This document shows, one piece after another, positions 1 to 64,000 of a stretch of 64,000 bases of DNA. The first letter of the stretch is position 1; the number at the start of each line of letters is the position of its first letter. The translations under genes and the position numbers were made by a program. This DNA is from Mucilaginibacter defluvii. GTDB taxonomy: Bacteria; Bacteroidota; Bacteroidia; Sphingobacteriales; Sphingobacteriaceae. The stretch covers positions 275,193 to 339,192 of the forward strand of contig NZ_BAABJI010000001.1 of the NCBI RefSeq assembly GCF_039543225.1, read 5' to 3'. Under the pieces are notes generated by a model that worked only from the letters and a program-made list of their open reading frames with translations, made no database searches and had not been told where the DNA came from.

Positions 1-322
1 TTTTGGCGTCAGGCCTTACCGTACAAAGCATCTTGAGTAATACCATGCCCTCAATACCACCGTACGGATGGTTAGCAATAGCGATGAAGCCACCTTCGCG
101 CGGTATGTTTTTAAGATCGGCCTCATCATATTCAATGTTAACACCGCAGCCCTCAAGTATGGCGTCAACAAAATCAGGCCCTTGTTTGGGTTGAGCCTGG
201 GCAAACAAATCGTTCACCTGGTTTATTTTCATCAACTCCATCAGCAACGAGGCAAGTCCGGGCATTTTTAGCTTGTCCAGCTTGGTGGCTTTCGCGAATT
301 CGTCGGTAGTTATTATTTTCAT
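1..322 (-). CDS. Lysophospholipid acyltransferase-like protein, N-terminal part (partial)
   Basis: The minus-strand frame opens with ATG at 322 and runs off the left edge, giving about 107 residues. An NHPYGGIEG block at residues 84-92 corresponds to the NHxxxxD-type acyltransferase block of the PlsC/hemolysin-like family, here in the NHPYGG variant common in Bacteroidota. These enzymes acylate lysophospholipids or amino lipids at the inner membrane. The start lies 86 bases from the divergent gene at 408, so the short gap probably carries promoters for both. The C-terminal part and the exact substrate cannot be seen. Confidence 0.75.
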   Translation of the reverse strand, partial: MKIITTDEFAKATKLDKLKMPGLASLLMELMKINQVNDLFAQAQPKQGPDFVDAILEGCGVNIEYDEADLKNIPREGGFIAIANHPYGGIEGMVLLKMLCTVRPDAK

Positions 323-407
323 TTAGTTAATGTAATCAGGTAATCGTGCACAAAAAAAATTAAATATCCGCAATTTTATCTAATATTGATAGTGTAGCCC
401 ATTCAAT

Positions 408-1241
408 ATGTCATATTTAAATAAGCAGCTGGCAATAACTAAAAAAACGTGGAATGGGCTGGTTGTATTATTCTGTATCATTATACTTGTACTTATTGCT
501 AAGCTTTATGTAAGTGATATCACCGCTGATGTTATTGATGATAAGGCGTTAATAGCTCTCGTGAGTAAGTTAACTAGCGCACCTGTCGAAACTAAATATG
601 CTGTATCGGGAATAAAAAAGTTCAATCCTGATACACTATCATCATCGGGCTGGCAAGGGCTGGGTTTAACTGAAAGGCAGGTCGCTGTTATTATACATTA
701 TAAACAAAAAGGAGGTAGGTTTTTTACCAAGGCAGATGTAGCTAAGCTTTACAGTATTTCGTCAGATAAATATAAACAGCTTGAGCCCTTTATTGACCTG
801 CCCGAAGGTAAGTCTGGTTATGCGCATAAAGTTAAATTAACCGTGCCGCTGGAGTTAAACAGCGCAGATACCGCGATGCTAAAAACCGTTTATGGTATAG
901 GCCCCGCCTTTGCAAAACGGATTGTTAAGTACAGGGAATTGCTCGGCGGTTTTCACAGTAAGCAACAATTACTCGAAGTTTATGGTGTTGATGCAGATAA
1001 GTACCGGGAAATAGTCAGCCAGGTTAAAGTAAATCCGGCATCTATTAAAAAGATTGACATTAACACGGCGGAAGCTAACGAACTGAACCGTTTGCCTTAC
1101 CTGAGTTACAAGCAGGCTAACGCCATTGTACAATACCGGTTACAGCACGGCGAATATTTATCGGCCAATGATTTAGCAGATATTGCGATATTAGACGCCG
1201 CAACTATAAATAAGATAAAGCCATATTTAGTATTTAAATGA
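408..1241 (+). CDS. Membrane-anchored helix-hairpin-helix (ComEA-like) protein
   Basis: A 277-residue protein with one N-terminal membrane segment at about residues 17-34, followed by three helix-hairpin-helix repeats. The second contains VYGIGPAFAKRIVKYR and the third begins IDINTAEANELNRLP. HhH repeats bind DNA without sequence specificity; in ComEA they capture DNA outside the membrane during uptake. The topology here (short N-terminus, one helix, large soluble domain) fits an extracytoplasmic DNA-binding role, but such proteins are widespread in Bacteroidota without a proven function. The stop overlaps the start of apt by four bases (ATGA), which suggests translational coupling. Confidence 0.75.
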   Translation: MSYLNKQLAITKKTWNGLVVLFCIIILVLIAKLYVSDITADVIDDKALIALVSKLTSAPVETKYAVSGIKKFNPDTLSSSGWQGLGLTERQVAVIIHYKQKGGRFFTKADVAKLYSISSDKYKQLEPFIDLPEGKSGYAHKVKLTVPLELNSADTAMLKTVYGIGPAFAKRIVKYRELLGGFHSKQQLLEVYGVDADKYREIVSQVKVNPASIKKIDINTAEANELNRLPYLSYKQANAIVQYRLQHGEYLSANDLADIAILDAATINKIKPYLVFK

Positions 1242-1765
1242 TAGCGCAAAAAATAAAGCAGGCCATACGCGATATACCTGACTTTCCGAAGCCTGGAGTA
1301 GTTTTTAAAGATATCACCCCTATATTAAAGGATGCTGAATTATGCAGCGTCATTACCGACGCGTTTGTTGAGCAGCTTAAAGGCAAACACATTGATGCCG
1401 TTGCCGGTGTTGAAAGCAGGGGCTTTTTGTTTGGGCTTACCTTGGCCAACAAACTGGGCGTACCATTTGTGCCCGTGCGTAAGGCCGGTAAGCTGCCGTT
1501 TGCCGTAAAGCAAAAGGTTTACGATCTGGAATATGGTACCGCCACCATTGAATTGCATACCGATGCTTTTGAACCTGGCGCGCGGATATTAATTCATGAT
1601 GATTTACTGGCTACAGGAGGTACCGTAAGCGCAGCCAGCGAACTTATACAGGAGATGGGCGGCAAAGTGGCCGGTTTTACCTTTGTAGTGGGCCTCGGTT
1701 TTTTAAACGGCCGCGAGCGTATAGCGTCAGTTAGCGATAATATTATTGTACTGGCCGAGTACTAA
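1238..1765 (+). CDS. apt: Adenine phosphoribosyltransferase
   Basis: This purine-salvage enzyme makes AMP and pyrophosphate from adenine and PRPP in the cytoplasm. The 175-residue length is normal for the family. The adenine-loop motif GVESRGFLFG and the PRPP-binding motif ILIHDDLLATGGT are both visible. The start ATG overlaps the stop of the HhH gene (ATGA), so the two genes are probably cotranscribed. Nothing unusual is seen. Confidence 0.96.
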   Translation: MIAQKIKQAIRDIPDFPKPGVVFKDITPILKDAELCSVITDAFVEQLKGKHIDAVAGVESRGFLFGLTLANKLGVPFVPVRKAGKLPFAVKQKVYDLEYGTATIELHTDAFEPGARILIHDDLLATGGTVSAASELIQEMGGKVAGFTFVVGLGFLNGRERIASVSDNIIVLAEY

Positions 1766-1809
1766 AATACAAGTGCTTATTAATCATTAAAATAAAACGC
1801 AATCAGCAC

Positions 1810-1840
1810 TTTAAAAATTAAAACTTTATATCTACCTTTG
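1810..1840 (+). promoter_or_regulatory. Candidate Bacteroidota promoter for rpsU
   Basis: TTTA at 1810-1813, a 19-base spacer, and TACCTTTG at 1833-1840 match the Bacteroidota sigma-ABfr consensus (TTTG then TAnnTTTG) with one mismatch. Transcription would start at about 1846-1848, only a few bases before the Shine-Dalgarno sequence of rpsU. Confidence 0.65.
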
Positions 1841-1850
1841 TCGTCCCTGA

Positions 1851-1858
1851 AAGGAGGT
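1851..1858 (+). promoter_or_regulatory. Strong Shine-Dalgarno sequence of rpsU
   Basis: AAGGAGGT lies 11 bases before the rpsU ATG. Full Shine-Dalgarno sequences are rare in Bacteroidota because proteins bS21, bS18 and bS6 occlude the anti-Shine-Dalgarno of the 16S rRNA, as shown in Flavobacterium johnsoniae. A strong one in front of rpsU itself fits autoregulation by bS21 occupancy. Confidence 0.8.
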
Positions 1859-1869
1859 ATTTAGAGCAT

Positions 1870-2064
1870 ATGATCATTATCAACGTTAAAGAAGGCGAAT
1901 CATTAGATAAAGCGTTAAAACGCTTCAAAAAGAAATTTGAAAAAACTGGTGTTTTAAGAGAACTTCGCAGCCGCCAGGCTTTCGAGAAAAAATCAGTTAC
2001 TCGCCGCACGGTAGTTAAAAACGCTATCTACAAACAAGGCTTAAACTTAGATACTACTGCGTAA
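1870..2064 (+). CDS. rpsU: Small ribosomal subunit protein bS21
   Basis: A 64-residue basic protein with the S21 signature: an ESLDKALKRFKKK helix followed by an arginine/lysine-rich segment around RELRSRQAFEKKSVTRR. It sits near the 3' end of 16S rRNA on the 30S subunit platform, and in Bacteroidota it helps hide the anti-Shine-Dalgarno. The gene has its own probable promoter and a strong Shine-Dalgarno sequence. A 12-bp hairpin closes it directly before xerC. Confidence 0.97.
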   Translation: MIIINVKEGESLDKALKRFKKKFEKTGVLRELRSRQAFEKKSVTRRTVVKNAIYKQGLNLDTTA

Positions 2065-2111
2065 TTCTTTTCAACCGATCAAGAATTTTCAGTTTTTCTA
2101 TAAAACATATT

Positions 2112-2158
2112 AAAAACTATTTGTACATTCAATTTACACGAATGCGCAAATAGTTTTT
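2112..2158 (+). terminator. Hairpin between rpsU and xerC, abutting the xerC start codon
   Basis: AAAAACTATTTG (2112-2123) pairs perfectly with CAAATAGTTTTT (2147-2158). An inner stem, CATTC (2126-2130) with GAATG (2140-2144), continues the structure. The 3' arm ends in five T residues and the next base is the A of the xerC ATG. It looks like an rpsU terminator or attenuator that also places the xerC start at the base of the stem. Confidence 0.65.
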
Positions 2159-3052
2159 ATGTTTTTAGAGCGTTTTATAAATTACTTACAGTTTGAGAAA
2201 AGGTATTCGCCGCACACGGTTGCCGCGTACCGTTCAGATCTGGAGCAGTTTTTCGCTTACCTCACAATAGGAGGGAACCCGCCTCAAAATCACTCCGAAA
2301 TTTCGCATCACGACATTCGCGCCTGGATGGTTACCCTGATGGACGAAGATGAACGCAGCGCACGCAGTGTTAACCGTAAAGTAGCCACTTTGCGCAAGTA
2401 CTTTAAATTTTTATTGCAGGAACAGCTAGTTGCCGTTAACCCGGCGGCAAAAATTAATACCCCTAAAATACCTAAAACGCTGCCGGTAGTGGTTGATGAT
2501 GATAAGCTTAGCCGATTGCTTGACAGCGAAACTGTTTTCGATGGCAGTTTTGAAGGCCGGCGCAATAAACTGGTGATAGAATTACTATTTGGTACCGGTA
2601 TACGCCTCGCAGAACTTATCGGCCTGAAAGAGACAGATTATAACGCCTATGAGGGCACTATAAAAGTTTTGGGTAAACGCAATAAACAACGAATAGTTCC
2701 GGTGAACCGCGAGTTATGCATATTGCTTGCCGAATACCTGGAGTTAAAGAAAAATCAAAATTTTGATAACAATTTGTTAACGCTAATCGTTACAAATAAA
2801 GGAGCAATGGCCTATCCGAAACTAATTTATTTGATCGTGCAAAAATACCTTTCCTACATATCAACCCAAAAAAAGCGCAGCCCGCACGTGCTGAGGCATA
2901 CTTTTGCAACCACGCTTTTAAACAAAGGCGCCGACCTGAATGCTATCAAGGAATTATTGGGGCATGCCAGCCTCAGCGCAACTCAGGTGTATACGCATAA
3001 CTCAGTTGAACGATTAAAGTCTATTTATAAACTCGCCCATCCCAAGGCATAA
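2159..3052 (+). CDS. xerC: Tyrosine recombinase XerC/XerD type
   Basis: A 297-residue site-specific recombinase for resolving chromosome dimers at dif. An N-terminal SAM-like core-binding domain (about residues 1-85) precedes the catalytic domain. The catalytic set is visible: Arg149 in GTGIRL, Lys173, His243 and Arg246 in HVLRH, His269 in LLGHAS and Tyr278 in QVYTH. The length and the position between rpsU and hpf indicate the housekeeping enzyme rather than a phage or transposon integrase. XerC versus XerD cannot be decided from one copy. The start lies immediately after the 3' arm of a hairpin. Confidence 0.9.
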   Translation: MFLERFINYLQFEKRYSPHTVAAYRSDLEQFFAYLTIGGNPPQNHSEISHHDIRAWMVTLMDEDERSARSVNRKVATLRKYFKFLLQEQLVAVNPAAKINTPKIPKTLPVVVDDDKLSRLLDSETVFDGSFEGRRNKLVIELLFGTGIRLAELIGLKETDYNAYEGTIKVLGKRNKQRIVPVNRELCILLAEYLELKKNQNFDNNLLTLIVTNKGAMAYPKLIYLIVQKYLSYISTQKKRSPHVLRHTFATTLLNKGADLNAIKELLGHASLSATQVYTHNSVERLKSIYKLAHPKA

Positions 3053-3053
3053 A

Positions 3054-3060
3054 AAGGAGG
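3054..3060 (+). promoter_or_regulatory. Full Shine-Dalgarno sequence of hpf
   Basis: AAGGAGG lies four bases before the hpf ATG. It is one of only two AGGAGG-type sites in front of any start codon in this window; the other belongs to rpsU. It also supports the chosen start of hpf. Confidence 0.75.
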
Positions 3061-3064
3061 AAAC

Positions 3065-3412
3065 ATGAAAATTACAGTGCAATCAATTCATTTCACAGCA
3101 GACAAAAAATTGTTAGACTTTATCCAGAAGAAGGCCGATAAACTCGATACGTTTTACGATCATATCGTTAGCGGACAGGTTTATCTTAAACTGGAGAATG
3201 TTGAGGACGAAGCAAATAAGGTAACTGAAATAAAATTGCAGCTTCCGGGCAGCCAACTATTTGCCAAGGAGCAATGTAAAACGTTTGAAGAAGCAACCGA
3301 CCTTGCCATTGAAGGCTTACGCAAGCAAATAGAAAAACATAAACAAAAGAAAAACGCAACCGAAGCAGCGGCTAAAAAAGCTATTTTAACCAACGCTGAG
3401 TACGAAATATAA
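3065..3412 (+). CDS. hpf: Ribosome hibernation-promoting factor, short form
   Basis: A 115-residue protein with the single S30AE/HPF domain: beta strands in MKITVQSIHF, the helix LLDFIQKKADKLDTFY, and the basic helix EGLRKQIEKHKQKK near the C-terminus. It lacks the C-terminal dimerisation domain of long HPF. Short forms bind the mRNA/tRNA channel of the 30S subunit and inactivate ribosomes in stationary phase. It starts 12 bases after xerC, has a full Shine-Dalgarno sequence, and ends at a strong terminator. Naming it raiA instead would also be defensible. Confidence 0.88.
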   Translation: MKITVQSIHFTADKKLLDFIQKKADKLDTFYDHIVSGQVYLKLENVEDEANKVTEIKLQLPGSQLFAKEQCKTFEEATDLAIEGLRKQIEKHKQKKNATEAAAKKAILTNAEYEI

Positions 3413-3440
3413 TTTGTATAATACTGTAAATCAAACAGCA

Positions 3441-3473
3441 AATCGGCAGGTATTTAACCTGCCGATTTTTTTT
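3441..3473 (+). terminator. Rho-independent terminator after hpf
   Basis: AATCGGCAGGT (3441-3451) pairs perfectly with ACCTGCCGATT (3457-3467) around a five-base loop, followed by a run of T residues to 3473. Confidence 0.9.
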
Positions 3474-3482
3474 GTGAAAAAA

Positions 3483-3513
3483 TTTGCAGGCGCATTTAAA
3501 TTGTGTAGATTTG
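3483..3513 (+). promoter_or_regulatory. Upstream promoter of the tRNA-tuf operon
   Basis: TTTG at 3483-3486, a 19-base spacer and TAGATTTG at 3506-3513 match the Bacteroidota consensus exactly. It lies just after the hpf terminator. A second match lies at 3588-3617, so the operon appears to have tandem promoters. Confidence 0.7.
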
Positions 3514-3587
3514 CAGTCCATTTCGGAAGGGTGCTTTAAGCGCGCCCGAACACGAAAAAAGGACGTTCATTAAAATAAAAAATAAAG

Positions 3588-3617
3588 TTTGTAATTAATA
3601 AACCATTAATATCTTTG
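3588..3617 (+). promoter_or_regulatory. Proximal promoter of the tRNA-tuf operon
   Basis: TTTG at 3588-3591, an 18-base spacer and TATCTTTG at 3610-3617 match the Bacteroidota consensus exactly. It lies 50 bases before the first tRNA. Confidence 0.75.
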
Positions 3618-3666
3618 CACCCACAATTGCGGGAAGATGCAGAGAGGACAAGGTTGAAAAGTATAA

Positions 3667-3739
<73 letters not shown>

Positions 3740-3775
3740 CTTTTGTTAGTTTCAAAATTCGAGAATAACAAAAAT

Positions 3776-3856
3776 GGGGAGATACCAGAGCGGTCAAATG
3801 GGACGGACTGTAAATCCGTTGCTTCGGCTACGAAGGTTCGAATCCTTCTCTCCCCA
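3776..3856 (+). tRNA. tRNA-Tyr (GTA)
   Basis: An 81-base class II tRNA with a long variable arm. The acceptor stem is GGGGAGA with TCTCCCC, the anticodon stem is ACGGA with TCCGT around CTGTAAA (anticodon GTA), and the variable arm contains GCTTCGGC. CCA is not encoded. Confidence 0.97.
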
Positions 3857-3868
3857 CGTTATTGAATT

Positions 3869-3928
3869 CTAAAAATCTAAATACTAAATCCGGAAGTTGA
3901 TACTGAGGGTTTGGGATTTAGATTTTAG
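3869..3928 (+). repeat. Foldable inverted repeat between tRNA-Tyr and tRNA-Gly
   Basis: CTAAAAATCTAAAT (3869-3882) is complementary to ATTTAGATTTTAG (3916-3928) apart from one bulged A. Each arm shows a period of seven to eight bases (TCTAAAA, TCTAAAT, ACTAAAT). In the tRNA transcript it would fold between two tRNAs and could expose processing sites. Confidence 0.6.
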
Positions 3929-3941
3929 AGTTTAAAAAAAA

Positions 3942-4014
3942 GCGGAAGTAGCTCAGTTGGTAGAGCGATAGCCTTCCAAGCTATAGGTCGCGAGTTCGAA
4001 CCTCGTCTTCCGCT
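3942..4014 (+). tRNA. tRNA-Gly (TCC)
   Basis: A 73-base cloverleaf with acceptor stem GCGGAAG / CTTCCGC, anticodon stem ATAGC / GCTAT around CTTCCAA (anticodon TCC), and T arm CGAG-TTCGAAC-CTCG. CCA is not encoded. Confidence 0.97.
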
Positions 4015-4056
4015 CAGATACATAGTATGCAGAAGGTGGTTCGCAGCAAGCAGTTT

Positions 4057-4091
4057 AACTGCAAACTAAAAACTGGCAACTGTAAACTGAA
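4057..4091 (+). repeat. Heptad tandem repeat AACTNNN x5
   Basis: Five consecutive seven-base units begin with AACT: AACTGCA, AACTAAA, AACTGGC, AACTGTA and AACTGAA. The array fills part of the spacer between tRNA-Gly and tRNA-Thr(GGT). It contains no reading frame. Confidence 0.75.
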
Positions 4092-4103
4092 AGAGAAAAA
4101 TAA

Positions 4104-4175
<72 letters not shown>

Positions 4176-4223
4176 CAGGTATATAAATACAAAGTTAAAT
4201 TAACCTACAAATTAATATAAATC

Positions 4224-5411
4224 ATGGCAAAAGAAAAGTTTGACCGTAGTAAGCCGCACTTAAACATCGGTACTATTGGTCACGTTGACCACGGCAAAAC
4301 CACCCTTACAGCTGCAATTACTAAAGTATTAGCTGATGCGGGTTTATCTGAAGCTCGTTCTTTCGATTCAATCGACTCTGCTCCTGAAGAAAAAGAGCGT
4401 GGTATAACAATCAATACTGCACACGTTGAGTACTCAACTGCTAACCGTCACTACGCACACGTTGACTGTCCAGGTCACGCGGATTACGTGAAAAACATGG
4501 TTACCGGTGCTGCTCAGATGGACGGTGCAATCATCGTAGTTGCTGCAACTGATGGTCCGATGCCACAAACCCGTGAGCACATCCTGTTAGCTCGTCAGGT
4601 AGGTGTACCTGCACTTGTTGTTTTCATGAACAAAGTTGACATGGTTGATGATCCGGAATTATTAGAATTAGTTGAAATGGAAATTCGTGAATTATTATCA
4701 TTCTACGAATATCCAGGTGATGATATTCCAGTTATCCAAGGTTCTGCACTTGGTGGCTTAAACGCTGATCCGAAATGGGTTGGTAAAATTATGGAGTTGA
4801 TGGATGCTGTAGATAACTACATTCCAATCCCTCCACGTTTGACAGATCTTCCATTCCTGATGCCGGTTGAGGACGTGTTCTCAATCACTGGTCGTGGTAC
4901 GGTTGCTACCGGCCGTATCGAGCGTGGTGTGATCAACTCTGGTGATCCTGTTGATATCCTGGGTATGGGTGCTGAGAACTTAAAATCAACCGTTACCGGT
5001 GTTGAGATGTTCCGTAAGATCCTTGACCGTGGTGAAGCTGGTGACAACGTAGGTTTATTGTTACGTGGTATTGAGAAAACTGATATCCGTCGTGGTATGG
5101 TTATCTGTAAACCAGGTTCAGTAACTCCTCACACAGATTTTAAAGCAGAAGTTTACGTACTTTCAAAAGCTGAAGGTGGCCGTCACACTCCATTCTTCAA
5201 CAAATACCGTCCGCAATTCTATTTCCGTACAACTGACGTAACAGGTGAAATTTCACTTGCTGAAGGTGTAGAAATGGTTATGCCAGGTGATAACGTAACG
5301 ATCACTGTAAAACTGATCAACGCTATCGCTATGGAAAAGGGCTTACGTTTCGCTATCCGTGAAGGTGGCAGAACAGTAGGTGCTGGTCAGGTAACTGAGA
5401 TCTTAAACTAA
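4224..5411 (+). CDS. tuf: Elongation factor Tu
   Basis: A 395-residue translational GTPase that delivers aminoacyl-tRNA to the ribosome. The G-domain motifs are all present: GHVDHGKT at residues 19-26, the DCPGHAD G3 motif, and NKVD for guanine recognition. Domains 2 and 3 follow in normal order and the C-terminus [11 protein letters not shown] is typical. It is cotranscribed with four upstream tRNAs and closed by a hairpin before tRNA-Trp. Codon use is strongly biased to GGT, CGT and GTT, as expected for a very highly expressed gene. Confidence 0.99.
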
Positions 5412-5456
5412 TCTCTCCTTATCCTGCGATAGCAGTAAAAGGTTAGGTTAATTATA

Positions 5457-5494
5457 AAACAAAGTACTCGGAAGCGATTCTGAGTACTTTGTTT
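5457..5494 (+). terminator. Stem-loop after tuf
   Basis: AAACAAAGTACTC (5457-5469) pairs perfectly with GAGTACTTTGTTT (5482-5494). It probably ends or attenuates the tuf transcript before tRNA-Trp. Confidence 0.75.
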
Positions 5495-5514
5495 AATATA
5501 ACAATACTAATCAC

Positions 5515-5585
5515 ACGGGAATAGTTCAACGGTAGAATAGAGGTCTCCAAAACCTTTGATCAGGGTTCGAATCCTTGTTCCCGTG
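5515..5585 (+). tRNA. tRNA-Trp (CCA)
   Basis: A 71-base cloverleaf with acceptor stem ACGGGAA / TTCCCGT, an anticodon loop CTCCAAA closed by AGGT / ACCT (anticodon CCA), and T arm CAGGG-TTCGAAT-CCTTG. It sits between tuf and secE, the usual bacterial position. Confidence 0.96.
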
Positions 5586-5611
5586 CTTATACAGAGAGAG
5601 CAAACACTAAA

Positions 5612-5806
5612 ATGGCTAACGTAACTGAGTATATAAAAGAGTCGTACATAGAGTTGACCGAGAAGGTAACCTGGCCTACCTGGAGAGAGTTGCTTAACAG
5701 CGCTATTTTAGTGTTGGTGGCAGCTATCATCATTTCGGCGGTTATTTTCGGGATGGACCAGTTGATTGGTTATGTTCTGAAACAATTCTATAGTTCACTG
5801 GCTTAA
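5612..5806 (+). CDS. secE: Preprotein translocase subunit SecE
   Basis: A 64-residue single-membrane-span subunit of the SecYEG channel. The amphipathic stretch with EKVTWPTWRELLNS precedes the transmembrane helix (about residues 30-55), exactly as in short SecE proteins. It starts 26 bases after tRNA-Trp and 12 bases before nusG, in the conserved secE-nusG-rplK order. Confidence 0.96.
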   Translation: MANVTEYIKESYIELTEKVTWPTWRELLNSAILVLVAAIIISAVIFGMDQLIGYVLKQFYSSLA

Positions 5807-5818
5807 TTTTTTGATAGG

Positions 5819-6361
5819 ATGAGTGATCAGTTAAAATGGTATGTAGTTAGGGCCATCAGTGGTAAAGAAAAAAAGGTTAAGCAATACATTGATGCCGAGG
5901 TTAGTCGTTTAGGTATTTCACATTTGGTGCCCCAGGTGCTAATACCAACCGAGAAATACTACCAGATGCGCGATGGAAAGAAGATCGCTAAAGAGCGTAA
6001 TTACTTTCCGGGCTACGTTTTAATGGAAGCCGCTCTGGATGGTGAGCTTGAGCACATCATAAAAAACATAAACAGCGTAATAGGCTTTTTAGGTGATAAA
6101 GCCGGAAATGCCATACCGTTACGCCAATCAGAAGTTAACCGTATTTTAGGTAAGGTTGACGAGATGACCGCCCAAACCGAAACCATAAACGTACCATATT
6201 ATGTGGGCGAGAATGTAAAGGTGATGGACGGGCCTTTCAACGGTTTCAGCGGGGTGATTGAAGAAGTGAACGAAGAGAAGAAGAAACTGAAGGTAATGGT
6301 GAAGATATTCGGGCGCCGCACGCCGCTTGAATTGAATTACATGCAGGTAGAAAAGGAATAA
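5819..6361 (+). CDS. nusG: Transcription antitermination factor NusG
   Basis: A 180-residue two-domain factor: an NGN domain (about residues 1-115; [18 protein letters not shown] at the start, FPGYVLMEA in the middle) and a C-terminal KOW domain with [18 protein letters not shown]. It binds RNA polymerase and links transcription with Rho or the ribosome. Its place between secE and rplK indicates the housekeeping NusG rather than a capsule-type paralogue such as UpxY. Confidence 0.97.
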
Positions 6362-6367
6362 AACATA

Positions 6368-6415
6368 AGGAGATCAAATACCGTAAAAAGCAATTCTTGC
6401 GGAGTTTGATCTCTT
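6368..6415 (+). promoter_or_regulatory. Stem-loop in the rplK leader
   Basis: AGGAGATCAAA (6368-6378) pairs with TTTGATCTCTT (6405-6415), with one G-T pair. A small hairpin, GCAA-TTC-TTGC, lies inside the loop. No T run follows, so it is more likely a leader element or RNA-processing site than a terminator. It is the main visible structure in the 186-base nusG-rplK gap. Confidence 0.5.
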
Positions 6416-6547
6416 AAACATATAATAGGAACGAGAGAAGAGAGCGAGTCTCAAACCTCATCATCTCAATACTCCTCCGCTAAAGATCTTAAATGTTACA
6501 TAGCTTCCACTTACTAACATTGAGTAATTAATTAAAGTAGAACAAAA

Positions 6548-6991
6548 ATGGCAAAAGAAGTCGGTGCGTTAGTAAAACTACAAGTTAAAGGCGGCGCTGC
6601 AAATCCATCTCCTCCAATTGGCCCTGCATTGGGTGCAAAAGGTGTGAACATCATGGAGTTTTGCAAGCAGTTTAATGCACGTACCCAGGATCGTCCTGGT
6701 AAAGTGTTACCTGTGGTTATTACTGTGTACGTTGACAAGTCATTTGATTTTATCATTAAAACCCCTCCGGTAGCTATCCAGTTGCTTGAGGTATCAGGTT
6801 TAAAAAGTGGTTCAGCTGAGCCTAACCGTAAAAAGGTAGCTACAGTAACCTGGGAACAGGTAGAAACCATCGCTAAAGATAAAATGACTGACTTAAACGC
6901 GTTCACAGTTGAATCGGCCATGAAAATGGTAGCAGGTACTGCGCGCAGCATGGGGATCAACGTATCAGGTACGGCTCCCTGGAACAATTAA
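6548..6991 (+). CDS. rplK: Large ribosomal subunit protein uL11
   Basis: A 147-residue protein of the GTPase-associated centre. The N-terminal domain carries the conserved proline-rich stretch [21 protein letters not shown]; the C-terminal domain, which binds 23S rRNA helices 43/44, ends with [10 protein letters not shown]. First gene of the L11-L1-L10-L12-rpoB-rpoC cluster. It starts 186 bases after nusG, a gap that contains a leader stem-loop. Confidence 0.98.
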
Positions 6992-7013
6992 TTTTTAAAA
7001 TCAGTTTAAGACA

Positions 7014-7712
7014 GTGGCAAGATTAACAAAAAATCAAAAAGCGGCACTATCCAAAATTGAGGCCAATAAAGCATACTCATTACAGGATGCATCTGCTTTG
7101 GTAAAGGAAATTACCTTAACCAAGTTTGATGCATCAGTAGATATAGATGTACGTTTAGGTGTTGACCCGCGTAAAGCCAATCAAATGGTGCGTGGTATAG
7201 CCACCTTACCTCATGGAACCGGTAAAACTGTACGTGTACTGGTACTTTGCACGCCTGACAAAGAGCAGGAAGCAAAAGACGCAGGTGCAGATTACGTAGG
7301 TTTGGATGATTATATTGCCAAAATTGAAGGCGGATGGACTGATGTTGATATTATCATCACTATGCCAAGTGTTATGGCTAAGGTAGGTCGTTTGGGTCGT
7401 ATACTAGGCCCGCGTAACCTGATGCCTAACCCTAAATCAGGCACCGTAACTACCGAGATCGGTAAAGCGGTAACTGAGGTAAAAGCTGGTAAAATCGACT
7501 TTAAGGTTGACAAAACCGGTATCATCCATGCCTCAATAGGAAAGTCATCTTTCCCTGCTGATAAAATTTATGAGAATGCTCTGGAAATTTTACAGACCAT
7601 CTCTAAATTAAAACCATCAGCAGCAAAAGGAACATATTTCAAGAGTATCCACATCTCTTCAACTATGTCGCCAGGAATCGAAGTTGAAACCAAAACAGTA
7701 GCGGGGATCTAA
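7014..7712 (+). CDS. rplA: Large ribosomal subunit protein uL1
   Basis: A 232-residue protein of the L1 stalk. The signature [20 protein letters not shown] is present. A GTG start at 7014 gives the family N-terminus ([12 protein letters not shown]) and lies 22 bases after rplK. In many bacteria L1 represses its own operon by binding an rRNA-like site in the leader; no obvious mimic is recognised here. Confidence 0.97.
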
Positions 7713-7714
7713 TC

Positions 7715-8236
7715 ATGAATAAAGAAGAAAAATACGAACTTGTTCTTGCCCTTACTGAGCAAATCAAAGAGTACGGTAATTTCTATATTACTGATACCGC
7801 TGATTTAACGGTTGCAAAAATCAATGATATCCGTCGTAAGTGTTTTGAGAATGATATCAAAATACAGGTAGCTAAAAACAGCTTAATCAAAAAAGCTATG
7901 GAAGCTGCAGGCGGAGACTTTGATCCGATATATGATGTATTAAAAGGTTCATCATCTATACTTTTCTCAAAATCAGCAACAGCCCCGGCCAAGTTGATTA
8001 AACAACTGAGAAAAAAAGGTGACAAACCGGTATTAAAGGCAGCATATATTGATTCATCTGTATTTATTGGTGATAACCAACTTGATACTTTGACCAAATT
8101 AAAGTCAAAAGAAGAGTTGATTGGCGAGATCATCGGATTACTGCAATCACCAGCCAAAAACGTTGTTTCTGCCCTTCAATCAGGCGGCAACAAATTGGCA
8201 GGTATTGTGAAAACATTACAAGAAAGAGAAGGTTAA
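7715..8236 (+). CDS. rplJ: Large ribosomal subunit protein uL10
   Basis: A 173-residue protein forming the base of the L12 stalk, with an N-terminal RNA-binding domain (KNSLIKKAMEAAGGDF) and a C-terminal helix that recruits bL12 dimers. It starts two bases after the rplA stop, so there is no room for the long L10 autoregulatory leader found in Proteobacteria and Firmicutes. Control of L10 and L12 must therefore act elsewhere. Confidence 0.97.
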   Translation: MNKEEKYELVLALTEQIKEYGNFYITDTADLTVAKINDIRRKCFENDIKIQVAKNSLIKKAMEAAGGDFDPIYDVLKGSSSILFSKSATAPAKLIKQLRKKGDKPVLKAAYIDSSVFIGDNQLDTLTKLKSKEELIGEIIGLLQSPAKNVVSALQSGGNKLAGIVKTLQEREG

Positions 8237-8299
8237 CGAACACCTTATTAAAGTTCGCAATTAACAAACACAAAGTATTAAAGTAAAAATTTAAATAAA

Positions 8300-8683
8300 A
8301 TGGCAGATTTAAAAGCGTTTGCTGAACAGTTGGTAAACTTAACAGTAAAAGAAGTAAACGAATTAGCTCAGATTTTAAAAGACGAGTACGGTATTGAGCC
8401 TGCTGCTGCAGCTGTTGCTGTTGCTGCTCCTGCTGCTGGTGGCGACGACGCTGCTCCTGCTGCTGCTGAGAAAACTTCATTCGACGTTATCCTGAAAGAA
8501 GCTGGCGGTCAGAAATTAGCTGTAGTTAAATTAGTAAAAGACTTAACCGGTCTTGGTTTGAAAGAAGCAAAAGATCTTGTTGACGGTGCACCAAAAGAAT
8601 TAAAAGCTGGTGTAACTAAAGAAGAAGCTGAGGCGCTTAAAAAACAATTAGAAGAAGCCGGAGCTGTAGTTGAGGTTAAATAA
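8300..8683 (+). CDS. rplL: Large ribosomal subunit protein bL12
   Basis: A 127-residue stalk protein that recruits translational GTPases. It has an N-terminal dimerisation domain, an Ala/Pro-rich hinge (about residues 35-55) encoded by GCTGCT-rich DNA, and the C-terminal domain with KVAVVK-type and [14 protein letters not shown] motifs. A long hairpin follows at 8699-8744 before rpoB. Confidence 0.97.
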
Positions 8684-8698
8684 TTTAACCCAACACAC

Positions 8699-8744
8699 AA
8701 TAGCATCAGACTCCGACCGTTTTAGGTCGGGGTCTATTGCTGTT
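8699..8744 (+). terminator. Attenuator-like hairpin between rplL and rpoB
   Basis: GACTCCGACC (8709-8718) pairs with GGTCGGGGTC (8725-8734) around a six-base loop, with one G-T pair. AATAGCA (8699-8705) pairs with TGCTGTT (8738-8744) below a small internal loop. No long T run follows, which fits partial termination, as known at the rplL-rpoB junction of Escherichia coli. Confidence 0.7.
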
Positions 8745-8757
8745 TATACAGGTTTTA

Positions 8758-8831
8758 GATTTGAGAGAGCAGATATGGGTATACAGATAGTTCTCAAATC
8801 GTTATGAATCAGGAAAGAAAACTCATATCTG
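8758..8831 (+). promoter_or_regulatory. Interleaved inverted repeats (possible pseudoknot) in the rpoB leader
   Basis: GATTTGAGA (8758-8766) is complementary to TCTCAAATC (8792-8800). CAGATATGGGT (8770-8780) is complementary to ACTCATATCTG (8821-8831) with one G-T pair. The arms alternate A1-B1-A2-B2, so they can form an H-type pseudoknot or two competing hairpins. The structure ends 30 bases before the rpoB start. Confidence 0.6.
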
Positions 8832-8861
8832 ACAATATAAGTAAACTAAAATTTTAATCCC

Positions 8862-11800
8862 TTGGCAAACACAAAAAATCAAAGAGTAAACTTTGCAACC
8901 AGCCGTAAGGTATTGGAATACCCGGATTTCCTGGATGTTCAGTTACAATCTTTCCGGGAATTTTTTCAATTGGAAACAACTTCAGACAACCGCTATAAAG
9001 AGGGGTTGTTCAAAGTATTTGCCGAAAACTTTCCTATATCAGATTCAAGGAACATCTTCGTTCTTGAATTTCTTGATTATTTTATTGATCCGCCACGTTA
9101 CGATATACAGGAATGTATTGAGCGCGGATTGACTTACAGCGTGCCATTAAAAGCAAAGCTTAAGTTATCATGTAATGACGAGGAGCATGAAGATTTTGAA
9201 ACAATAGTACAGGACGTGTACCTGGGTACCATCCCTTACATGACACCGAAAGGTACTTTTGTTATAAATGGTGCAGAGCGCGTTATCGTATCGCAATTGC
9301 ACCGCTCACCGGGTGTGTTCTTTGGCCAGAGCCGCCACACCAACGGTACCAAACTTTACTCTGCCCGTGTAATTCCGTTCAAGGGATCATGGATCGAGTT
9401 TGCTACTGACGTGAACAACGTTATGTATGCTTACATTGACCGTAAAAAGAAATTCCCGGTTACCACGCTGCTTCGCGCCATTGGTTACGATTCAGACAAG
9501 GACATCCTTGAGCTGTTTGAACTGGCTGACGAGGTTAAGGTAAGCAAATCAGGCCTGAAGAAATTTATTGGCCGTAAGCTTGCTGCAAGGGTGCTTAAAA
9601 AATGGGTGGAAGATTTTGTGGACGAGGATACCGGCGAAGTGGTATCAATCGACCGTAATGAGATCATCCTGGAGCGCGAAACCATACTGGAAGACGATCA
9701 TATTGATATGATAATTGACGCCGGTGTAAAAACCATCATCCTGAATAAGGAAGATGCATCAACCAGTGGCGATTATACCATTATATATAATACTTTACAG
9801 AAAGACACTTCAAACTCGGAGAAAGAAGCGGTTGAGCACATCTACCGCCAGTTACGTAACGCTGAACCACCTGATGAGGAAACCGCCCGTGGTATCATCG
9901 ATCGTTTGTTCTTCTCTGATAAAAGATATGATTTGGGTGATGTGGGTCGTTACCGCATTAACCGTAAGCTTAAGTTAGATACTTCTGAAGAGATCAAAGT
10001 ATTAACCAAGCAGGATATTATCGCCATTGTTAAATACCTGATCAAACTGATCAACTCAAAAGCAGAGGTGGATGATATCGATCACTTGTCAAACCGTCGT
10101 GTACGCACCGTGGGCGAGCAGCTTTATGCTCAATTCGGTGTAGGTTTGGCACGTATGGCCCGTACCATACGTGAGCGTATGAACATTCGTGACAACGAGG
10201 TGTTCACGCCAACCGACCTGATCAACGCGCGTACACTGTCGTCAGTGATCAACTCATTCTTTGGTACCAACCAGCTTTCACAGTTCATGGACCAAACCAA
10301 TCCATTGGCGGAGATTACGCACAAGCGTCGTCTTTCAGCTTTAGGTCCCGGTGGTCTTTCTCGTGAGCGTGCCGGTTTCGAGGTTCGTGACGTTCACTAT
10401 ACGCACTACGGTCGTTTGTGTACTATCGAAACTCCGGAAGGTCCAAACATCGGTTTGATCTCATCACTGTGCGTTCACGCCAAGATCAATAACCTGGGCT
10501 TTATCGAAACACCGTACAAACGTGTGGTTGATGGTAAGGTAGCGGTTGAAGAGCCTGTTGTGTATTTATCAGCAGAGGACGAAGACGGCAAAACCATTGC
10601 ACAGGCAAACGCCATGTACGATGATAAAGGTAACTTTGATACTCCGCGCGTTAAAGCTCGTTTCGAGGGTGACTTCCCGGTAATTGAGCCTGAAAGGCTG
10701 GATTACATGGATGTTGCGCCAAACCAGATCACGTCTATCGCTGCATCACTGATCCCGTTCCTGGAGCATGATGATGCTAACCGTGCATTGATGGGTTCGA
10801 ACATGCAACGCCAGGCCGTGCCGCTTTTACGCCCTGAGGCGCCAATTGTAGGTACCGGTTTGGAAGGCCGTGTAGCGAAAGACTCTCGTACCCTGATCAA
10901 TGCTGAAGGCAATGGTGTGGTTGAGTATGTTGATGCTAACGAGATCCGTATTAAGTATGACCGTAACGAGCTTGACCGCCTGGTTTCATTCGATGGCGAT
11001 TCAAAATCATACAGACTGACCAAGTTCAAGAAAACCAACCAGAGCACGACTATGAACCTTAAGCCGATTGTTAAAAAAGGCGAAAGGGTGGAGAAAGGCC
11101 AGGTGCTTTGCGAAGGTTACGCAACACAAGATGGCGAGCTGGCATTAGGCCGTAACCTTAAAGTAGCATTCATGCCTTGGCAAGGCTATAACTTTGAGGA
11201 TGCGATCGTAATTTCAGAACGTGTTGTATCGCAGGATATATTCACTTCATTACACGTTGAAGAATTCGAGCTTGAAGTGCGGGATACTAAGCGTGGTGAG
11301 GAAGAGCTGACTGCAGATATTCCTAACGTATCAGAAGAAGCTACCAAAGACCTTGACGAAGACGGTATCATCCGCGTTGGCGCCGAGGTTAAGGAAGGCG
11401 ACATCCTGATCGGTAAAATCACCCCTAAAGGCGAATCAGACCCTTCACCAGAAGAGAAACTGTTACGTGCGATATTTGGTGATAAAGCAGGCGATGTTAA
11501 GGATGCTTCATTGAAAACGCCGCCGTCTATAAGCGGTGTGGTAATTGATACCAAGCTGTTCTCACGTGCTAAAAAGACTTCGAAAGCTGAAGAAAAAGCG
11601 CAGTTAGAGAAACTGGATACCAAGCATGACAGAGCTTTAAAAGAGCTTAAGACTACTTTGGTTGATAAGTTGTTCGAAATTGTTAACGGTAAAACATCAC
11701 AAGGTGTTTATAACGTTTACAAGGAGCTGTTTGTAGCTAAAGGCGTCAAGTTCACGCAAAAAATTCTTGCTGAGCTAAACTACGAGAACATCAACCCGAC

Positions 11801-12665
11801 CAAATGGACTACTGATGAAGATAAGAATGATCAGATTAAATTGCTGCTTCATAACTATAACATCAAGGTAAATGAGGAACTGGGCGCTTACCGTCGCGAT
11901 AAATTTGCGATCAGCGTGGGCGACGAGCTTCCGTCAGGTATTGTTCAGATGGCTAAGGTTTACATCGCTAAAAAGCGTAAGCTTAAAGTAGGTGATAAAA
12001 TGGCTGGCCGCCACGGTAACAAGGGTATTGTTGCACGTATTGTACGTGATGAGGATATGCCATTCCTGGAAGACGGTACGCCGGTTGACATCGTATTGAA
12101 CCCGCTGGGTGTACCTTCGCGTATGAACCTTGGGCAGATATATGAAACCGTATTAGGTTGGGCCGGTAAGGAGCTTGGCGTAAAATTCGCTACCCCGATA
12201 TTTGATGGTGCTACGCACGAAGAGGTTGAGGAGTGGATTAAGAAAGCGGGCGTTCCTGAATCGGGGCAAACTTACCTTTACAACGGCTTAACAGGTGATC
12301 GTTTTGACCAGCCAACTACTGTAGGTATTATCTACATGCTTAAACTGGGCCACATGGTTGATGATAAGATGCACGCCCGTTCAATCGGTCCGTACTCGCT
12401 TATCACGCAACAGCCATTGGGTGGTAAAGCACAATTTGGTGGTCAGCGTTTTGGTGAGATGGAGGTTTGGGCACTGGAAGCATTCGGTGCAGCCAATATC
12501 CTGCAGGAGATACTTACCGTTAAATCGGACGATGTTATCGGCCGTGCCAAAACTTACGAAGCTATTGTTAAAGGTGAAAACCTGCCTACACCATCAGTTC
12601 CGGAATCATTCAACGTATTGGTTCACGAGCTGCGCGGCTTAGGCTTGGATATCACACTGGAATAA
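8862..12665 (+). CDS. rpoB: DNA-directed RNA polymerase subunit beta
   Basis: The 1267-residue beta subunit. Recognisable parts include the rifampicin-binding region ([18 protein letters not shown] and [10 protein letters not shown]), the [12 protein letters not shown] segment and the C-terminal clamp ending [16 protein letters not shown]. The TTG start at 8862 matches the expected N-terminus ([15 protein letters not shown]) and no better in-frame start is near. The spacer of 196 bases before it carries a hairpin and a possible pseudoknot. Confidence 0.98.
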
Positions 12666-12670
12666 TTATA

Positions 12671-12711
12671 GAGTTATTGAAGGACTGAGTTATTGATTTA
12701 ATTCAGTCCTT
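12671..12711 (+). repeat. Octamer-type repeat and stem-loop between rpoB and rpoC
   Basis: GAGTTATTGA occurs at 12671-12680 and again at 12687-12696, and the stretch shows period eight (TGAAGGAC, TGAGTTAT, TGATTTAA). AAGGACTGA (12680-12688) pairs with TCAGTCCTT (12703-12711). The same TGARTTAT-like octamers occur in the groES-groEL spacer. Confidence 0.6.
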
Positions 12712-12769
12712 TAAAAATATTCAATAGTTCAATAATTAAATCCTACAATAATTAAAATCAAAGGGGACT

Positions 12770-15700
12770 ATGTCTTACAAAAAGGATAATAAAATCAAAA
12801 GTAACTTTACCAGCATTACGATCAGCCTGGCCTCTCCGGAGTCCATATTAGAGCGTTCAAGCGGTGAGGTTTTGAAGCCGGAAACCATCAACTACAGGAC
12901 TTACAAGCCTGAGCGCGATGGTTTGTTTTGCGAACGTATCTTCGGTCCGGTTAAAGATTATGAGTGCCATTGCGGTAAATACAAACGTATCCGTTACAAA
13001 GGCATCGTGTGCGACCGCTGCGGTGTTGAAGTGACTGAGAAAAAAGTACGCCGTGAGCGCATGGGACACATTAACTTAGTGGTTCCGGTAGCGCACATCT
13101 GGTACTTCCGTTCGTTACCAAACAAAATAGGTTACCTTTTAGGCTTACCAACCAAAAAGCTCGACCTTATTATTTACTACGAAAGATATGTAGTTATACA
13201 GCCTGGTATTAAAGAAGGTGACGGCATCCAGAAAATGGATTTCCTGACTGAAGAAGAATACCTGGACGTATTAGATACTTTACCAAAAGAGAACCAATAT
13301 CTTGACGACAAAGATCCACAGAAATTTGTAGCCAAGATGGGTGCCGAAGCGCTTGAAGAACTGTTAAAGCGTATAGACCTGGATTCACTTTCATACAACC
13401 TGCGCCACCAGGCTGCAAACGAAACTTCTCAGCAACGTAAAAACGAGGCTTTGAAACGCTTGCAGGTTGTTGAAGCTTTCCGTGATGCACAAGGCCGCAT
13501 CGAGAATAACCCAGAGTGGATGATCGTTAAGATCGTACCGGTTATCCCGCCTGAACTGCGCCCGTTAGTGCCGTTGGAAGGTGGTCGTTTTGCCACTTCT
13601 GACTTGAACGACCTTTACCGTCGTGTGATCATCCGTAACAACCGTTTAAAACGTTTGATCGAGATCAAAGCGCCGGAAGTGATCCTGCGTAACGAAAAAC
13701 GTATGTTACAGGAAGCTGTTGACTCGTTGTTCGATAACTCACGTAAGGTTAACGCGGTAAAAACTGAAGGTAACCGTGCCCTTAAATCACTTTCAGACAT
13801 CCTGAAAGGTAAGCAAGGCCGTTTCCGTCAAAACCTGTTAGGTAAACGTGTGGATTACTCTGCCCGTTCGGTAATTGTTGTAGGGCCAAACCTGAAATTA
13901 CACGAATGCGGTTTACCAAAGGATATGGCAGCTGAACTGTTTAAACCTTTCATCATCCGCAAAATGATTGAGCGTGGTGTGGTTAAAACAGTAAAATCAG
14001 CCAAAAAGATCGTTGATCGTAAAGACCCATTGGTTTGGGATATATTAGAAAACGTACTTAAAGGTCACCCGGTGTTACTAAACCGTGCGCCTACGTTGCA
14101 CAGGTTAGGTATACAGGCGTTCCAGCCGCGTTTAGTTGAAGGTAAAGCTATCCAGCTGCACCCGTTAACCTGTACCGCGTTCAACGCCGACTTTGACGGT
14201 GACCAGATGGCGGTTCACGTACCGCTGGGTAACGCGGCTATTTTGGAGGCTCAGGTATTGATGCTTGCATCGCATAACATCCTGAACCCTGCAAACGGTA
14301 CGCCGATCACCGTACCATCTCAGGACATGGTGCTTGGTTTGTACTACATAACCAAAGGCCGTAAAACTGATGAGAAACGTGTGGTAAAAGGCGAAGGCCT
14401 GTCATTCTATTCTGCTGAAGAGGTAATTATCGCCTACAACGAGAAAAAGCTTGACCTGCATGCCTTTATTAAAGTAAAAGCAAACGTCAAAGAACGCGAT
14501 GGCAGCATCGTCAATAAATTGATCGAAACTACCGTTGGCCGCGTACTGTTTAACCAGCACGTACCTGAAGAGGTTGGTTACATCAATGAGTTGCTGACCA
14601 AGAAATCATTACGTGATATTATCGGTGAGGTTGTAAAAACTACCGGTATGGCCCGCGCGGCACAATTCCTAGATGATATTAAGGAATTAGGTTTCCAAAT
14701 GGCATTCCGCGGTGGTTTGTCGTTCAACCTGAAAGATATCAATATACCTGAGCAAAAAGTTAAACTGATTGACCAGGCATCTAAAGAGGTTGAAGAGGTA
14801 ATGAACAACTATAACATGGGTTTCATTACAAACAACGAGCGTTACAACCAGATCATTGACATCTGGACACGTATCAACAACCGTTTAACTGCAAACGTAA
14901 TGGAGATACTGTCAACAGATAACCAGGGCTTCAACTCTGTGTACATGATGCTTGACTCAGGTGCGCGTGGTTCTAAGGAGCAGATCCGTCAGCTGGCAGG
15001 TATGCGTGGTTTGATGGCTAAGCCGCAGAAATCAGGTTCAGGTGGTGAGATTATTGAAAACCCGATCCTTTCAAACTTTAAAGAAGGCCTTTCGGTATTA
15101 GAGTACTTCATCTCTACCCACGGTGCCCGTAAAGGTTTGGCGGATACGGCGTTGAAAACAGCCGATGCCGGTTACCTGACCCGTCGTTTACATGACGTTG
15201 CCCAGGACATGATTGTTGGCGAGGTTGATTGCGGTACCCTGCGTGGTATTTACACAACAGCGCTTAAAGACAATGAGGACATCGTTGAGCCATTGTACGA
15301 CCGTATATTAGGCCGTACCTCACTTCATGATGTTACCGACCCGCTTACTAACGAATTGCTGGTATCAGCCGGTCAGGATATTACTGAAGAGATCGCTAAA
15401 AAAATAGAGAACTCTCCGTTAGAGGGTATAGAAATACGTTCGGTATTAACATGCGAAAGCAAACGCGGTGTATGTACGCTTTGCTACGGCCGTAACCTTG
15501 CAAGCGGTAAACGCGTGCAAAAAGGCGAGGCTGTGGGTGTTATCGCGGCACAGTCAATCGGTGAGCCGGGTACACAGCTTACACTCCGTACCTTCCACGT
15601 GGGTGGTACCGCATCAAACATCGCGGCTGAATCTCAGATCAACGCAAGGTTTGATGGTATTATCGAATTTGAGAACGTACGTACTGTTGAGTATGAGACA

Positions 15701-17056
15701 GAAGAAGGCGCTGTTGATGTAGTGTTGGGCCGTTCAGGCGAATTCCGCATTATTGAAGAGGGCAGCAATAAAGTGATCATGACTAACAACATCCCATACG
15801 GTTCATACCTGTATATCAAGGATGGCAGCAAGATCACCAAAGGCGACCGTATCTGTTCATGGGATCCGTACAACGCGGTTATCATCTCTGAATTTGCAGG
15901 TACTGCAAGGTTCGACGCCGTATTAGAAGGTATTACCTTCCGTGAGGAGTCTGACGAGCAAACCGGTCACCGCGAAAAAGTTATTATCGATACTCGTGAT
16001 AAAACCAAAAATCCGGTTATCCAGATTGCGGATAACAAGGGCGAAATTATCAAAGGGTACAACATCCCGGTAGGTGCGCACATCGCGGTTGACGAAGGTG
16101 ATAAGCTTAAAACCGGTCAGGTTATCGCTAAAATCCCTCGTTCAACAGGTAAAACGCGAGATATTACAGGTGGTCTGCCTCGTGTAACTGAGTTGTTCGA
16201 GGCACGTAACCCATCAAACCCGGCCGTTGTTACTGAAATTGACGGTGTGGTAACTTTAGGTGGTGTTAAACGTGGTAACCGCGAGATCACTATCGAGTCG
16301 AAAGACGGACAGGTTAAAAAATACCTGGTGCCACTTTCAAAACACATCCTGGTACAGGATAACGACTTTATAAAAGCAGGTATGCCGCTTTCTGACGGTT
16401 CAATATCACCTGCCGATATATTGGCCATCAAAGGCCCTGCAGCTGTGCAGGAGTACCTGGTAAATGGTATTCAGGAAGTTTACCGCTTACAGGGTGTGAA
16501 GATCAACGATAAGCACTTTGAGGTTATCGTTCACCAGATGATGCAGAAAGTATCTATCGAAGATGCAGGTGATACCCGTTTCCTTGAAAAAGAAGCTGTT
16601 GACAGCTGGGATTTCATGATGGAGAACGATGAGATATTTGACAAGAAAGTTGTGGTTGATCCGGGAGATTCAACTACGCTTAAAGCGGGTCAGATCATTT
16701 CATTGCGTAAACTGCGCGATGAGAACTCAGCACTTAAACGCCGTGACATGAAACTGGTTGAGGTAAGAGATGCCATCGCGGCAACATCAAGCCCGATACT
16801 GCAAGGTATTACCAGAGCGTCATTAGGTACTAAGTCGTTCATCTCGGCTGCATCGTTCCAGGAAACTACCAAAGTATTGAACGAAGCCGCTATAGCTGGT
16901 AAACGCGACAGCATGCTTGGTTTGAAGGAGAACGTAATCGTAGGTCACCTGATCCCGTCAGGTACCGGTTTACGCGAGTACGAAAACATCCGCGTTGGCT
17001 CTCAGGAAGAGTTTGACCGTTTGATGGCTTCAAAAACCGAAGACGTAGAAGCATAA
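12770..17056 (+). CDS. rpoC: DNA-directed RNA polymerase subunit beta prime
   Basis: The 1428-residue catalytic subunit. The N-terminal zinc site (CHCG...CDRCG, about residues 66-85), the active-site motif [12 protein letters not shown] near residue 473, and the second cysteine cluster [11 protein letters not shown] near residue 900 are present. It follows rpoB after a 104-base spacer with a stem-loop and is closed by a strong terminator. AAGGGGACT before the ATG is only a partial Shine-Dalgarno match. Confidence 0.98.
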
Positions 17057-17081
17057 AAACTTCGGCGAACAAATATTTATC

Positions 17082-17112
17082 AAAGCCTTCCGTTATAACG
17101 GAAGGCTTTTTT
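17082..17112 (+). terminator. Terminator after rpoC
   Basis: A perfect 28-base palindrome (17082-17109), AAAGCCTTCCG...CGGAAGGCTTT, is followed by further T residues. It closes the rpoBC operon and separates it from the polysaccharide locus. Confidence 0.92.
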
Positions 17113-17164
17113 ATTTTAGGCGGTTGCAAACCTAAAAGTAAATTATCCGTTAACTTAAGCTATT

Positions 17165-17908
17165 ATGTTCAGTTTTTTTAAGAAGAAGGCATTGCCTGAG
17201 GTGCGGTTTGACTGGCTGGGTACTGATATACACTCTCATTTACTGCCCGGTATAGATGATGGCTCGCCCGATCTGGAATCGAGTATATCCTATATTAAAT
17301 CTCTAAACCAATTAGGGTTTCAAAAATTTATATGTACGCCACATATTTTTATGGAGGTGCACCCCAATAATCGGGGTACTATAACAGGCGCTCTTGAAAA
17401 GGTACTGGCGGCTGACGAAATTAAAAGGCTTGGTGTAAGTGTATCTGCCGCTGCGGAATATATGGTTGATAATGACTTTGGCCCGCTGATGAATGCCGCC
17501 GATGGCATGATGGAGCTGCCCGGTAAGCATTTACTGATTGAAATGTCGTACCTTTCAGAAACACCCGATATTGAAAATTATATATTTGAACTAAACGTAC
17601 GCGGTTATAAGCCTATACTTGCACATCCTGAGCGTTATACCTTTTACCACCGCAAACCCGAAAAAATAAACCGGTTTAAGGATATGGGCTGCCTTTTGCA
17701 ACTCAACCTGTTATCGGTAACGGGGTATTACGGCCGAGAAGCTAAACATACGGCGTTGAAACTGCTTAAAGAAGGCGTTTACGCGCTGGCAGGTACTGAT
17801 TTCCATCACGATAAACATTTGCAGGGTTTTTTGGATGCCCGTATCTGGAAAGATGTTTATGACGAAGTTAAAGATTATGGTTTTCGAAATAAGGAATTGT
17901 TCGGTTAA
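17165..17908 (+). CDS. PHP-family tyrosine-protein phosphatase (CpsB/YwqE-like)
   Basis: A 247-residue metal-dependent phosphatase. The PHP motifs DIHSHLLPGIDDG (about residues 20-32), the TPHI block, the HPERY block and the final GTDFHHD motif supply the metal ligands. CpsB/YwqE enzymes remove phosphates from the tyrosine-rich tail of Wzc/CpsD kinases and so control chain length and export. The gene opens the polysaccharide locus, about 2.7 kb ahead of a Wzc-like kinase with a tyrosine-rich tail, its likely substrate. Confidence 0.9.
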   Translation: MFSFFKKKALPEVRFDWLGTDIHSHLLPGIDDGSPDLESSISYIKSLNQLGFQKFICTPHIFMEVHPNNRGTITGALEKVLAADEIKRLGVSVSAAAEYMVDNDFGPLMNAADGMMELPGKHLLIEMSYLSETPDIENYIFELNVRGYKPILAHPERYTFYHRKPEKINRFKDMGCLLQLNLLSVTGYYGREAKHTALKLLKEGVYALAGTDFHHDKHLQGFLDARIWKDVYDEVKDYGFRNKELFG

Positions 17909-18074
17909 AATTGATGAATATTTATCTTGCTGGCAAACAATATATGATGTATAACGTATTAAGCCTCTAAACGACTGTATTATCTCGGTTTGCGATTTTG
18001 ATAATAAAAGGCGGATAAAAATAAATTTCTTTTCATTTTTTTTCTATTTTAGTAAGAAAATTTAATTTAATATC

Positions 18075-18097
18075 TATCTTAGCACAGTAATACTGTG
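18075..18097 (+). promoter_or_regulatory. Weak promoter box with adjacent palindrome before UDP-glucose dehydrogenase
   Basis: TATCTTAG (18075-18082) matches TAnnTTTG with one mismatch. It is followed directly by the perfect palindrome CACAGTAATACTGTG (18083-18097), and a further half-like site, TTACAGTA, follows at 18102-18109. Placement over the expected transcription start suggests an operator. No regulator is assigned. Confidence 0.45.
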
Positions 18098-18183
18098 GTT
18101 ATTACAGTAGTTTAATAAATTCATAATAATTATTTTTCTATATAGTAATAAACCCAAACTTTATAACTCACTTCAATCTATAT

Positions 18184-19581
18184 ATGAACAAGAAAATCAC
18201 TAAAATTTGCTGTATTGGAGCAGGATATGTTGGTGGGCCTACCATGGCAGTAATCGCACAAAAATGTCCGCATATAAAAGTTACCGTAGTCGATCTGAAC
18301 GAAGCGCGAATTGCTGCTTGGAATGATCCCGATACAGAAAATATTCCTGTTTACGAGCCGGGCCTGTCAACGGTAGTTGCTGAAGCACGTGGCCGTAACT
18401 TGTTCTTTTCAACAGAAGTGGATAAGGCTATTGATGAAGCCGAAATGATATTTATATCAGTAAACACACCTACCAAAACTTACGGTACCGGTAAGGGTAT
18501 GGCTGCTGACTTAAAGTACATCGAGCTATGCGCGCGCCAGATTGCCCGCGTAGCTAAAGACGATAAAATCGTTGTGGAAAAATCAACCTTGCCGGTACGT
18601 ACGGCCGAGGCGGTAAAAAATATCTTACAAAATACCGGTAATGGTGTAAACTACCAGATACTATCGAACCCGGAGTTTTTGGCCGAGGGTACGGCGGTTG
18701 AAGATTTGCACGCGCCTGACCGTGTATTGATAGGTGGAGACACCACCCCTGAGGGGCAGGAAGCGCTTAACGCACTTGTTGAGGTTTACGCCAACTGGGT
18801 GCCCCGCGAACGCATATTGACCACTAACCTTTGGTCCTCAGAGTTATCAAAACTTACTGCTAACGCTTTTCTGGCGCAGCGTGTGTCGTCGATCAACGCA
18901 CTGTCTGAACTTTGTGAGCGTACCGGTGCAGACGTAACCGAAGTAGCCCGCTCAATTGGTACGGATAGCCGTATCGGCCCTAAATTTCTTAAAGCTTCTG
19001 TAGGTTTTGGCGGCTCATGCTTTCAAAAAGATATTCTGAACCTGGTATATATTGCCCGTTCGTATGGCTTGAAAGAAGTTGCTGATTACTGGGAGCAGGT
19101 AATCATTATGAACGATCATCAAAAAAGCCGCTTTGCCAACAATATTGTAAAAACACTTTACAATACCGTGTCAGGCAAAAAGATCGCTTTTCTGGGTTGG
19201 GCGTTCAAAAAGGATACTAATGATACACGCGAATCTGCCGCTATCTATGTAGCTGATGCGTTGTTGAACGAAGAAGCGGGCATTGCCGTTTACGATCCTA
19301 AAGTACCGGAATCTCAGGTGTTTTTTGACCTTGATTATTTAGGAACACGCAGCCCTGAAAAGAACAAGCAACTGGTTACAAATTTTACCGACCCTTATGA
19401 AGCTTGTAAAGATGCGCATGCTATCGCCATCCTTACCGAGTGGGATGAATTCAAAACTTACGATTGGCAGCGCATTTTCGACAATATGAAAAAGCCGGCG
19501 TTTGTGTTTGATGGCCGCAGCATTGTTGATTCTGCCGCTTTAACCGATATTGGTTTTAAAGTATATACTATCGGTAAATAA
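18184..19581 (+). CDS. ugd: UDP-glucose 6-dehydrogenase (eukaryote-like type)
   Basis: A 465-residue NAD-dependent enzyme that oxidises UDP-glucose to UDP-glucuronate for polysaccharide synthesis. The Rossmann motif GAGYVGGPT is at residues 12-20 and the catalytic-cysteine block [17 protein letters not shown] lies near residue 280. Both blocks read like the animal/plant UGDH type rather than the shorter Ugd/TuaD type. The 275-base upstream gap contains a palindrome and a probable promoter. Confidence 0.93.
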
Positions 19582-19745
19582 GCGATGGCTTAATTACCGC
19601 GATGAATTTTTGTATCAAACTAACTCAAGTCTGAATTTGCAGGTAAAATGTCCCATTTAAGGGCTTTTTATCTGCTTATAATGTTTTGGCTATATAAGCG
19701 CATGCGTGTGGTTGTTTTTGCTATGGAAAAAAAGTGTTAGTATTG

Positions 19746-19761
19746 TAAAATGATCATTTTA
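19746..19761 (+). promoter_or_regulatory. 16-base palindrome abutting the start of the Wza-like gene
   Basis: TAAAATGATCATTTTA is a perfect palindrome ending four bases before the ATG at 19766. It could be an operator or a small hairpin controlling translation initiation. No matching protein is known to me. Confidence 0.4.
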
Positions 19762-19765
19762 ATTT

Positions 19766-20572
19766 ATGTATAGAATTTTTCGCGATTGCAGGGTAATCAT
19801 TGCATTTCTGTTGCTTAGCTATAGCTTCACATCCTGCGTTTCCTATAAAAATGTCCCTTATTTTCAGGATCTGGACTCAACCCAGGTAAAAATAGCTTTA
19901 GAGCAATACAGGCCGCAAATAGTACAGCCGAATGATGTATTGAGTATTAAGGTAACCTCGCTAAGCGCCGAGAGTAATGTGTTGTTCGGTGATAACATGA
20001 CCGAATCGCGTATGGGTGGCGGCAGTAACAATAACAACAACGCCAATACCTTACAATACGGAGGTTTCCTGGTAAACGAAGTAGGCGAGGTGGAACTGCC
20101 AACCCTCGGGAAAATCAAGGTAAAGGGTTTAACCACTACACAGGTTAAAGATACCGTAACGGCACTGGCAGCGCGGTATGTTAAAAACCCAACAGTTACC
20201 GTGCGGATGCTTAGCTTCAAGATTTCTGTAACAGGTGATGTTACCCGCGCGGGTACATTCCAGATCACTAACGAGCGTGTAAGTGTGCTCGAGGCTATCG
20301 CCCTTGCGGGTGATTTACGTGTTACCGCGCGCAGGGAGAATGTGTTGGTGATTAGGCAAAACGGCGATCAGATGCAGTTTGCACGGTTAGACCTGCGTTC
20401 AAAAAAGGTATTTGAGTCGCCGTATTTTTACCTGAACAACAATGATGTGATATACGTTGAGCCCAATATTAAACGTTTGGAACGAAACGAAAACTTATAT
20501 CAGAACACTACATTAATAGTAAGTATTTTAACTACCGTTTCACTTTTAATTTACCGGTTTAGTAGTAACTAA
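19766..20572 (+). CDS. Polysaccharide export outer-membrane lipoprotein (Wza-like)
   Basis: A 268-residue lipoprotein: a signal segment at residues 7-23 and a lipobox ending at Cys24 (YSFTSC). The Poly_export domain starts at QPNDVLSIKV and one SLBB domain follows with VTGDVTRAGTFQI. A final hydrophobic helix (LIVSILTTVSLLIY) corresponds to the outer-membrane helix of Wza. Shorter than Escherichia coli Wza, but normal for Bacteroidota. It lies 17 bases before the Wzc-like kinase, the expected export pair. Confidence 0.9.
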   Translation: MYRIFRDCRVIIAFLLLSYSFTSCVSYKNVPYFQDLDSTQVKIALEQYRPQIVQPNDVLSIKVTSLSAESNVLFGDNMTESRMGGGSNNNNNANTLQYGGFLVNEVGEVELPTLGKIKVKGLTTTQVKDTVTALAARYVKNPTVTVRMLSFKISVTGDVTRAGTFQITNERVSVLEAIALAGDLRVTARRENVLVIRQNGDQMQFARLDLRSKKVFESPYFYLNNNDVIYVEPNIKRLERNENLYQNTTLIVSILTTVSLLIYRFSSN

Positions 20573-20589
20573 ACCACCACCATTTAACT

Positions 20590-22992
20590 ATGCAAGACGG
20601 AACAGTAACTGCCCAAAACGTGCAAAATACTGACGAAGAATCGGTTGATTTTAAGCAAATATTATTCAGGTACCTCTATCATTGGCCGTTGTATGTTGTT
20701 GCAGCGGTTATCGCTATTTGTGCCGCTTTCTTTTACATGCGCTACACCCCGCCGGTGTATCAGATGCAAACTTCGTTATTAATTAAGAACGACTCAAAAA
20801 ATGGTTCAGCTCCGCAAATGGCTCTGAGCGAAATTGACCTCTTCTCCAATAATAAAGTTGTTGAAAACGAAATCGAGATTTTGAAATCAAAAGCCTTGAT
20901 GGAAAAGGTTGTCACCAACCTAAACCTGGGCATTGAATATTACTCAACTAACGACATTATTGAACGGCCGTTATACAAAAATGGGCCTATAGATATGTAC
21001 GCTATTGAATTTAACCCTAATTCGCGCGCATATGAATTGATGTTCACTTATTTAGGCGGCAATAAATTCGTGGTTCAAAATAAAGAGGGTGAAAAATTCA
21101 ATGGAGAGTTTGGTAAGATATACCATAAATTCTTCGGTTCATGGAAAATTGATAATACCAAAGATGTTCAGGCGTTCAAAGGCCATGAGATCAAGATCAA
21201 GATTGCCAAGCCATACCTCATTGCAAACCGTTTACTAGGTAGTTTATTAATTACTCTACCAACTAAAAACGTTACAGTTTTACAGATTTCCCTTGAGGAT
21301 GTTATACCAAAAAGGGGAACTGACATCTTAAACCGCTTGATTTTCGAGTACAACAAAGCCGCCGTTGAGGACAAAAACCTGGTTACCGAAAGTACGCTTA
21401 AGTTTGTTCAGGACCGTTTAGACTCGTTAGGCAGTGAACTTAACATAGCCGAACGCAGAGTAGAAGAATTCAAAAGCAGCAAGGGTTTAACCAATATCTC
21501 ATCAGAGGCGGATATGGTGTTGAAGAATATTCAAACTGTTGACGCTAAGCTGAACGAGGTAAACATCCAGTTGAGCGTTATAGAGGGTATAGAGAAATAC
21601 GTAGCCAATGCAGATCAAACATCTTCAGTACCTACAACACTTGGCCTTAATGACCCGGTATTGTTAGGTTTAATTTCCAATCTTACCGATCTTGAAGCAA
21701 AAAAGGCAAGCATATTGTCAAACGGTACGGTTAATAATCCGTTATTAGAGCCCTTGCAGGTACAGATAGAAGCTTCGAAAAGAGCGATAAGCGAGAGTGT
21801 GCAGGTAATGAAAAATTCGTTATTACTTACCAAGCGCGATCTAACCTCTACTACCAGCCGGATGGAAGGGGCCATCAGGCAGATACCGAAGCAGGAGCGC
21901 CAGTTCATAGACCTGCAACGCCAGCAAACTATTAAGGATAACCTGGTAACCTACCTGTTGCAAAAACGCGAGGAAGCAGCCTTATCATATGCGGCAACCA
22001 TTGCCGATAGCCGTGTAATTGATGAACCTTATGTGAATGATTCACCAATAAAACCTAAAGCGCAAATTGTTTATACATTGGCTTTGGTGTTAGGCCTGGT
22101 TGTGTCAACCGGCTATGTTTATATTAAAGATCAGCTTAACAATAAGATTGCGAGCCAGCAGGATGTGATGGATAAAACCAAAGCGCCAATACTTGGCCAA
22201 ATTATGTTTAGTGATGGTTTTGAGCCGGTAGTGGTTAAGCCTAAAAGCCGTAAAGCAATTGCCGAGCAGTTCAGGGCATTCCGCACTAACCTTCAATTTG
22301 TGTTTGGCGCCAAGCAGGAATCGCATGTAACGTTGTTTACTTCCAGCATGTCTGGCGAGGGTAAAAGCTTCGTGGCGCTTAACCTGGGTGCTGCTTTCGC
22401 GATATCAAACCGTAAAACGGTTGTTTTAGAGCTCGATTTACGTAAACCAAAAATCTCAACAAGTTTGGGTATCGATAACTCTTTTGGTATGAGTAATTAC
22501 CTGATCGGGAAGGCTACAAAAGAGGAAATTGTTAAGCAGAGCGAGGTACATCCAAACCTGTATATTATTAGTTCGGGGCCTATTCCACCAAACCCTGCCG
22601 AGTTATTGGAGCAACAGGCGATGGACGACCTGATCGCTTACCTGAAGCAAAATTTTGATGAGATTATTATTGACTCACCACCGGTAGGCCTGGTTACTGA
22701 TACCCTGATACTTGCCCGTTTGGCTGATCTGAGCTTGTACATTGTAAGGCATGGTTATACCCAAAAAAACCAAGTGCAGATGCTCAATCAGCTTTACGAA
22801 GAGCGCAAATTGCCTAAGCTGGGTATCGTAATGAATGCAATTCAGTCAACAGGAAGCTACGGTTACGGTTACGGATATGGCTACGGATATGGCTATGGAT
22901 ATGGCTACGGATATGGCTATTACTCAGATGATAATAACCGTACAAATACTTCTTTCAAAAAGAAAATAGCTAAATTCCTGAGTCGTTTTTAG
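20590..22992 (+). CDS. Wzc-like tyrosine kinase / chain-length determinant
   Basis: An 800-residue polysaccharide copolymerase fused to a BY-kinase. The first membrane helix is at about residues 35-52, the periplasmic Wzz domain has coiled coils, and the second helix is at about residues 498-517. The kinase shows Walker A SSMSGEGKS, Walker A' LELDLRKPK and Walker B EIIIDSPP. The tail holds ten Gly-Tyr pairs at residues 758-777, a far more regular tyrosine cluster than usual. The PHP phosphatase upstream is the probable antagonist. A 20-bp terminator hairpin follows. Confidence 0.93.
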   Translation: MQDGTVTAQNVQNTDEESVDFKQILFRYLYHWPLYVVAAVIAICAAFFYMRYTPPVYQMQTSLLIKNDSKNGSAPQMALSEIDLFSNNKVVENEIEILKSKALMEKVVTNLNLGIEYYSTNDIIERPLYKNGPIDMYAIEFNPNSRAYELMFTYLGGNKFVVQNKEGEKFNGEFGKIYHKFFGSWKIDNTKDVQAFKGHEIKIKIAKPYLIANRLLGSLLITLPTKNVTVLQISLEDVIPKRGTDILNRLIFEYNKAAVEDKNLVTESTLKFVQDRLDSLGSELNIAERRVEEFKSSKGLTNISSEADMVLKNIQTVDAKLNEVNIQLSVIEGIEKYVANADQTSSVPTTLGLNDPVLLGLISNLTDLEAKKASILSNGTVNNPLLEPLQVQIEASKRAISESVQVMKNSLLLTKRDLTSTTSRMEGAIRQIPKQERQFIDLQRQQTIKDNLVTYLLQKREEAALSYAATIADSRVIDEPYVNDSPIKPKAQIVYTLALVLGLVVSTGYVYIKDQLNNKIASQQDVMDKTKAPILGQIMFSDGFEPVVVKPKSRKAIAEQFRAFRTNLQFVFGAKQESHVTLFTSSMSGEGKSFVALNLGAAFAISNRKTVVLELDLRKPKISTSLGIDNSFGMSNYLIGKATKEEIVKQSEVHPNLYIISSGPIPPNPAELLEQQAMDDLIAYLKQNFDEIIIDSPPVGLVTDTLILARLADLSLYIVRHGYTQKNQVQMLNQLYEERKLPKLGIVMNAIQSTGSYGYGYGYGYGYGYGYGYGYGYYSDDNNRTNTSFKKKIAKFLSRF
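22861..22920 (+). repeat. In-frame hexamer tandem repeat (GGN TAY)x10
   Basis: Ten consecutive six-base units of the form GGN-TAY encode (Gly-Tyr)10 in the kinase tail. Several units alternate as GGATAT and GGCTAY, giving a 12-base super-repeat. Slippage would change the number of tyrosines without shifting the frame. Confidence 0.85.
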
Positions 22993-23007
22993 AATGTAAA
23001 GTTTAAC

Positions 23008-23033
23008 AAATGCATATCATTAAATATGCATTT
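23008..23033 (+). repeat. 10-bp hairpin after the Wzc-like gene
   Basis: AAATGCATAT (23008-23017) pairs with ATATGCATTT (23024-23033). Its AAATGCA core is repeated in the large terminator downstream, so the two structures could exchange partners. Confidence 0.5.
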
Positions 23034-23053
23034 TATTAATAAAAACACCTTTT

Positions 23054-23107
23054 TAATGACTAAATGCAAAAAATATGAACTATTTTTTGCATTTAGTCAT
23101 TTTTTTT
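23054..23107 (+). terminator. Strong terminator after the Wzc-like gene
   Basis: A perfect 20-bp stem (23054-23073 with 23081-23100) with a seven-base loop is followed by seven more T residues. It divides the export genes from the downstream regulator and biosynthesis genes. Confidence 0.9.
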
Positions 23108-23130
23108 GCCTTAATTTGTGTTAAGATAAT

Positions 23131-23155
23131 AAATGAGTAGTTATATTACTCATTT
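23131..23155 (+). promoter_or_regulatory. Inverted repeat before the regulator gene
   Basis: AAATGAGTA (23131-23139) is the exact complement of TACTCATTT (23147-23155). It lies 51 bases before the regulator start and is a candidate operator for autoregulation. Confidence 0.4.
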
Positions 23156-23206
23156 ATGATGTTGAGTTAAGCGCGTTTAAACATCTACGCAGCACGCCAA
23201 ATAAAT

Positions 23207-23731
23207 ATGCTCGAGACGCTGATTACATCGAAAACACGAATTAAATTGTTGTTAAAATTTTTTCTTAACAGCGATACCAGAGCTTATTTGCGTAGCCTGG
23301 AATCCGAGTTTGGCGAATCAAGCAATGCTATACGTTTGGAGTTAAACAGGTTTGAAGATGCCGGCCTGTTGGTATCGTCAGCCTCCGGAAATAAAAAATT
23401 ATATCAGGCAAACCGCTCTCACCCCTTTTTTAACGAACTGAATAACATAATATTCAAGTTTGTAGGCATTGATGAAATTATTGAAAAAGTATTGCGCCGC
23501 ATTGGCGATCTGCAATCAGCTTACATAACCGGCGATTTTGCCCGGGGACGCGATAGTAAGGTAATAGACTTGTTACTTGTAGGCGCCGAACTTAACCGTG
23601 CCTATGCTGCAAAACTGGTTGAAAAGGCAGAAAAAGTTATAAAGCGCAAAATACGTTTGCTGATAATGGATGCGGAGGAAGTAGACAGTTATATATCTAC
23701 TAACGAAGCGCTATTAATATGGGAGCGTTAA
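23207..23731 (+). CDS. Winged-helix regulator fused to a degenerate nucleotidyltransferase-fold domain
   Basis: A 174-residue protein. Residues 1-70 look like an ArsR-type winged helix (SLESEFGESSNAIRLELNRF as the recognition region, then a wing). Residues about 100-174 resemble a minimal nucleotidyltransferase domain: GDFARGRDS (109-117) and IDLLLVG align with the family motif GSFARGE...SDIDLLV. The usual Ser is Asp110 and the first catalytic Asp is Val119; only Asp121 remains, so catalysis is unlikely. I infer a transcription factor whose inactive NTase fold senses a ligand or protein. It sits between the export and glycan-assembly genes, 31 bases before the ABC transporter. Confidence 0.65.
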   Translation: MLETLITSKTRIKLLLKFFLNSDTRAYLRSLESEFGESSNAIRLELNRFEDAGLLVSSASGNKKLYQANRSHPFFNELNNIIFKFVGIDEIIEKVLRRIGDLQSAYITGDFARGRDSKVIDLLLVGAELNRAYAAKLVEKAEKVIKRKIRLLIMDAEEVDSYISTNEALLIWER

Positions 23732-23762
23732 ATTATAGATACCAAGAATATCCGATTGATAA

Positions 23763-25562
23763 ATGAAACTGAAATTTAAAAACAACTTTATAGGGTACTT
23801 CCAATTTTACTATAACGTTATAGGCAACAAGCTGCTTTTAAATACCGGTTTAGGTATCATGGTAAGCTTTTTGGATGGTATGGGCCTGGCTATGTTTATG
23901 CCCCTGCTGCAATCAGTTAGTGATACCGGCGAAATGAATTCGTCGGGCAAGTCAATGGGTAAGCTGCACTTTTTAACGGATGCCATTACCTCGCTTGGTT
24001 TCCAGATCAATCTTAACTCTATACTTGTTGTGCTGGTGCTGTTGTTCGCTGTTAAGGGCGGATTGAAGTTTTTTCAGCAAAACGGGCAGGTGCAATTGTG
24101 GTTTTACTTTATGCGCCGCATACGTTTTGCCATGCTGGCACAATTGCAGGGTTTAACTTATCGCGACTTTTTAAAGCTTGATACCGGCCGTATTCAAAAC
24201 ACCCTGACCGGTGAGGTGGGCAGGCTGAACCAAACGGTTAAGTTTTATTTCAATGCCATACAGTCGGCAGTAATGCTGTTAACTTATGTGGTGCTGGCGT
24301 TTTTGGCTAACTATCAGTTCGCGCTTATTGTAGGTGTGGGCGCGGGTATATCAAGTTTGCTGTACAGGCGTATTTATCGCTCAACTAAAAGCGCTTCCCT
24401 GAGCATATCAAAAACAGGTAACCAGTTTAATAAACTTATAACGCAATCCATTTACTATTTCAAGTACCTTAAATCAACGAACTATTTCGCACGTTTTTCT
24501 GACCACATAAAGGGGGTAATACGCGATTCGGAAGAGTTCAATAAGAAAATGGGTTATAACGCCGCTATCACCAATAGTGTTAAGGAGCCCGTTATCATAT
24601 TAATAGTTGCGGGTGTGATCTATATACAGGTAAGCTACATGGGTACCATGTTAAGTACCATATTGTTAAGCTTGTTATTGTTCTACAGGGCGCTGATGTC
24701 ATTAGTACTTGTACAGAACTTTTGGCAGAGCTTTATCCAGAACAGTGGTTCGATGGACTCGATAGCCAGCCTTTATACAGAGATGGCAGAAGGGCAGGAG
24801 CATGAGGAAAGTAAAGCCTATAAAGGATTTGAGCATGGCATAAAAATCTCGAACAGTTCGTTCTCGTACGATAAGGTTAAGCAGATACTGGATAACGTAA
24901 ACATAGATATCCCTAAAAACAAAACCATCGCCTTTGTTGGGGAGAGTGGCTCGGGTAAAACCACGTTGGCTAACATCCTGGTGGGCTTATTAAAACCGGA
25001 TTCAGGCCAACTGTTGGTGGATGGTGATGTGCTGAACCAGTATAACCTCAACAGCTTCCGTAACCGTATTGGTTATATATCGCAGGAGGCCGTGGTGTTT
25101 AACGATAATATTTATAACAACATCACTTTTTGGGCTGAACGTACGCCTGAAAATTTAGCGCGCTTTAATAAAGCGGTTGAACTGGCATCGTTAACCGCGT
25201 TTATTGACAGCTTGCCCGATAAGGAGAATACCATGCTGGGCGATCATGGTACGTTAGTATCAGGCGGACAAAAACAGCGTATATCCATTGCCCGTGAATT
25301 ATATAAAGATGCCGACATCCTGATATTGGATGAGGCTACCTCTGCGCTCGACTCTGAAACTGAGCGCGTGATACAGGATAACATTGAAAAGCTGCACGGT
25401 ACTTATACCATGATCATTATAGCACACCGCTTGTCAACCATTAAAAATGCCGATACCATTTACCTGCTTGAACAAGGGATGGTAGCGGCTAACGGCACTT
25501 TTGACGAAATGGTTGAAACGTCTGAACGTTTCAGGCGCATGGTAGAGTTGCAGGAAGTTTAA
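23763..25562 (+). CDS. ABC transporter, fused membrane and ATPase domains (possible glycan flippase)
   Basis: A 599-residue half-transporter with six membrane segments in about residues 1-330, then an ATPase domain. Walker A GESGSGKTT lies near residue 393, the signature LVSGGQKQR near residue 498, and Walker B ILILDEATSALD near residue 520. MsbA/PglK-type exporters have this layout; PglK flips lipid-linked oligosaccharide. No Wzx-type flippase is seen in the locus, so this protein is the best candidate for moving the repeat unit. Export of a lipid or peptide cannot be excluded. Confidence 0.85.
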   Translation: MKLKFKNNFIGYFQFYYNVIGNKLLLNTGLGIMVSFLDGMGLAMFMPLLQSVSDTGEMNSSGKSMGKLHFLTDAITSLGFQINLNSILVVLVLLFAVKGGLKFFQQNGQVQLWFYFMRRIRFAMLAQLQGLTYRDFLKLDTGRIQNTLTGEVGRLNQTVKFYFNAIQSAVMLLTYVVLAFLANYQFALIVGVGAGISSLLYRRIYRSTKSASLSISKTGNQFNKLITQSIYYFKYLKSTNYFARFSDHIKGVIRDSEEFNKKMGYNAAITNSVKEPVIILIVAGVIYIQVSYMGTMLSTILLSLLLFYRALMSLVLVQNFWQSFIQNSGSMDSIASLYTEMAEGQEHEESKAYKGFEHGIKISNSSFSYDKVKQILDNVNIDIPKNKTIAFVGESGSGKTTLANILVGLLKPDSGQLLVDGDVLNQYNLNSFRNRIGYISQEAVVFNDNIYNNITFWAERTPENLARFNKAVELASLTAFIDSLPDKENTMLGDHGTLVSGGQKQRISIARELYKDADILILDEATSALDSETERVIQDNIEKLHGTYTMIIIAHRLSTIKNADTIYLLEQGMVAANGTFDEMVETSERFRRMVELQEV

Positions 25563-25584
25563 GAACCGGTTATAATATTTGCAG

Positions 25585-26721
25585 ATGAATAAGAACGAAA
25601 GAATTTTTGGCCTTGACCTGATGCGCTGCATAGCGATATTGTTTGTGCTTTTCAGTCATGCCCGGTTTTATCTACCCATTGCCGATCAGCAAAGCATTAC
25701 TGTGTTGGGCTTTTGGGGTGTTGAACTTTTCTTTGTGCTTAGCGGTTTCCTTATTGGTGGCATACTGATCAAAACATTTGAGAAAGAAGCTACCGGCGGT
25801 TCCCTCAAAACTTTTTGGGTGCGCAGATGGATGCGTACGCTGCCTAACTATTACCTTTTTATATTTATTAACATAGCCTGCGTGCTTTTGCTTAAGCCGC
25901 CACATATACGCATACAGCATTTGAGCTGGTACTTTGTGTTTTTACAAAATTTTGCCTGGGTTAAACCATCGTTCTTCAATGTGTCATGGAGTTTATGTAT
26001 TGAGGAGTGGTTTTACATGTTTTACCCGCTGGCTGTTTTATTCTTCAGGTATGTATTCAAGTTCAGCATCCGTAATGCATTCTTAACTGCAACATTGTTG
26101 TTTATTATAGTACCGATAGGTTTCCGCTTTTATTGCTTAACTGTAAAACATTACTATTTCTGGCAAACCCGCATGATCGTGATCAGCAGGCTTGATGCCA
26201 TGATGACCGGTGTATTCGTAGCATTCCTGAAATTTTATCACCGTAAAACTTATGAAAAACTGGTTGGCCCCGGCGCTATAATAGGCGCTGTAATAGCGGC
26301 AGGTTTGTTCGTGTTCTATTTAAATAATAACGCAATGGAAGGCGTTAACCCGGTTGTACAGGTGTTCTTTCTAACGGTGATGACGATAGCATTTGCCTTG
26401 TTTTTACCGGCTTGCAATAATTTAAAAACTAAGAGTTCAAACTTTGTTTATACGGCTATATATAAAATATCGCTGTGGTCATACTCAATCTACCTGATAA
26501 ACTTTCCGGTAGTATACGTGCTCAACACGGTTGAAGAGAAATTCGGGTTAAAGGGCGGTGTTTATTCGCTTATATTCTTTGTGTTGTTCTTCGCGCTTAA
26601 CTTAATTATATCAAGTTATCTGTACAGGTTTGTTGAAAAGCCTTTCCTTACGCTGCGCGATAAATATTTTAAAGAAGAAAAGCCGGGTACCGCGGTACCT
26701 GCAACGCCTATAATCAGGTAA
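25585..26721 (+). CDS. Acyltransferase family 3 (OafA/YrhL-like)
   Basis: A membrane O-acyltransferase of about 378 residues that acylates surface polysaccharide. The opening block GLDLMRCIAILFVLFSHARF and later FFVLSGFLIGG and WSLCIEEWFYMFYP motifs are typical, with about ten hydrophobic segments. The frame extends to a TTG at 25579, but the ATG at 25585 gives a normal N-terminus. It starts 22 bases after the ABC transporter. A second family member lies at 47771. Confidence 0.88.
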   Translation: MNKNERIFGLDLMRCIAILFVLFSHARFYLPIADQQSITVLGFWGVELFFVLSGFLIGGILIKTFEKEATGGSLKTFWVRRWMRTLPNYYLFIFINIACVLLLKPPHIRIQHLSWYFVFLQNFAWVKPSFFNVSWSLCIEEWFYMFYPLAVLFFRYVFKFSIRNAFLTATLLFIIVPIGFRFYCLTVKHYYFWQTRMIVISRLDAMMTGVFVAFLKFYHRKTYEKLVGPGAIIGAVIAAGLFVFYLNNNAMEGVNPVVQVFFLTVMTIAFALFLPACNNLKTKSSNFVYTAIYKISLWSYSIYLINFPVVYVLNTVEEKFGLKGGVYSLIFFVLFFALNLIISSYLYRFVEKPFLTLRDKYFKEEKPGTAVPATPIIR

Positions 26722-26796
26722 ACAATTTAGTAGGGATAAGTGACGGGTGTTTAAATAATAGTATAAAACAATTGTAATCAAATTGAATAAATTCAG

Positions 26797-28032
26797 ATGA
26801 GAAACTTACAGATCACTACACGCTGGTTAAATAAAGAGCAAAAAACGCTCAAAACTACGTTGGAAGAAGCCAGTGTTCCGGAATTAAGGCAAGGTGAAAT
26901 TTTAGTTGAAATGCTTGCCATACCTATGCACGGAAGCTTTTGGCTGGCCTCGCACCCGGATGGTATACACCCGCGTCGTGATGAGTTTATGATTGATGAC
27001 GAATTTGTTTTTGGTAACGGTGGCGTTGGCCGTGTTATCCGCTCAAATGCTGATGCGCGCGAGATAGCCGAAGGTGATTATGTAACTGTATTTGGCCACG
27101 TGCCCTGTGAGCATTACGATTGCTACGCCTGTACTGTGTTACACCGTTATACCGAGTGCGACTACGGCGAGAGTACCATCATAGGCCACGGTAAGCACAG
27201 CTACGACGGCTCATACGCCAAATACGTAGTATTGCCAAAATACTCGTATGAGATATGCTACCGTAAACACGAAAACCCGACCATACAACAGTTAATGCCT
27301 TTCATGTTCGGCTTTTTAATTGCCGATGTGCGTAACGCGCTTACCCGCCATGCCGATTCATTACGTATGCGCAGGTTGCTTTTAGTAGGTTCAGGTTTTT
27401 CTGGCTTGATAGCCGCTTATATACACAACCGTACCTGCCCTGAATCAAGAATATTTGTTTTGGATTCATCAGAAGAGCGTTTGGCGGTGATAAAAGCCAT
27501 CGATCCGGAATCTATAGAAACTTATGTATTGCCTGAAGAGATTGTAGGCGAGTTGAACAACAAACAGCAAAGCCTTGGTTTCAGGCACGAACTGAACAGC
27601 AGCATTGAAGATATCGCCAAAAAAATGAAAGCTCATTTTGGTGGCCGTGGTTGTAACCTATTGTTCGATAGTTCATCAGGTAATACAGCGCCGATCTGGG
27701 ATAACAAAAATATATTGAGCCCGTCAACACACTGTATACCTTTCGGTTTCGGTTCGCACTACATCCTGTTGAATAAGGATCTGATCCAGTTTTCAGGTTT
27801 GAATATCATGATGTCTCGCGGAGTGGGTAACATTCGTAACCGTAAAGAGGTAATTGAGTTGATAAAGGCCGGTGCGAGCGCGTTTATTGAGGAGCACCTG
27901 ATTGAGCCGGCCATACGTTTGCAAGGTTTGGAAGAAGGAATAAAATATATTGACGAAATGCATAATCCGCCAAGGCCACTGCACCAGGTTGGTCATGCAT
28001 ACATTATTCCGAATCCTAACTTCAATGGGTAA
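26797..28032 (+). CDS. MDR-family (zinc alcohol dehydrogenase-like) oxidoreductase
   Basis: A 411-residue medium-chain dehydrogenase. The GroES-like half has GEILVEMLAIPMHG and the cluster CEHYDCYACTVLHRYTEC, spaced loosely like a structural zinc site. The nucleotide-binding half has LLLVGSGFSGLIAAY. Substrate unknown; it is longer than usual and I place it only at superfamily level. Its stop overlaps the next start (TAATG), and it heads a coupled set with a glycosyltransferase, an Ldh-family enzyme and a cytidylyltransferase. A role in oxidising or reducing a sugar precursor is an inference. Confidence 0.7.
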   Translation: MRNLQITTRWLNKEQKTLKTTLEEASVPELRQGEILVEMLAIPMHGSFWLASHPDGIHPRRDEFMIDDEFVFGNGGVGRVIRSNADAREIAEGDYVTVFGHVPCEHYDCYACTVLHRYTECDYGESTIIGHGKHSYDGSYAKYVVLPKYSYEICYRKHENPTIQQLMPFMFGFLIADVRNALTRHADSLRMRRLLLVGSGFSGLIAAYIHNRTCPESRIFVLDSSEERLAVIKAIDPESIETYVLPEEIVGELNNKQQSLGFRHELNSSIEDIAKKMKAHFGGRGCNLLFDSSSGNTAPIWDNKNILSPSTHCIPFGFGSHYILLNKDLIQFSGLNIMMSRGVGNIRNRKEVIELIKAGASAFIEEHLIEPAIRLQGLEEGIKYIDEMHNPPRPLHQVGHAYIIPNPNFNG

Positions 28033-28901
28033 TGAGGATTGACTTGTTACTTCTGATGTACAATCGTCCGGAGCACACGTTAAGTACGCTTGAGGGATTG
28101 GCGGCCAATGGCATAGCGCACGTTAAAGCCTATTTGGATTACTCGGACAAACCCGAAGTGATCGAGAACCAAAAGCAAATACTTGACATTGTACACAACT
28201 TTAAAGGACTGAACATTACGCTTACCCAGCGTACCGAAAAGTTTGGCCTTGCAAAAAGTGTACGTACGGCCATGAGCGACGCGTTTGCTGATGGAGCTGA
28301 TGCTGCTATATTGCTGGAGGATGATTGTGTATTAAGACCGGGGGGCTATGAATTTTTCAGGCAAGGCCTTACCGAGCTGAAGGATAACAAGAAAATACGG
28401 AGCCTTTGTGGCTACCTGTTTCCGAATTGTAACTTTATATTTGATCCGGAAGCTGATTTATTGTTGCTCAACCGCTTTTCAACATGGGGCTGGGCAACAT
28501 GGGCGGATAGATGGCAGCAGTACGAAGTTGACCTGGCAAAAGTGGTATCGTTATTTGATACAATCGGCTTTTCGATAGAGGATTTCTCGACCGATATGGC
28601 CATCCTCTCAAAATCTGAAAAGTTTTTGAAAGGCCAGGTAGATATATGGAGCGTGAGCTGGATATTGCTGCATTATCTAACATCCACCTTTGCGGTATAT
28701 CCAAAGGAGGCTGTGATAGACAATATAGGGCTTGATGGTAGCGGCGCCAATTGCGAAGATACAGAGGTTTTTAAAACAGGTAAATCAAACGCTGTTATTA
28801 ACCAATACAATTGGAAAGGGCTCAACTACTTTTTGGAAAACGAGGAAATTATTAAAGAGTTTATGGCCATTAACGGCTTAAAAACATATCCGAAACCATA
28901 A
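28032..28901 (+). CDS. GT-A type glycosyltransferase
   Basis: A 289-residue cytoplasmic glycosyltransferase: MRIDLLLLMYNRPEHTLSTL at the start, a metal-binding acidic block LLEDDCVL, and a WGWATWADRW motif seen in several capsule glycosyltransferases. Donor and acceptor are unknown. The start overlaps the preceding stop, and its stop overlaps the next start, both as TAATG, so translation of the three genes is probably coupled. Confidence 0.8.
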   Translation: MRIDLLLLMYNRPEHTLSTLEGLAANGIAHVKAYLDYSDKPEVIENQKQILDIVHNFKGLNITLTQRTEKFGLAKSVRTAMSDAFADGADAAILLEDDCVLRPGGYEFFRQGLTELKDNKKIRSLCGYLFPNCNFIFDPEADLLLLNRFSTWGWATWADRWQQYEVDLAKVVSLFDTIGFSIEDFSTDMAILSKSEKFLKGQVDIWSVSWILLHYLTSTFAVYPKEAVIDNIGLDGSGANCEDTEVFKTGKSNAVINQYNWKGLNYFLENEEIIKEFMAINGLKTYPKP

Positions 28902-29974
28902 TGGAAAACGTTACAGAATCAGCTATAAATGTAAATGCAGCAGCACTGGAGGCCTTTGCCCAAAAGTTGTTGCTTGCCGCCGGTTTTGATGGACTTTCGT
29001 CGCGCACAGCGGCCGAGGGTTTGGTGCAGGCATCATTACGCGGTGTTGATTCGCATGGTATACGGTTATTGCCTCATTATGTAAAGGCGCTAAAGGCCGG
29101 GCGTTTAACCCCACAGCCAGAATTTAAATTTGAACAGACGGGGCCAACCACCGGCATCATCAATGCCGACCATGCACTGGGTTTCCCGGCAGGCCAAACA
29201 GCCATTGATAAGGCTATGGAGATTGCTGCCCAACAAGGTATGGCCGCGGTAACGGTTACCAATTCGTCGCATTGCGGTATGTTGGCGTACTATACCATAC
29301 AAGCCGCCAAAAAAGGCTTTTTTGCTTTAGCGGTAACTAACACCACGCCGAGGCTTATCCCGACAGGTTCAAAAAAGGCATTTCTAGGTACTAACCCATT
29401 TTGTTATGCCTTTCCGTTGCAAAACGAAGAGCCGCTATGTTATGATGCCGCTACTACGCAGATTACCGGTAATAAAATACAATTATACCGCCAGTTAGGG
29501 CTTGCCTTACCTGATGGTGTAGCTGCCGATAAGGATGGCAACATCACCACTGATGCTAAATTAGCCGAGCTGTTGGTGCCATTTGGAGATTATAAAGGCT
29601 TTGGGATTGCTTTGCTGGTAGATATACTTTGCGGCGCGCTATGCGGTATGCCTAACGGCGACCAGGTAAGTGCCATGTACGGTGCCGATATATCAGGTAA
29701 AAGACTGCTTGGTCAGTTTTACCTGGTATTTGATATCAACCGCTTCAGGCCGCTACAGGCTTTTGCGCAGGAACTGCAGGAAGAAATGGACCGCCTGCGT
29801 GCATTGCCATCCGTTGATGGCCGCGCTATAATGGCTCCTGGCGATCCGGAAAAATTGATCAGTGCTGAACGCGCTACATCAGGCATCCCTCTGGAGCCCG
29901 AGATTTTTGCATCGTTACAATCGGTTGCTGATGAACTGAATGTAACCGGAATTAATGAGATAATTTTAAACTGA
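28901..29974 (+). CDS. Ldh-family 2-hydroxyacid oxidoreductase (malate/L-lactate dehydrogenase type)
   Basis: A 357-residue NAD(P)-dependent enzyme of the Ldh_2 fold, unrelated to Rossmann dehydrogenases. The motifs GVDSHGIRLLPHYV (about residues 47-60) and SSHCGMLAYY with the catalytic His are present. Relatives act on malate, sulfolactate, ureidoglycolate or 2,3-diketogulonate, all at a 2-hydroxy/2-keto acid position. It is translationally coupled to the glycosyltransferase and lies 15 bases before a cytidylyltransferase, so its substrate is probably a sugar acid for a CMP-activated donor. That is an inference. Confidence 0.85.
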   Translation: MENVTESAINVNAAALEAFAQKLLLAAGFDGLSSRTAAEGLVQASLRGVDSHGIRLLPHYVKALKAGRLTPQPEFKFEQTGPTTGIINADHALGFPAGQTAIDKAMEIAAQQGMAAVTVTNSSHCGMLAYYTIQAAKKGFFALAVTNTTPRLIPTGSKKAFLGTNPFCYAFPLQNEEPLCYDAATTQITGNKIQLYRQLGLALPDGVAADKDGNITTDAKLAELLVPFGDYKGFGIALLVDILCGALCGMPNGDQVSAMYGADISGKRLLGQFYLVFDINRFRPLQAFAQELQEEMDRLRALPSVDGRAIMAPGDPEKLISAERATSGIPLEPEIFASLQSVADELNVTGINEIILN

Positions 29975-29989
29975 TATACATATCTTAAT

Positions 29990-30709
29990 ATGGAGAAGAA
30001 ATCAATAGTACTGGCTATTACACCGGCAAGGGGCGGCTCAAAAGGCGTTCCGCGTAAAAATATTATCGATCTGGGTGGAAAGCCACTTGTTGCACATACC
30101 ATTACACAGGCGAAAAAGGCCACGCTGATTGACGAGTATATTGTAAACAGTGAGGACGAAGAAATCCGTCAGGTAGCGGAAAAGTGGGGTGCCAATACCA
30201 TGACCCGCCCGGATATGTACGCCCATGACCAGATATTGCAGGAAGTTGATTTGTTGCTGAAATGGACCGTAGAGCAATTTGAGGAAGCTAACCCGGATAA
30301 GCACGTTGATATAGTAGTATTGCTATACCCGACAGCGCCGCTGCGTAATGTATCAGCTATTGATGCTGCTATTGATCTGGTGAAAAACCAGGGATATGAT
30401 TCGGCATTGAGCTTATACTATGATACCCGTTACCTATGGAGTGTAACCGACGAAGGAACTACAGTAGAACCGCGTAATTACGACCCAAACAAGCGTATGC
30501 CGCGCCAAAAAGAATCATGGAACCAATGGGCAGAGAACAAAGCCATTTATGCCACCAAGCGTGATATACTATTTTCTATCGGTCGTATCGGACCAAAATG
30601 CGGGTACGTAGAAATGGAAAAATGGCGCTCAATAGACATTGACGAACCTGTAGACCTAGAAATGGCTCGCGCCCTATATCAAGCTAAAAAAGACATACTG
30701 GATTCGTAA
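29990..30709 (+). CDS. NeuA-like cytidylyltransferase (module A)
   Basis: A 239-residue enzyme of the acylneuraminate cytidylyltransferase family, which transfers CMP from CTP to the anomeric hydroxyl of a 2-keto sugar acid. The nucleotide-binding loop ARGGSKGVPRKN is at residues 13-24 and LLYPTAPLRN is the mid-domain motif. No NeuB, NeuC or KdsA partner is seen nearby. Instead the neighbours are an Ldh-family oxidoreductase and an MDR dehydrogenase, so the substrate is unlikely to be ordinary sialic acid. Confidence 0.88.
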   Translation: MEKKSIVLAITPARGGSKGVPRKNIIDLGGKPLVAHTITQAKKATLIDEYIVNSEDEEIRQVAEKWGANTMTRPDMYAHDQILQEVDLLLKWTVEQFEEANPDKHVDIVVLLYPTAPLRNVSAIDAAIDLVKNQGYDSALSLYYDTRYLWSVTDEGTTVEPRNYDPNKRMPRQKESWNQWAENKAIYATKRDILFSIGRIGPKCGYVEMEKWRSIDIDEPVDLEMARALYQAKKDILDS

Positions 30710-30745
30710 TCATTACACTATTAGTAAGCAATTATTCAAAAGAAT

Positions 30746-32122
30746 ATGATCGTCGGCAAAGAATACAAAGACAAGTTTCTCCCCCACTGGGAAAAATGGA
30801 AACGCGTAACTTTCCGTGGTTATAATTATGGAGGGATAATTGCGAATGAGTTATCTCATCTTCATCACATAGATGGTAATGGTAAAAAATATAATCTTGC
30901 AGGCGAACTGAAATTTTTATTAAAAAGTTTGTTTTATAAGAACTTAAATTTACCAGTTTCTGTAACCAACATATCAGGTAATGCATCTTGTAGCAATACT
31001 ATTGGTTTTGTAATGGATGATGATAATCGTGGTGATTATTTAAAACAATGTGAATTTGTCTTAAATCAATTGAACGATTATAAAATACGTGTTTTTACAG
31101 TTGTTAAGGACGTTAAACTAAAAAAGCGATTTGCTTTTGGCTCAAGCATAAACAAGCTTATAATTGTAGTAAAAGTATTATCTAACGTATCAGTTAAAAA
31201 GTCCTTCAAGTCACAGTCATTATCAAAGAATATAAATCTGCTTGCCAAATGTCTTTTTTATTATGATGTGATTGAGAATATTAAACTAAACAAACTCTTA
31301 GATAATGTAGATTTATTGATTGCTTTCTCAGATATGAAGCAGTACGGTAATATCTTTGTCCAATCTGCAAAAATACAGGGTATAGTGACAGGGACATTAC
31401 AGCATGGTATATATATCAGGCACAAAGATGATCAATACTCTCAATCAGCTATTAATTATTTGAATTCACCTGCTGATTACTTATTGGGCTGGGGAGAAAG
31501 TATTGTAAACGTTTTTAATGTGGATGGTCAAACGGTTAAGAAAGTATTATTATCAGGCAGTTCTGTAAAAGACTATCAAATAGATGATTACTATACTACA
31601 ATGGACCAAACCAGATTGCCATCAAATAAATTCGTTGTGTTGTTCTCTCGAAGTACACTAAGGCAGTCAAATGCTGATATGCTTCGCATTTCGCAAATAG
31701 TTGCATCCGAAACGGGATATCGGTTTGATGTATTAATGCACCCTACTAATAAAATGGAGCATTATGAGTTTGATAAATGCACTAATCTTAATAAGATTTA
31801 TCAAGATTCATCATTATTACTAAAACTCATAGATGATTCTGACTTCTGTATTTGCCATTCTACTACTGTATATTTTACATCGTTGTTAAAACACAAAGCT
31901 TGTTTTAGGTACGAGGATAAATATTTTATTGATTATGGAGGACTTAATGATAAGTTCAGTGATGAAAAAGAGCTTCTCAACAAAATTACAGAAAGTGCTC
32001 ATTCTCTTGAAAACGATAAAAAGAAGCAGGTAGAAATGTTGCTAAAACATCAGTTTGGAAATATCGAATATTCTTATAAAAAAAGCATACAAACGTTATT
32101 AAATCAAGCCGTTAAAAGTTAA
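30746..32122 (+). CDS. Putative GT-B surface-carbohydrate transferase (CDP-glycerol/polysialyltransferase-like)
   Basis: A 458-residue protein without a confident family. The C-terminal half contains GTLQHGIY, LLGWG, and CHSTTVYFTSLLKHKACF, resembling the QHG and ST(x)n-E/K-P motifs of GT-B enzymes that use CMP- or CDP-linked donors such as TagF or polysialyltransferases. It follows a cytidylyltransferase by 36 bases, which would fit. The DNA is visibly richer in A and T than the genes on either side, as are the next two genes, suggesting lateral acquisition. Confidence 0.5.
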   Translation: MIVGKEYKDKFLPHWEKWKRVTFRGYNYGGIIANELSHLHHIDGNGKKYNLAGELKFLLKSLFYKNLNLPVSVTNISGNASCSNTIGFVMDDDNRGDYLKQCEFVLNQLNDYKIRVFTVVKDVKLKKRFAFGSSINKLIIVVKVLSNVSVKKSFKSQSLSKNINLLAKCLFYYDVIENIKLNKLLDNVDLLIAFSDMKQYGNIFVQSAKIQGIVTGTLQHGIYIRHKDDQYSQSAINYLNSPADYLLGWGESIVNVFNVDGQTVKKVLLSGSSVKDYQIDDYYTTMDQTRLPSNKFVVLFSRSTLRQSNADMLRISQIVASETGYRFDVLMHPTNKMEHYEFDKCTNLNKIYQDSSLLLKLIDDSDFCICHSTTVYFTSLLKHKACFRYEDKYFIDYGGLNDKFSDEKELLNKITESAHSLENDKKKQVEMLLKHQFGNIEYSYKKSIQTLLNQAVKS

Positions 32123-32145
32123 AATATATCTTGTAAAGACTGACT

Positions 32146-33228
32146 ATGAATAAAAAAGCCAGAGTAATTGCATTCTATTTGCCACAGTTTTATCCTATAC
32201 CTGAGAACGACAAATTTTGGGGGAAAGGTTTTACAGAATGGACGAATGTAGCGGCAGCTAAGCCTCTTTATAAAGGGCATCAACAACCGGTCATTCCCGG
32301 AGATCTGAGTTTTTATGACTTAAGATTGCCTGAAATAAGAGAAGCACAAGCTAAGTTGGCTAAAGAGCATGGTGTGGAAGCATTTTGTTACTGGCATTAT
32401 TGGTTTGGCCGTGGACGTCGTATTCTTGATCGTGTTTTTGATGAGGTAGTTAAATCAGGTACACCTGATTTTCCATTCTGTCTTGGGTGGGGTAACGAGA
32501 CTTGGTCAGGAATATGGCATGGTTCACCGGGTACTGTGCTTATAAAACAAGAATATCCTGATGTGAGGGACTTTGAGGATCATTTTAACACAATTTTACC
32601 AGCTTTTTTGGATAAAAGATATTTAACGGTAGACGGAAAACCTTTATTTCTCATATATCGTCCAGGAGATAAAGATTTCGATATACATCTTTTCGTTTCA
32701 ACATGGCAGCGACTTGCCAAGCAAAACGGACTCCCTGGCGTATATTTTGTTGGTGTACTCAATGGTAAGAAACCGTCTGAGGTAAGCATGGACGCTCTTG
32801 TGTCAAATGCAATTAGCCCTGTGGTAACGCAAGTAGAAAAGAAAAAATTTGGAAATATTCAAATGAAGGCTCGCCGAAAGTTTCCACTTTATAATTCATT
32901 TTTTCTACCGCGCCGCATATCGTATAAAGACTTTATTGCTCAGCAAGAAGCGGATGGATTACCTGAAGGCTATTTACCTAACATAGTGCCACGTTGGGAT
33001 AATACGCCCAGAAGTAAAAAAAGGGGAGTAGTACTAATGGACTCAACGGCTGAGCTTTTTGAGATACATGTTAAAAGCGTAATCAAATCAATCCAAAATA
33101 AACCAGAGCAGGAGCGTATAGCATTTCTTAAATCTTGGAATGAATGGGCTGAAGGTAATTACATTGAGCCTGATCGCGAAACTGAAAATTCATATTTAGA
33201 AGTTTTAAAAAAATGTGTTGAGGGTTGA
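32146..33228 (+). CDS. WbsX-family (GH99-like) polysaccharide biosynthesis protein
   Basis: A 360-residue protein opening RVIAFYLPQFYPIPENDKFW and GFTEWTNVAAAKP, then FCYWHYWFGRGRRIL and FLKSWNEWAEGNYIEPD near the end. These are hallmark blocks of the WbsX family, which resembles family 99 endo-mannosidases and occurs in O-antigen and capsule loci. The catalytic activity of WbsX proteins is unsettled; trimming or transfer of a glycan are both possible. It lies in the AT-rich segment. Confidence 0.85.
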   Translation: MNKKARVIAFYLPQFYPIPENDKFWGKGFTEWTNVAAAKPLYKGHQQPVIPGDLSFYDLRLPEIREAQAKLAKEHGVEAFCYWHYWFGRGRRILDRVFDEVVKSGTPDFPFCLGWGNETWSGIWHGSPGTVLIKQEYPDVRDFEDHFNTILPAFLDKRYLTVDGKPLFLIYRPGDKDFDIHLFVSTWQRLAKQNGLPGVYFVGVLNGKKPSEVSMDALVSNAISPVVTQVEKKKFGNIQMKARRKFPLYNSFFLPRRISYKDFIAQQEADGLPEGYLPNIVPRWDNTPRSKKRGVVLMDSTAELFEIHVKSVIKSIQNKPEQERIAFLKSWNEWAEGNYIEPDRETENSYLEVLKKCVEG

Positions 33229-33229
33229 T

Positions 33230-34252
33230 ATGAAAGTTTTGTTGACATCAAATGCTAATAATCCATATATAACAGAACTTGTAAAAGAGTTGTCAAAAGT
33301 AATGGAAATTAAAAATTCAGTTACTGATTTTTGGGAATCCGATGAAATATTTGATGTTGTTCATATACAATGGCCCGAAGAGTTATTTAAATGGTTAGCC
33401 CCCTCTGACGAACAGTTAAATCATTTTAAAGTTCGGTTTGAAACTTGGAAAGGGCGTGGAAGTAAAATAGTGATTACAAGGCATAATGAATTGCCAAATA
33501 AGGAAGATGCCTTAAGCTTTAAGTCACTTTATGATTTTTCATATGCAACGGCTGATGCGGTTATTCATTTGGGACGATACAGTTTTGAACGGTTTGCTGA
33601 TAATAGAACTATAAATGAGGTTATTCCACACCATGTTTACACAAGTTATCCAAATTTGGTAAGTCGGAGTGAGGCTAGAAGTAAGCTTGGTATACCTGAA
33701 AAAGCTAAGGTTATATTATGCTTTGGAATGATTAGAACAAAGGATGAAAAAAAACTTATTTTTAAGGCTTTCTCCAAATTAAATATCACTAACAAATATT
33801 TATTAATACCTGGTTTTTTTGAACGGTATTCTTTTAAAAAACTTCCGTTAAAAAAGACGGTAATTAGATTAAAGCATTATTTTAAAAGTGTGTTTTCAAA
33901 TCAGTGGCTTGGTTTTAAATTCGTTCCACACAATGAAGTCCAATTTTTTTTCAATGCTGCTGATGTCGTTCTAATACCGAGACTGGAAAATTTGACATCT
34001 GGAGTAGTTTATTTATCTCTGGCGTTTAATAAATATGTAGTAGGGCCTGAAAATGGAAATATTACTGAAGTTTTAGATAAGTTTGGCTTTCCGAAATTTA
34101 ATGGAGCGGATGAATTATCTGTGATCACTGCTTTAGAGAAAGCACTATCTATTGAAGAATGCGGCAAAGTTTCAGAAGCAGCTAAAGAGCAATTTTCATT
34201 GTCTCATTCAGTCAAGCTGCATGTAGACCTATACACCACCATAACCCAATAG
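33230..34252 (+). CDS. GT-B glycosyltransferase
   Basis: A protein of about 340 residues with a GT4-like layout: MKVLLTSNANNPY at the start, a second Rossmann domain from about residue 155 (AKVILCFGMIRTKDEKKLI) and ADVVLIPRLENLTSG near the donor site. The frame extends upstream to a GTG at 33215 inside the previous gene, but the ATG at 33230, one base after that gene's stop, gives a normal N-terminus. AT-rich like the two genes before it. Confidence 0.75.
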   Translation: MKVLLTSNANNPYITELVKELSKVMEIKNSVTDFWESDEIFDVVHIQWPEELFKWLAPSDEQLNHFKVRFETWKGRGSKIVITRHNELPNKEDALSFKSLYDFSYATADAVIHLGRYSFERFADNRTINEVIPHHVYTSYPNLVSRSEARSKLGIPEKAKVILCFGMIRTKDEKKLIFKAFSKLNITNKYLLIPGFFERYSFKKLPLKKTVIRLKHYFKSVFSNQWLGFKFVPHNEVQFFFNAADVVLIPRLENLTSGVVYLSLAFNKYVVGPENGNITEVLDKFGFPKFNGADELSVITALEKALSIEECGKVSEAAKEQFSLSHSVKLHVDLYTTITQ

Positions 34253-34256
34253 TCAA

Positions 34257-35156
34257 ATGCGAACTTATACTCCATTCGTCACCGTCATTATCCCCACTTT
34301 TAACGATTGGGATAGGTTGGCGTTGTGTTTGCGAGCGTTGGAACGGCAAACTTATCCGGCTGACAGGTTTGAGATTATTGTCGCTAATAACAATCCTGTT
34401 GATATAGTGCCTGAGGGTTATAATTTACCTGCTAACTGTCAGGTAATCACTGAGGCAAAACCCGGTTCGTATGCGGCGCGTAACGCCGCGCTTAAAATTG
34501 CAAAAGGGGATATATTGGCGTTTACCGATTCGGATTGTATTCCGTATGATGACTGGATCAGCACGGCCGTTAATCATTTTGATAATCATCCGCAATGCTA
34601 TCGTATTGGCGGCAGTGTAGAGTTGTTTTACCAATCAGCAAAGCTTACTAAAGCAGAGCTATATGAAAGTGTCTTCGCTTTCAACCAGGAGCGATATGTA
34701 AACGTAGAAGGAACCAGCATCACAGCCAATATGTTTACTAGGCGTAAGGTTTTTGATGCGGTAGGCGACTTTAATGATACGCTGATGTCGGGAGGTGATT
34801 ATGAGTGGGGCGTTCGTGCGTTAAAAGGAGGGTTCGGAATTGATTACGTTCCGGAGTTAGTTATTAAACATCCGGCCAGGCATGATCTGAAAGAGATTGC
34901 CGACAAAGCCCGCCGTGTTGGTGGCGGACAAGCGGGTTTTCAGCAGAATAAAAAGATCGATAAACTGGGGCACATCATCAGTTTCATAAAAGAAGTAAGG
35001 CCAACCGGGGGGGATATCAGGTATATTATGAAGAAAGGGAAAAACCTTTCTTTAAGGCAAAAACTTGACGTTTTCTTTGTTCGATATTACCTCAAGGCCG
35101 TTCGTTCAGCTGAGCGTTACAGAGTGTTAACCGGCAAAAAGGCCAGCAGATTTTAG
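34257..35156 (+). CDS. Family 2 glycosyltransferase
   Basis: A 299-residue GT-A enzyme. FVTVIIPTFNDWDRL opens the nucleotide-binding domain, LAFTDSDCIPYDDWI carries the DxD metal site, and GGDYEWGVRALKGG is the ED-type acceptor motif. It would add one sugar to the lipid-linked repeat unit on the cytoplasmic side. Base composition returns to the local average here. Two bases separate its stop from the next gene. Confidence 0.88.
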   Translation: MRTYTPFVTVIIPTFNDWDRLALCLRALERQTYPADRFEIIVANNNPVDIVPEGYNLPANCQVITEAKPGSYAARNAALKIAKGDILAFTDSDCIPYDDWISTAVNHFDNHPQCYRIGGSVELFYQSAKLTKAELYESVFAFNQERYVNVEGTSITANMFTRRKVFDAVGDFNDTLMSGGDYEWGVRALKGGFGIDYVPELVIKHPARHDLKEIADKARRVGGGQAGFQQNKKIDKLGHIISFIKEVRPTGGDIRYIMKKGKNLSLRQKLDVFFVRYYLKAVRSAERYRVLTGKKASRF

Positions 35157-35158
35157 TT

Positions 35159-36058
35159 ATGAAGTTTTCGGTTATCATACCCACATACAATCGTCCGGCA
35201 TTTTTAAAGGAAGCGCTGCAAAGTGTTGCTGAACAAACTTATACCGACTACGAGGTTGTGGTGATTAATGACCACCAACCTGACCAGGAAGAAGTTGATA
35301 GAGTTTGCGCACAGTTTGAAAAAGTTAGGGTTATTCATCATGAGCAATCAAAAGGCGGTAACGCGGCACGAAACACAGGTATAAAAAACTCGGACGGCTC
35401 ACTGATCGCTTTTCTGGATGATGATGATCTGTGGCTTCCAAACAAACTTGAAGAACATTACAAAACACATAATTCAGCGCCTGAAATCGGGTTGGTTTAT
35501 TCCAACTGTATCATGTTCAGCGATGAAAGCCCAGCGTTAAGCGAGGCAAAGCGCGATCTGCCGACTGATGTGTTGAACGCAATGCGTAAAGGCGATTTTT
35601 GCCCTATTACCACCACCAGTGTTACGGTTACCAAAAAGGCGATAGAAGAGAGCGGGCTGTTTGATGAAAACCTGGTATCTTTTCAGGATTGGGATATGTG
35701 GTTTCGCATTGCACATCAATATAAGTTTGCGCATATAGATAAATCACTAATCAAATTTAGGGAGCACTTTGGCGAACGTACATCAAAATCCATAGACAAA
35801 CGTTTAAAAGGTTTAGGGCAGGTAGTACAGAAATGGAAAGCTAAAGTAGATATGTCGGCATTCAATAAGATTTTTCTGCGTAGAACTTACTACTTTTATG
35901 CGTGTGATCTGATAACGGCAAACAAACGGTTAAAAGCTTTGTCATACTCGTCAAAACTGCTAAGCCCGGATTTATTGTCTGTAGATTCACTTAAAAGGTT
36001 TATAAAAGTATTGGTTGGTGTAACGCGTCCGGCGCGTACATCTCAACATAAAGTGTAA
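35159..36058 (+). CDS. Family 2 glycosyltransferase
   Basis: A 299-residue GT-A enzyme opening MKFSVIIPTYNRPAFLKEAL, with the metal site LIAFLDDDDLWLPNKLE and the acceptor motif SFQDWDMWFRIA. Inverting glycosyltransferase of the repeat-unit assembly set; the sugar cannot be inferred. It starts two bases after its neighbour and ends just before the polymerase gene. Confidence 0.9.
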   Translation: MKFSVIIPTYNRPAFLKEALQSVAEQTYTDYEVVVINDHQPDQEEVDRVCAQFEKVRVIHHEQSKGGNAARNTGIKNSDGSLIAFLDDDDLWLPNKLEEHYKTHNSAPEIGLVYSNCIMFSDESPALSEAKRDLPTDVLNAMRKGDFCPITTTSVTVTKKAIEESGLFDENLVSFQDWDMWFRIAHQYKFAHIDKSLIKFREHFGERTSKSIDKRLKGLGQVVQKWKAKVDMSAFNKIFLRRTYYFYACDLITANKRLKALSYSSKLLSPDLLSVDSLKRFIKVLVGVTRPARTSQHKV

Positions 36059-36059
36059 C

Positions 36060-37310
36060 ATGACGCTAAAAAAGAATTTAGCTTTTATATCAGTTTTCCT
36101 GCTAATAGCAACCTCAGGTATTCCCTTTTTTCAAGGGCAGATGGGGTTTATCGCTATCGGCTTAATGTGTAGCTTAACAAGCTTTTTGTTGTATACTGAT
36201 CGAAAAGTTGATAAACGATTCTTATTGTTTATGACAGTCGTGTTACTGGTACAAATATTTCAGGGTGCGTCGGGTGGTCAATATTTCTGGTCTACGTATT
36301 TTGGTTTGATGCTGCGCTTTTTTTGGGGTTACATGGTTATCCGTACAACCAAAATGGATTTTTTGAAATTGTACGTCAAGCAATTGTATTTTTTCTCGTA
36401 CATCAGTATATTTTTCTACCTGGCTATGGTTCTCGTGCCTAATTCAGAGGCCATATTCGGTAAGTTATCGGCGCCATTCGCTTTCTTTCCGTTCAGTTCC
36501 ACACTCGAAAATTCTGATCAAACTTTCCATATCATTATATATAACTTTCACGGCTACCGGTATTTGTATCAATCTAACGAATCGTTACAGATGATACGTA
36601 ATTGCGGCCCTTTCTGGGAGCCGGGTGCTTTTGTAGGGTTCCTAATCATGTCGCTGTTTTTCCTGTACATCTCTGAGGGTACAATAAAAAACAAAAAAGG
36701 GCTTGTGTTCATCATAGCCATGGCTACTACCTATAGTACTACGGGTTACCTGGCATTAATGTTATCGCTCTTTGTACTGTTAAAAGCTGAGTTTAATAAA
36801 TATAAGGTAGTGATTATACCGTTGTTAGCGGCTATTTCGATGTATGCCTTCTTCAACTTATCCTTCCTTAATAGTAAAATTAAAGATCAAAGTGCGAAGG
36901 ATTCTGACAAATCTCGTTTCGGATCAGCCGCGAGGGATTTAGAGTTCTTCTTTGATAGTCCGTTTTTTGGACAGGGTCGTAATGCCGAAAGTGCTTACGG
37001 TCAGGCAACATCCGGCGATGCCACAACCAATAACGGGTTAACCAGTACGCTGGCCGGTATGGGTATCGTATATATGGTTGCCTTTTCGTGGATGATAATT
37101 TACTCGCTGCGGCGTTTAAGCAAGTTTTACCAGCGACGATCCGTTGTGCCGCTTTATTTCATCTTTTTGCTGATCAGTTTTTCCGAAACATATTATACTA
37201 TTCCCTTTTTCATGAGTTTAGCATTCTTATATGTAATTACCGACTATAAGATAGGCGCCACCGTAAAAAAGGGATTTAAGATAGCGCCGGTAAAAATTTC
37301 TTATTCATAA
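36060..37310 (+). CDS. Wzy-like O-antigen/capsule polymerase
   Basis: A 416-residue membrane protein with about ten to twelve hydrophobic segments and a large loop near residues 135-190. The loop contains RNCGPFWEPGAFVGFL, typical of the O-antigen polymerase/ligase superfamily. Such proteins join repeat units in the periplasm, and with the Wza and Wzc proteins this points to a Wzy-dependent pathway. Sequence in the family is poorly conserved, so the assignment rests on topology, motif and context. Confidence 0.75.
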   Translation: MTLKKNLAFISVFLLIATSGIPFFQGQMGFIAIGLMCSLTSFLLYTDRKVDKRFLLFMTVVLLVQIFQGASGGQYFWSTYFGLMLRFFWGYMVIRTTKMDFLKLYVKQLYFFSYISIFFYLAMVLVPNSEAIFGKLSAPFAFFPFSSTLENSDQTFHIIIYNFHGYRYLYQSNESLQMIRNCGPFWEPGAFVGFLIMSLFFLYISEGTIKNKKGLVFIIAMATTYSTTGYLALMLSLFVLLKAEFNKYKVVIIPLLAAISMYAFFNLSFLNSKIKDQSAKDSDKSRFGSAARDLEFFFDSPFFGQGRNAESAYGQATSGDATTNNGLTSTLAGMGIVYMVAFSWMIIYSLRRLSKFYQRRSVVPLYFIFLLISFSETYYTIPFFMSLAFLYVITDYKIGATVKKGFKIAPVKISYS

Positions 37311-37338
37311 ATAAAGCCAGTTAAGTATATAAGTTTGT

Positions 37339-38205
37339 ATGAAAGTAGCATTAATAGTTCCAACGTTTAACAGGAGCCAGATATTAATGAATCTGGTGAG
37401 TTACATCGAAAATCAAACTGTAAAGCCCGAGCTTTTTATAGTGGTTAATGATGGGTCAACTGATAATACCTCTGAACTGCTTGCCGCGCATCCTATGGTT
37501 ACTGAACTTAAAGGCGACGGCAACCTTTGGTGGACAGGTTCTGTTAACCTTGGCATCAAATACGTTTTGGATAATCATCCCGAAATTGACCATATAATCC
37601 TGCAAAACGACGATGTGATAATAGCTGACGACTGGCTGGAAACGCTGATCAAAGTTGGTGAGCAAAATCCTAAAGCTTTGGTAGGTTGTGCTGCCGTTGA
37701 TTACCGCGATAAGCAATCCATCACTTACGCGGGCAAGTATACCAATAGCTGGTTTGCTTTTAATAAATTTGTTTATAAAGGTAAAAAGCTGGATGAAATT
37801 GACCGCGAGTTACCTATTTATCCATTTGACCTGATTGGCCGTGGTATTTTGATACCCGTTGAAGTTTTTCATAAAATAGGCCTGTTTGATGCGGAGCATT
37901 TCAAACACCGCGGCGATACCGAACTGCCTTTGAGGGCGCGCAAGGCAGGCTATAAGCTTATCTTATCCTTTAAACCGCTGGTGTTTGAAATGCCTGACAA
38001 AACGCATGGTGTAGATATTAAGCAGAAATATACATTTAAAGATGTTAAACCATTCTTTTGGGATTTCAGATCATCAACCTACATTAAATACCGTTTTTAT
38101 TATTCCAGGATAGTTGCTGATAATCCATTGCAATTCGTTACTTTCTTCACCTTCAGTTTGATGGCGCATTCGCGTAAATTTCTTAGGAGATTTAAGCTGG
38201 TATGA
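37339..38205 (+). CDS. Family 2 glycosyltransferase (rhamnosyltransferase-like)
   Basis: A 288-residue GT-A enzyme opening MKVALIVPTFNRSQILMNLV, with GDGNLWWTGSVNLGI and ILQNDDVIIADDWLETL, a pattern frequent in rhamnosyl- and galactofuranosyl-type enzymes. HRGDTELPLRARKAGY is the acceptor-site motif. The stop overlaps the next start by four bases (ATGA). Confidence 0.85.
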   Translation: MKVALIVPTFNRSQILMNLVSYIENQTVKPELFIVVNDGSTDNTSELLAAHPMVTELKGDGNLWWTGSVNLGIKYVLDNHPEIDHIILQNDDVIIADDWLETLIKVGEQNPKALVGCAAVDYRDKQSITYAGKYTNSWFAFNKFVYKGKKLDEIDRELPIYPFDLIGRGILIPVEVFHKIGLFDAEHFKHRGDTELPLRARKAGYKLILSFKPLVFEMPDKTHGVDIKQKYTFKDVKPFFWDFRSSTYIKYRFYYSRIVADNPLQFVTFFTFSLMAHSRKFLRRFKLV

Positions 38206-38924
38206 GCAGTCCGCTACGTTATTTAAGGGGGTTATCTCAATCGCTTAAAAAGCTTAGCCCATCACTGCATAGTAAAGTACTCAATGTAGCAAATCGCTCG
38301 TCGGAGTTATTCATGCTCAAAATTACCGACAAGGGAAAAGGCAACAAGATAGACTATAGCAGCGTATTGTTTAAAACGGTAAAGGTTAGATTTAGCGGTA
38401 ATAACAATACCATCACATTGGGTAAAAATGCTAAGCTGCTCAATGTAACTATTCATGTTAAAGGCAGTGGGCATAAATTACTTATCGGCGAAAACTGTAT
38501 CATCCAAAACAGTAAGCTTTGGTTTGAAGACGATAATAGCCTGATAGCTATAGGTGCCGGTACTGATATGCGTGGGGCAGCAATAGCGGTTACAGAGCCA
38601 TCAGGTAGCATAACCATTGGCGATGGTTGCCTTTTTGCGGCCGGTTTAGATATACGCAATGGCGACTCTCACTCCATATTAGATAAAACAACCGGCAAGC
38701 GTATTAATTACGCCAGTGATATCAGCATAGCTGACCGGGTTTGGATAGGCCGGGATGTTTCTATTTTAAAAGGAGCCAGTGTAAGCAGCGAGTCTGTAAT
38801 TGGTACACGCTCATTAGTGCCGGGCAAGCAATACCCTGCCAATGTACTTATAGCCGGCATACCGGCTAAAGTCGTTAAAGAAAACATTACCTGGGATGCC
38901 AAACGGATATATGATAACATATAA
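38202..38924 (+). CDS. Left-handed beta-helix O-acetyltransferase
   Basis: A 240-residue protein whose residues about 60-225 are hexapeptide repeats (for example ITIGDGCLFAAGLDIRNGDSH and IADRVWIGRDVSILKGASV), ending with IAGIPAKVVKENI. This is the capsular-polysaccharide acetyltransferase type that uses acetyl-CoA on a cytoplasmic glycan precursor. It overlaps the preceding glycosyltransferase, so it probably acetylates the unit that enzyme builds. Confidence 0.82.
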   Translation: MSSPLRYLRGLSQSLKKLSPSLHSKVLNVANRSSELFMLKITDKGKGNKIDYSSVLFKTVKVRFSGNNNTITLGKNAKLLNVTIHVKGSGHKLLIGENCIIQNSKLWFEDDNSLIAIGAGTDMRGAAIAVTEPSGSITIGDGCLFAAGLDIRNGDSHSILDKTTGKRINYASDISIADRVWIGRDVSILKGASVSSESVIGTRSLVPGKQYPANVLIAGIPAKVVKENITWDAKRIYDNI

Positions 38925-39194
38925 TCAGCTTGCCCATTAAATTGCATTGTTTTGTTGAAAAAGCATGTAATTGATTAATTTATTATTAAAATTTTATTTT
39001 TTTGATTGTATTATTAAAAAAGTATTATTTAATGTTTACTTTCGTAAAGTCGAATATTATATATCTGCCTGAGTGATTTGGTGTAGGGGATATCGCAAGA
39101 TCATTAAACTACCGATGTTTAAAATCAATTGGTCTTGCCGTTAGTACGGTGTTATATATCGATATAAACAATTAAGTTGTAATAAAAATAGCTG

Positions 39195-40655
39195 ATGCTT
39201 TTCAACTCCATCCAATTCGTTGTTTTTTTATTTATCGTATTAATTGTATACCGGTTACTTAACCAAAAAGGCCGGTTGTATTTCCTACTCGCCGCAAGTT
39301 ACTTTTTTTACGCTTGCTGGAGCTTCAGCTACCTCGGCCTCATATTCTTTACCTCGGCATCCTGTTTTTTAGCGGGATTAATGATTGAAAAGGCGCCTGA
39401 TAAACGGCGTAAAAAACTGTTTTTAGCGCTGAGTATAGTCATCAACTTTTTGATATTATTTATATTCAAGTATTTTAACTTTGTTGTTCAGGCAGCTCAG
39501 GATATATCGGCCTACTTTAATCATCCGGCTCATTTTGATTTTCTGGATATATTGCTGCCGGTGGGTATATCATTCTATACATTTCACTCCATCAGTTACG
39601 TGATCGACGTTTACCGCGGCGAGGTACAAACCGAGAAAAACCTGTTCAGGTTCCTGCTTTTTGTATCCTTTTTTCCGCAATTAGTTGCCGGCCCTATAGC
39701 CCGTACGCGGGACTTGCTGCCGCAGCTGCGCCATCTCGACAATTATAAGTACGAAAATTTCAGAAAAGGCTTTGTACTCATTTTTTGGGGATTATTTAAA
39801 AAGATGGTAATTGCCGACAGGCTGGCAATCTCTGTTAATCATGTATACAACCATGTCGACCAGGCTTCGTCGCTATCATTGATCATCGCTACCATATTTT
39901 TCACCTACCAAATCTATTGCGACTTCTCGGGCTACTCTGATATCGCGCTCGGCGTTTCAAAACTGTTTGGTATTGATTTGATGCTCAACTTCCGCTCACC
40001 GTATTTCTCAAAAACAGTTACGGAGTTCTGGCGCAGATGGCACATCTCGCTATCAACCTGGTTCCGCGATTATTTGTACATCCCGCTGGGCGGTAACAAA
40101 GTATCGCAAGGCAGGTGGATATTTAACACCGTTTTTGTATTCGTGATAAGCGGATTATGGCACGGCGCAAACTATACCTTTTTAGTATGGGGCGCCATAC
40201 ACGGCATAATGCTGGTGATAGAGCGTTACGTGTACGGCCGAAGCATTCGCGATATTCAACCGGGCGTTAATTTCAAAAACATCATCCGCTGGGGCATAAC
40301 CTATATTATCGTGATCATCGGCTGGGTGTTTTTCCGGGCCAATAATATTTCAGACAGCTTTGCGGTGTTCGGCAAGATACTGGAATTCCGCAATGTAATG
40401 CCTGATGTCCGTAGCCTGTTTGTGCCGGGCGGCGCCGAGAGTTTAATCGGCTTAAAATTCTATGATTTTGTGCTGGCCATCTTTTTTATACTGATGCTGG
40501 TAACCGTATCATTCGCTGTGCGCAAAAGTGGTATTATCAATGCGGTTTTAAACCTCTCGGCAGTGCCGCGCTGGGCCTTTTATATTGGCGTTACCTTCCT
40601 GGTATTATGGTTCGGAAAATTTGGTGTTAACGAGTTTGTTTACTTTCAGTTTTAA
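39195..40655 (+). CDS. MBOAT-family membrane O-acyltransferase (AlgI-like)
   Basis: A 486-residue polytopic protein. Hallmark blocks are QLVAGPIARTRDLLPQL, FWRRWHISLSTWFRDYLYIPLGG and SGLWHGANYTFLVWG with the presumed catalytic His at about residue 323. AlgI-type enzymes pass acetyl groups across the inner membrane to a periplasmic SGNH partner that acetylates the polymer. The next gene, two bases on, is such a partner. It is separated from the previous gene by a 270-base AT-rich gap in which I saw no convincing promoter. Confidence 0.93.
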   Translation: MLFNSIQFVVFLFIVLIVYRLLNQKGRLYFLLAASYFFYACWSFSYLGLIFFTSASCFLAGLMIEKAPDKRRKKLFLALSIVINFLILFIFKYFNFVVQAAQDISAYFNHPAHFDFLDILLPVGISFYTFHSISYVIDVYRGEVQTEKNLFRFLLFVSFFPQLVAGPIARTRDLLPQLRHLDNYKYENFRKGFVLIFWGLFKKMVIADRLAISVNHVYNHVDQASSLSLIIATIFFTYQIYCDFSGYSDIALGVSKLFGIDLMLNFRSPYFSKTVTEFWRRWHISLSTWFRDYLYIPLGGNKVSQGRWIFNTVFVFVISGLWHGANYTFLVWGAIHGIMLVIERYVYGRSIRDIQPGVNFKNIIRWGITYIIVIIGWVFFRANNISDSFAVFGKILEFRNVMPDVRSLFVPGGAESLIGLKFYDFVLAIFFILMLVTVSFAVRKSGIINAVLNLSAVPRWAFYIGVTFLVLWFGKFGVNEFVYFQF

Positions 40656-40657
40656 CA

Positions 40658-41650
40658 ATGGAGAAGAAGATATTAAGCAGGGCCGTAATTTATCTGGTAA
40701 CCGTTGTAGTTATATGTGAGTTGTTGAGCTTTGTTATTCCGGCAGAAAGTGTAACCGTTCAAAAAAACATGATCAACGCCGTGTACACGCGGCGCGATAA
40801 AATTGAGTCGCTTGCCTTTGGCCGCTCACACGGCGGTTCGCTCGATTATAATATATGGGATAAACCAGGTAAAAATTTATCAATGGGTGGTCAGGATATC
40901 GCATCCATTAAATATAGCCTTGACTACCTTTCGCCAGAGCTGCCGCATTTGCAGGAAGTTCTTATTTGTATTTCATACTCGTCGCTCTATTTCGATAATG
41001 AAGCCCTTTCAAGCGGTAACCTTAACGATGCGCGTAAAGGTTTGTACGCGGCCATTCCATCATATAAACTGATATCAGCGAATGATTATAATAATATGGT
41101 GTTCGGCAAGCTATTCGCTTTTATACAAGCCGATTATGGTTTTCGCAAATTGGTTAAAGCGGTAAAAGATAAAGAAGAGAAGAAATCTTCAAAACAAGTT
41201 GGCGATATTTTGGTTGATACAGCCAAAATGCTGCAATCGGCCAAAGTGGATGCATTTGATCATAGTAAAGATAAAAAGCTCGCCTTGCAGTATAACCCGC
41301 AGATACGTGAACAATATTTAAATTACCTTAAAGAGATAGCGCTAGAACTGAAAGCCAGAAAGGTGAGATGTATTTTTTACACGCCGCCTTTTTACAATGC
41401 TTATACTGACAACTATCCGCCAAAAGACATTGAAGAAACAGAAAGGGTAATAGCTGATCTTTGTAAGCAAACCGGTACAACCTATTATGACTTTTCGGCG
41501 TATAGAACTATGGCAGACAATATGACCCTGTACAGCAATGCCGATCACCTTAACCTTTCAGGTAAGGAGCAGTTTACAAAAGCCTTTAAAGAGGTGCTTC
41601 GCAATGGCAAGGGTCCGGCCGATTATCCTGGCCTGAAGATATTTAAATAA
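40658..41650 (+). CDS. SGNH-like periplasmic acyltransferase partner of the MBOAT protein
   Basis: A 330-residue protein with one N-terminal membrane helix (about residues 8-28). Residues 55-58 read GRSH, in the position of the GDS(H) nucleophile block, and NADHLNLSG (Asp296, His297) resembles the C-terminal Asp-His block, with the two residues adjacent rather than in the usual DxxH. Gene position two bases after an AlgI-like gene supports a DltD/AlgJ-like role in O-acylating the exported polysaccharide. Sequence similarity to named families is weak by eye. Confidence 0.6.
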   Translation: MEKKILSRAVIYLVTVVVICELLSFVIPAESVTVQKNMINAVYTRRDKIESLAFGRSHGGSLDYNIWDKPGKNLSMGGQDIASIKYSLDYLSPELPHLQEVLICISYSSLYFDNEALSSGNLNDARKGLYAAIPSYKLISANDYNNMVFGKLFAFIQADYGFRKLVKAVKDKEEKKSSKQVGDILVDTAKMLQSAKVDAFDHSKDKKLALQYNPQIREQYLNYLKEIALELKARKVRCIFYTPPFYNAYTDNYPPKDIEETERVIADLCKQTGTTYYDFSAYRTMADNMTLYSNADHLNLSGKEQFTKAFKEVLRNGKGPADYPGLKIFK

Positions 41651-41882
41651 GCGCGTTAACTTTTATTTAACCTGCATTGGGTTATACTTCAGAAACGTGT
41701 TAATTAATTGTTGTGTTAATAAAATTTTATTTTATTGCGCTGATAATTAAAAAAATAGTATTTTTATACGCGTTTTAATGCAAATATCCACAGCGGAAAA
41801 AATGGGCATTTGTTTATAAGACGCGGTGTTGTGCTTTAAAGCCGACATTTATCTTTTAAAAACGTAACCGCATCGCTAACCT

Positions 41883-42707
41883 ATGAGTAGATGGAAGTAT
41901 ATTAAAACAGTAAAATTATCTGACTTATCCCTGCAACGGATAAAAAAGGTAATCATGAACCGTTTAAAATATATTCCACATTCCTTAGCCTGGAAACTCA
42001 ACACTGCCCCCGCCAAACAAAGCAAGCTTAATCTGGATAAATACCGTGATCTGCATAAAGGCAAACGTTGTTTTATTGTAGCTAACGGGCCGAGCCTTAA
42101 GGTGACAGACCTGAGCAGGCTGGATGGGGAATTTACCTTTGGCATGAACCGCATATATTTGTCCGGTTTTGAGCCTACATATTTGGTGGTTACCGATATT
42201 GAAACCATGTTGAAACAGTTTACAGATGAGTTTAGGGAGCGTAAAGGCCCTAAGTTTTATAACTGGCGTACCCGCAACTGGTTTAAGAACGTACCCGATC
42301 TTACTTTTATTAACCTTGATTATAACGCGCGCTTTTCAACCAATCTGAATGAATCGGGCTGGGGAGGGCATAGCGTAACCTTTTTGTGCCTGCAGTTGGC
42401 TTACCATATGGGCTTTAGTGAGGTAATACTTATAGGCAAGGATCACAGCTATAAAGGCCAGGGCGTACCTGGCCAGTTTGTTGCAGCTACAGATAAGGAA
42501 GAGAATCATTTTATAAAAGATTATATACCTAAAGGTAAAGGCTGGAAAATACCCGATTATAAGGGTGAAGAGCTGGCGTATGAACTGGCACGGGAGGCTT
42601 TTGAAAAAGATCGCCGCAAGGTGTATGATGCGACGATAGGGGGGATGCTCGATATTTTCGAGAAAAAGGATTATAACTCATTGTTTACTAAAGAACAACC
42701 GGCATAA
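41883..42707 (+). CDS. DUF115 / Maf-like putative glycosyltransferase
   Basis: A 274-residue protein with CFIVANGPSLKVTDLSRL (NGPSLK at residues 68-73) and LVVTD, the core of the DUF115 family that includes flagellin-modifying Maf proteins. Maf and GT42 sialyltransferases share this NGPSL nucleotide-binding feature, and Maf uses CMP-activated nonulosonic acids. It starts 33 bases before a cytidylyltransferase gene. The first ATG is used; ATG 41955 is an alternative. Similar proteins are also annotated as pterin-pyrophosphokinase-like. Confidence 0.7.
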   Translation: MSRWKYIKTVKLSDLSLQRIKKVIMNRLKYIPHSLAWKLNTAPAKQSKLNLDKYRDLHKGKRCFIVANGPSLKVTDLSRLDGEFTFGMNRIYLSGFEPTYLVVTDIETMLKQFTDEFRERKGPKFYNWRTRNWFKNVPDLTFINLDYNARFSTNLNESGWGGHSVTFLCLQLAYHMGFSEVILIGKDHSYKGQGVPGQFVAATDKEENHFIKDYIPKGKGWKIPDYKGEELAYELAREAFEKDRRKVYDATIGGMLDIFEKKDYNSLFTKEQPA

Positions 42708-42739
42708 GCTGGCAACATCATAGTTCAAATAAATTATTA

Positions 42740-43438
42740 ATGAAATACGTAGCTGAGATTCCTGTACGATTAGGAAGCAAACGGGTCCCAAAGAAAAATC
42801 TCCGTTTAATTAACGGTAAGCCAATGGTGGGTTATGCTATTGAAGCCTGCAAGGGCTCCAAATACATCAGCGAAACCTATATCAATTCCGAAGCTGACAT
42901 TATGAAAAAATTGTGCGATGATTATGGCGTGCAGTTTTACAAACGTAAGGATGAACTGGCCGAGGATCATATCGTTCAGGATCAGTTTAACTACGATTTT
43001 TTATTGAATATTGATACCGAAAACCTGGTAATGGTTAACCCGGTATCGCCACTGGTATTGCCGGAGGATATCGACAGCGCCATTAAGTACTACGAGGATA
43101 ACCAACTGGATTGCCTGATCTCGGTACGCGAGGAAAAATTACAGTCGTTTTTAGACGGTAAGCCCATCAATTTTAACGATCAGGCATTACTGCCTATGAC
43201 ACAAAACCTGAAGCCGGTACAGCTTTGTGCCTGGACGGTTTGTATATGGAACGCCAAAAAGTTTATTGAGCATTATGAACAGCATGGCTACGCGGTGTTT
43301 GTAGGCAATTATGGCTTATATCCGTTTGACCCGGTACGCTCAATAAAAGTAAGCACCGAAGAAGATTTTAAACTTGCAGAATTATACCTATCAGCAAAAT
43401 CAGCTAACGCTGAAGTAACACCCGAATATTATGAATAA
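42740..43438 (+). CDS. NeuA/KdsB-like cytidylyltransferase (module B)
   Basis: A 232-residue nucleotidyltransferase opening VAEIPVRLGSKRVPKKNL (Arg10 to Asn20), a variant of the ARGGSK-x-PxKN loop of CMP-sugar acid synthetases. VMVNPVSPLVLPEDI matches the family's mid-domain block. Only distantly similar to the module A enzyme, so probably a different substrate. Its stop overlaps the start of the following hydroxyacid dehydrogenase by eight bases, implying tight coupling. Confidence 0.82.
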   Translation: MKYVAEIPVRLGSKRVPKKNLRLINGKPMVGYAIEACKGSKYISETYINSEADIMKKLCDDYGVQFYKRKDELAEDHIVQDQFNYDFLLNIDTENLVMVNPVSPLVLPEDIDSAIKYYEDNQLDCLISVREEKLQSFLDGKPINFNDQALLPMTQNLKPVQLCAWTVCIWNAKKFIEHYEQHGYAVFVGNYGLYPFDPVRSIKVSTEEDFKLAELYLSAKSANAEVTPEYYE

Positions 43439-44351
43439 AGTATTGCTTTCACCTTCATCTTTTGGCGAATGTGGCTTACAGCCCATTGAATTGCTTGAAA
43501 ATGCAGGTTATACCGTTATAAATAACCCTTACAAGCGTAAACTTACCGAGGCCGAGGCTATTGAGCTGGCCAAGGATTGCGTAGGCATAGTAGCCGGTGT
43601 TGAACCGCTTACCGCCGCGGTAATGGATGCCCTGCCTGACCTGAAAGTGATTAGCCGTGTAGGTGTAGGTATGGACAGCGTTGACCTTGACCACGCTGCC
43701 AAAAAAGGCATCAAAGTGCTAAACACACCTGATGGTCCTACACGTGGCGTTGCCGAACTTACCCTGGCCATGACGTTTGCCATGCTGCGCAAAATACCGC
43801 AGGCTGATGCCGCCATGAAAAATAAGGTTTGGAAAAAGCAGACCGGTAACCTTATCATCAACAAAAAGATTGGTGTTATTGGTTTAGGTCGTATAGGCCG
43901 TATGGTAGCAGGTTTGTTCAGGGGTATTGGTAACCCGGTTATCGGCTTTGATCTTTACCCGGATACTGCATGGGCTGAGCAAGCCGGTGTTGAAATAGCC
44001 GATTTTGAAACCGTGATTTCGCAAGCCGATATTATTACGGTACACGTACCTGGCAATGCCGATAAATCAGCGGTGATAGGCGCTAAGGAATTTGAAAAAA
44101 TTAAGGATGGCGCATTCCTGGTTAACATAGCCCGTGGTGGTGTTGTTGATGAGGAAGCTTTGTATAACGCGCTTAAATCAGGCAAACTATCTTCAGCAGC
44201 GGTTGATGTTTATAACAAAGAGCCGTATGACGGGCCGCTTTGCGAGTTAGATAACATTATACTTACGCCGCACCTGGGCTCGTACGCTACCGAAGGCAAG
44301 TTGCAGATGGAGATAGACGCGGCTCAAAATTTAATTGACGCCTTAGCGTAA
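43431..44351 (+). CDS. D-2-hydroxyacid dehydrogenase (phosphoglycerate dehydrogenase-like)
   Basis: A 306-residue NAD-dependent enzyme without the C-terminal ACT domain of SerA. GLGRIG at residues 151-156 with Asp174 binds NAD, and the catalytic Arg235 (ARGG), Glu264 (NKEP) and His281 (TPHLG) are all present. In context, overlapping a cytidylyltransferase and next to sugar-modifying genes, it more likely oxidises or reduces a sugar acid at C2 than makes serine. Phosphoglycerate is still possible as substrate. Confidence 0.85.
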   Translation: MNKVLLSPSSFGECGLQPIELLENAGYTVINNPYKRKLTEAEAIELAKDCVGIVAGVEPLTAAVMDALPDLKVISRVGVGMDSVDLDHAAKKGIKVLNTPDGPTRGVAELTLAMTFAMLRKIPQADAAMKNKVWKKQTGNLIINKKIGVIGLGRIGRMVAGLFRGIGNPVIGFDLYPDTAWAEQAGVEIADFETVISQADIITVHVPGNADKSAVIGAKEFEKIKDGAFLVNIARGGVVDEEALYNALKSGKLSSAAVDVYNKEPYDGPLCELDNIILTPHLGSYATEGKLQMEIDAAQNLIDALA

Positions 44352-44355
44352 CGGC

Positions 44356-44877
44356 ATGAGCGGCTTATCGGGCAAGTTAAAAGCTGATATAAAGCAGTTG
44401 CGTGGAAAGGACAGGAAACCTTTGCCGGTACTCTTTTTAACAAAAAAGAATTATCGTATTGTTATTCTGTACCGCATACTTAACCATTTTCACAAAAGCA
44501 CTTTGGCGTCGCTTTTATTATTGCCGTTAAGCTTATACTATAGGTTAATGACCAACAGGTACTGTGTTGACCTGCCGGTTGACACGCCGATAGGGGAAGG
44601 ATTGAGGCTTAATCACTGCTATTGCGTGGTTGTTAACCGTAAAGCCATCATTGGTAATAATGTATATATAGGGCATAGTGTAACTATCGGCTCAAATGGT
44701 GACAGGTACCCGGTTATTGGTAATAACGTATTAATAGCTCCCGGTTGCCTTATTATAGGGGATGTTAAAATTGGCGACAATGTAATTATCGGCGCCGGCA
44801 GCCTGGTGGTAAAGGACGTTGAAGCCAACTCAATAATAGGCGGGCACCCGAGCAAATTTTTGCGGGTAAAAGAATAA
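44356..44877 (+). CDS. Serine acetyltransferase-like hexapeptide-repeat acyltransferase
   Basis: A 173-residue left-handed beta-helix protein of the CysE-like colanic-acid/WcaB type. Hexapeptide turns include IIGNNVYIGHSVTIGS and KIGDNVIIGAGSLVVKDV, ending with IIGGHPSKFLRV. It probably O-acetylates a glycan or sugar intermediate; true serine acetyltransferases are longer. It starts four bases after the dehydrogenase. Confidence 0.8.
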   Translation: MSGLSGKLKADIKQLRGKDRKPLPVLFLTKKNYRIVILYRILNHFHKSTLASLLLLPLSLYYRLMTNRYCVDLPVDTPIGEGLRLNHCYCVVVNRKAIIGNNVYIGHSVTIGSNGDRYPVIGNNVLIAPGCLIIGDVKIGDNVIIGAGSLVVKDVEANSIIGGHPSKFLRVKE

Positions 44878-44915
44878 CACACACACACAAGGAAAATATA
44901 AATTATTAAACAAGT

Positions 44916-45908
44916 ATGAACTTAAAAGTTGGTATTATTGGTTACGGTGTAATGGGTAAAACCAGGCACCAGGCTATTGACGAACTGAAATGCGGCAAAG
45001 TTATCGCGGTATCTGAACCGAATAACCAGCCCGAAATTAATGGCTTACCCAATGTTGACCATGACGGGATCATCAAACATCCCGATATCGACATTGTATT
45101 TGTTTGTACACCAAACTTTTTGAACAAGGATCTGACCATTCGCTCCCTGAACGCGGGCAAGCACGTTTTTTGCGAAAAACCTCCGGCTTTTACCGAAGCT
45201 GATGTGGCCGAGATACGCGAAGCCGAAGTAAAAAGCGGCAAAAAACTGATGTACGGTTTTAACCACCGCCATCATGACAGCGTTATCCGCATGAAGGAAC
45301 TGATAGACAGTGGCGAGTATGGCAAGGTGTTATGGCTGCGCGGCCGTTACGGCAAAAGCGTTACTGCCGACTACTTTAACCAATGGCGCGCTAAAAAAGA
45401 GCTGGCCGGTGGCGGCATCCTGATGGACCAGGGTATACACATGCTCGATTTGTTCCTGTACCTTTCTGGCGATTATGACGTAGTTAAGGCCGAGGTATCA
45501 AACCTGTACTGGCACATGGATGTGGAGGATAACGCCTTCGTTATCTTAAAAGATACCAAAACTGGTAAGGTAGCATCACTGCATTCCACCATGACCCAAT
45601 GGCGTCATCTGTTCTCGCTGGAGATATTCCTTGAAAAAGGTTATATGGTATTGAATGGATTGATCACGTCAACCATGTCATACGGCGAAGAAACCCTTTC
45701 GATAGCCCGTAACCGCTCAACCGCCCCTGCCGCTACCTGGAAAGACGAGGTTACCACCAAGTATACCAATAACAATAGCTGGCGTTACGAGGTTGACCAC
45801 TTTTTTGATGCGGTTACCAAAGATCAGCCGGTGGTCATCGGCACGTCTGACGATGCTCAAAAATTAATGCGAATTATTGACGAAGTATACAAACAAAAAG
45901 ACTTTTAA
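44916..45908 (+). CDS. Gfo/Idh/MocA-family sugar dehydrogenase
   Basis: A 330-residue Rossmann enzyme: GYGVMGKTRHQ binds NAD(P), CEKPPAF carries the EKP motif, and GGGILMDQGIHMLDLF holds the catalytic-region His. Family members oxidise or reduce sugars, nucleotide sugars or inositols; WlbA/WbpB relatives act on UDP-GlcNAc-uronate and recycle NADH with 2-oxoglutarate. Here it is flanked by a CysE-like acetyltransferase and a SIS isomerase in module B. The exact substrate is not deducible. Confidence 0.88.
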   Translation: MNLKVGIIGYGVMGKTRHQAIDELKCGKVIAVSEPNNQPEINGLPNVDHDGIIKHPDIDIVFVCTPNFLNKDLTIRSLNAGKHVFCEKPPAFTEADVAEIREAEVKSGKKLMYGFNHRHHDSVIRMKELIDSGEYGKVLWLRGRYGKSVTADYFNQWRAKKELAGGGILMDQGIHMLDLFLYLSGDYDVVKAEVSNLYWHMDVEDNAFVILKDTKTGKVASLHSTMTQWRHLFSLEIFLEKGYMVLNGLITSTMSYGEETLSIARNRSTAPAATWKDEVTTKYTNNNSWRYEVDHFFDAVTKDQPVVIGTSDDAQKLMRIIDEVYKQKDF

Positions 45909-45920
45909 AAACAATCAATC

Positions 45921-46517
45921 ATGGATAGAAAGAACACCGTAACCGAACACTTAGTTAGCTACAAACAAAAGATCGTTGATCTGCTTGACCTGATCGATCC
46001 GGCTGAGCTTGAGCAGGTAATAACTGTTTTTATCGATACATTTAAAAACGGTAAAACTGTATATGTTGCCGGTAATGGCGGCAGCGCTGCTACTGCATCA
46101 CACATGCAGGCCGATTTCCGTTTCTTCGTGCGTTATTTCTCAAAATTCCGCCCACGAATACTGGCCCTTACTGACAACGCACCATTGATGACCGCTGTTG
46201 GTAACGATACCGACTTTAACGATATTTTTGTTGAGCAGATGCGCGGCGTATTTGGCGAAGGCGATACCTTGGTTGTTATTTCAGCAAGCGGTAACTCAGA
46301 AAACCTGGTTCGCGCGGTTGATTTTGCTAACGAGCAAGGTGGTAACTCTATATCATTTATCGGCTTTAAAGGCGGTAAACTAAAAGAGAACAGCAAATAC
46401 AAAATTTATACGCCAAACCAGGATAAAGATTACGGCCCGATCGAGGATATTCACATGATCATCAACCACATCATTGTGAATTACCTGGCTAAGGACGAAG
46501 AATTTTTAAGCCTGTAA
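45921..46517 (+). CDS. SIS-domain sugar-phosphate isomerase (GmhA-like)
   Basis: A 198-residue SIS protein. GNGGSAATASHMQADF, VISASGNSENL and EDIHMIINHII match phosphoheptose isomerase (GmhA), which converts sedoheptulose 7-phosphate to D-glycero-D-manno-heptose 7-phosphate. The same fold serves arabinose 5-phosphate isomerase. It lies 12 bases after the Gfo/Idh gene and before a phosphatase, so it probably supplies a phosphorylated aldose that is then dephosphorylated. Confidence 0.87.
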   Translation: MDRKNTVTEHLVSYKQKIVDLLDLIDPAELEQVITVFIDTFKNGKTVYVAGNGGSAATASHMQADFRFFVRYFSKFRPRILALTDNAPLMTAVGNDTDFNDIFVEQMRGVFGEGDTLVVISASGNSENLVRAVDFANEQGGNSISFIGFKGGKLKENSKYKIYTPNQDKDYGPIEDIHMIINHIIVNYLAKDEEFLSL

Positions 46518-46538
46518 TTATAAGCAACCGCTGTATAA

Positions 46539-47306
46539 ATGGATAAAGAATTAGCTAAGCAAAGCCTCGATGCCGCTGTAAAAGCAGCCACTAAAGCCGG
46601 GAACGCATTAAGAGAATTATTGAGTGCTGATATTAAAATTAACAGCAGCGTAGGTAAGGACATTAAGCTGGAGGCTGACCTGGTGGCCGAAAAGGCGATA
46701 TTGGATACACTGCATGCCGAGTCGGCATTCGGTATACTGAGCGAAGAGGCGGGTGAAGTGCTGAACGCGGATGGTACCAAAGGCGACTCGCAGTACCAGT
46801 GGATTGTTGACCCATTAGATGGCAGCCTTAACTTTTCGAGAGGTATTGATATTTTTTGTACCTCAATAGGGTTATGGAACGGCAGCGAGCCGGTGTTAGG
46901 CGTGGTGTATGATTTTATGCACGGCAGGCTATTTACCGGTATAGTAGGCGAGGGTGCCTGGCTTAATGGCGATGCCATCAGCGTAAGTGCTATAGCCGAG
47001 AAAAAGGACAGCATTCTGGCTACCGGCTTCCCTGTTTATCTGAAGTTTGATACAGCGGTTCTGCAGGATTTTGTTAAAAATATTCAGGATTATAAAAAAG
47101 TGCGGCTATTTGGTTCGGCAGCAACATCACTGGCCTATGTGGCCAAAGGCAGCGTTGAGGCTTATGCCGAAAACAACATTGCTGTTTGGGATGTGGCTGC
47201 CGGCCTTGCACTTGTTTTGGCCGCCGGCGGCAAGGCCGATATCAGCAACGGTACAGGCAAAAACTTTCTGAACGTTTATGCTTACAACAGTTTAATACAA
47301 CAATAA
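46539..47306 (+). CDS. Inositol monophosphatase-family sugar phosphatase
   Basis: A 255-residue Mg-dependent phosphatase. The metal-binding motifs LSEEAG, IVDPLDGSLNF and VWDVAAG are intact. Relatives hydrolyse inositol phosphate, histidinol phosphate, fructose bisphosphate or 3'-phosphoadenosine derivatives. Its place after a GmhA-like isomerase and in a CMP-sugar module suggests it removes phosphate from a sugar intermediate, a role like GmhB or KdsC. Confidence 0.88.
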   Translation: MDKELAKQSLDAAVKAATKAGNALRELLSADIKINSSVGKDIKLEADLVAEKAILDTLHAESAFGILSEEAGEVLNADGTKGDSQYQWIVDPLDGSLNFSRGIDIFCTSIGLWNGSEPVLGVVYDFMHGRLFTGIVGEGAWLNGDAISVSAIAEKKDSILATGFPVYLKFDTAVLQDFVKNIQDYKKVRLFGSAATSLAYVAKGSVEAYAENNIAVWDVAAGLALVLAAGGKADISNGTGKNFLNVYAYNSLIQQ

Positions 47307-47309
47307 TAC

Positions 47310-47762
47310 ATGATCGTTGATTCACTCGACAACCTGGAGTTTTACAAAAACATCCACGAGGATATTTACCTGGGTTTAAGATTTATTAAAGGCCTGGGCG
47401 CTGATGTGGAGCCGGGTACTTATACCGTATCTCCAACGGCTAAAGCTATTGTAATGGAATACGGTACATCGTACGAAAACGATTTTGGTTACGAAACCCA
47501 CCGCCACGTTATTGATGTACAATACTGCATTGTAAATACCGAGCTTATACGCTGGGCGCATGTAGATACCCTTACCCCATACATCCCCTATGACGAGGAA
47601 AAAGACAGGCGTTTTTATAATAATGACAGCGGTAACTTTACCCCTGTGTTAACCGGCAACGGCATATTCGCGGTGTTTTACCCGTCGGACGGGCATGCAC
47701 CGCAGTTGTGTTTAAATGAGCCGGAGCAGATTAAAAAAGTGGTTATCAAAATTAAGTGCTGA
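47310..47762 (+). CDS. YhcH/YjgK/YiaL-family protein
   Basis: A 150-residue cupin-like protein of the family that includes NanQ (YhcH), an anomerase speeding ring opening of sialic acids, and EbgC. YETHRHVIDVQYCI and GIFAVFYPSDGHAPQL carry the family His/Glu metal ligands. Near a NeuA-like cytidylyltransferase this could equilibrate the anomers of a 2-keto sugar acid before activation. It starts four bases after the phosphatase. Confidence 0.83.
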   Translation: MIVDSLDNLEFYKNIHEDIYLGLRFIKGLGADVEPGTYTVSPTAKAIVMEYGTSYENDFGYETHRHVIDVQYCIVNTELIRWAHVDTLTPYIPYDEEKDRRFYNNDSGNFTPVLTGNGIFAVFYPSDGHAPQLCLNEPEQIKKVVIKIKC

Positions 47763-47770
47763 TAAAAAAT

Positions 47771-48901
47771 ATGGCAAAAAGTCACTATCTCCCCGCGCTG
47801 GATGGCCTCCGTGGCCTGTCGATCATGGTGGTATTGCTGGGCCACATCGGATTGAACATTCCGGGCGGGTTTGGCGTGAACGTATTTTTCTTTATCAGTG
47901 GTTTGCTGATCACTAACCTGCTGCTTATCGAGTACGACAAACACGAGCGTATCGATTTTAAGAATTTCTTTATCCGAAGGTTACTAAGGCTATACCCGCC
48001 TTTGCTGTTGATGATACTGGTTACCTGCATAGTGCCACCGTTAAATAAAGGTATCACTATGGATAAGGTCTGGCCGGCTTTATTTTATTACCAAAATTAT
48101 TATTACATAGCCAATTTTGAGGCTTTTCATTCAGGGGCAAGTAAGTCATATTTTGGCTTTATATGGTCATTGGCCATTGAGGAACATTTTTACCTGCTGT
48201 TCCCTTTCTTATTCGCGTTCCTGGTAAAAAACAAAAAAGCGCTTATTGGTATCACCGTTACCATTATTGTTTCGGCCTTAGTTTTCAGGTTAATAGGTAC
48301 TTACCGTTATGGTGTCAACCCTTTTGCGTTTGAATATTGCTACGCCGCAACCGAATGCCGGTCAGACGCGATTATGATGGGCTGCCTGGCCAGTATATTG
48401 ATTTATATTGACAGGGATAACCGCTTTTTAAAGTTTGTATCATCAGTACCTGTATTCGTGATCGCTTTTATTGCCATGTTGTTGAGCATCGTTATAAAAG
48501 ATCACTTTTTTAAACAGACCTTTATGTACACCATACAGAGCCTTAGTTTCATGATTATGATACCGGCTATTCTGTATGACAAGAAATATGAGTTTTTAAA
48601 CCGTTTTTTTTCGACCAAACCTTTGGTGTTTACCGGCCGGTTGAGCTATTCGCTTTATCTTTTCCACCTAATATTTTACAGGTTGGAGGTTGCGTACATC
48701 TCTAATGGTAAAAAGGATATGCTATATTATATACTCGGTATCCCCGGAGCATTCCTTTTAGCCACCATAAGCTACTACCTGGTTGAAAAGCCGGTAATGG
48801 GGCTCAGGCGGAAGTTCGGTTCGGTAGCCGGTAAAAATACCGACGCGCCCGCCGGTACTGCCATTCCGGAACATGAACCGCAGGTTGCCATTAAAAATTA
48901 A
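47771..48901 (+). CDS. Acyltransferase family 3 (OafA/YrhL-like)
   Basis: A membrane acyltransferase of about 376 residues. LPALDGLRGLSIMVVLLGHI, FGVNVFFFISGLLITNLLL and FIWSLAIEEHFYLLFPFL are diagnostic. The frame begins with GTG at 47756 inside the previous gene, but ATG 47771 gives the standard N-terminus. Last gene of the module B operon, ended by hairpins at 48911-48928 and 48939-48965. Confidence 0.88.
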   Translation: MAKSHYLPALDGLRGLSIMVVLLGHIGLNIPGGFGVNVFFFISGLLITNLLLIEYDKHERIDFKNFFIRRLLRLYPPLLLMILVTCIVPPLNKGITMDKVWPALFYYQNYYYIANFEAFHSGASKSYFGFIWSLAIEEHFYLLFPFLFAFLVKNKKALIGITVTIIVSALVFRLIGTYRYGVNPFAFEYCYAATECRSDAIMMGCLASILIYIDRDNRFLKFVSSVPVFVIAFIAMLLSIVIKDHFFKQTFMYTIQSLSFMIMIPAILYDKKYEFLNRFFSTKPLVFTGRLSYSLYLFHLIFYRLEVAYISNGKKDMLYYILGIPGAFLLATISYYLVEKPVMGLRRKFGSVAGKNTDAPAGTAIPEHEPQVAIKN

Positions 48902-48910
48902 AGTATACTT

Positions 48911-48966
48911 ACAGTTTAGAAAAACTGTTAATAAAGATAAAGCGGCGCGGGTTAAGTGCCGCTTTT
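48911..48966 (+). terminator. Double hairpin ending the module B operon
   Basis: ACAGTTT (48911-48917) pairs with AAACTGT (48922-48928). AAAGCGGC (48939-48946) pairs with GCCGCTTT (48958-48965), followed by another T. The second hairpin has the form of a rho-independent terminator. Confidence 0.75.
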
Positions 48967-48988
48967 CAAATAAAATATCAAAATTAAT

Positions 48989-50068
48989 ATGCAAAGCTTA
49001 ATAAAAAAAGGTAGAACTATAATGCAAACCGATGGCCTGAAAGTTTTTTCGGAGCGTTTGGTTAAATATGGCATTGTTAAGCTTAAGCGTGCCTTCCAAA
49101 AAAAGGACGAGCATAATATTGAAAAATGGAAAGCGCTGAAAGATAAGTATAAAGGCCAGCGTGTTTTTGTTGTGGGTGCAGGCCCAAGTATCAACAAAAC
49201 GCCTTTGTATTTGCTTAAGGACGAATATACCATGTGCTTTAACCGCATTAACCTGTTGTACGAGCGCCTGAACTGGCTGCCCGATTTTTACCTGGTTACT
49301 GACGATTTAAAGATGAAGGAGATATACAAGGAGATAGACGAGGAAATATTGCCGGTTGTTAAATATGCTTTCTTCCCTGATCTGCACCCCTCAAACGTCG
49401 ACTTTAAGAGCTATCTGCCCGAGTCGGAAAAAATACACTGGCTGTATATGGATAAGCCGGAATACTCGCTCAATTTACCTGAATGCGGTATCAACAAAAC
49501 GGTAGTTAACGGCGGCTTACAAATATTGGCCTATCTGGGCTTTGAAGAGATATATATGCTGGGTGTTGACATGACCTTTGCCAAACGCAGTGTTGAAAAA
49601 ATAAGCGAACGCGATTGGGTGGGTAAAAAAGATGATGACCCTAACCATTTCGACCCGCGTTATGATGGTAAGGGCATGGCCTACCGCAACCCTACGGTTG
49701 AGGATATGATTGAGAACTTTAAGGCCGGCCGCCAGTTTTTTGACAAGCACGGTAAAAAGATATATAACGCCTCATTCGGTGGCGTGATGGAAGAATACCC
49801 GCGGGCTAACCTTTACGATGTGCTTGGCCTGTCGGACGAAGAACAATTCAGGTTATTTGTAGATATGGTATTGCCGGGTAACACATTTAACACGTTTGAC
49901 GAAGCCTTCGCCAGCTACGCCACGCTTGAAAGTGCCGACGAGTTCACAACTGAAACAGGCGATTTTATTTGCAGTGCTGATATAGCCCCGGCCATGATTA
50001 ACAAAGCGGTGTTTACGCATATTCCGTTCGGGCCTTATCAAAATAAATACGTATTCAAAAAACGATAA
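48989..50068 (+). CDS. DUF115 / Maf-like putative glycosyltransferase (second copy)
   Basis: A 359-residue protein with VFVVGAGPSINKTPLYLL (GAGPS at residues 63-67), CFNRINLLYERLNWLPDFYLVTDD and YMLGVDMTFAK. The layout matches the DUF115 protein at 41883 but the two are quite different in sequence and the second is longer, so they are not recent duplicates. It lies just beyond the terminator of module B. A role as a CMP-sugar-using transferase is an inference from the Maf relationship. Confidence 0.68.
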   Translation: MQSLIKKGRTIMQTDGLKVFSERLVKYGIVKLKRAFQKKDEHNIEKWKALKDKYKGQRVFVVGAGPSINKTPLYLLKDEYTMCFNRINLLYERLNWLPDFYLVTDDLKMKEIYKEIDEEILPVVKYAFFPDLHPSNVDFKSYLPESEKIHWLYMDKPEYSLNLPECGINKTVVNGGLQILAYLGFEEIYMLGVDMTFAKRSVEKISERDWVGKKDDDPNHFDPRYDGKGMAYRNPTVEDMIENFKAGRQFFDKHGKKIYNASFGGVMEEYPRANLYDVLGLSDEEQFRLFVDMVLPGNTFNTFDEAFASYATLESADEFTTETGDFICSADIAPAMINKAVFTHIPFGPYQNKYVFKKR

Positions 50069-50174
50069 TCCTGATGTAGCAACAGATGAAGATATTATAC
50101 GTTAGTTTAAAGTTGTTTGATGATTATAATAAACTTACGTAGTTAATCTTTGTCTCACTATAAAACGTATCGTG

Positions 50175-51977
50175 ATGAAGCATAAAATTTTTGCAATAAA
50201 ATATCTGTTCCTGTTGGCTGCAAGCACACCCGCTTTTGCACAGTCAACCTATTACGTATCTGCCGATGGTAACGATGCTAATGCAGGCACATCTACAAAT
50301 GCTCCAATAAAAAGTATTGATAAAGCCAACCAACTAATATTAAAGCCCGGCGATGTATTGTCATTTAAAAAAGGTGATGTATTTAGCGGTCAGCTTAACA
50401 TTAAACAATCAGGCACCAGCGCGGCGCCTATAACGGTGAGCTCGTACGGTAGTGGCAGCAAACCGGTTATTGATGGTTCTGTTGCGGTTACCGGCTGGAA
50501 ACGTTCATCAGGAAATATCTGGGTAGCGAGCCTGAATGCTTATAACGGTAGCGCTATAAATCTTTTCGCGAATAACCAGCCACTGCCTTTGGGCAGATAC
50601 CCTAACAGCGGTTATTTAATTATCCGCTCACATTCAGGCAAAACCCAGTTAACCAGCAAACAGTCCTTAAATGGCAACTGGACGGGCGCCGATGTAGTAA
50701 TACGCAAAAACCTGTGGCAGATTGATACCGACAAGATTATTAGTCAGCAAGGCAATACCTTAACTTTTAAAGGTACGCCTACAGCGATGAATGATAATTG
50801 GGGGTTCTTTATACAGGATCACCCTAAAACGCTTGATCGCGATGGCGAATGGTATTTCAATCCGTCAACTAAACAGATCATGCTTTATTCATTAGCTGAT
50901 CCCGGTAGCAAAAATATCGAAGCCTCGATATATACGGCAGGTATCAACATCGTTGGCCAATCTAACATCGTGATTAAGGATATCGCTATTGCCGAGCAGC
51001 GTCAGTTTGGCATCAATGGTAAAAACCTTAAGGGGCTAGCTGTAAAAAACGTAACCATAAGTGATGTTGGTCAGGATGGCATTTCGATATTAGGCCGCGG
51101 CAATAATGTAATTATTGATGGTTGCACCATATCGGATATCAATAACAACGCAGTAGTGGTTTACGATCATTCGGGCTTCAGGTTCAGAAATAATACTATC
51201 AAAAATATCGGCCTGGTAGTTGGCCGGGGTACTAATAGCTCGGGTAGTTTTGTTGGCTTGCGTTATAATGCTAAGGCTGGTAGCGCTATTATTCAAAATA
51301 ACACCATCGAGAATGTAGGATATAGTGGTATCGATTTCCGTTCGGCTAATGTTACCATCCAAAACAACCTGATCAAAAATATTAACCTTACCAAGAGTGA
51401 TGGTGGAGGTATTTATACTTATAGCGGCAAAAATCCTAATAATTATACCAACCAAAAAATAGTATCAAATATTATATTAAACTCTGTCGGATCGTATGAC
51501 GGATCGTACAATGCCAACCAGAACGCGCATGGCATTTACCTGGACGATAGATCGCACGATATAGATATTCAGAATAATACCATCGCCAATTGCACTGGTT
51601 CGGGTATATTTTTAAACGGAGCGAGCCGTATAAATATCCAAAACAATACCTGCTACGGCAACGGTACGCAATTACTGGTAAGTACAACACCGGGTGCCGA
51701 TCCGGTGAACAATACCATATTGAGTAATATTTTGGTAGGTAAAAAGAAACAGGTAATGTCATTAAACCGTAGCAGATTGCTGCGTACGGCAGTATCTCTG
51801 GCCAATTCAAATAAACAACTGCAGGACATTAGTGATGATGCCGCCCGTTTTGAATACAATGCCAGCGGATCGCCAAAGACGATAAACCTTAACGGTACAT
51901 ATAAGGATGCGAATAACAAAACCTATACCGGTAAAGTGACCCTGCAGCCATTTTCATCAATTGTGTTAACTAAGTAA
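50175..51977 (+). CDS. Secreted right-handed parallel beta-helix protein
   Basis: About 600 residues. A signal peptide (to about residue 22, AFA-Q) precedes STYYVSADGNDANAGTS, the usual entry of pectate-lyase-fold proteins, followed by many beta-helix coils such as NNTIENVGYSGIDFRSANVTI. Members include alginate and chondroitin lyases, epimerases and glycoside hydrolases. Located among polysaccharide genes, it may trim, epimerise or bind the polymer outside the inner membrane. The frame also has a GTG at 50172, one codon earlier. Confidence 0.8.
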   Translation: MKHKIFAIKYLFLLAASTPAFAQSTYYVSADGNDANAGTSTNAPIKSIDKANQLILKPGDVLSFKKGDVFSGQLNIKQSGTSAAPITVSSYGSGSKPVIDGSVAVTGWKRSSGNIWVASLNAYNGSAINLFANNQPLPLGRYPNSGYLIIRSHSGKTQLTSKQSLNGNWTGADVVIRKNLWQIDTDKIISQQGNTLTFKGTPTAMNDNWGFFIQDHPKTLDRDGEWYFNPSTKQIMLYSLADPGSKNIEASIYTAGINIVGQSNIVIKDIAIAEQRQFGINGKNLKGLAVKNVTISDVGQDGISILGRGNNVIIDGCTISDINNNAVVVYDHSGFRFRNNTIKNIGLVVGRGTNSSGSFVGLRYNAKAGSAIIQNNTIENVGYSGIDFRSANVTIQNNLIKNINLTKSDGGGIYTYSGKNPNNYTNQKIVSNIILNSVGSYDGSYNANQNAHGIYLDDRSHDIDIQNNTIANCTGSGIFLNGASRINIQNNTCYGNGTQLLVSTTPGADPVNNTILSNILVGKKKQVMSLNRSRLLRTAVSLANSNKQLQDISDDAARFEYNASGSPKTINLNGTYKDANNKTYTGKVTLQPFSSIVLTK

Positions 51978-52015
51978 ATAATATATATAACCTGATAAAC
52001 AGTATTTAAAAGAAT

Positions 52016-53233
52016 ATGGGTAACGAGTATGATCTGATTTTAATTGGCGGGGGTATTGTAGGCCTGGCCACAGCATTTAAAATAAATTCACGTAACCCTG
52101 ATCTGAAAATACTGCTGCTTGAAAAGGAAGACCACGTGGCTGCGCATCAAACCGGCCATAATTCAGGCGTTATCCATTCAGGTATATATTACAAACCCAA
52201 TTCGTACAAGGCGCGCTTGTGTATATCGGGCCGCAGGGAATTGGTTGAGTTTGCTAAAGAGCACCGCATCCCGCATGATATATGCGGTAAGGTGATCGTG
52301 GCAACTGATCCGTCTGAACTGCAACACATGAACCGCGTTTACAACAACGGTTTGGCTAACGGGGTTGAAGGTATCGAGAAGATAGGTATCGACCGTATAA
52401 AAGAGATCGAACCATATTGCAGCGGTATTGAAGGTATTTGGGTGCCGTGTACCGGTATTATTGATTTTGCAAGCGTTGCCGCTAAATATAAAGAGATAAT
52501 AGAAGCCCGCTTTCCGCAAAGCAGGGTGTTGACCGGCTACGAGGTAACCGGTATTGACCGCCAGGGTGATGTTACTACGGTAGCCACGCCGAGAGGAATT
52601 TTTAAAGCGAAGAATATAATCGCCTGTGCCGGTTTGCAGGCCGACAGGATTGCCCAGAAAACAGGTATTAATACAGATGCACGCATCATCGGTTTCCGTG
52701 GCGATTACTATGACCTGTCGGAAAAAGGGATGAGCAAGGTGCGTAACCTGATCTACCCGGTGCCCGATCCTAAATTCCCGTTCCTGGGTGTTCACTTTAC
52801 CCGCATGATACAGGGCGGGGTGGAATGCGGCCCGAACGCGGTATTTGTATTTAAACGCGAAGGCTACGGAAAAACTGATTTTTCATTACGCGATACGGCT
52901 GCGGCTTTCGGTTTTAAAGGTACCTGGAAGTTTTTTGCCAAGCACTGGAAGTTCGGTATCGACGAATATCAGCGTGCTTTCTCAAAACGCATGTTTTTAG
53001 ATCGCCTGCAAAAACTGATCCCGAGCCTGCAAATGGATGACATTGTACCCGGCAGGGCGGGCGTTCGCGCTATGGCGGTTAGTAGTAATGGTGAAATGAT
53101 AGATGATTTTAAAATAGAGCAGCAAGGCAACATGATACATGTGCTAAACGCCCCATCACCGGCAGCAACAGCATCATTAGCCATCGGGAATGAGATTGCC
53201 GGTATGGCCAGCAAACAGTTTGGGTACTATTAA
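52016..53233 (+). CDS. lhgO: L-2-hydroxyglutarate oxidase (LhgO-like)
   Basis: A 405-residue FAD-dependent oxidoreductase of the DAO family. GGGIVGLATAFKI binds FAD, TGHNSGVIHSGIYYKP is the LhgO signature, and the C-terminal FAD block is NAPSPAATASLAIGNEIA. LhgO converts L-2-hydroxyglutarate to 2-oxoglutarate, passing electrons to quinone. Such genes recur in O-antigen loci; here it could recycle hydroxyglutarate from a 2-oxoglutarate-dependent sugar dehydrogenase. It lies 38 bases after the beta-helix gene. Confidence 0.85.
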   Translation: MGNEYDLILIGGGIVGLATAFKINSRNPDLKILLLEKEDHVAAHQTGHNSGVIHSGIYYKPNSYKARLCISGRRELVEFAKEHRIPHDICGKVIVATDPSELQHMNRVYNNGLANGVEGIEKIGIDRIKEIEPYCSGIEGIWVPCTGIIDFASVAAKYKEIIEARFPQSRVLTGYEVTGIDRQGDVTTVATPRGIFKAKNIIACAGLQADRIAQKTGINTDARIIGFRGDYYDLSEKGMSKVRNLIYPVPDPKFPFLGVHFTRMIQGGVECGPNAVFVFKREGYGKTDFSLRDTAAAFGFKGTWKFFAKHWKFGIDEYQRAFSKRMFLDRLQKLIPSLQMDDIVPGRAGVRAMAVSSNGEMIDDFKIEQQGNMIHVLNAPSPAATASLAIGNEIAGMASKQFGYY

Positions 53234-53250
53234 TATTAATTATTTATTAT

Positions 53251-53285
53251 TTTGACAATAAAAAGCTTTTTTATTGTTATCTTCA
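53251..53285 (+). promoter_or_regulatory. Possible promoter and inverted repeats before gmd
   Basis: TTTG at 53251-53254 and TATCTTCA at 53278-53285 resemble the Bacteroidota boxes, but the 23-base spacer is long. ACAATAAAAA pairs with TTTTTATTGT within 53255-53277, and TTCACAT pairs with ATGTGAA further downstream (53282-53311). Possibly a combined lhgO terminator and gmd promoter. Confidence 0.35.
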
Positions 53286-53377
53286 CATAATTTTTTACGT
53301 AATGATGTGAAAAATAAAATTTAACATCAATCTGATACATCCTATACAAAATAAATTATCACTCTACTAAACATAAT

Positions 53378-54493
53378 ATGGGCAAAAAAGCATTAATTAC
53401 AGGTATAACAGGTCAGGACGGTGCATACTTAACCGAACTGTTGCTGAGCAAAGGTTACGAGGTTCACGGTATTAAACGCCGTAGTTCATTGTTCAATACC
53501 GACAGGATTGACCACCTTTATCAGGATCCGCACGAACTTAACCCGAAACTGGTTTTGCATTACGGCGACCTGAGCGACTCAACCAACCTGATACGCATTG
53601 TACAGGATGTACAGCCCGATGAAATTTATAACCTGGGTGCCATGAGCCACGTAAAAGTGAGCTTTGATACACCTGAATATACCGCTAATGCCGATGGTAT
53701 TGGTACACTGCGTATACTGGAAGCGGTACGTATTTTAGGTTTAACTGAAAAAACCAAGATCTACCAGGCATCAACTTCTGAGCTTTATGGTTTGGTGCAG
53801 GCTGTTCCGCAATCAGAAACTACACCTTTCTACCCACGCTCGCCTTACGCGGTGGCTAAGTTATACGGTTACTGGATCACGGTTAACTATCGCGAAGCTT
53901 ACGGTATGTATGCCTGCAACGGAATCCTGTTCAACCACGAAAGCCCGCTGCGTGGCGAAACCTTTGTAACCCGTAAAATTACTCGCGGTACCGCTAAGAT
54001 TGCCATGGGCTTACAGGATAAACTTTACCTGGGTAACCTTGACGCGCAACGCGACTGGGGACACGCTAAAGATTATGTTGAGGCGATGTACCTGATATTA
54101 CAGCAGGAAACTCCGGAAGATTATGTTATCGCGACTGGTGTAACTACCCGCGTGCGTGAGTTTGTTCGTATGTCATTTGCTGAAACTGGTATCGAAATTG
54201 AATTTAAAGGTGAAGGTGCAGAAGAAAAAGCATACGTAGTTAGCTGCAACAACCCACTGTATCAACTGCCTGTTGGCAAAGAGGTGGTAGCGGTTGATCC
54301 TAAATATTTCCGTCCCACTGAAGTGGAATTGCTGATAGGTGATCCTACCAAATCAAACCAAAAATTAGGCTGGAAACCTAAATATGACCTGCAAGGACTG
54401 GTTAAAGAAATGATGGCTTCAGATCTTGAACTGTTTGAGCGTGAAAAATTGCTTAAAGATTCAGGTTATTCTATCAAAAATCAGTACGAATAA
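53378..54493 (+). CDS. gmd: GDP-mannose 4,6-dehydratase
   Basis: A 371-residue extended short-chain dehydrogenase that makes GDP-4-keto-6-deoxymannose from GDP-mannose. [15 protein letters not shown] and VHGIKRRSS bind NADP, and the SDR pair [15 protein letters not shown] holds the catalytic Tyr and Lys. The gene is followed 28 bases later by fcl, so the window encodes the full GDP-L-fucose branch. Confidence 0.97.
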
Positions 54494-54521
54494 GCTATCT
54501 AATTAAAGTCTGTATATTTAA

Positions 54522-55448
54522 ATGGATAAGAATTCCAAGATCTATATAGCAGGGCACCGTGGAATGGTTGGTTCGGCCATTTACCGTAAACTGCAAAAGG
54601 AGGGTTATACCAATATTATAACCCGCACATCAGCCGAGCTTGACCTGCGCGACCAGAAACAGGTAACTGATTTTTTCGCTGCCGAGAAGCCCGACTACGT
54701 GTTTTTAGCCGCCGCGAAAGTGGGGGGTATTGTTGCCAATAATACTTACCGTGCCGAGTTTTTGTATGATAACCTGCAGATACAAAATAACATCATTCAT
54801 AACGCCCATTTAAACGGCGTTACCAAGCTGATGTTCTTAGGTTCAAGCTGTATTTATCCTAAAATGGCCCCGCAGCCGTTGGAGGAAGATTACCTGCTTA
54901 CTGGTCCGCTGGAGCCTACAAACGAGCCGTACGCTATTGCCAAGATAGCCGGTATCAAAATGTGCGATGCCTACCGTGATCAGTATGGTTGCAATTACAT
55001 ATCGGTAATGCCTACTAACCTTTACGGTTATAACGATAATTATCACCCGCAAAATTCGCACGTACTGCCGGCATTGATCCGCCGTTTTCATGAGGCAAAG
55101 GAGTCGGGTGCGGCTACCGTTACTATTTGGGGTACGGGCTCGCCAAAACGTGAGTTTTTGTTTGCTGATGATTTGGCCGAGGCTTGTTACTACCTGATGG
55201 AGCATTACAACGAGCCGGGTTTGGTAAACATAGGTACAGGCGAGGATATTGCTATCAAAGACCTGGCTTACCTGGTGAAAGATATTGTTGGCTTTGAGGG
55301 TGACATTGACTTTGATACCACCAAGCCCGACGGTACACCACGCAAGTTGATGGATGTAGGTAAACTGCACGGCTACGGCTGGAAACATACTATCGAGTTG
55401 CCTGAAGGCATCAAGCTGGCGTACGAAGATTTTAAAAGCAAACTGTAA
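54522..55448 (+). CDS. fcl: GDP-L-fucose synthase
   Basis: A 308-residue SDR epimerase/reductase that converts GDP-4-keto-6-deoxymannose to GDP-L-fucose. [12 protein letters not shown] binds [22 protein letters not shown] and the catalytic pair in [11 protein letters not shown] are characteristic. Forms a pair with gmd and ends at a clear terminator, which I take as the right end of the polysaccharide locus. Confidence 0.97.
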
Positions 55449-55467
55449 TCGCTTTAAATATTAATTG

Positions 55468-55510
55468 ATAGCCTTGCCTTGCCCATAAACCGGCGAGGCT
55501 ATTTTGTTTT
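55468..55510 (+). terminator. Terminator after fcl
   Basis: ATAGCCTTGCC (55468-55478) pairs with GGCGAGGCTAT (55492-55502), with one G-T pair, then a T-rich tail. Confidence 0.85.
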
Positions 55511-55549
55511 ATACTTGGCGGTATTAACCCGGCTTAGTAATTTAGTAGT

Positions 55550-55861
55550 ATGGAAGAACAAAACGACAACCAATTAAACATAGAGCTATCTGAAGAAATG
55601 GCCGAAGGCATATACTCTAACCTGGCCATCATCACACATTCAACATCAGAGTTCATGCTTGATTTTATACGTATTATGCCGGGCGTACCTAAGGCTAAAG
55701 TGAAATCACGTATTATACTGACGCCGGAGCACGCCAAGCGCCTGTTGACCGCTATTGAAGAGAACGTTGCCAAATTTGAAGCTGCCAACGGCCGCATCCG
55801 CATACCTGAAGATAATCCCGGTTTCCCGATGAATTTCGGCGGACCGGTAGGGCAGGCTTAA
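55550..55861 (+). CDS. DUF3467 family protein
   Basis: A 103-residue protein matching the DUF3467 pattern by eye: LSEEMAEGIYSNLAIITHS, EFMLDFIRIMPGVPKAKVKSRIILTP and HAKRLLTAIEENVAKFE. Function unknown; it is widespread in Bacteroidota and other phyla. It stands alone after the fcl terminator, 16 bases before a small secreted-protein gene. Confidence 0.8.
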   Translation: MEEQNDNQLNIELSEEMAEGIYSNLAIITHSTSEFMLDFIRIMPGVPKAKVKSRIILTPEHAKRLLTAIEENVAKFEAANGRIRIPEDNPGFPMNFGGPVGQA

Positions 55862-55877
55862 TGGTCAGTGGTCAATC

Positions 55878-56423
55878 ATGAAATTAAAGCTGATTTTGTT
55901 TTTTTGTGGGATTTGTTTCAATTCGTTGGCACAGCAAGTTCCCAAGCGAGCTTCTTTTGAAGATACCATAAAATTTATTGAACATGAAGTGGTTGATCTG
56001 ACCGCTATTGGCGATTTATTTATTGTTGATGCTTTTACTGATATATACAAGCAACCTGCTTTATATCAGGATTCAGTTTTAACGTTCTTAAAACAGCATC
56101 ATACTTATCAGCAAAATGTTATTGCTGCCTGCTCTATGATGGGCCTTCCGCGTGAGCAGTACTTGTCTTTATTGTTATCCTATTATGAACTGTACAAACA
56201 GGGTTACATCGATGAAAAGTTACTCAATGAAATCATCTTATTCAATCCTGCTGATTCGAGGTATAAATTCATAAGTAGTTACAATAACGACAAAATGAAG
56301 CAATTAGCATTGCTGATACAAAAGGATAAAAGGCTGTCAAAAAAATTTAAAAAGTGGATGGCTAAAATAGCCAGTGGTAAAATTTACAAAGACCTCAAGG
56401 GAGGCGGCTTTATTCCGGATTAA
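55878..56423 (+). CDS. Small secreted protein of unknown function
   Basis: A 181-residue protein with a signal peptide (MKLKLILFFCGICFNSLAQ, cleavage after SLA). The rest is mostly helical and charged, with no motif I recognise; the C-terminus KIYKDLKGGGFIPD is basic. It starts 16 bases after the DUF3467 gene and ends at a bidirectional terminator. Confidence 0.65.
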   Translation: MKLKLILFFCGICFNSLAQQVPKRASFEDTIKFIEHEVVDLTAIGDLFIVDAFTDIYKQPALYQDSVLTFLKQHHTYQQNVIAACSMMGLPREQYLSLLLSYYELYKQGYIDEKLLNEIILFNPADSRYKFISSYNNDKMKQLALLIQKDKRLSKKFKKWMAKIASGKIYKDLKGGGFIPD

Positions 56424-56431
56424 CTAAAATA

Positions 56432-56460
56432 AAAAGGCTCACTGTTTAGGTGAGCCTTTT
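56432..56460. terminator. Bidirectional terminator between convergent genes
   Basis: AAAAGGCTCAC (56432-56442) pairs perfectly with GTGAGCCTTTT (56450-56460). T-rich tails on both strands allow it to serve the plus-strand gene at 55878 and the minus-strand gene ending at 56483. Confidence 0.88.
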
Positions 56461-56482
56461 CTGTATTCATATGCTGGATAAA

Positions 56483-57385
56483 TTATTCCCAAAGGTTAGC
56501 CGGGTAAGTGCCATTCTCAACCAGCTCAGAAATGCTTTTCTGTACGATTGGCTTGTCCTCTTTGTAAGTAACACCAAACCATTTATTAGCGGTTGGGATC
56601 ACTTTAAATGATGCCGTACCTGATTTTATCAGTTCGTCAGCCACCAGCGGGATAAAGAATTCAGCTTTAGGGTTGTTTTCATTTTTGTGGGCGAACTCCA
56701 CGAACATTGGCTCGCTTTGCTTAAATACAGCCGGTGTAAAGCCCCAGAAGTTCATTGATACGCGGGTATCATTTGATAACGGATATTCAACGCCGCCTTC
56801 TTCATAAACCACGCTGCCGTCTTCTTTAAAGTAGACCTGGGTACGCTCGTTGATCTCAACCATGTTGCCATTATCATCAACCTTACAAACACCACGTGAT
56901 ACCGAACCATGTTCTGAAAGGGTTTTGTCGATCTGGTAGCCAATCAGCGAGTAAGTATCATCGCTAACTTCGCTGGTCAGGAACTTTGCCATTTTTTCAA
57001 AGGCATCATAACCATAAAAATCGTCGGCGTTAATTACGCAGAAAGGCTCGTTAACCTGGTTGCGGGCAGCTAACACCGCGTGGGCGGTACCCCAAGGCTT
57101 AGCGCGCTCAATTTCTTTATCAATACCGTATTGCGTCAAATCAAAATTCTGAAAAACATAATCAGTTTCAACGCGGCCATTCAGTTTCGGCTCAAATATG
57201 GCTTTAAATGATTCGGCAAACTCTTCGCGAATGATGAAGCTTATTTTACCAAAACCAGCTTTGATGGCATCATATATAGAGTAATCAATAATCGTTTCGC
57301 CGTTGGGGCCAAAGCCGTCAATTTGCTTCATGCTGCCATAGCGGCTTGCCATGCCCGCTGCAAGTATCAGTAAAGTTGGTTTCAT
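56483..57385 (-). CDS. Sugar nucleotidyltransferase (NTP transferase)
   Basis: A 300-residue GT-A-like nucleotidyltransferase. LLILAAGMASRYGSMKQIDGF carries the GxG...R...K nucleotide loop and FCVINADDFYG the Mg-binding Asp. Enzymes of this group activate a sugar 1-phosphate with NTP. The gene is on the opposite strand just outside the polysaccharide locus, so a link to that locus is uncertain. Substrate unknown. Confidence 0.82.
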   Translation of the reverse strand: MKPTLLILAAGMASRYGSMKQIDGFGPNGETIIDYSIYDAIKAGFGKISFIIREEFAESFKAIFEPKLNGRVETDYVFQNFDLTQYGIDKEIERAKPWGTAHAVLAARNQVNEPFCVINADDFYGYDAFEKMAKFLTSEVSDDTYSLIGYQIDKTLSEHGSVSRGVCKVDDNGNMVEINERTQVYFKEDGSVVYEEGGVEYPLSNDTRVSMNFWGFTPAVFKQSEPMFVEFAHKNENNPKAEFFIPLVADELIKSGTASFKVIPTANKWFGVTYKEDKPIVQKSISELVENGTYPANLWE

Positions 57386-57682
57386 GTTGTTTTTATGTTA
57401 TTGGAGTATGTTAATTATTGTTGAATGCAATTTTGAGCATTTGGTTTTAAAAAAAGTGCAGATGTGTTTTTTAAAGTGATATTGTTAACAATAATAACCA
57501 GTAATATCCGGAATTATATGCAATAGTAGGTTTTATTGAAAATTTAACACGTTTACCGCAATAATAAAAAGTATTTAATAATAATCTCATCATTATTTCA
57601 AAATATTACGCTATGTGCCGCTTTTTAATGCCTTTAGCTATTGGGCATCCCTTAATGATATTTTGTACGTAATTTAGCTGCG

Positions 57683-59524
57683 ATGGGTTATTCAAGTTTA
57701 CAAGCCTGCGTTGCCGACCTTGAGCGCAATGGCCACCTGATACGTATTAAGGAGGAGGTTGATCCGTACCTGCAAATGGCAGCTATACATCTGCGTGTTT
57801 TTGAACACCAAGGGCCGGCCATATTGTTTGAGAATGTTAAGGGCAGTAAGTTCCCGGCGGTATCAAACCTGTTTGGTACGTTGGACAGGTCGAAGTTCAT
57901 CTTCAGAGATACCTTAGAGAAAGTAAAGACTTTGGTCGACATTAAGAATGATCCTGTTAAGGCTATTAAGAATCCTTTTAAGTACGCCAATGTAGGTTTA
58001 ACCGCCCTCTCGGCATTACCCATGAAGGTAGGCCGGCGTTCGGCGCCTATCAGCTTTGGCCATACGCAGATAAGTGAGCTGCCGCAGGTAGTGAACTGGC
58101 CAATGGATGGAGGCCCTTTTGTAACGATGCCGCAAGTGTACACTGAGGATATGGACAAGCCCGGCATCATGAATGCCAACCTGGGTATGTACCGCATACA
58201 ACTTGCCGGTAACGATTATGTGTTGAACAGCGAGATCGGCCTGCATTACCAGTTACACCGTGGTATAGGCGTGCATCAAACCAAGGCCAATGCCAAGGGG
58301 CAGCCACTCAAGGTAAGCATATTTGTAGGTGGCCCGCCATCGCACCCGGTGGCGGCGGTAATGCCTTTACCCGAAGGCTTGTCGGAAATGACCTTTGGCG
58401 GTGCCTTGGGTAACCGCCGGTTCCGTTATTTTTACGATGATGAGGGTTTTTGTATTTCGGCTGATGCTGATTTTGTAATAACCGGTACCGTGATGCCGCA
58501 TGATAATAAACCAGAGGGTCCCTTTGGCGATCACCTGGGATATTACAGCTTAACGCATCCTTTTCCGCTGATGAAGGTTCATAACGTATATCATCGTAAG
58601 GATGCCATATGGTCGTTCACGGTAGTAGGCCGCCCGCCGCAGGAAGATACCAGCTTTGGCGCCTTGATCCATGAGATAGCGGGATCAGCTCTGCCCAAGG
58701 AAATCCCGGGCCTTGTAGCTGTTAACGCTGTTGATGCCGCGGGTGTGCATCCGTTGCTGTTCGCTATCGGCAGCGAGCGTTATACGCCTTATTTGAATGA
58801 GCGTCATCCGCAGGAGATATTGACTATTGCCAATCATATATTAGGCAAAAATCAACTTAGCCTGGCTAAGTACCTGTTTATTGCTGCTAAAGAGGATGAC
58901 CCCGAGCTGGACATACATGATATTGGCGGTTTCCTGAAACATATATTGCAACGTGTTGACCTAACCCGCGACCTGCACTTCTATACCAAAACCACAATTG
59001 ATACCCTTGATTACAGTGGTAGCGGACTAAACAGCGGCAGTAAAGTAGCTATTACCGTAGCCGGAAGTATAAAGCGTGAACTTTGGAATGAACTGCCCAC
59101 GTGGTTTAGTGTGCCAAGGCCCTTTACCGGCTTTAAGATGGCTATGCCGGGTGTGCTGGCCGTTGAGGTGCCAAAAAATATTACCACCAGCGATATGCCC
59201 CTGATGCTGGAGATACTGGAAGAGGAGTTGGGCAACAAAGAATTGAACGGCCTGCCGTTAATTATACTTTGTGACGATGCCGCTTTTACCGCGCAAACCA
59301 TTAATAACCTGGTGTGGGTAACTTTTACCCGCAGCAATCCATCGCACGATATTTATGGCATTGGCAGCTTTACAGAGCACAAGCACTGGGGCTGTACCGG
59401 TCCGCTGATTATTGACGCGCGTATAAAACCGCATCATGCGCCTGTGCTGGAAAAAGATCCGGCTATTGAAAAGCTGGTTGATAAAATGGGTGAAAAGGGC
59501 GAGGCCTTATATGGAATTATATAA
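57683..59524 (+). CDS. UbiD-family (de)carboxylase
   Basis: A 613-residue prenylated-FMN enzyme. HRGIGVHQTKANAKGQPL, VSIFVGGPPSHPVAAVM and the EGPFGDHLGYY segment with the catalytic Glu region are visible. Bacteroidota homologues are usually annotated as menaquinone-biosynthesis decarboxylase (4-hydroxybenzoate or naphthoate type). No UbiX partner lies in the window. A 297-base AT-rich gap separates it from the divergent nucleotidyltransferase; no clear promoter box was found there. Confidence 0.85.
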   Translation: MGYSSLQACVADLERNGHLIRIKEEVDPYLQMAAIHLRVFEHQGPAILFENVKGSKFPAVSNLFGTLDRSKFIFRDTLEKVKTLVDIKNDPVKAIKNPFKYANVGLTALSALPMKVGRRSAPISFGHTQISELPQVVNWPMDGGPFVTMPQVYTEDMDKPGIMNANLGMYRIQLAGNDYVLNSEIGLHYQLHRGIGVHQTKANAKGQPLKVSIFVGGPPSHPVAAVMPLPEGLSEMTFGGALGNRRFRYFYDDEGFCISADADFVITGTVMPHDNKPEGPFGDHLGYYSLTHPFPLMKVHNVYHRKDAIWSFTVVGRPPQEDTSFGALIHEIAGSALPKEIPGLVAVNAVDAAGVHPLLFAIGSERYTPYLNERHPQEILTIANHILGKNQLSLAKYLFIAAKEDDPELDIHDIGGFLKHILQRVDLTRDLHFYTKTTIDTLDYSGSGLNSGSKVAITVAGSIKRELWNELPTWFSVPRPFTGFKMAMPGVLAVEVPKNITTSDMPLMLEILEEELGNKELNGLPLIILCDDAAFTAQTINNLVWVTFTRSNPSHDIYGIGSFTEHKHWGCTGPLIIDARIKPHHAPVLEKDPAIEKLVDKMGEKGEALYGII

Positions 59525-59588
59525 AGCGCCCTTTAATTATTCAGTAATACCGTAAAGGGAAATCCTAAATAATCAAAAACGATTATTG

Positions 59589-60374
59589 TTACGTTCCAGG
59601 GAATTTAATGCCTTCTTGATTTAAGCGGTTAATCAGCTTTTCCTGCAAGGCTATTTTTACGTTCAGGAATTCGGCAGGCAATACCCAAACGTTTATAATA
59701 TAAGTAGCGCGATCAAAACCCACACGCACCAGGCCTACTTTTGACGGTTTGTTTTTTACTACACCATCCGTGTTTTGCAGCGCTTCGTTTATAACGGCGA
59801 TTACTTTCTCGGTATTCGCCGCGTAGGTGAGTTCCACCTCAAAATCAAGCCTGCGGCTTCCGGCGCGGGTAACGTTTACAATTACCTCGTTAAAAAGCTT
59901 TCCATTGGGTATAATAATGGTTTTGTTATCAGCGGTGAGCAATACAGTATAAAATATCTGTATCGAGGTTACCTTACCGTCCTGCCCTTGCGCTATAATG
60001 TTATCATTCAGTTCAAACGGCTTTAACAGCAAGATGAGCACACCTCCTGCAAAATTTTGCAAGGTTCCGGAAAGCGCCAGGCCGGCAGCAACGCCGAAAG
60101 CGCCTACCAGCGTAGTAAATATGGCGGCATCAATACCCATCAACGTCATTACCAGTAAAATCAGCAACACGTTAAGCGCGGTAATGCTCAGGCTGAGCAA
60201 AAAAGGCTGTAGGGATGAATGCACCTCTTTGGTGCTCATTTTATTACGGATGCGGGTTTTAAGCAGCCGGATAAACCAAAGGCCTACTATGAGTACTATT
60301 AAACCAAAAATTATATTGGGACCGTGGGTAAGGAGCCACGTGTAGGCAGTATCGTAAAGTTTTTCGAGCTTCAT
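59589..60374 (-). CDS. Small-conductance mechanosensitive channel (MscS-like)
   Basis: A 261-residue membrane protein with three transmembrane segments in about residues 15-115. The third contains VGAFGVAAGLALSGTLQNFAGGVLIL, the pore-lining helix of MscS, followed by the beta domain (KPFELNDNIIAQGQDGKVTSIQIF). It opens at high membrane tension and releases solutes under hypo-osmotic shock. It follows groEL on the same strand after a 366-base gap with a terminator, so it is probably transcribed separately. Confidence 0.92.
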   Translation of the reverse strand: MKLEKLYDTAYTWLLTHGPNIIFGLIVLIVGLWFIRLLKTRIRNKMSTKEVHSSLQPFLLSLSITALNVLLILLVMTLMGIDAAIFTTLVGAFGVAAGLALSGTLQNFAGGVLILLLKPFELNDNIIAQGQDGKVTSIQIFYTVLLTADNKTIIIPNGKLFNEVIVNVTRAGSRRLDFEVELTYAANTEKVIAVINEALQNTDGVVKNKPSKVGLVRVGFDRATYIINVWVLPAEFLNVKIALQEKLINRLNQEGIKFPGT

Positions 60375-60740
60375 GGGTTAAATCAAGACGCTCCGAAATT
60401 ACTAAAAATCAGAGAAGCGATACCAGAAATTCCGGCGACTTAAGAATTACCCATTCAAAAATACGGGTTTGTATATGTTTCCGTTTCCGGGTTAACTGTT
60501 TCATGCGCTGTTTATATCAAATGCTATGCCTCAACGGCCTGGCTTTAAGTAGCTACGCATAAACTAACGCAATAATTACAATGATGGCGGTTATTTAATA
60601 TTTGATGACAATCACCTTAACATATGTACCCCTAATTATACAGTAAAAAGGTCAGTAAAAAATAAAACCCTGTATGCAATTGCATACAGGGTTTTTATAT
60701 AGCGATCCCCTCAGCTGAGGAGGGTACGAATGATGTGCTA
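60375..60740. other. Intergenic region between MscS-like gene and groEL
   Basis: 366 bases without a gene. The half next to groEL holds the groEL terminator (60664-60695 on the minus strand). TATTTTTG on the minus strand at 60463-60456 resembles a -7 box for the MscS-like gene, but no matching -33 box was found. I see nothing else. Confidence 0.6.
60664..60695 (-). terminator. Terminator after groEL
   Basis: A perfect 32-base palindrome: AAAACCCTGTATGCAA with TTGCATACAGGGTTTT. On the minus strand the 3' arm ends in TTTT and is followed by ATTTTTTACTG, a T-rich tail. Confidence 0.9.
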
Positions 60741-62504
<1,764 letters not shown>

Positions 62505-62506
<2 letters not shown>

Positions 62507-62780
62507 AAAGAACCGCGTATATATCAGATTCGCGCATAATTAAATACTCCTTGCCTTCGTAATTGATCTCGGTACCGGCATATTTACCGTATAGTACCTG
62601 GTCACCGGTTTTTACGGTTAAGGGCTCGTCTTTTTTACCTTCGCCAACAGCTACTACGGTACCGCGTTGTGGTTTCTCTTTTGCAGTATCAGGGATGATG
62701 ATTCCGGAAGCAGTTTTTTCTTCGGCCGGAGCAGCTTCCACTACTACCCTGTCTCCGATAGGTTTAATGTTTAATGACAT
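62505..62780 (-). CDS. groS: Co-chaperonin GroES (10 kDa)
   Basis: A 91-residue lid protein for Gro[22 protein letters not shown] at the N-terminus, the mobile loop [15 protein letters not shown] and the final [16 protein letters not shown] are standard. First gene of the groESL operon on the minus strand. No CIRCE element (TTAGCACTC-N9-GAGTGCTAA) is seen upstream. Confidence 0.98.
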
Positions 62781-63159
62781 AACTATGCTTAATTTGATTT
62801 AATAGATTTTGGTTAAACTTAAATAAGTTGTTAACGCCCTTTTATCATCATCAATTGTGCCAATTGGCTAATTGTACTTTTTGACATTTTAAAACTGTTG
62901 TATTGTCAGCAAAACGTTTGACTGAATATTTATCCTTAACAATTTTTTAAAACGGGCGGTGTCATCATGTCAGTTGTAAAGCTTGGTGTTCCCGATCTGT
63001 CCGTAGCTATAAACGGCCTATGCATCCCTTAGATAAATGCGTTTACTTATTGTTCTTGTAACGAATTAATGACAAGGTGTATTTATTACAATTAGTTTAA
63101 AAAAGCATGTAACATTTTGAACAATTTCGCCTCAAATTCAAAATTGATCAAAAAACACC
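62781..63159. other. Divergent intergenic region between groES and the outer-membrane protein gene
   Basis: 379 bases without a gene, holding the start regions of two divergent transcripts. No TAnnTTTG box was found on either strand. An imperfect 23-base palindrome lies at 62852-62874, and TGACA (62882-62886) is repeated inverted as TGTCA (62904-62908). A two-base-deviating box (TAACATTTTG) precedes the plus-strand gene near 63110. Confidence 0.5.
62852..62874 (-). promoter_or_regulatory. Imperfect palindrome upstream of groES
   Basis: CAATTGTGCCAA (62852-62863) is the complement of TTGGCTAATTG (62864-62874) except for one missing base. It is centred on CCAATTGG, about 72 bases before the groES start. 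A candidate operator for heat-shock control, distinct from CIRCE. Confidence 0.35.
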
Positions 63160-64000
63160 ATGAAACGTATTTACTTAATCCTATTCCTTTTATGCGCTGC
63201 GGTTGCAGTTAAGGCACAAGTGGGCCTTGGCGGTGGCGGCGGTTCGAGCATCGTGGGCCGTATATCAGGCACGGTGATCGACTCGCTGACCAAAAAGCCG
63301 TTAGACTATGCTACCGTAAGCATTTATCGCAGCGGCGGTACCGCGCCCATGAATGGCGTACTTACCGACGAGAAAGGGAATTTTAAAATAGACAACGTTA
63401 AAGCCGGCAGTTATAAAATAGGCGTATCATTTATCGGTTACCCAACCAAGTTTATCGATCCGGTTGTTACAAGCCTGTCAAAACCGGATGCCAACATGGG
63501 GCAGATTTTAGTTGCCCCAAGCTCAAAAGCGCTTAAGGAAGTAACGGTTACCGGCCAGGCATCACTGGTTGAAAACCGTATCGATAAAATTGTTTATAAC
63601 GCTGAGAAGGATCTGACCTCAGCAGGTGGTAACGCTACCGACGTATTGCAAAAAGTGCCGCTGGTATCAGTTGATATGAACGGTAACGTTGCCGTGCGCG
63701 GCGATCAAAATGTACGCGTTTTAATTAACGGCAAACCATCCGGCGCTACCTCGGCCAGTTTGAGCGATGTATTGAAAACCATCCCTGCCGACCAGATTAA
63801 GAACGTTGAGGTGATCACTTCGCCATCTGCCAAGTATGATGCGGAAGGTTCGGGCGGTATCATCAACATCGTTACTAAAAGTAAAAATGCATCAGGCCTT
63901 AGCGGTAGCGTGAGCGGCGGCGTGGGTACCCGTCAAAACAACGGTAACCTAAACTTTAACTACAATAAAAACCGGTTTAATTTTGGCGCTAACATTGGCG
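63160..64000 (+). CDS. Outer-membrane beta-barrel protein with carboxypeptidase-regulatory-like domain (partial)
   Basis: The reading frame from ATG 63160 stays open to the right edge (280 residues). A signal peptide ends near VKAQ. A carboxypeptidase-regulatory-like/SusC-type beta-sandwich follows (ISGTVIDSLTKKPLDYATV ... NFKIDNVKAGSYKIGVSFIG). Then a TonB plug domain occurs: VTGQASLVENRIDKIVYNA, DVLQKVPLVSVDMNG, VRVLINGKPSGAT, SAKYDAEGSGGIINIVTK. The barrel is only starting. TonB-dependent receptor-like proteins of this type are common in Bacteroidota, with unknown ligand. Confidence 0.85.
   Translation, partial: MKRIYLILFLLCAAVAVKAQVGLGGGGGSSIVGRISGTVIDSLTKKPLDYATVSIYRSGGTAPMNGVLTDEKGNFKIDNVKAGSYKIGVSFIGYPTKFIDPVVTSLSKPDANMGQILVAPSSKALKEVTVTGQASLVENRIDKIVYNAEKDLTSAGGNATDVLQKVPLVSVDMNGNVAVRGDQNVRVLINGKPSGATSASLSDVLKTIPADQIKNVEVITSPSAKYDAEGSGGIINIVTKSKNASGLSGSVSGGVGTRQNNGNLNFNYNKNRFNFGANIG

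What the first reader, a model, noticed from the sequence alone, without database searches (positions are those of the whole stretch)
26797..48901. Two cytidylyltransferase modules that could make CMP-sugar acids by oxidation, without a condensing enzyme
Seen: module A (26797-30709) combines an MDR dehydrogenase, an Ldh-family 2-hydroxyacid oxidoreductase and a NeuA-like cytidylyltransferase. Module B (42740-47762) combines a cytidylyltransferase, a D-2-hydroxyacid dehydrogenase (overlapping it), a Gfo/Idh/MocA dehydrogenase, a SIS isomerase, an IMPase-like phosphatase and a YhcH-family protein. Known: NeuA/KdsB enzymes activate 2-keto sugar acids, and these acids are normally made by NeuB- or KdsA-type condensation with phosphoenolpyruvate. 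No such synthase is in the window. Inference: both modules share a logic of sugar dehydrogenase plus 2-hydroxyacid dehydrogenase plus CMP transfer. An aldose would be oxidised to an aldonic acid and then at C2 to a 2-ulosonic acid, which is activated without any aldol step. The two hydroxyacid dehydrogenases come from unrelated folds, suggesting convergent assembly of the same route.
Basis: partly seen in the sequence, partly recalled or inferred. Interest (0 to 1): 0.8.

Follow-up and report, generated by a model that had tools for sequence, protein, structure and literature searches.

The report
Aldol-free route to CMP-sugar acids
A Mucilaginibacter-like bacterium with no detectable sialic-acid-type (NeuB) synthase gene carries two gene sets that each combine a cytidylyltransferase gene with two dehydrogenase genes; they are predicted to make activated acidic sugars, likely for its surface polysaccharide, by oxidation alone instead of by joining carbon pieces, and one of the sets recurs in genomes of eight bacterial phyla.

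Summary
The 99.66%-complete Mucilaginibacter-like genome has no NeuB match; its one KdsA has one KdsB to go with it, so cytidylyltransferases (CTs) A and B have no recognised synthase partner. Module B is a real cassette: around 28 CT-B relatives, D2HDH is nearby in 23, Gfo in 23, SIS in 21; in 13 non-overlapping NeuB loci each is in 0. Relatives carry either an IMPase (9 of 28) or an AroB-like phospholyase (14), never both full-length; trees need several swaps. Both enzymes remove phosphate. All 14 AroB-like proteins keep 3-dehydroquinate-synthase residues, some recalled as carboxylate-binding, that the genome's EboD lacks; their substrate is likely a 2-ulosonate phosphate, made by SIS, Gfo and D2HDH. 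Module A is thinner: the three nearest divergent Ldh_2 relatives in the genomes sampled lie close to a CT and a Gfo gene. Problems: CT-B has K-x-S where CT-A's family has D-x-D; one unassigned pyruvate-aldolase-family gene exists elsewhere; no activity is shown.

The parts
26797..28032 (+). MDR (zinc-type) dehydrogenase, module A
   Evidence: ADH_N 30.3 bits (cut-off 23.5); weak threonine 3-dehydrogenase/scyllo-inosose dehydrogenase similarity, none over cut-off
28032..28901 (+). ORF inside module A, glycosyltransferase-like by eye
   Evidence: open frame of 289 aa, 0 Pfam families
28901..29974 (+). Ldh_2-family 2-hydroxyacid dehydrogenase, module A
   Evidence: PF02615 335.5 bits; best solved relative ureidoglycolate dehydrogenase 1xrh (1.5e-59)
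29990..30709 (+). CT-A, NeuA/PseF-like cytidylyltransferase with intact SIDID motif
   Evidence: PF02348 74.2 bits; PseF 98.7 bits, cut-off 205.7 not reached; best solved relative murine CMP-Neu5Ac synthetase 1qwj; motif
41883..42707 (+). MptE-like (PF01973) protein just upstream of CT-B; possible Maf-type transferase of the CMP-sugar (inferred)
   Evidence: 44.7 bits; weak PseD (flagellin modification) similarity, E 3.2e-4, far below cut-off; a relative near CT-B in 13 of 28 loci
42740..43438 (+). CT-B, cytidylyltransferase with IKVSTEEDF in place of a DID..D motif
43431..44351 (+). D2HDH, D-2-hydroxyacid dehydrogenase (PGDH-like), overlaps CT-B by 8 bases
   Evidence: 2-Hacid_dh_C 177.9 bits; R, E, H triad present; nearest solved relative phosphoglycerate dehydrogenase 1wwk
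44356..44877 (+). hexapeptide acyltransferase (accessory; also in L067-L069)
44916..45908 (+). Gfo/Idh/MocA dehydrogenase, predicted to oxidise C1 of the aldose
   Evidence: best solved relative aldose-aldose oxidoreductase 5a02 (1.8e-28), then DgpA and glucose-fructose oxidoreductase; EKP and DQGIHMLD motifs
45921..46517 (+). SIS isomerase, GmhA-like with a D/E active-site signature
46539..47306 (+). IMPase-family phosphatase; in other relatives an AroB-like phospholyase + SDR stands instead
   Evidence: 171.4 bits; SEE, DPLDGS and WD motifs
47310..47762 (+). YhcH-family protein, predicted ulosonate anomerase
   Evidence: DUF386 101.7 bits; TIGR00022 71.5 bits (cut-off 45.5), NF040884 68.6 bits (cut-off 160 not reached)

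Best explanation
Module B (42740-47762) is a gene cassette, found in genomes of eight phyla, that is predicted to convert a ketose phosphate into a CMP-activated 2-ulosonic acid with no carbon-carbon condensation. Predicted order: the GmhA-like SIS isomerase would move the carbonyl from C2 to C1 (sedoheptulose 7-phosphate to heptose 7-phosphate is the likeliest case); Gfo would oxidise C1 to the acid (via the lactone); D2HDH would oxidise C2 to the ketone, giving a 2-ulosonate phosphate; IMPase would remove the phosphate; YhcH would equilibrate the anomers; CT-B would add CMP to the C2 hydroxyl; and a neighbouring MptE-like protein may transfer the sugar. The isomerase-oxidation-oxidation trio would in effect turn C1 of a ketose into a carboxylate. 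In the sister version an AroB-like phospholyase plus an SDR stands in place of IMPase and would close a carbocycle on the same ulosonate phosphate. Module A (26797-30709) is predicted to follow the same logic with an MDR (Gfo in relatives) and an Ldh_2 enzyme. Shown here: gene content, conservation, mutual replacement, residue patterns and lack of a NeuB match. Inferred: every reaction and the sugar.
For: (1) No NeuB or DAHP_synth_2 match in the genome; one KdsA and one KdsB; CT-A and CT-B are left without a recognised synthase. (2) 28 CT-B loci: D2HDH 23, Gfo 23, SIS 21, all three 19; 13 NeuB-centred loci that do not overlap them: 0, 0, 0. (3) IMPase in 9 of 28, AroB-like in 14, both full-length in 0, neither in 5; quick trees of Gfo, D2HDH and CT-B need 5, 7 and 5 label changes, of which starred branches force 4, 6 and 4. 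Both enzymes release phosphate, so the CT would see a phosphate-free substrate in either version. (4) All 14 AroB-like proteins keep K250/R264/N268 (A. nidulans DHQS numbering and roles recalled), as the genome's true AroB and an H. pylori DHQS fragment do; its EboD has H/S/D there. A DAHP-like 2-ulosonate phosphate is thus the likely substrate, yet the cassette has no PEP-condensing synthase of its own. (5) Gfo's best solved match is an aldose-aldose oxidoreductase; D2HDH, Gfo and IMPase of the window keep their catalytic motifs. (6) E. coli YhcH is a shown anomerase of N-acetylneuraminate and Kdn (PMC8141875: start of abstract, passages). (7) The CT-B model's best Foldseek matches are CMP-Neu5Ac, CMP-Kdn, CMP-Kdo and CMP-Pse synthetases. 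(8) Module A.
Against: CT-B's clade has K-x-S for the D-x-D metal motif (119 of 120 homologues), so its catalysis may differ or be lost. The SIS misses the GmhA cut-off (101.9 vs 209.45 bits) and has D/E for GmhA's E/Q, so its substrate may not be sedoheptulose 7-phosphate. A second DHDPS-family gene of the genome (C2:155612, far from both modules) reaches no DapA, NanA or KDG-aldolase cut-off: a pyruvate aldolase supplying a 3-deoxy-ulosonate is not excluded; other aldolase families were not searched. YhcH also occurs in AroB-like versions (L075, L076, L090, L147), where an anomerase for the end product would be pointless. L080 has an IMPase-like fragment (89 aa, 40%) beside CT-B as well as an AroB-like gene. 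The D2HDH of L071 (184 aa, next to CT-B) and of L080 (224 aa) are short and lack part of the triad. One of the 13 control loci, L154, has an AroB-like match at its edge. Gfo enzymes can oxidise other carbons, and D2HDH enzymes often work as reductases. NeuB is present in 18 of 24 other CT-B genomes. All relatives are compared by sequence only, many from metagenome-assembled genomes.
Confidence: 0.5

Rival explanations
1. CT-B (and perhaps CT-A) is a CTP:sugar-phosphate cytidylyltransferase: it makes a CDP-linked sugar or sugar acid from a phosphorylated intermediate, and the dehydrogenases then edit the nucleotide sugar.
For: CT-B lacks the D-x-D motif found in the CT-A family. A cytidylyltransferase that uses a sugar phosphate, followed by an oxidoreductase, is known for CDP-6-D-glucitol in Campylobacter jejuni (PMC10918830, abstract and opening paragraphs read).
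Against: The cassette carries a phosphate-removing step in two interchangeable forms. Relatives of CT-B with DID sit in the same cassette. The best structural matches are CMP-ulosonate synthetases; IspD and GlmU rank lower.
Confidence: 0.15
2. The cassette makes a cyclitol rather than an ulosonic acid: Gfo is an inositol-type dehydrogenase, IMPase supplies free inositol, AroB-like + SDR supply a deoxy-inositol, and the CT activates the cyclitol or a derived acid.
For: Gfo also resembles inositol 2-dehydrogenase (NCBIfam 104.3 bits, below cut-off). IMPase family. The AroB-like proteins belong to the AroB-type sugar phosphate cyclase group.
Against: No role for the 2-hydroxyacid dehydrogenase or the SIS isomerase. 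The AroB-like proteins keep the DHQS residues, unlike the EboD of the same genome.
Confidence: 0.12
3. The CTs activate an ordinary acid (Kdo from the genome's KdsA, a scavenged sialic acid, or a product of the unassigned DHDPS-family lyase), and the dehydrogenases belong to unrelated decorations of the polysaccharide.
For: One KdsA is present; an unassigned DHDPS-family gene is present; NeuB can be missing in scavengers; the YhcH family is known from sialic acid use.
Against: A KdsB over its cut-off is present elsewhere. CT-A and CT-B reach no KdsB or PseF cut-off. CT-B is tied to D2HDH, Gfo and SIS in genomes of 8 phyla, which unrelated decorations would not explain.
Confidence: 0.13
4. CT-B's K-x-S clade has lost catalysis and serves as a scaffold or substrate-binding partner, with CT-A or another enzyme doing the activation.
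For: K-x-S instead of D-x-D in 119 of 120 homologues. A second CT occurs in some DID-type clusters (L147, L088).
Against: The N-terminal R-x-G-S and K-N positions are invariant in the 18 aligned homologues. In L070 and L076 no second CT of this family was found in the 20 kb.
Confidence: 0.1

Closest known systems
NeuB-dependent CMP-nonulosonate pathways (Neu5Ac, Pse, Leg, Kdn)
   Same: A NeuA/PseF-family cytidylyltransferase; a phosphatase; an anomerase-family protein; genes inside a surface-polysaccharide cluster.
   Different: No NeuB match in the genome. The acid is predicted to come from oxidation of an aldose phosphate, not from PEP condensation.
Kdo pathway (KdsD-KdsA-KdsC-KdsB)
   Same: Same four-part layout: SIS isomerase, acid-forming step, phosphatase, cytidylyltransferase.
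   Different: Two dehydrogenases stand where the PEP-condensing KdsA would be; KdsA and KdsB exist separately in this genome.
Epd/PdxB step pair of pyridoxal 5'-phosphate synthesis (recalled)
   Same: An aldose phosphate is oxidised at C1 and then at C2 by a D-2-hydroxyacid-family dehydrogenase to a 2-keto acid phosphate.
   Different: Four-carbon vitamin pathway; Epd is a GAPDH-type enzyme, not Gfo; no nucleotide activation.
TIGR04425, 'AroB-related putative sugar phosphate phospholyase (cyclizing)' (NCBIfam)
   Same: This is the protein that stands in place of IMPase in sister cassettes; six of the seven scanned here (of 14) pass its cut-off.
   Different: Not in the window; NCBI's model is a hypothetical equivalog whose name gives no substrate beyond 'sugar phosphate'.
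CDP-6-D-glucitol pathway of C. jejuni (PMC10918830)
   Same: Unusual cytidylyltransferase paired with an oxidoreductase in a capsule cluster.
   Different: Uses a sugar phosphate and makes a CDP-alditol; reduction, not oxidation (abstract).

Membership tests
CMP-ulosonate synthetases (NeuA/PseF/KdsB type) | CTP_transf_3 domain over the Pfam cut-off | tested here: met
   CT-A 74.2 and CT-B 64.4 bits, cut-off 22.6
CMP-ulosonate synthetases (NeuA/PseF/KdsB type) | N-terminal R-x-G-S-K...KN nucleotide motif | tested here: met
   PARGGSKGVPRKN in CT-A, PVRLGSKRVPKKN in CT-B
CMP-ulosonate synthetases (NeuA/PseF/KdsB type) | C-terminal D-x-D metal ligands | tested here: not met
   Met by CT-A (DxD in 119 of 120 listed homologues; P0143 is truncated); not met by CT-B (K-x-S in 119 of 120; P0116 is truncated). 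The ligand role is recalled.
CMP-ulosonate synthetases (NeuA/PseF/KdsB type) | Score over a named NCBIfam model (PseF, KdsB) | tested here: not met
   Best: PseF 98.7 (CT-A) and 59.3 bits (CT-B), cut-off 205.7
CMP-ulosonate synthetases (NeuA/PseF/KdsB type) | Activity with a 2-ulosonic acid and CTP | not testable with these tools
   needs an assay
NeuB-dependent nonulosonate pathway | NeuB gene in the genome or beside the CT | tested here: not met
   0 of 1 own genome; NeuB near CT-B in 3 of 28 loci. In L075 and L082 it sits beside another, PseF-type CT; in L143 it is about 11 kb away
GmhA sedoheptulose 7-phosphate isomerase | NCBIfam gmhA cut-off and E65/Q172/H180 residues | tested here: not met
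   101.9 vs 209.45 bits. D and E at the E65 and Q172 columns in 23 of the 25 SIS ORFs of these loci, window included; the other two (L076:7146, L085:1899) keep E and Q. H180 is kept in the window but replaced in L075, L080, L086 and L148. Numbering recalled.
YhcH/NanQ anomerase | Subfamily TIGR00022 cut-off; equivalog NF040884 cut-off | tested here: inconclusive
   71.5 bits vs 45.5 (met); 68.6 vs 160 (not met)
D-2-hydroxyacid dehydrogenase | R-E-H catalytic triad and NAD-binding domain over cut-off | tested here: met
   177.9 bits; R, E, H in the window and in every relative ORF of 270 aa or more; the four shorter ORFs (L071:9426, L072, L080, L087) are incomplete
Gfo/Idh/MocA aldose 1-oxidoreductase | EKP lysine and D-x-x-x-H motif; nearest solved relatives oxidise an aldose at C1 (recalled) | tested here: inconclusive
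   Motifs met in the window and all listed relatives; best solved matches aldose-aldose oxidoreductase, DgpA, glucose-fructose oxidoreductase; the substrate was not tested
DHQS-type phospholyase (in sister cassettes only) | K250/R264/N268 and ten further DHQS active-site positions | tested here: met
   14 of 14 at every position except K197, which is H in 7 of 14. Numbering and roles recalled.

The most novel reading that the evidence does not exclude
Bacteria own an exchangeable biosynthetic cassette that makes CMP-activated acids without condensation and can close the ring in two ways. With IMPase the product is a CMP-hept-2-ulosonate, and with the AroB-like phospholyase plus SDR it is its true carbocyclic analogue (a quinate-like carbasugar with the same carboxylate and tertiary hydroxyl), both activated by one cytidylyltransferase family. 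CMP-linked carbasugars in bacterial envelopes would be a new class of activated sugar.
Probability: 0.3. Interest if true: 0.9.

Novelty: new variant of a known kind. Interest (0 to 1): 0.7.

Why it matters
Every CMP-activated ulosonic acid of known origin that I can recall starts with a PEP condensation or is modified from such a product. A condensation-free route would explain orphan NeuA-like genes, add a predictable family of acidic surface sugars in eight phyla, and give the NCBI 'putative phospholyase' TIGR04425 a testable substrate. CT-B also has close homologues in Campylobacter jejuni, C. coli and C. lari (57-62% identity); whether these carry the rest of the cassette could not be reached here. 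Seven full-text searches of the PMC library held here were aimed at such a pathway, and their listings (titles and abstract starts; one search listed only 20 of 2,636 papers) showed none describing it; subscription papers were not searched.

Tried and rejected
Own-genome NeuB/KdsA as hidden partner: NeuB and DAHP_synth_2 give no match, KdsA has a KdsB. Plain Kdo activation by CT-A or CT-B: unlikely for that reason. Pyruvate aldolase as source: not rejected; of two DHDPS-family genes one is DapA and one is unassigned. NeuB linkage as a general feature of CT-B: rejected, 3 of 28 loci. Module A in wider sampling: three of the weaker Ldh_2 relatives were looked at (G200, G624, G514; about 10-12 kb each) and have no CT nearby; the other weaker ones were not examined. 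A Fisher test of IMPase versus AroB-like exclusivity gives p = 0.0006, but the loci are not independent, so I rely on the trees, which are of the quick kind. The notebook says 8 of 14 AroB-like proteins have K197H; the table shows 7, and 7 is used here.

Rows dropped or chosen before counts: L091 (30-residue match only) of the 25 loci; of 45 plasmid records (20 listed) only the two top-ranked were fetched (L142, L143); L147 and L148 are the next-best genomes after G099, whose contig is the same as L076's. L067 and L068 are near-copies of the window. Matches covering under 40% of the query were ignored, which hides the L080 IMPase fragment. Of 19 NeuB control loci, 6 share sequence with test loci and were set aside (L164 for a single 60-mer); in the full 19 the counts are D2HDH 2, Gfo 3, SIS 3, IMP 0, AroB-like 2. 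The controls were the stronger NeuB hits (19 of the 32 matches).


Full report
OBSERVATION. The window lies in a Mucilaginibacter-like genome (G000, 4.66 Mb in 4 contigs, 99.66% complete; nearest relatives by CT-B Mucilaginibacter sp. UR6-1 and M. roseus). Within module B the gaps between genes run from -8 to 38 bases, within module A from -1 to 15, as in operons.

NO RECOGNISED CONDENSING PARTNER. NeuB (PF03102): 0 matches in the genome, while the control genomes ring in 9 of 14. DAHP_synth_2: 0. DAHP_synth_1: two genes, one a KdsA over its cut-off and one best matching DAHP synthase (below cut-off as the fragment scanned), about 3 kb from the true AroB. CTP_transf_3: four genes, namely KdsB over its cut-off, an IspD-like one, CT-A and CT-B. 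DHDPS family: two genes on another contig, DapA over its cut-off and one that reaches no cut-off; the second is the one open door for an aldolase. Other aldolase families were not searched.

MODULE B IS A CASSETTE. A scan of one genome for each of 84,980 species with a CT-B alignment gave 25 loci; 24 of these plus two plasmid loci and two from the phylum search make 28. Within the fetched stretches D2HDH is found in 23, Gfo in 23, SIS in 21, all three in 19, YhcH in 11, a Cyclase-family hydrolase in 10, an MptE-like protein in 13 and NeuB in 3. Loci with all three come from Bacteroidota, Cloacimonadota, Fibrobacterota, Omnitrophota, Neomarinimicrobiota (Fidelibacterota), Pseudomonadota, Bdellovibrionota and Bacillota (record titles and ranks; several are metagenome-assembled). 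Control: 19 loci centred on NeuB in genomes that also carry CT-B; 13 do not overlap the test loci and hold 0 D2HDH, 0 Gfo, 0 SIS, 0 IMPase and 1 AroB-like (L154, at its edge). In an annotated Leisingera plasmid the same set is listed as Gfo, methyltransferase, SIS, inositol monophosphatase, NTP transferase and phosphoglycerate dehydrogenase. NeuB occurs somewhere in 18 of 24 CT-B genomes, 13 with E below 1e-60, and was not found in the other 6; completeness of these genomes is not told.

THE SWAP. Relatives of the cassette have either IMPase (9 of 28, plus the window) or an AroB-like protein (14 of 28) with an SDR gene next to it in 13 of the 14. None has both at full length; 5 have neither, three of them cut by a contig end close to CT-B (L072, L077, L079). 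One exception in part: L080 has an 89-residue IMPase-like match beside CT-B. Label changes on quick maximum-likelihood trees: 5 on Gfo, 7 on D2HDH, 5 on CT-B; starred branches force at least 4, 6 and 4. Within Mucilaginibacter, L070 has IMPase and L076 the AroB-like pair, with CT-B about 76% identical to the window's in both. The simplest common factor is removal of a sugar phosphate, by hydrolysis or by the phosphate elimination that AroB-type enzymes perform (established chemistry).

WHAT THE AROB-LIKE PROTEIN SEES. It matches NCBIfam TIGR04425, 'AroB-related putative sugar phosphate phospholyase (cyclizing)', over the cut-off in six of the seven scanned (L076, L088, L090, L075, L085, L083; L071 below; the other seven of 14 were not scanned). 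At 13 DHQS active-site columns (A. nidulans numbering and roles recalled; the one paper search for them gave nothing useful), all 14 proteins agree with the genome's own AroB and an H. pylori DHQS fragment except at K197, which is H in 7 of 14. The genome's EboD, a different member of the superfamily (PMC5133447, passages read; operon), has H, S and D at K250, R264 and N268. So the AroB-like substrate is likely a carboxylated, DAHP-like 2-ulosonate phosphate. No NeuB-type synthase belongs to the cassette; the genes in it that could build such a molecule are SIS, Gfo and D2HDH. The same trio stands in the window with IMPase.

THE OTHER ENZYMES. The SIS is nearest to GmhA, but 23 of the 25 SIS ORFs in these loci (window included) have D and E where GmhA has E65 and Q172. 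The two that keep E and Q, in L076 and L085, lie among GDP-heptose-type genes (by eye). So the cassette's SIS is a separate subfamily with an unproven substrate. Gfo's nearest solved relatives include aldose-aldose and glucose-fructose oxidoreductase. D2HDH is PGDH-like with an intact triad in the window; the D2HDH ORFs of L071 (next to CT-B) and L080 are short. IMPase motifs are intact in the window; L142 departs at one of four positions. The YhcH family includes a shown N-acetylneuraminate/Kdn anomerase (PMC8141875, abstract start and passages seen); the window's copy misses the anomerase equivalog cut-off.

CYTIDYLYLTRANSFERASES. CT-A has the usual SIDID motif; CT-B and 119 of the 120 listed homologues (the exception is truncated), including those of Campylobacter, have K-x-S instead. 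Most of the more distant CT-B relatives in the same kind of cassette have DID or DLD; L148 has neither. An AlphaFold2 model of CT-B (18 aligned sequences, mean pLDDT 85.1) matches CMP-Neu5Ac, CMP-Kdn, CMP-Kdo and CMP-Pse synthetases best. CT-B therefore works like, but does not fully belong to, the known synthetases: a tested feature is not met.

MODULE A. Ldh_2 searches over 395 and 385 sampled genomes give one near-copy (G726) and three divergent relatives at E below 1e-78 (G368, G459, G704; 40-45%). All three lie close to a CT of the CT-A/PseF type (52%, 33%, 34%) and to a Gfo/Idh/MocA gene. Three weaker relatives looked at (G200, G624, G514) have no CT nearby. NeuB was not found in G704, G726 and the window's genome; it is on other contigs in G459, and about 5 kb away in G368, fused to its own CT.

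MECHANISM. Predicted for module B: ketose phosphate to aldose phosphate (SIS), aldonate phosphate (Gfo), 2-ulosonate phosphate (D2HDH), 2-ulosonate (IMPase), anomer exchange (YhcH), CMP-ulosonate (CT-B), transfer (perhaps the MptE-like protein). A precedent for the two oxidations is Epd and PdxB (recalled). For a GmhA-type start the product would be a hept-2-ulosonic acid; in AroB-like versions a carbocyclic counterpart. Shown: genes, linkage, swap, residues, no NeuB match. Inferred: every reaction.

NOVELTY. The listings of seven library searches aimed at such a pathway showed no description (one search listed 20 of 2,636 papers); subscription papers were not covered. I rate it a new variant of CMP-ulosonate biosynthesis, with the carbocyclic reading as the bolder case. 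The late aldolase check moved 0.01 of weight to the ordinary-acid rival and left the main confidence as it was.

Noticed in passing
G000:C2:2248541-2254947 (L185:2542-8948): Six collinear genes, four of them with TatD, UbiA, DHQ_synthase and phosphodiesterase domains, look like an ebo operon (compare PMC5133447). Its AroB paralogue, called 3-dehydroquinate synthase by an NCBI model, lacks DHQS residues K250, R264 and N268.
   Followed up: partly
G000:C2:155612-156466 (L187): A second DHDPS-family gene besides DapA that reaches no NCBIfam cut-off among the models listed; a possible aldolase or dehydratase of unknown substrate.
   Followed up: partly
window 23207-23731; L080:8899-9444: An ORF starting MLETLITSKTRIKLLLKFF stands in the polysaccharide cluster and, with a very similar start (seen by eye), just upstream of the CT-B cassette of a Neomarinimicrobiota genome. 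The window copy has no Pfam match.
   Followed up: no
window 41883-42707 and 48989-50068: Two MptE-like (PF01973) proteins flank module B; the first has a weak match to PseD flagellin modification. They may be Maf-type transferases of the CMP-sugar.
   Followed up: partly
L077-L080, L082-L086, L147 CT-B ORFs (349-392 aa): Many distant DID-type CT-B proteins are about 120-160 residues longer than the window's, and a DUF4862 (PF16154) relative stands nearby in L080, L082, L085 and L087.
   Followed up: no
L069, L070, L073, L076, L090 and others: A Cyclase-family (PF04199) hydrolase is found in 10 of 28 CT-B loci but was not seen in the window; it could be a lactonase for the Gfo product.
   Followed up: no
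P0071, P0089, P0095 and others: Close CT-B homologues (57-62%) are common in Campylobacter jejuni, C. coli and C. lari (two entries list 1000 contigs each), named only acylneuraminate cytidylyltransferase or cytidylyltransferase domain protein.
   Followed up: partly
L144:14849-16639: A fused cytidylyltransferase-NeuB-SAF protein of 597 aa next to a HAD gene over the Kdn-9-phosphatase cut-off.
   Followed up: no
window 52016-53233: A DAO-family FAD oxidoreductase (L-2-hydroxyglutarate-oxidase-like by eye) lies within the polysaccharide cluster downstream of module B.
   Followed up: no
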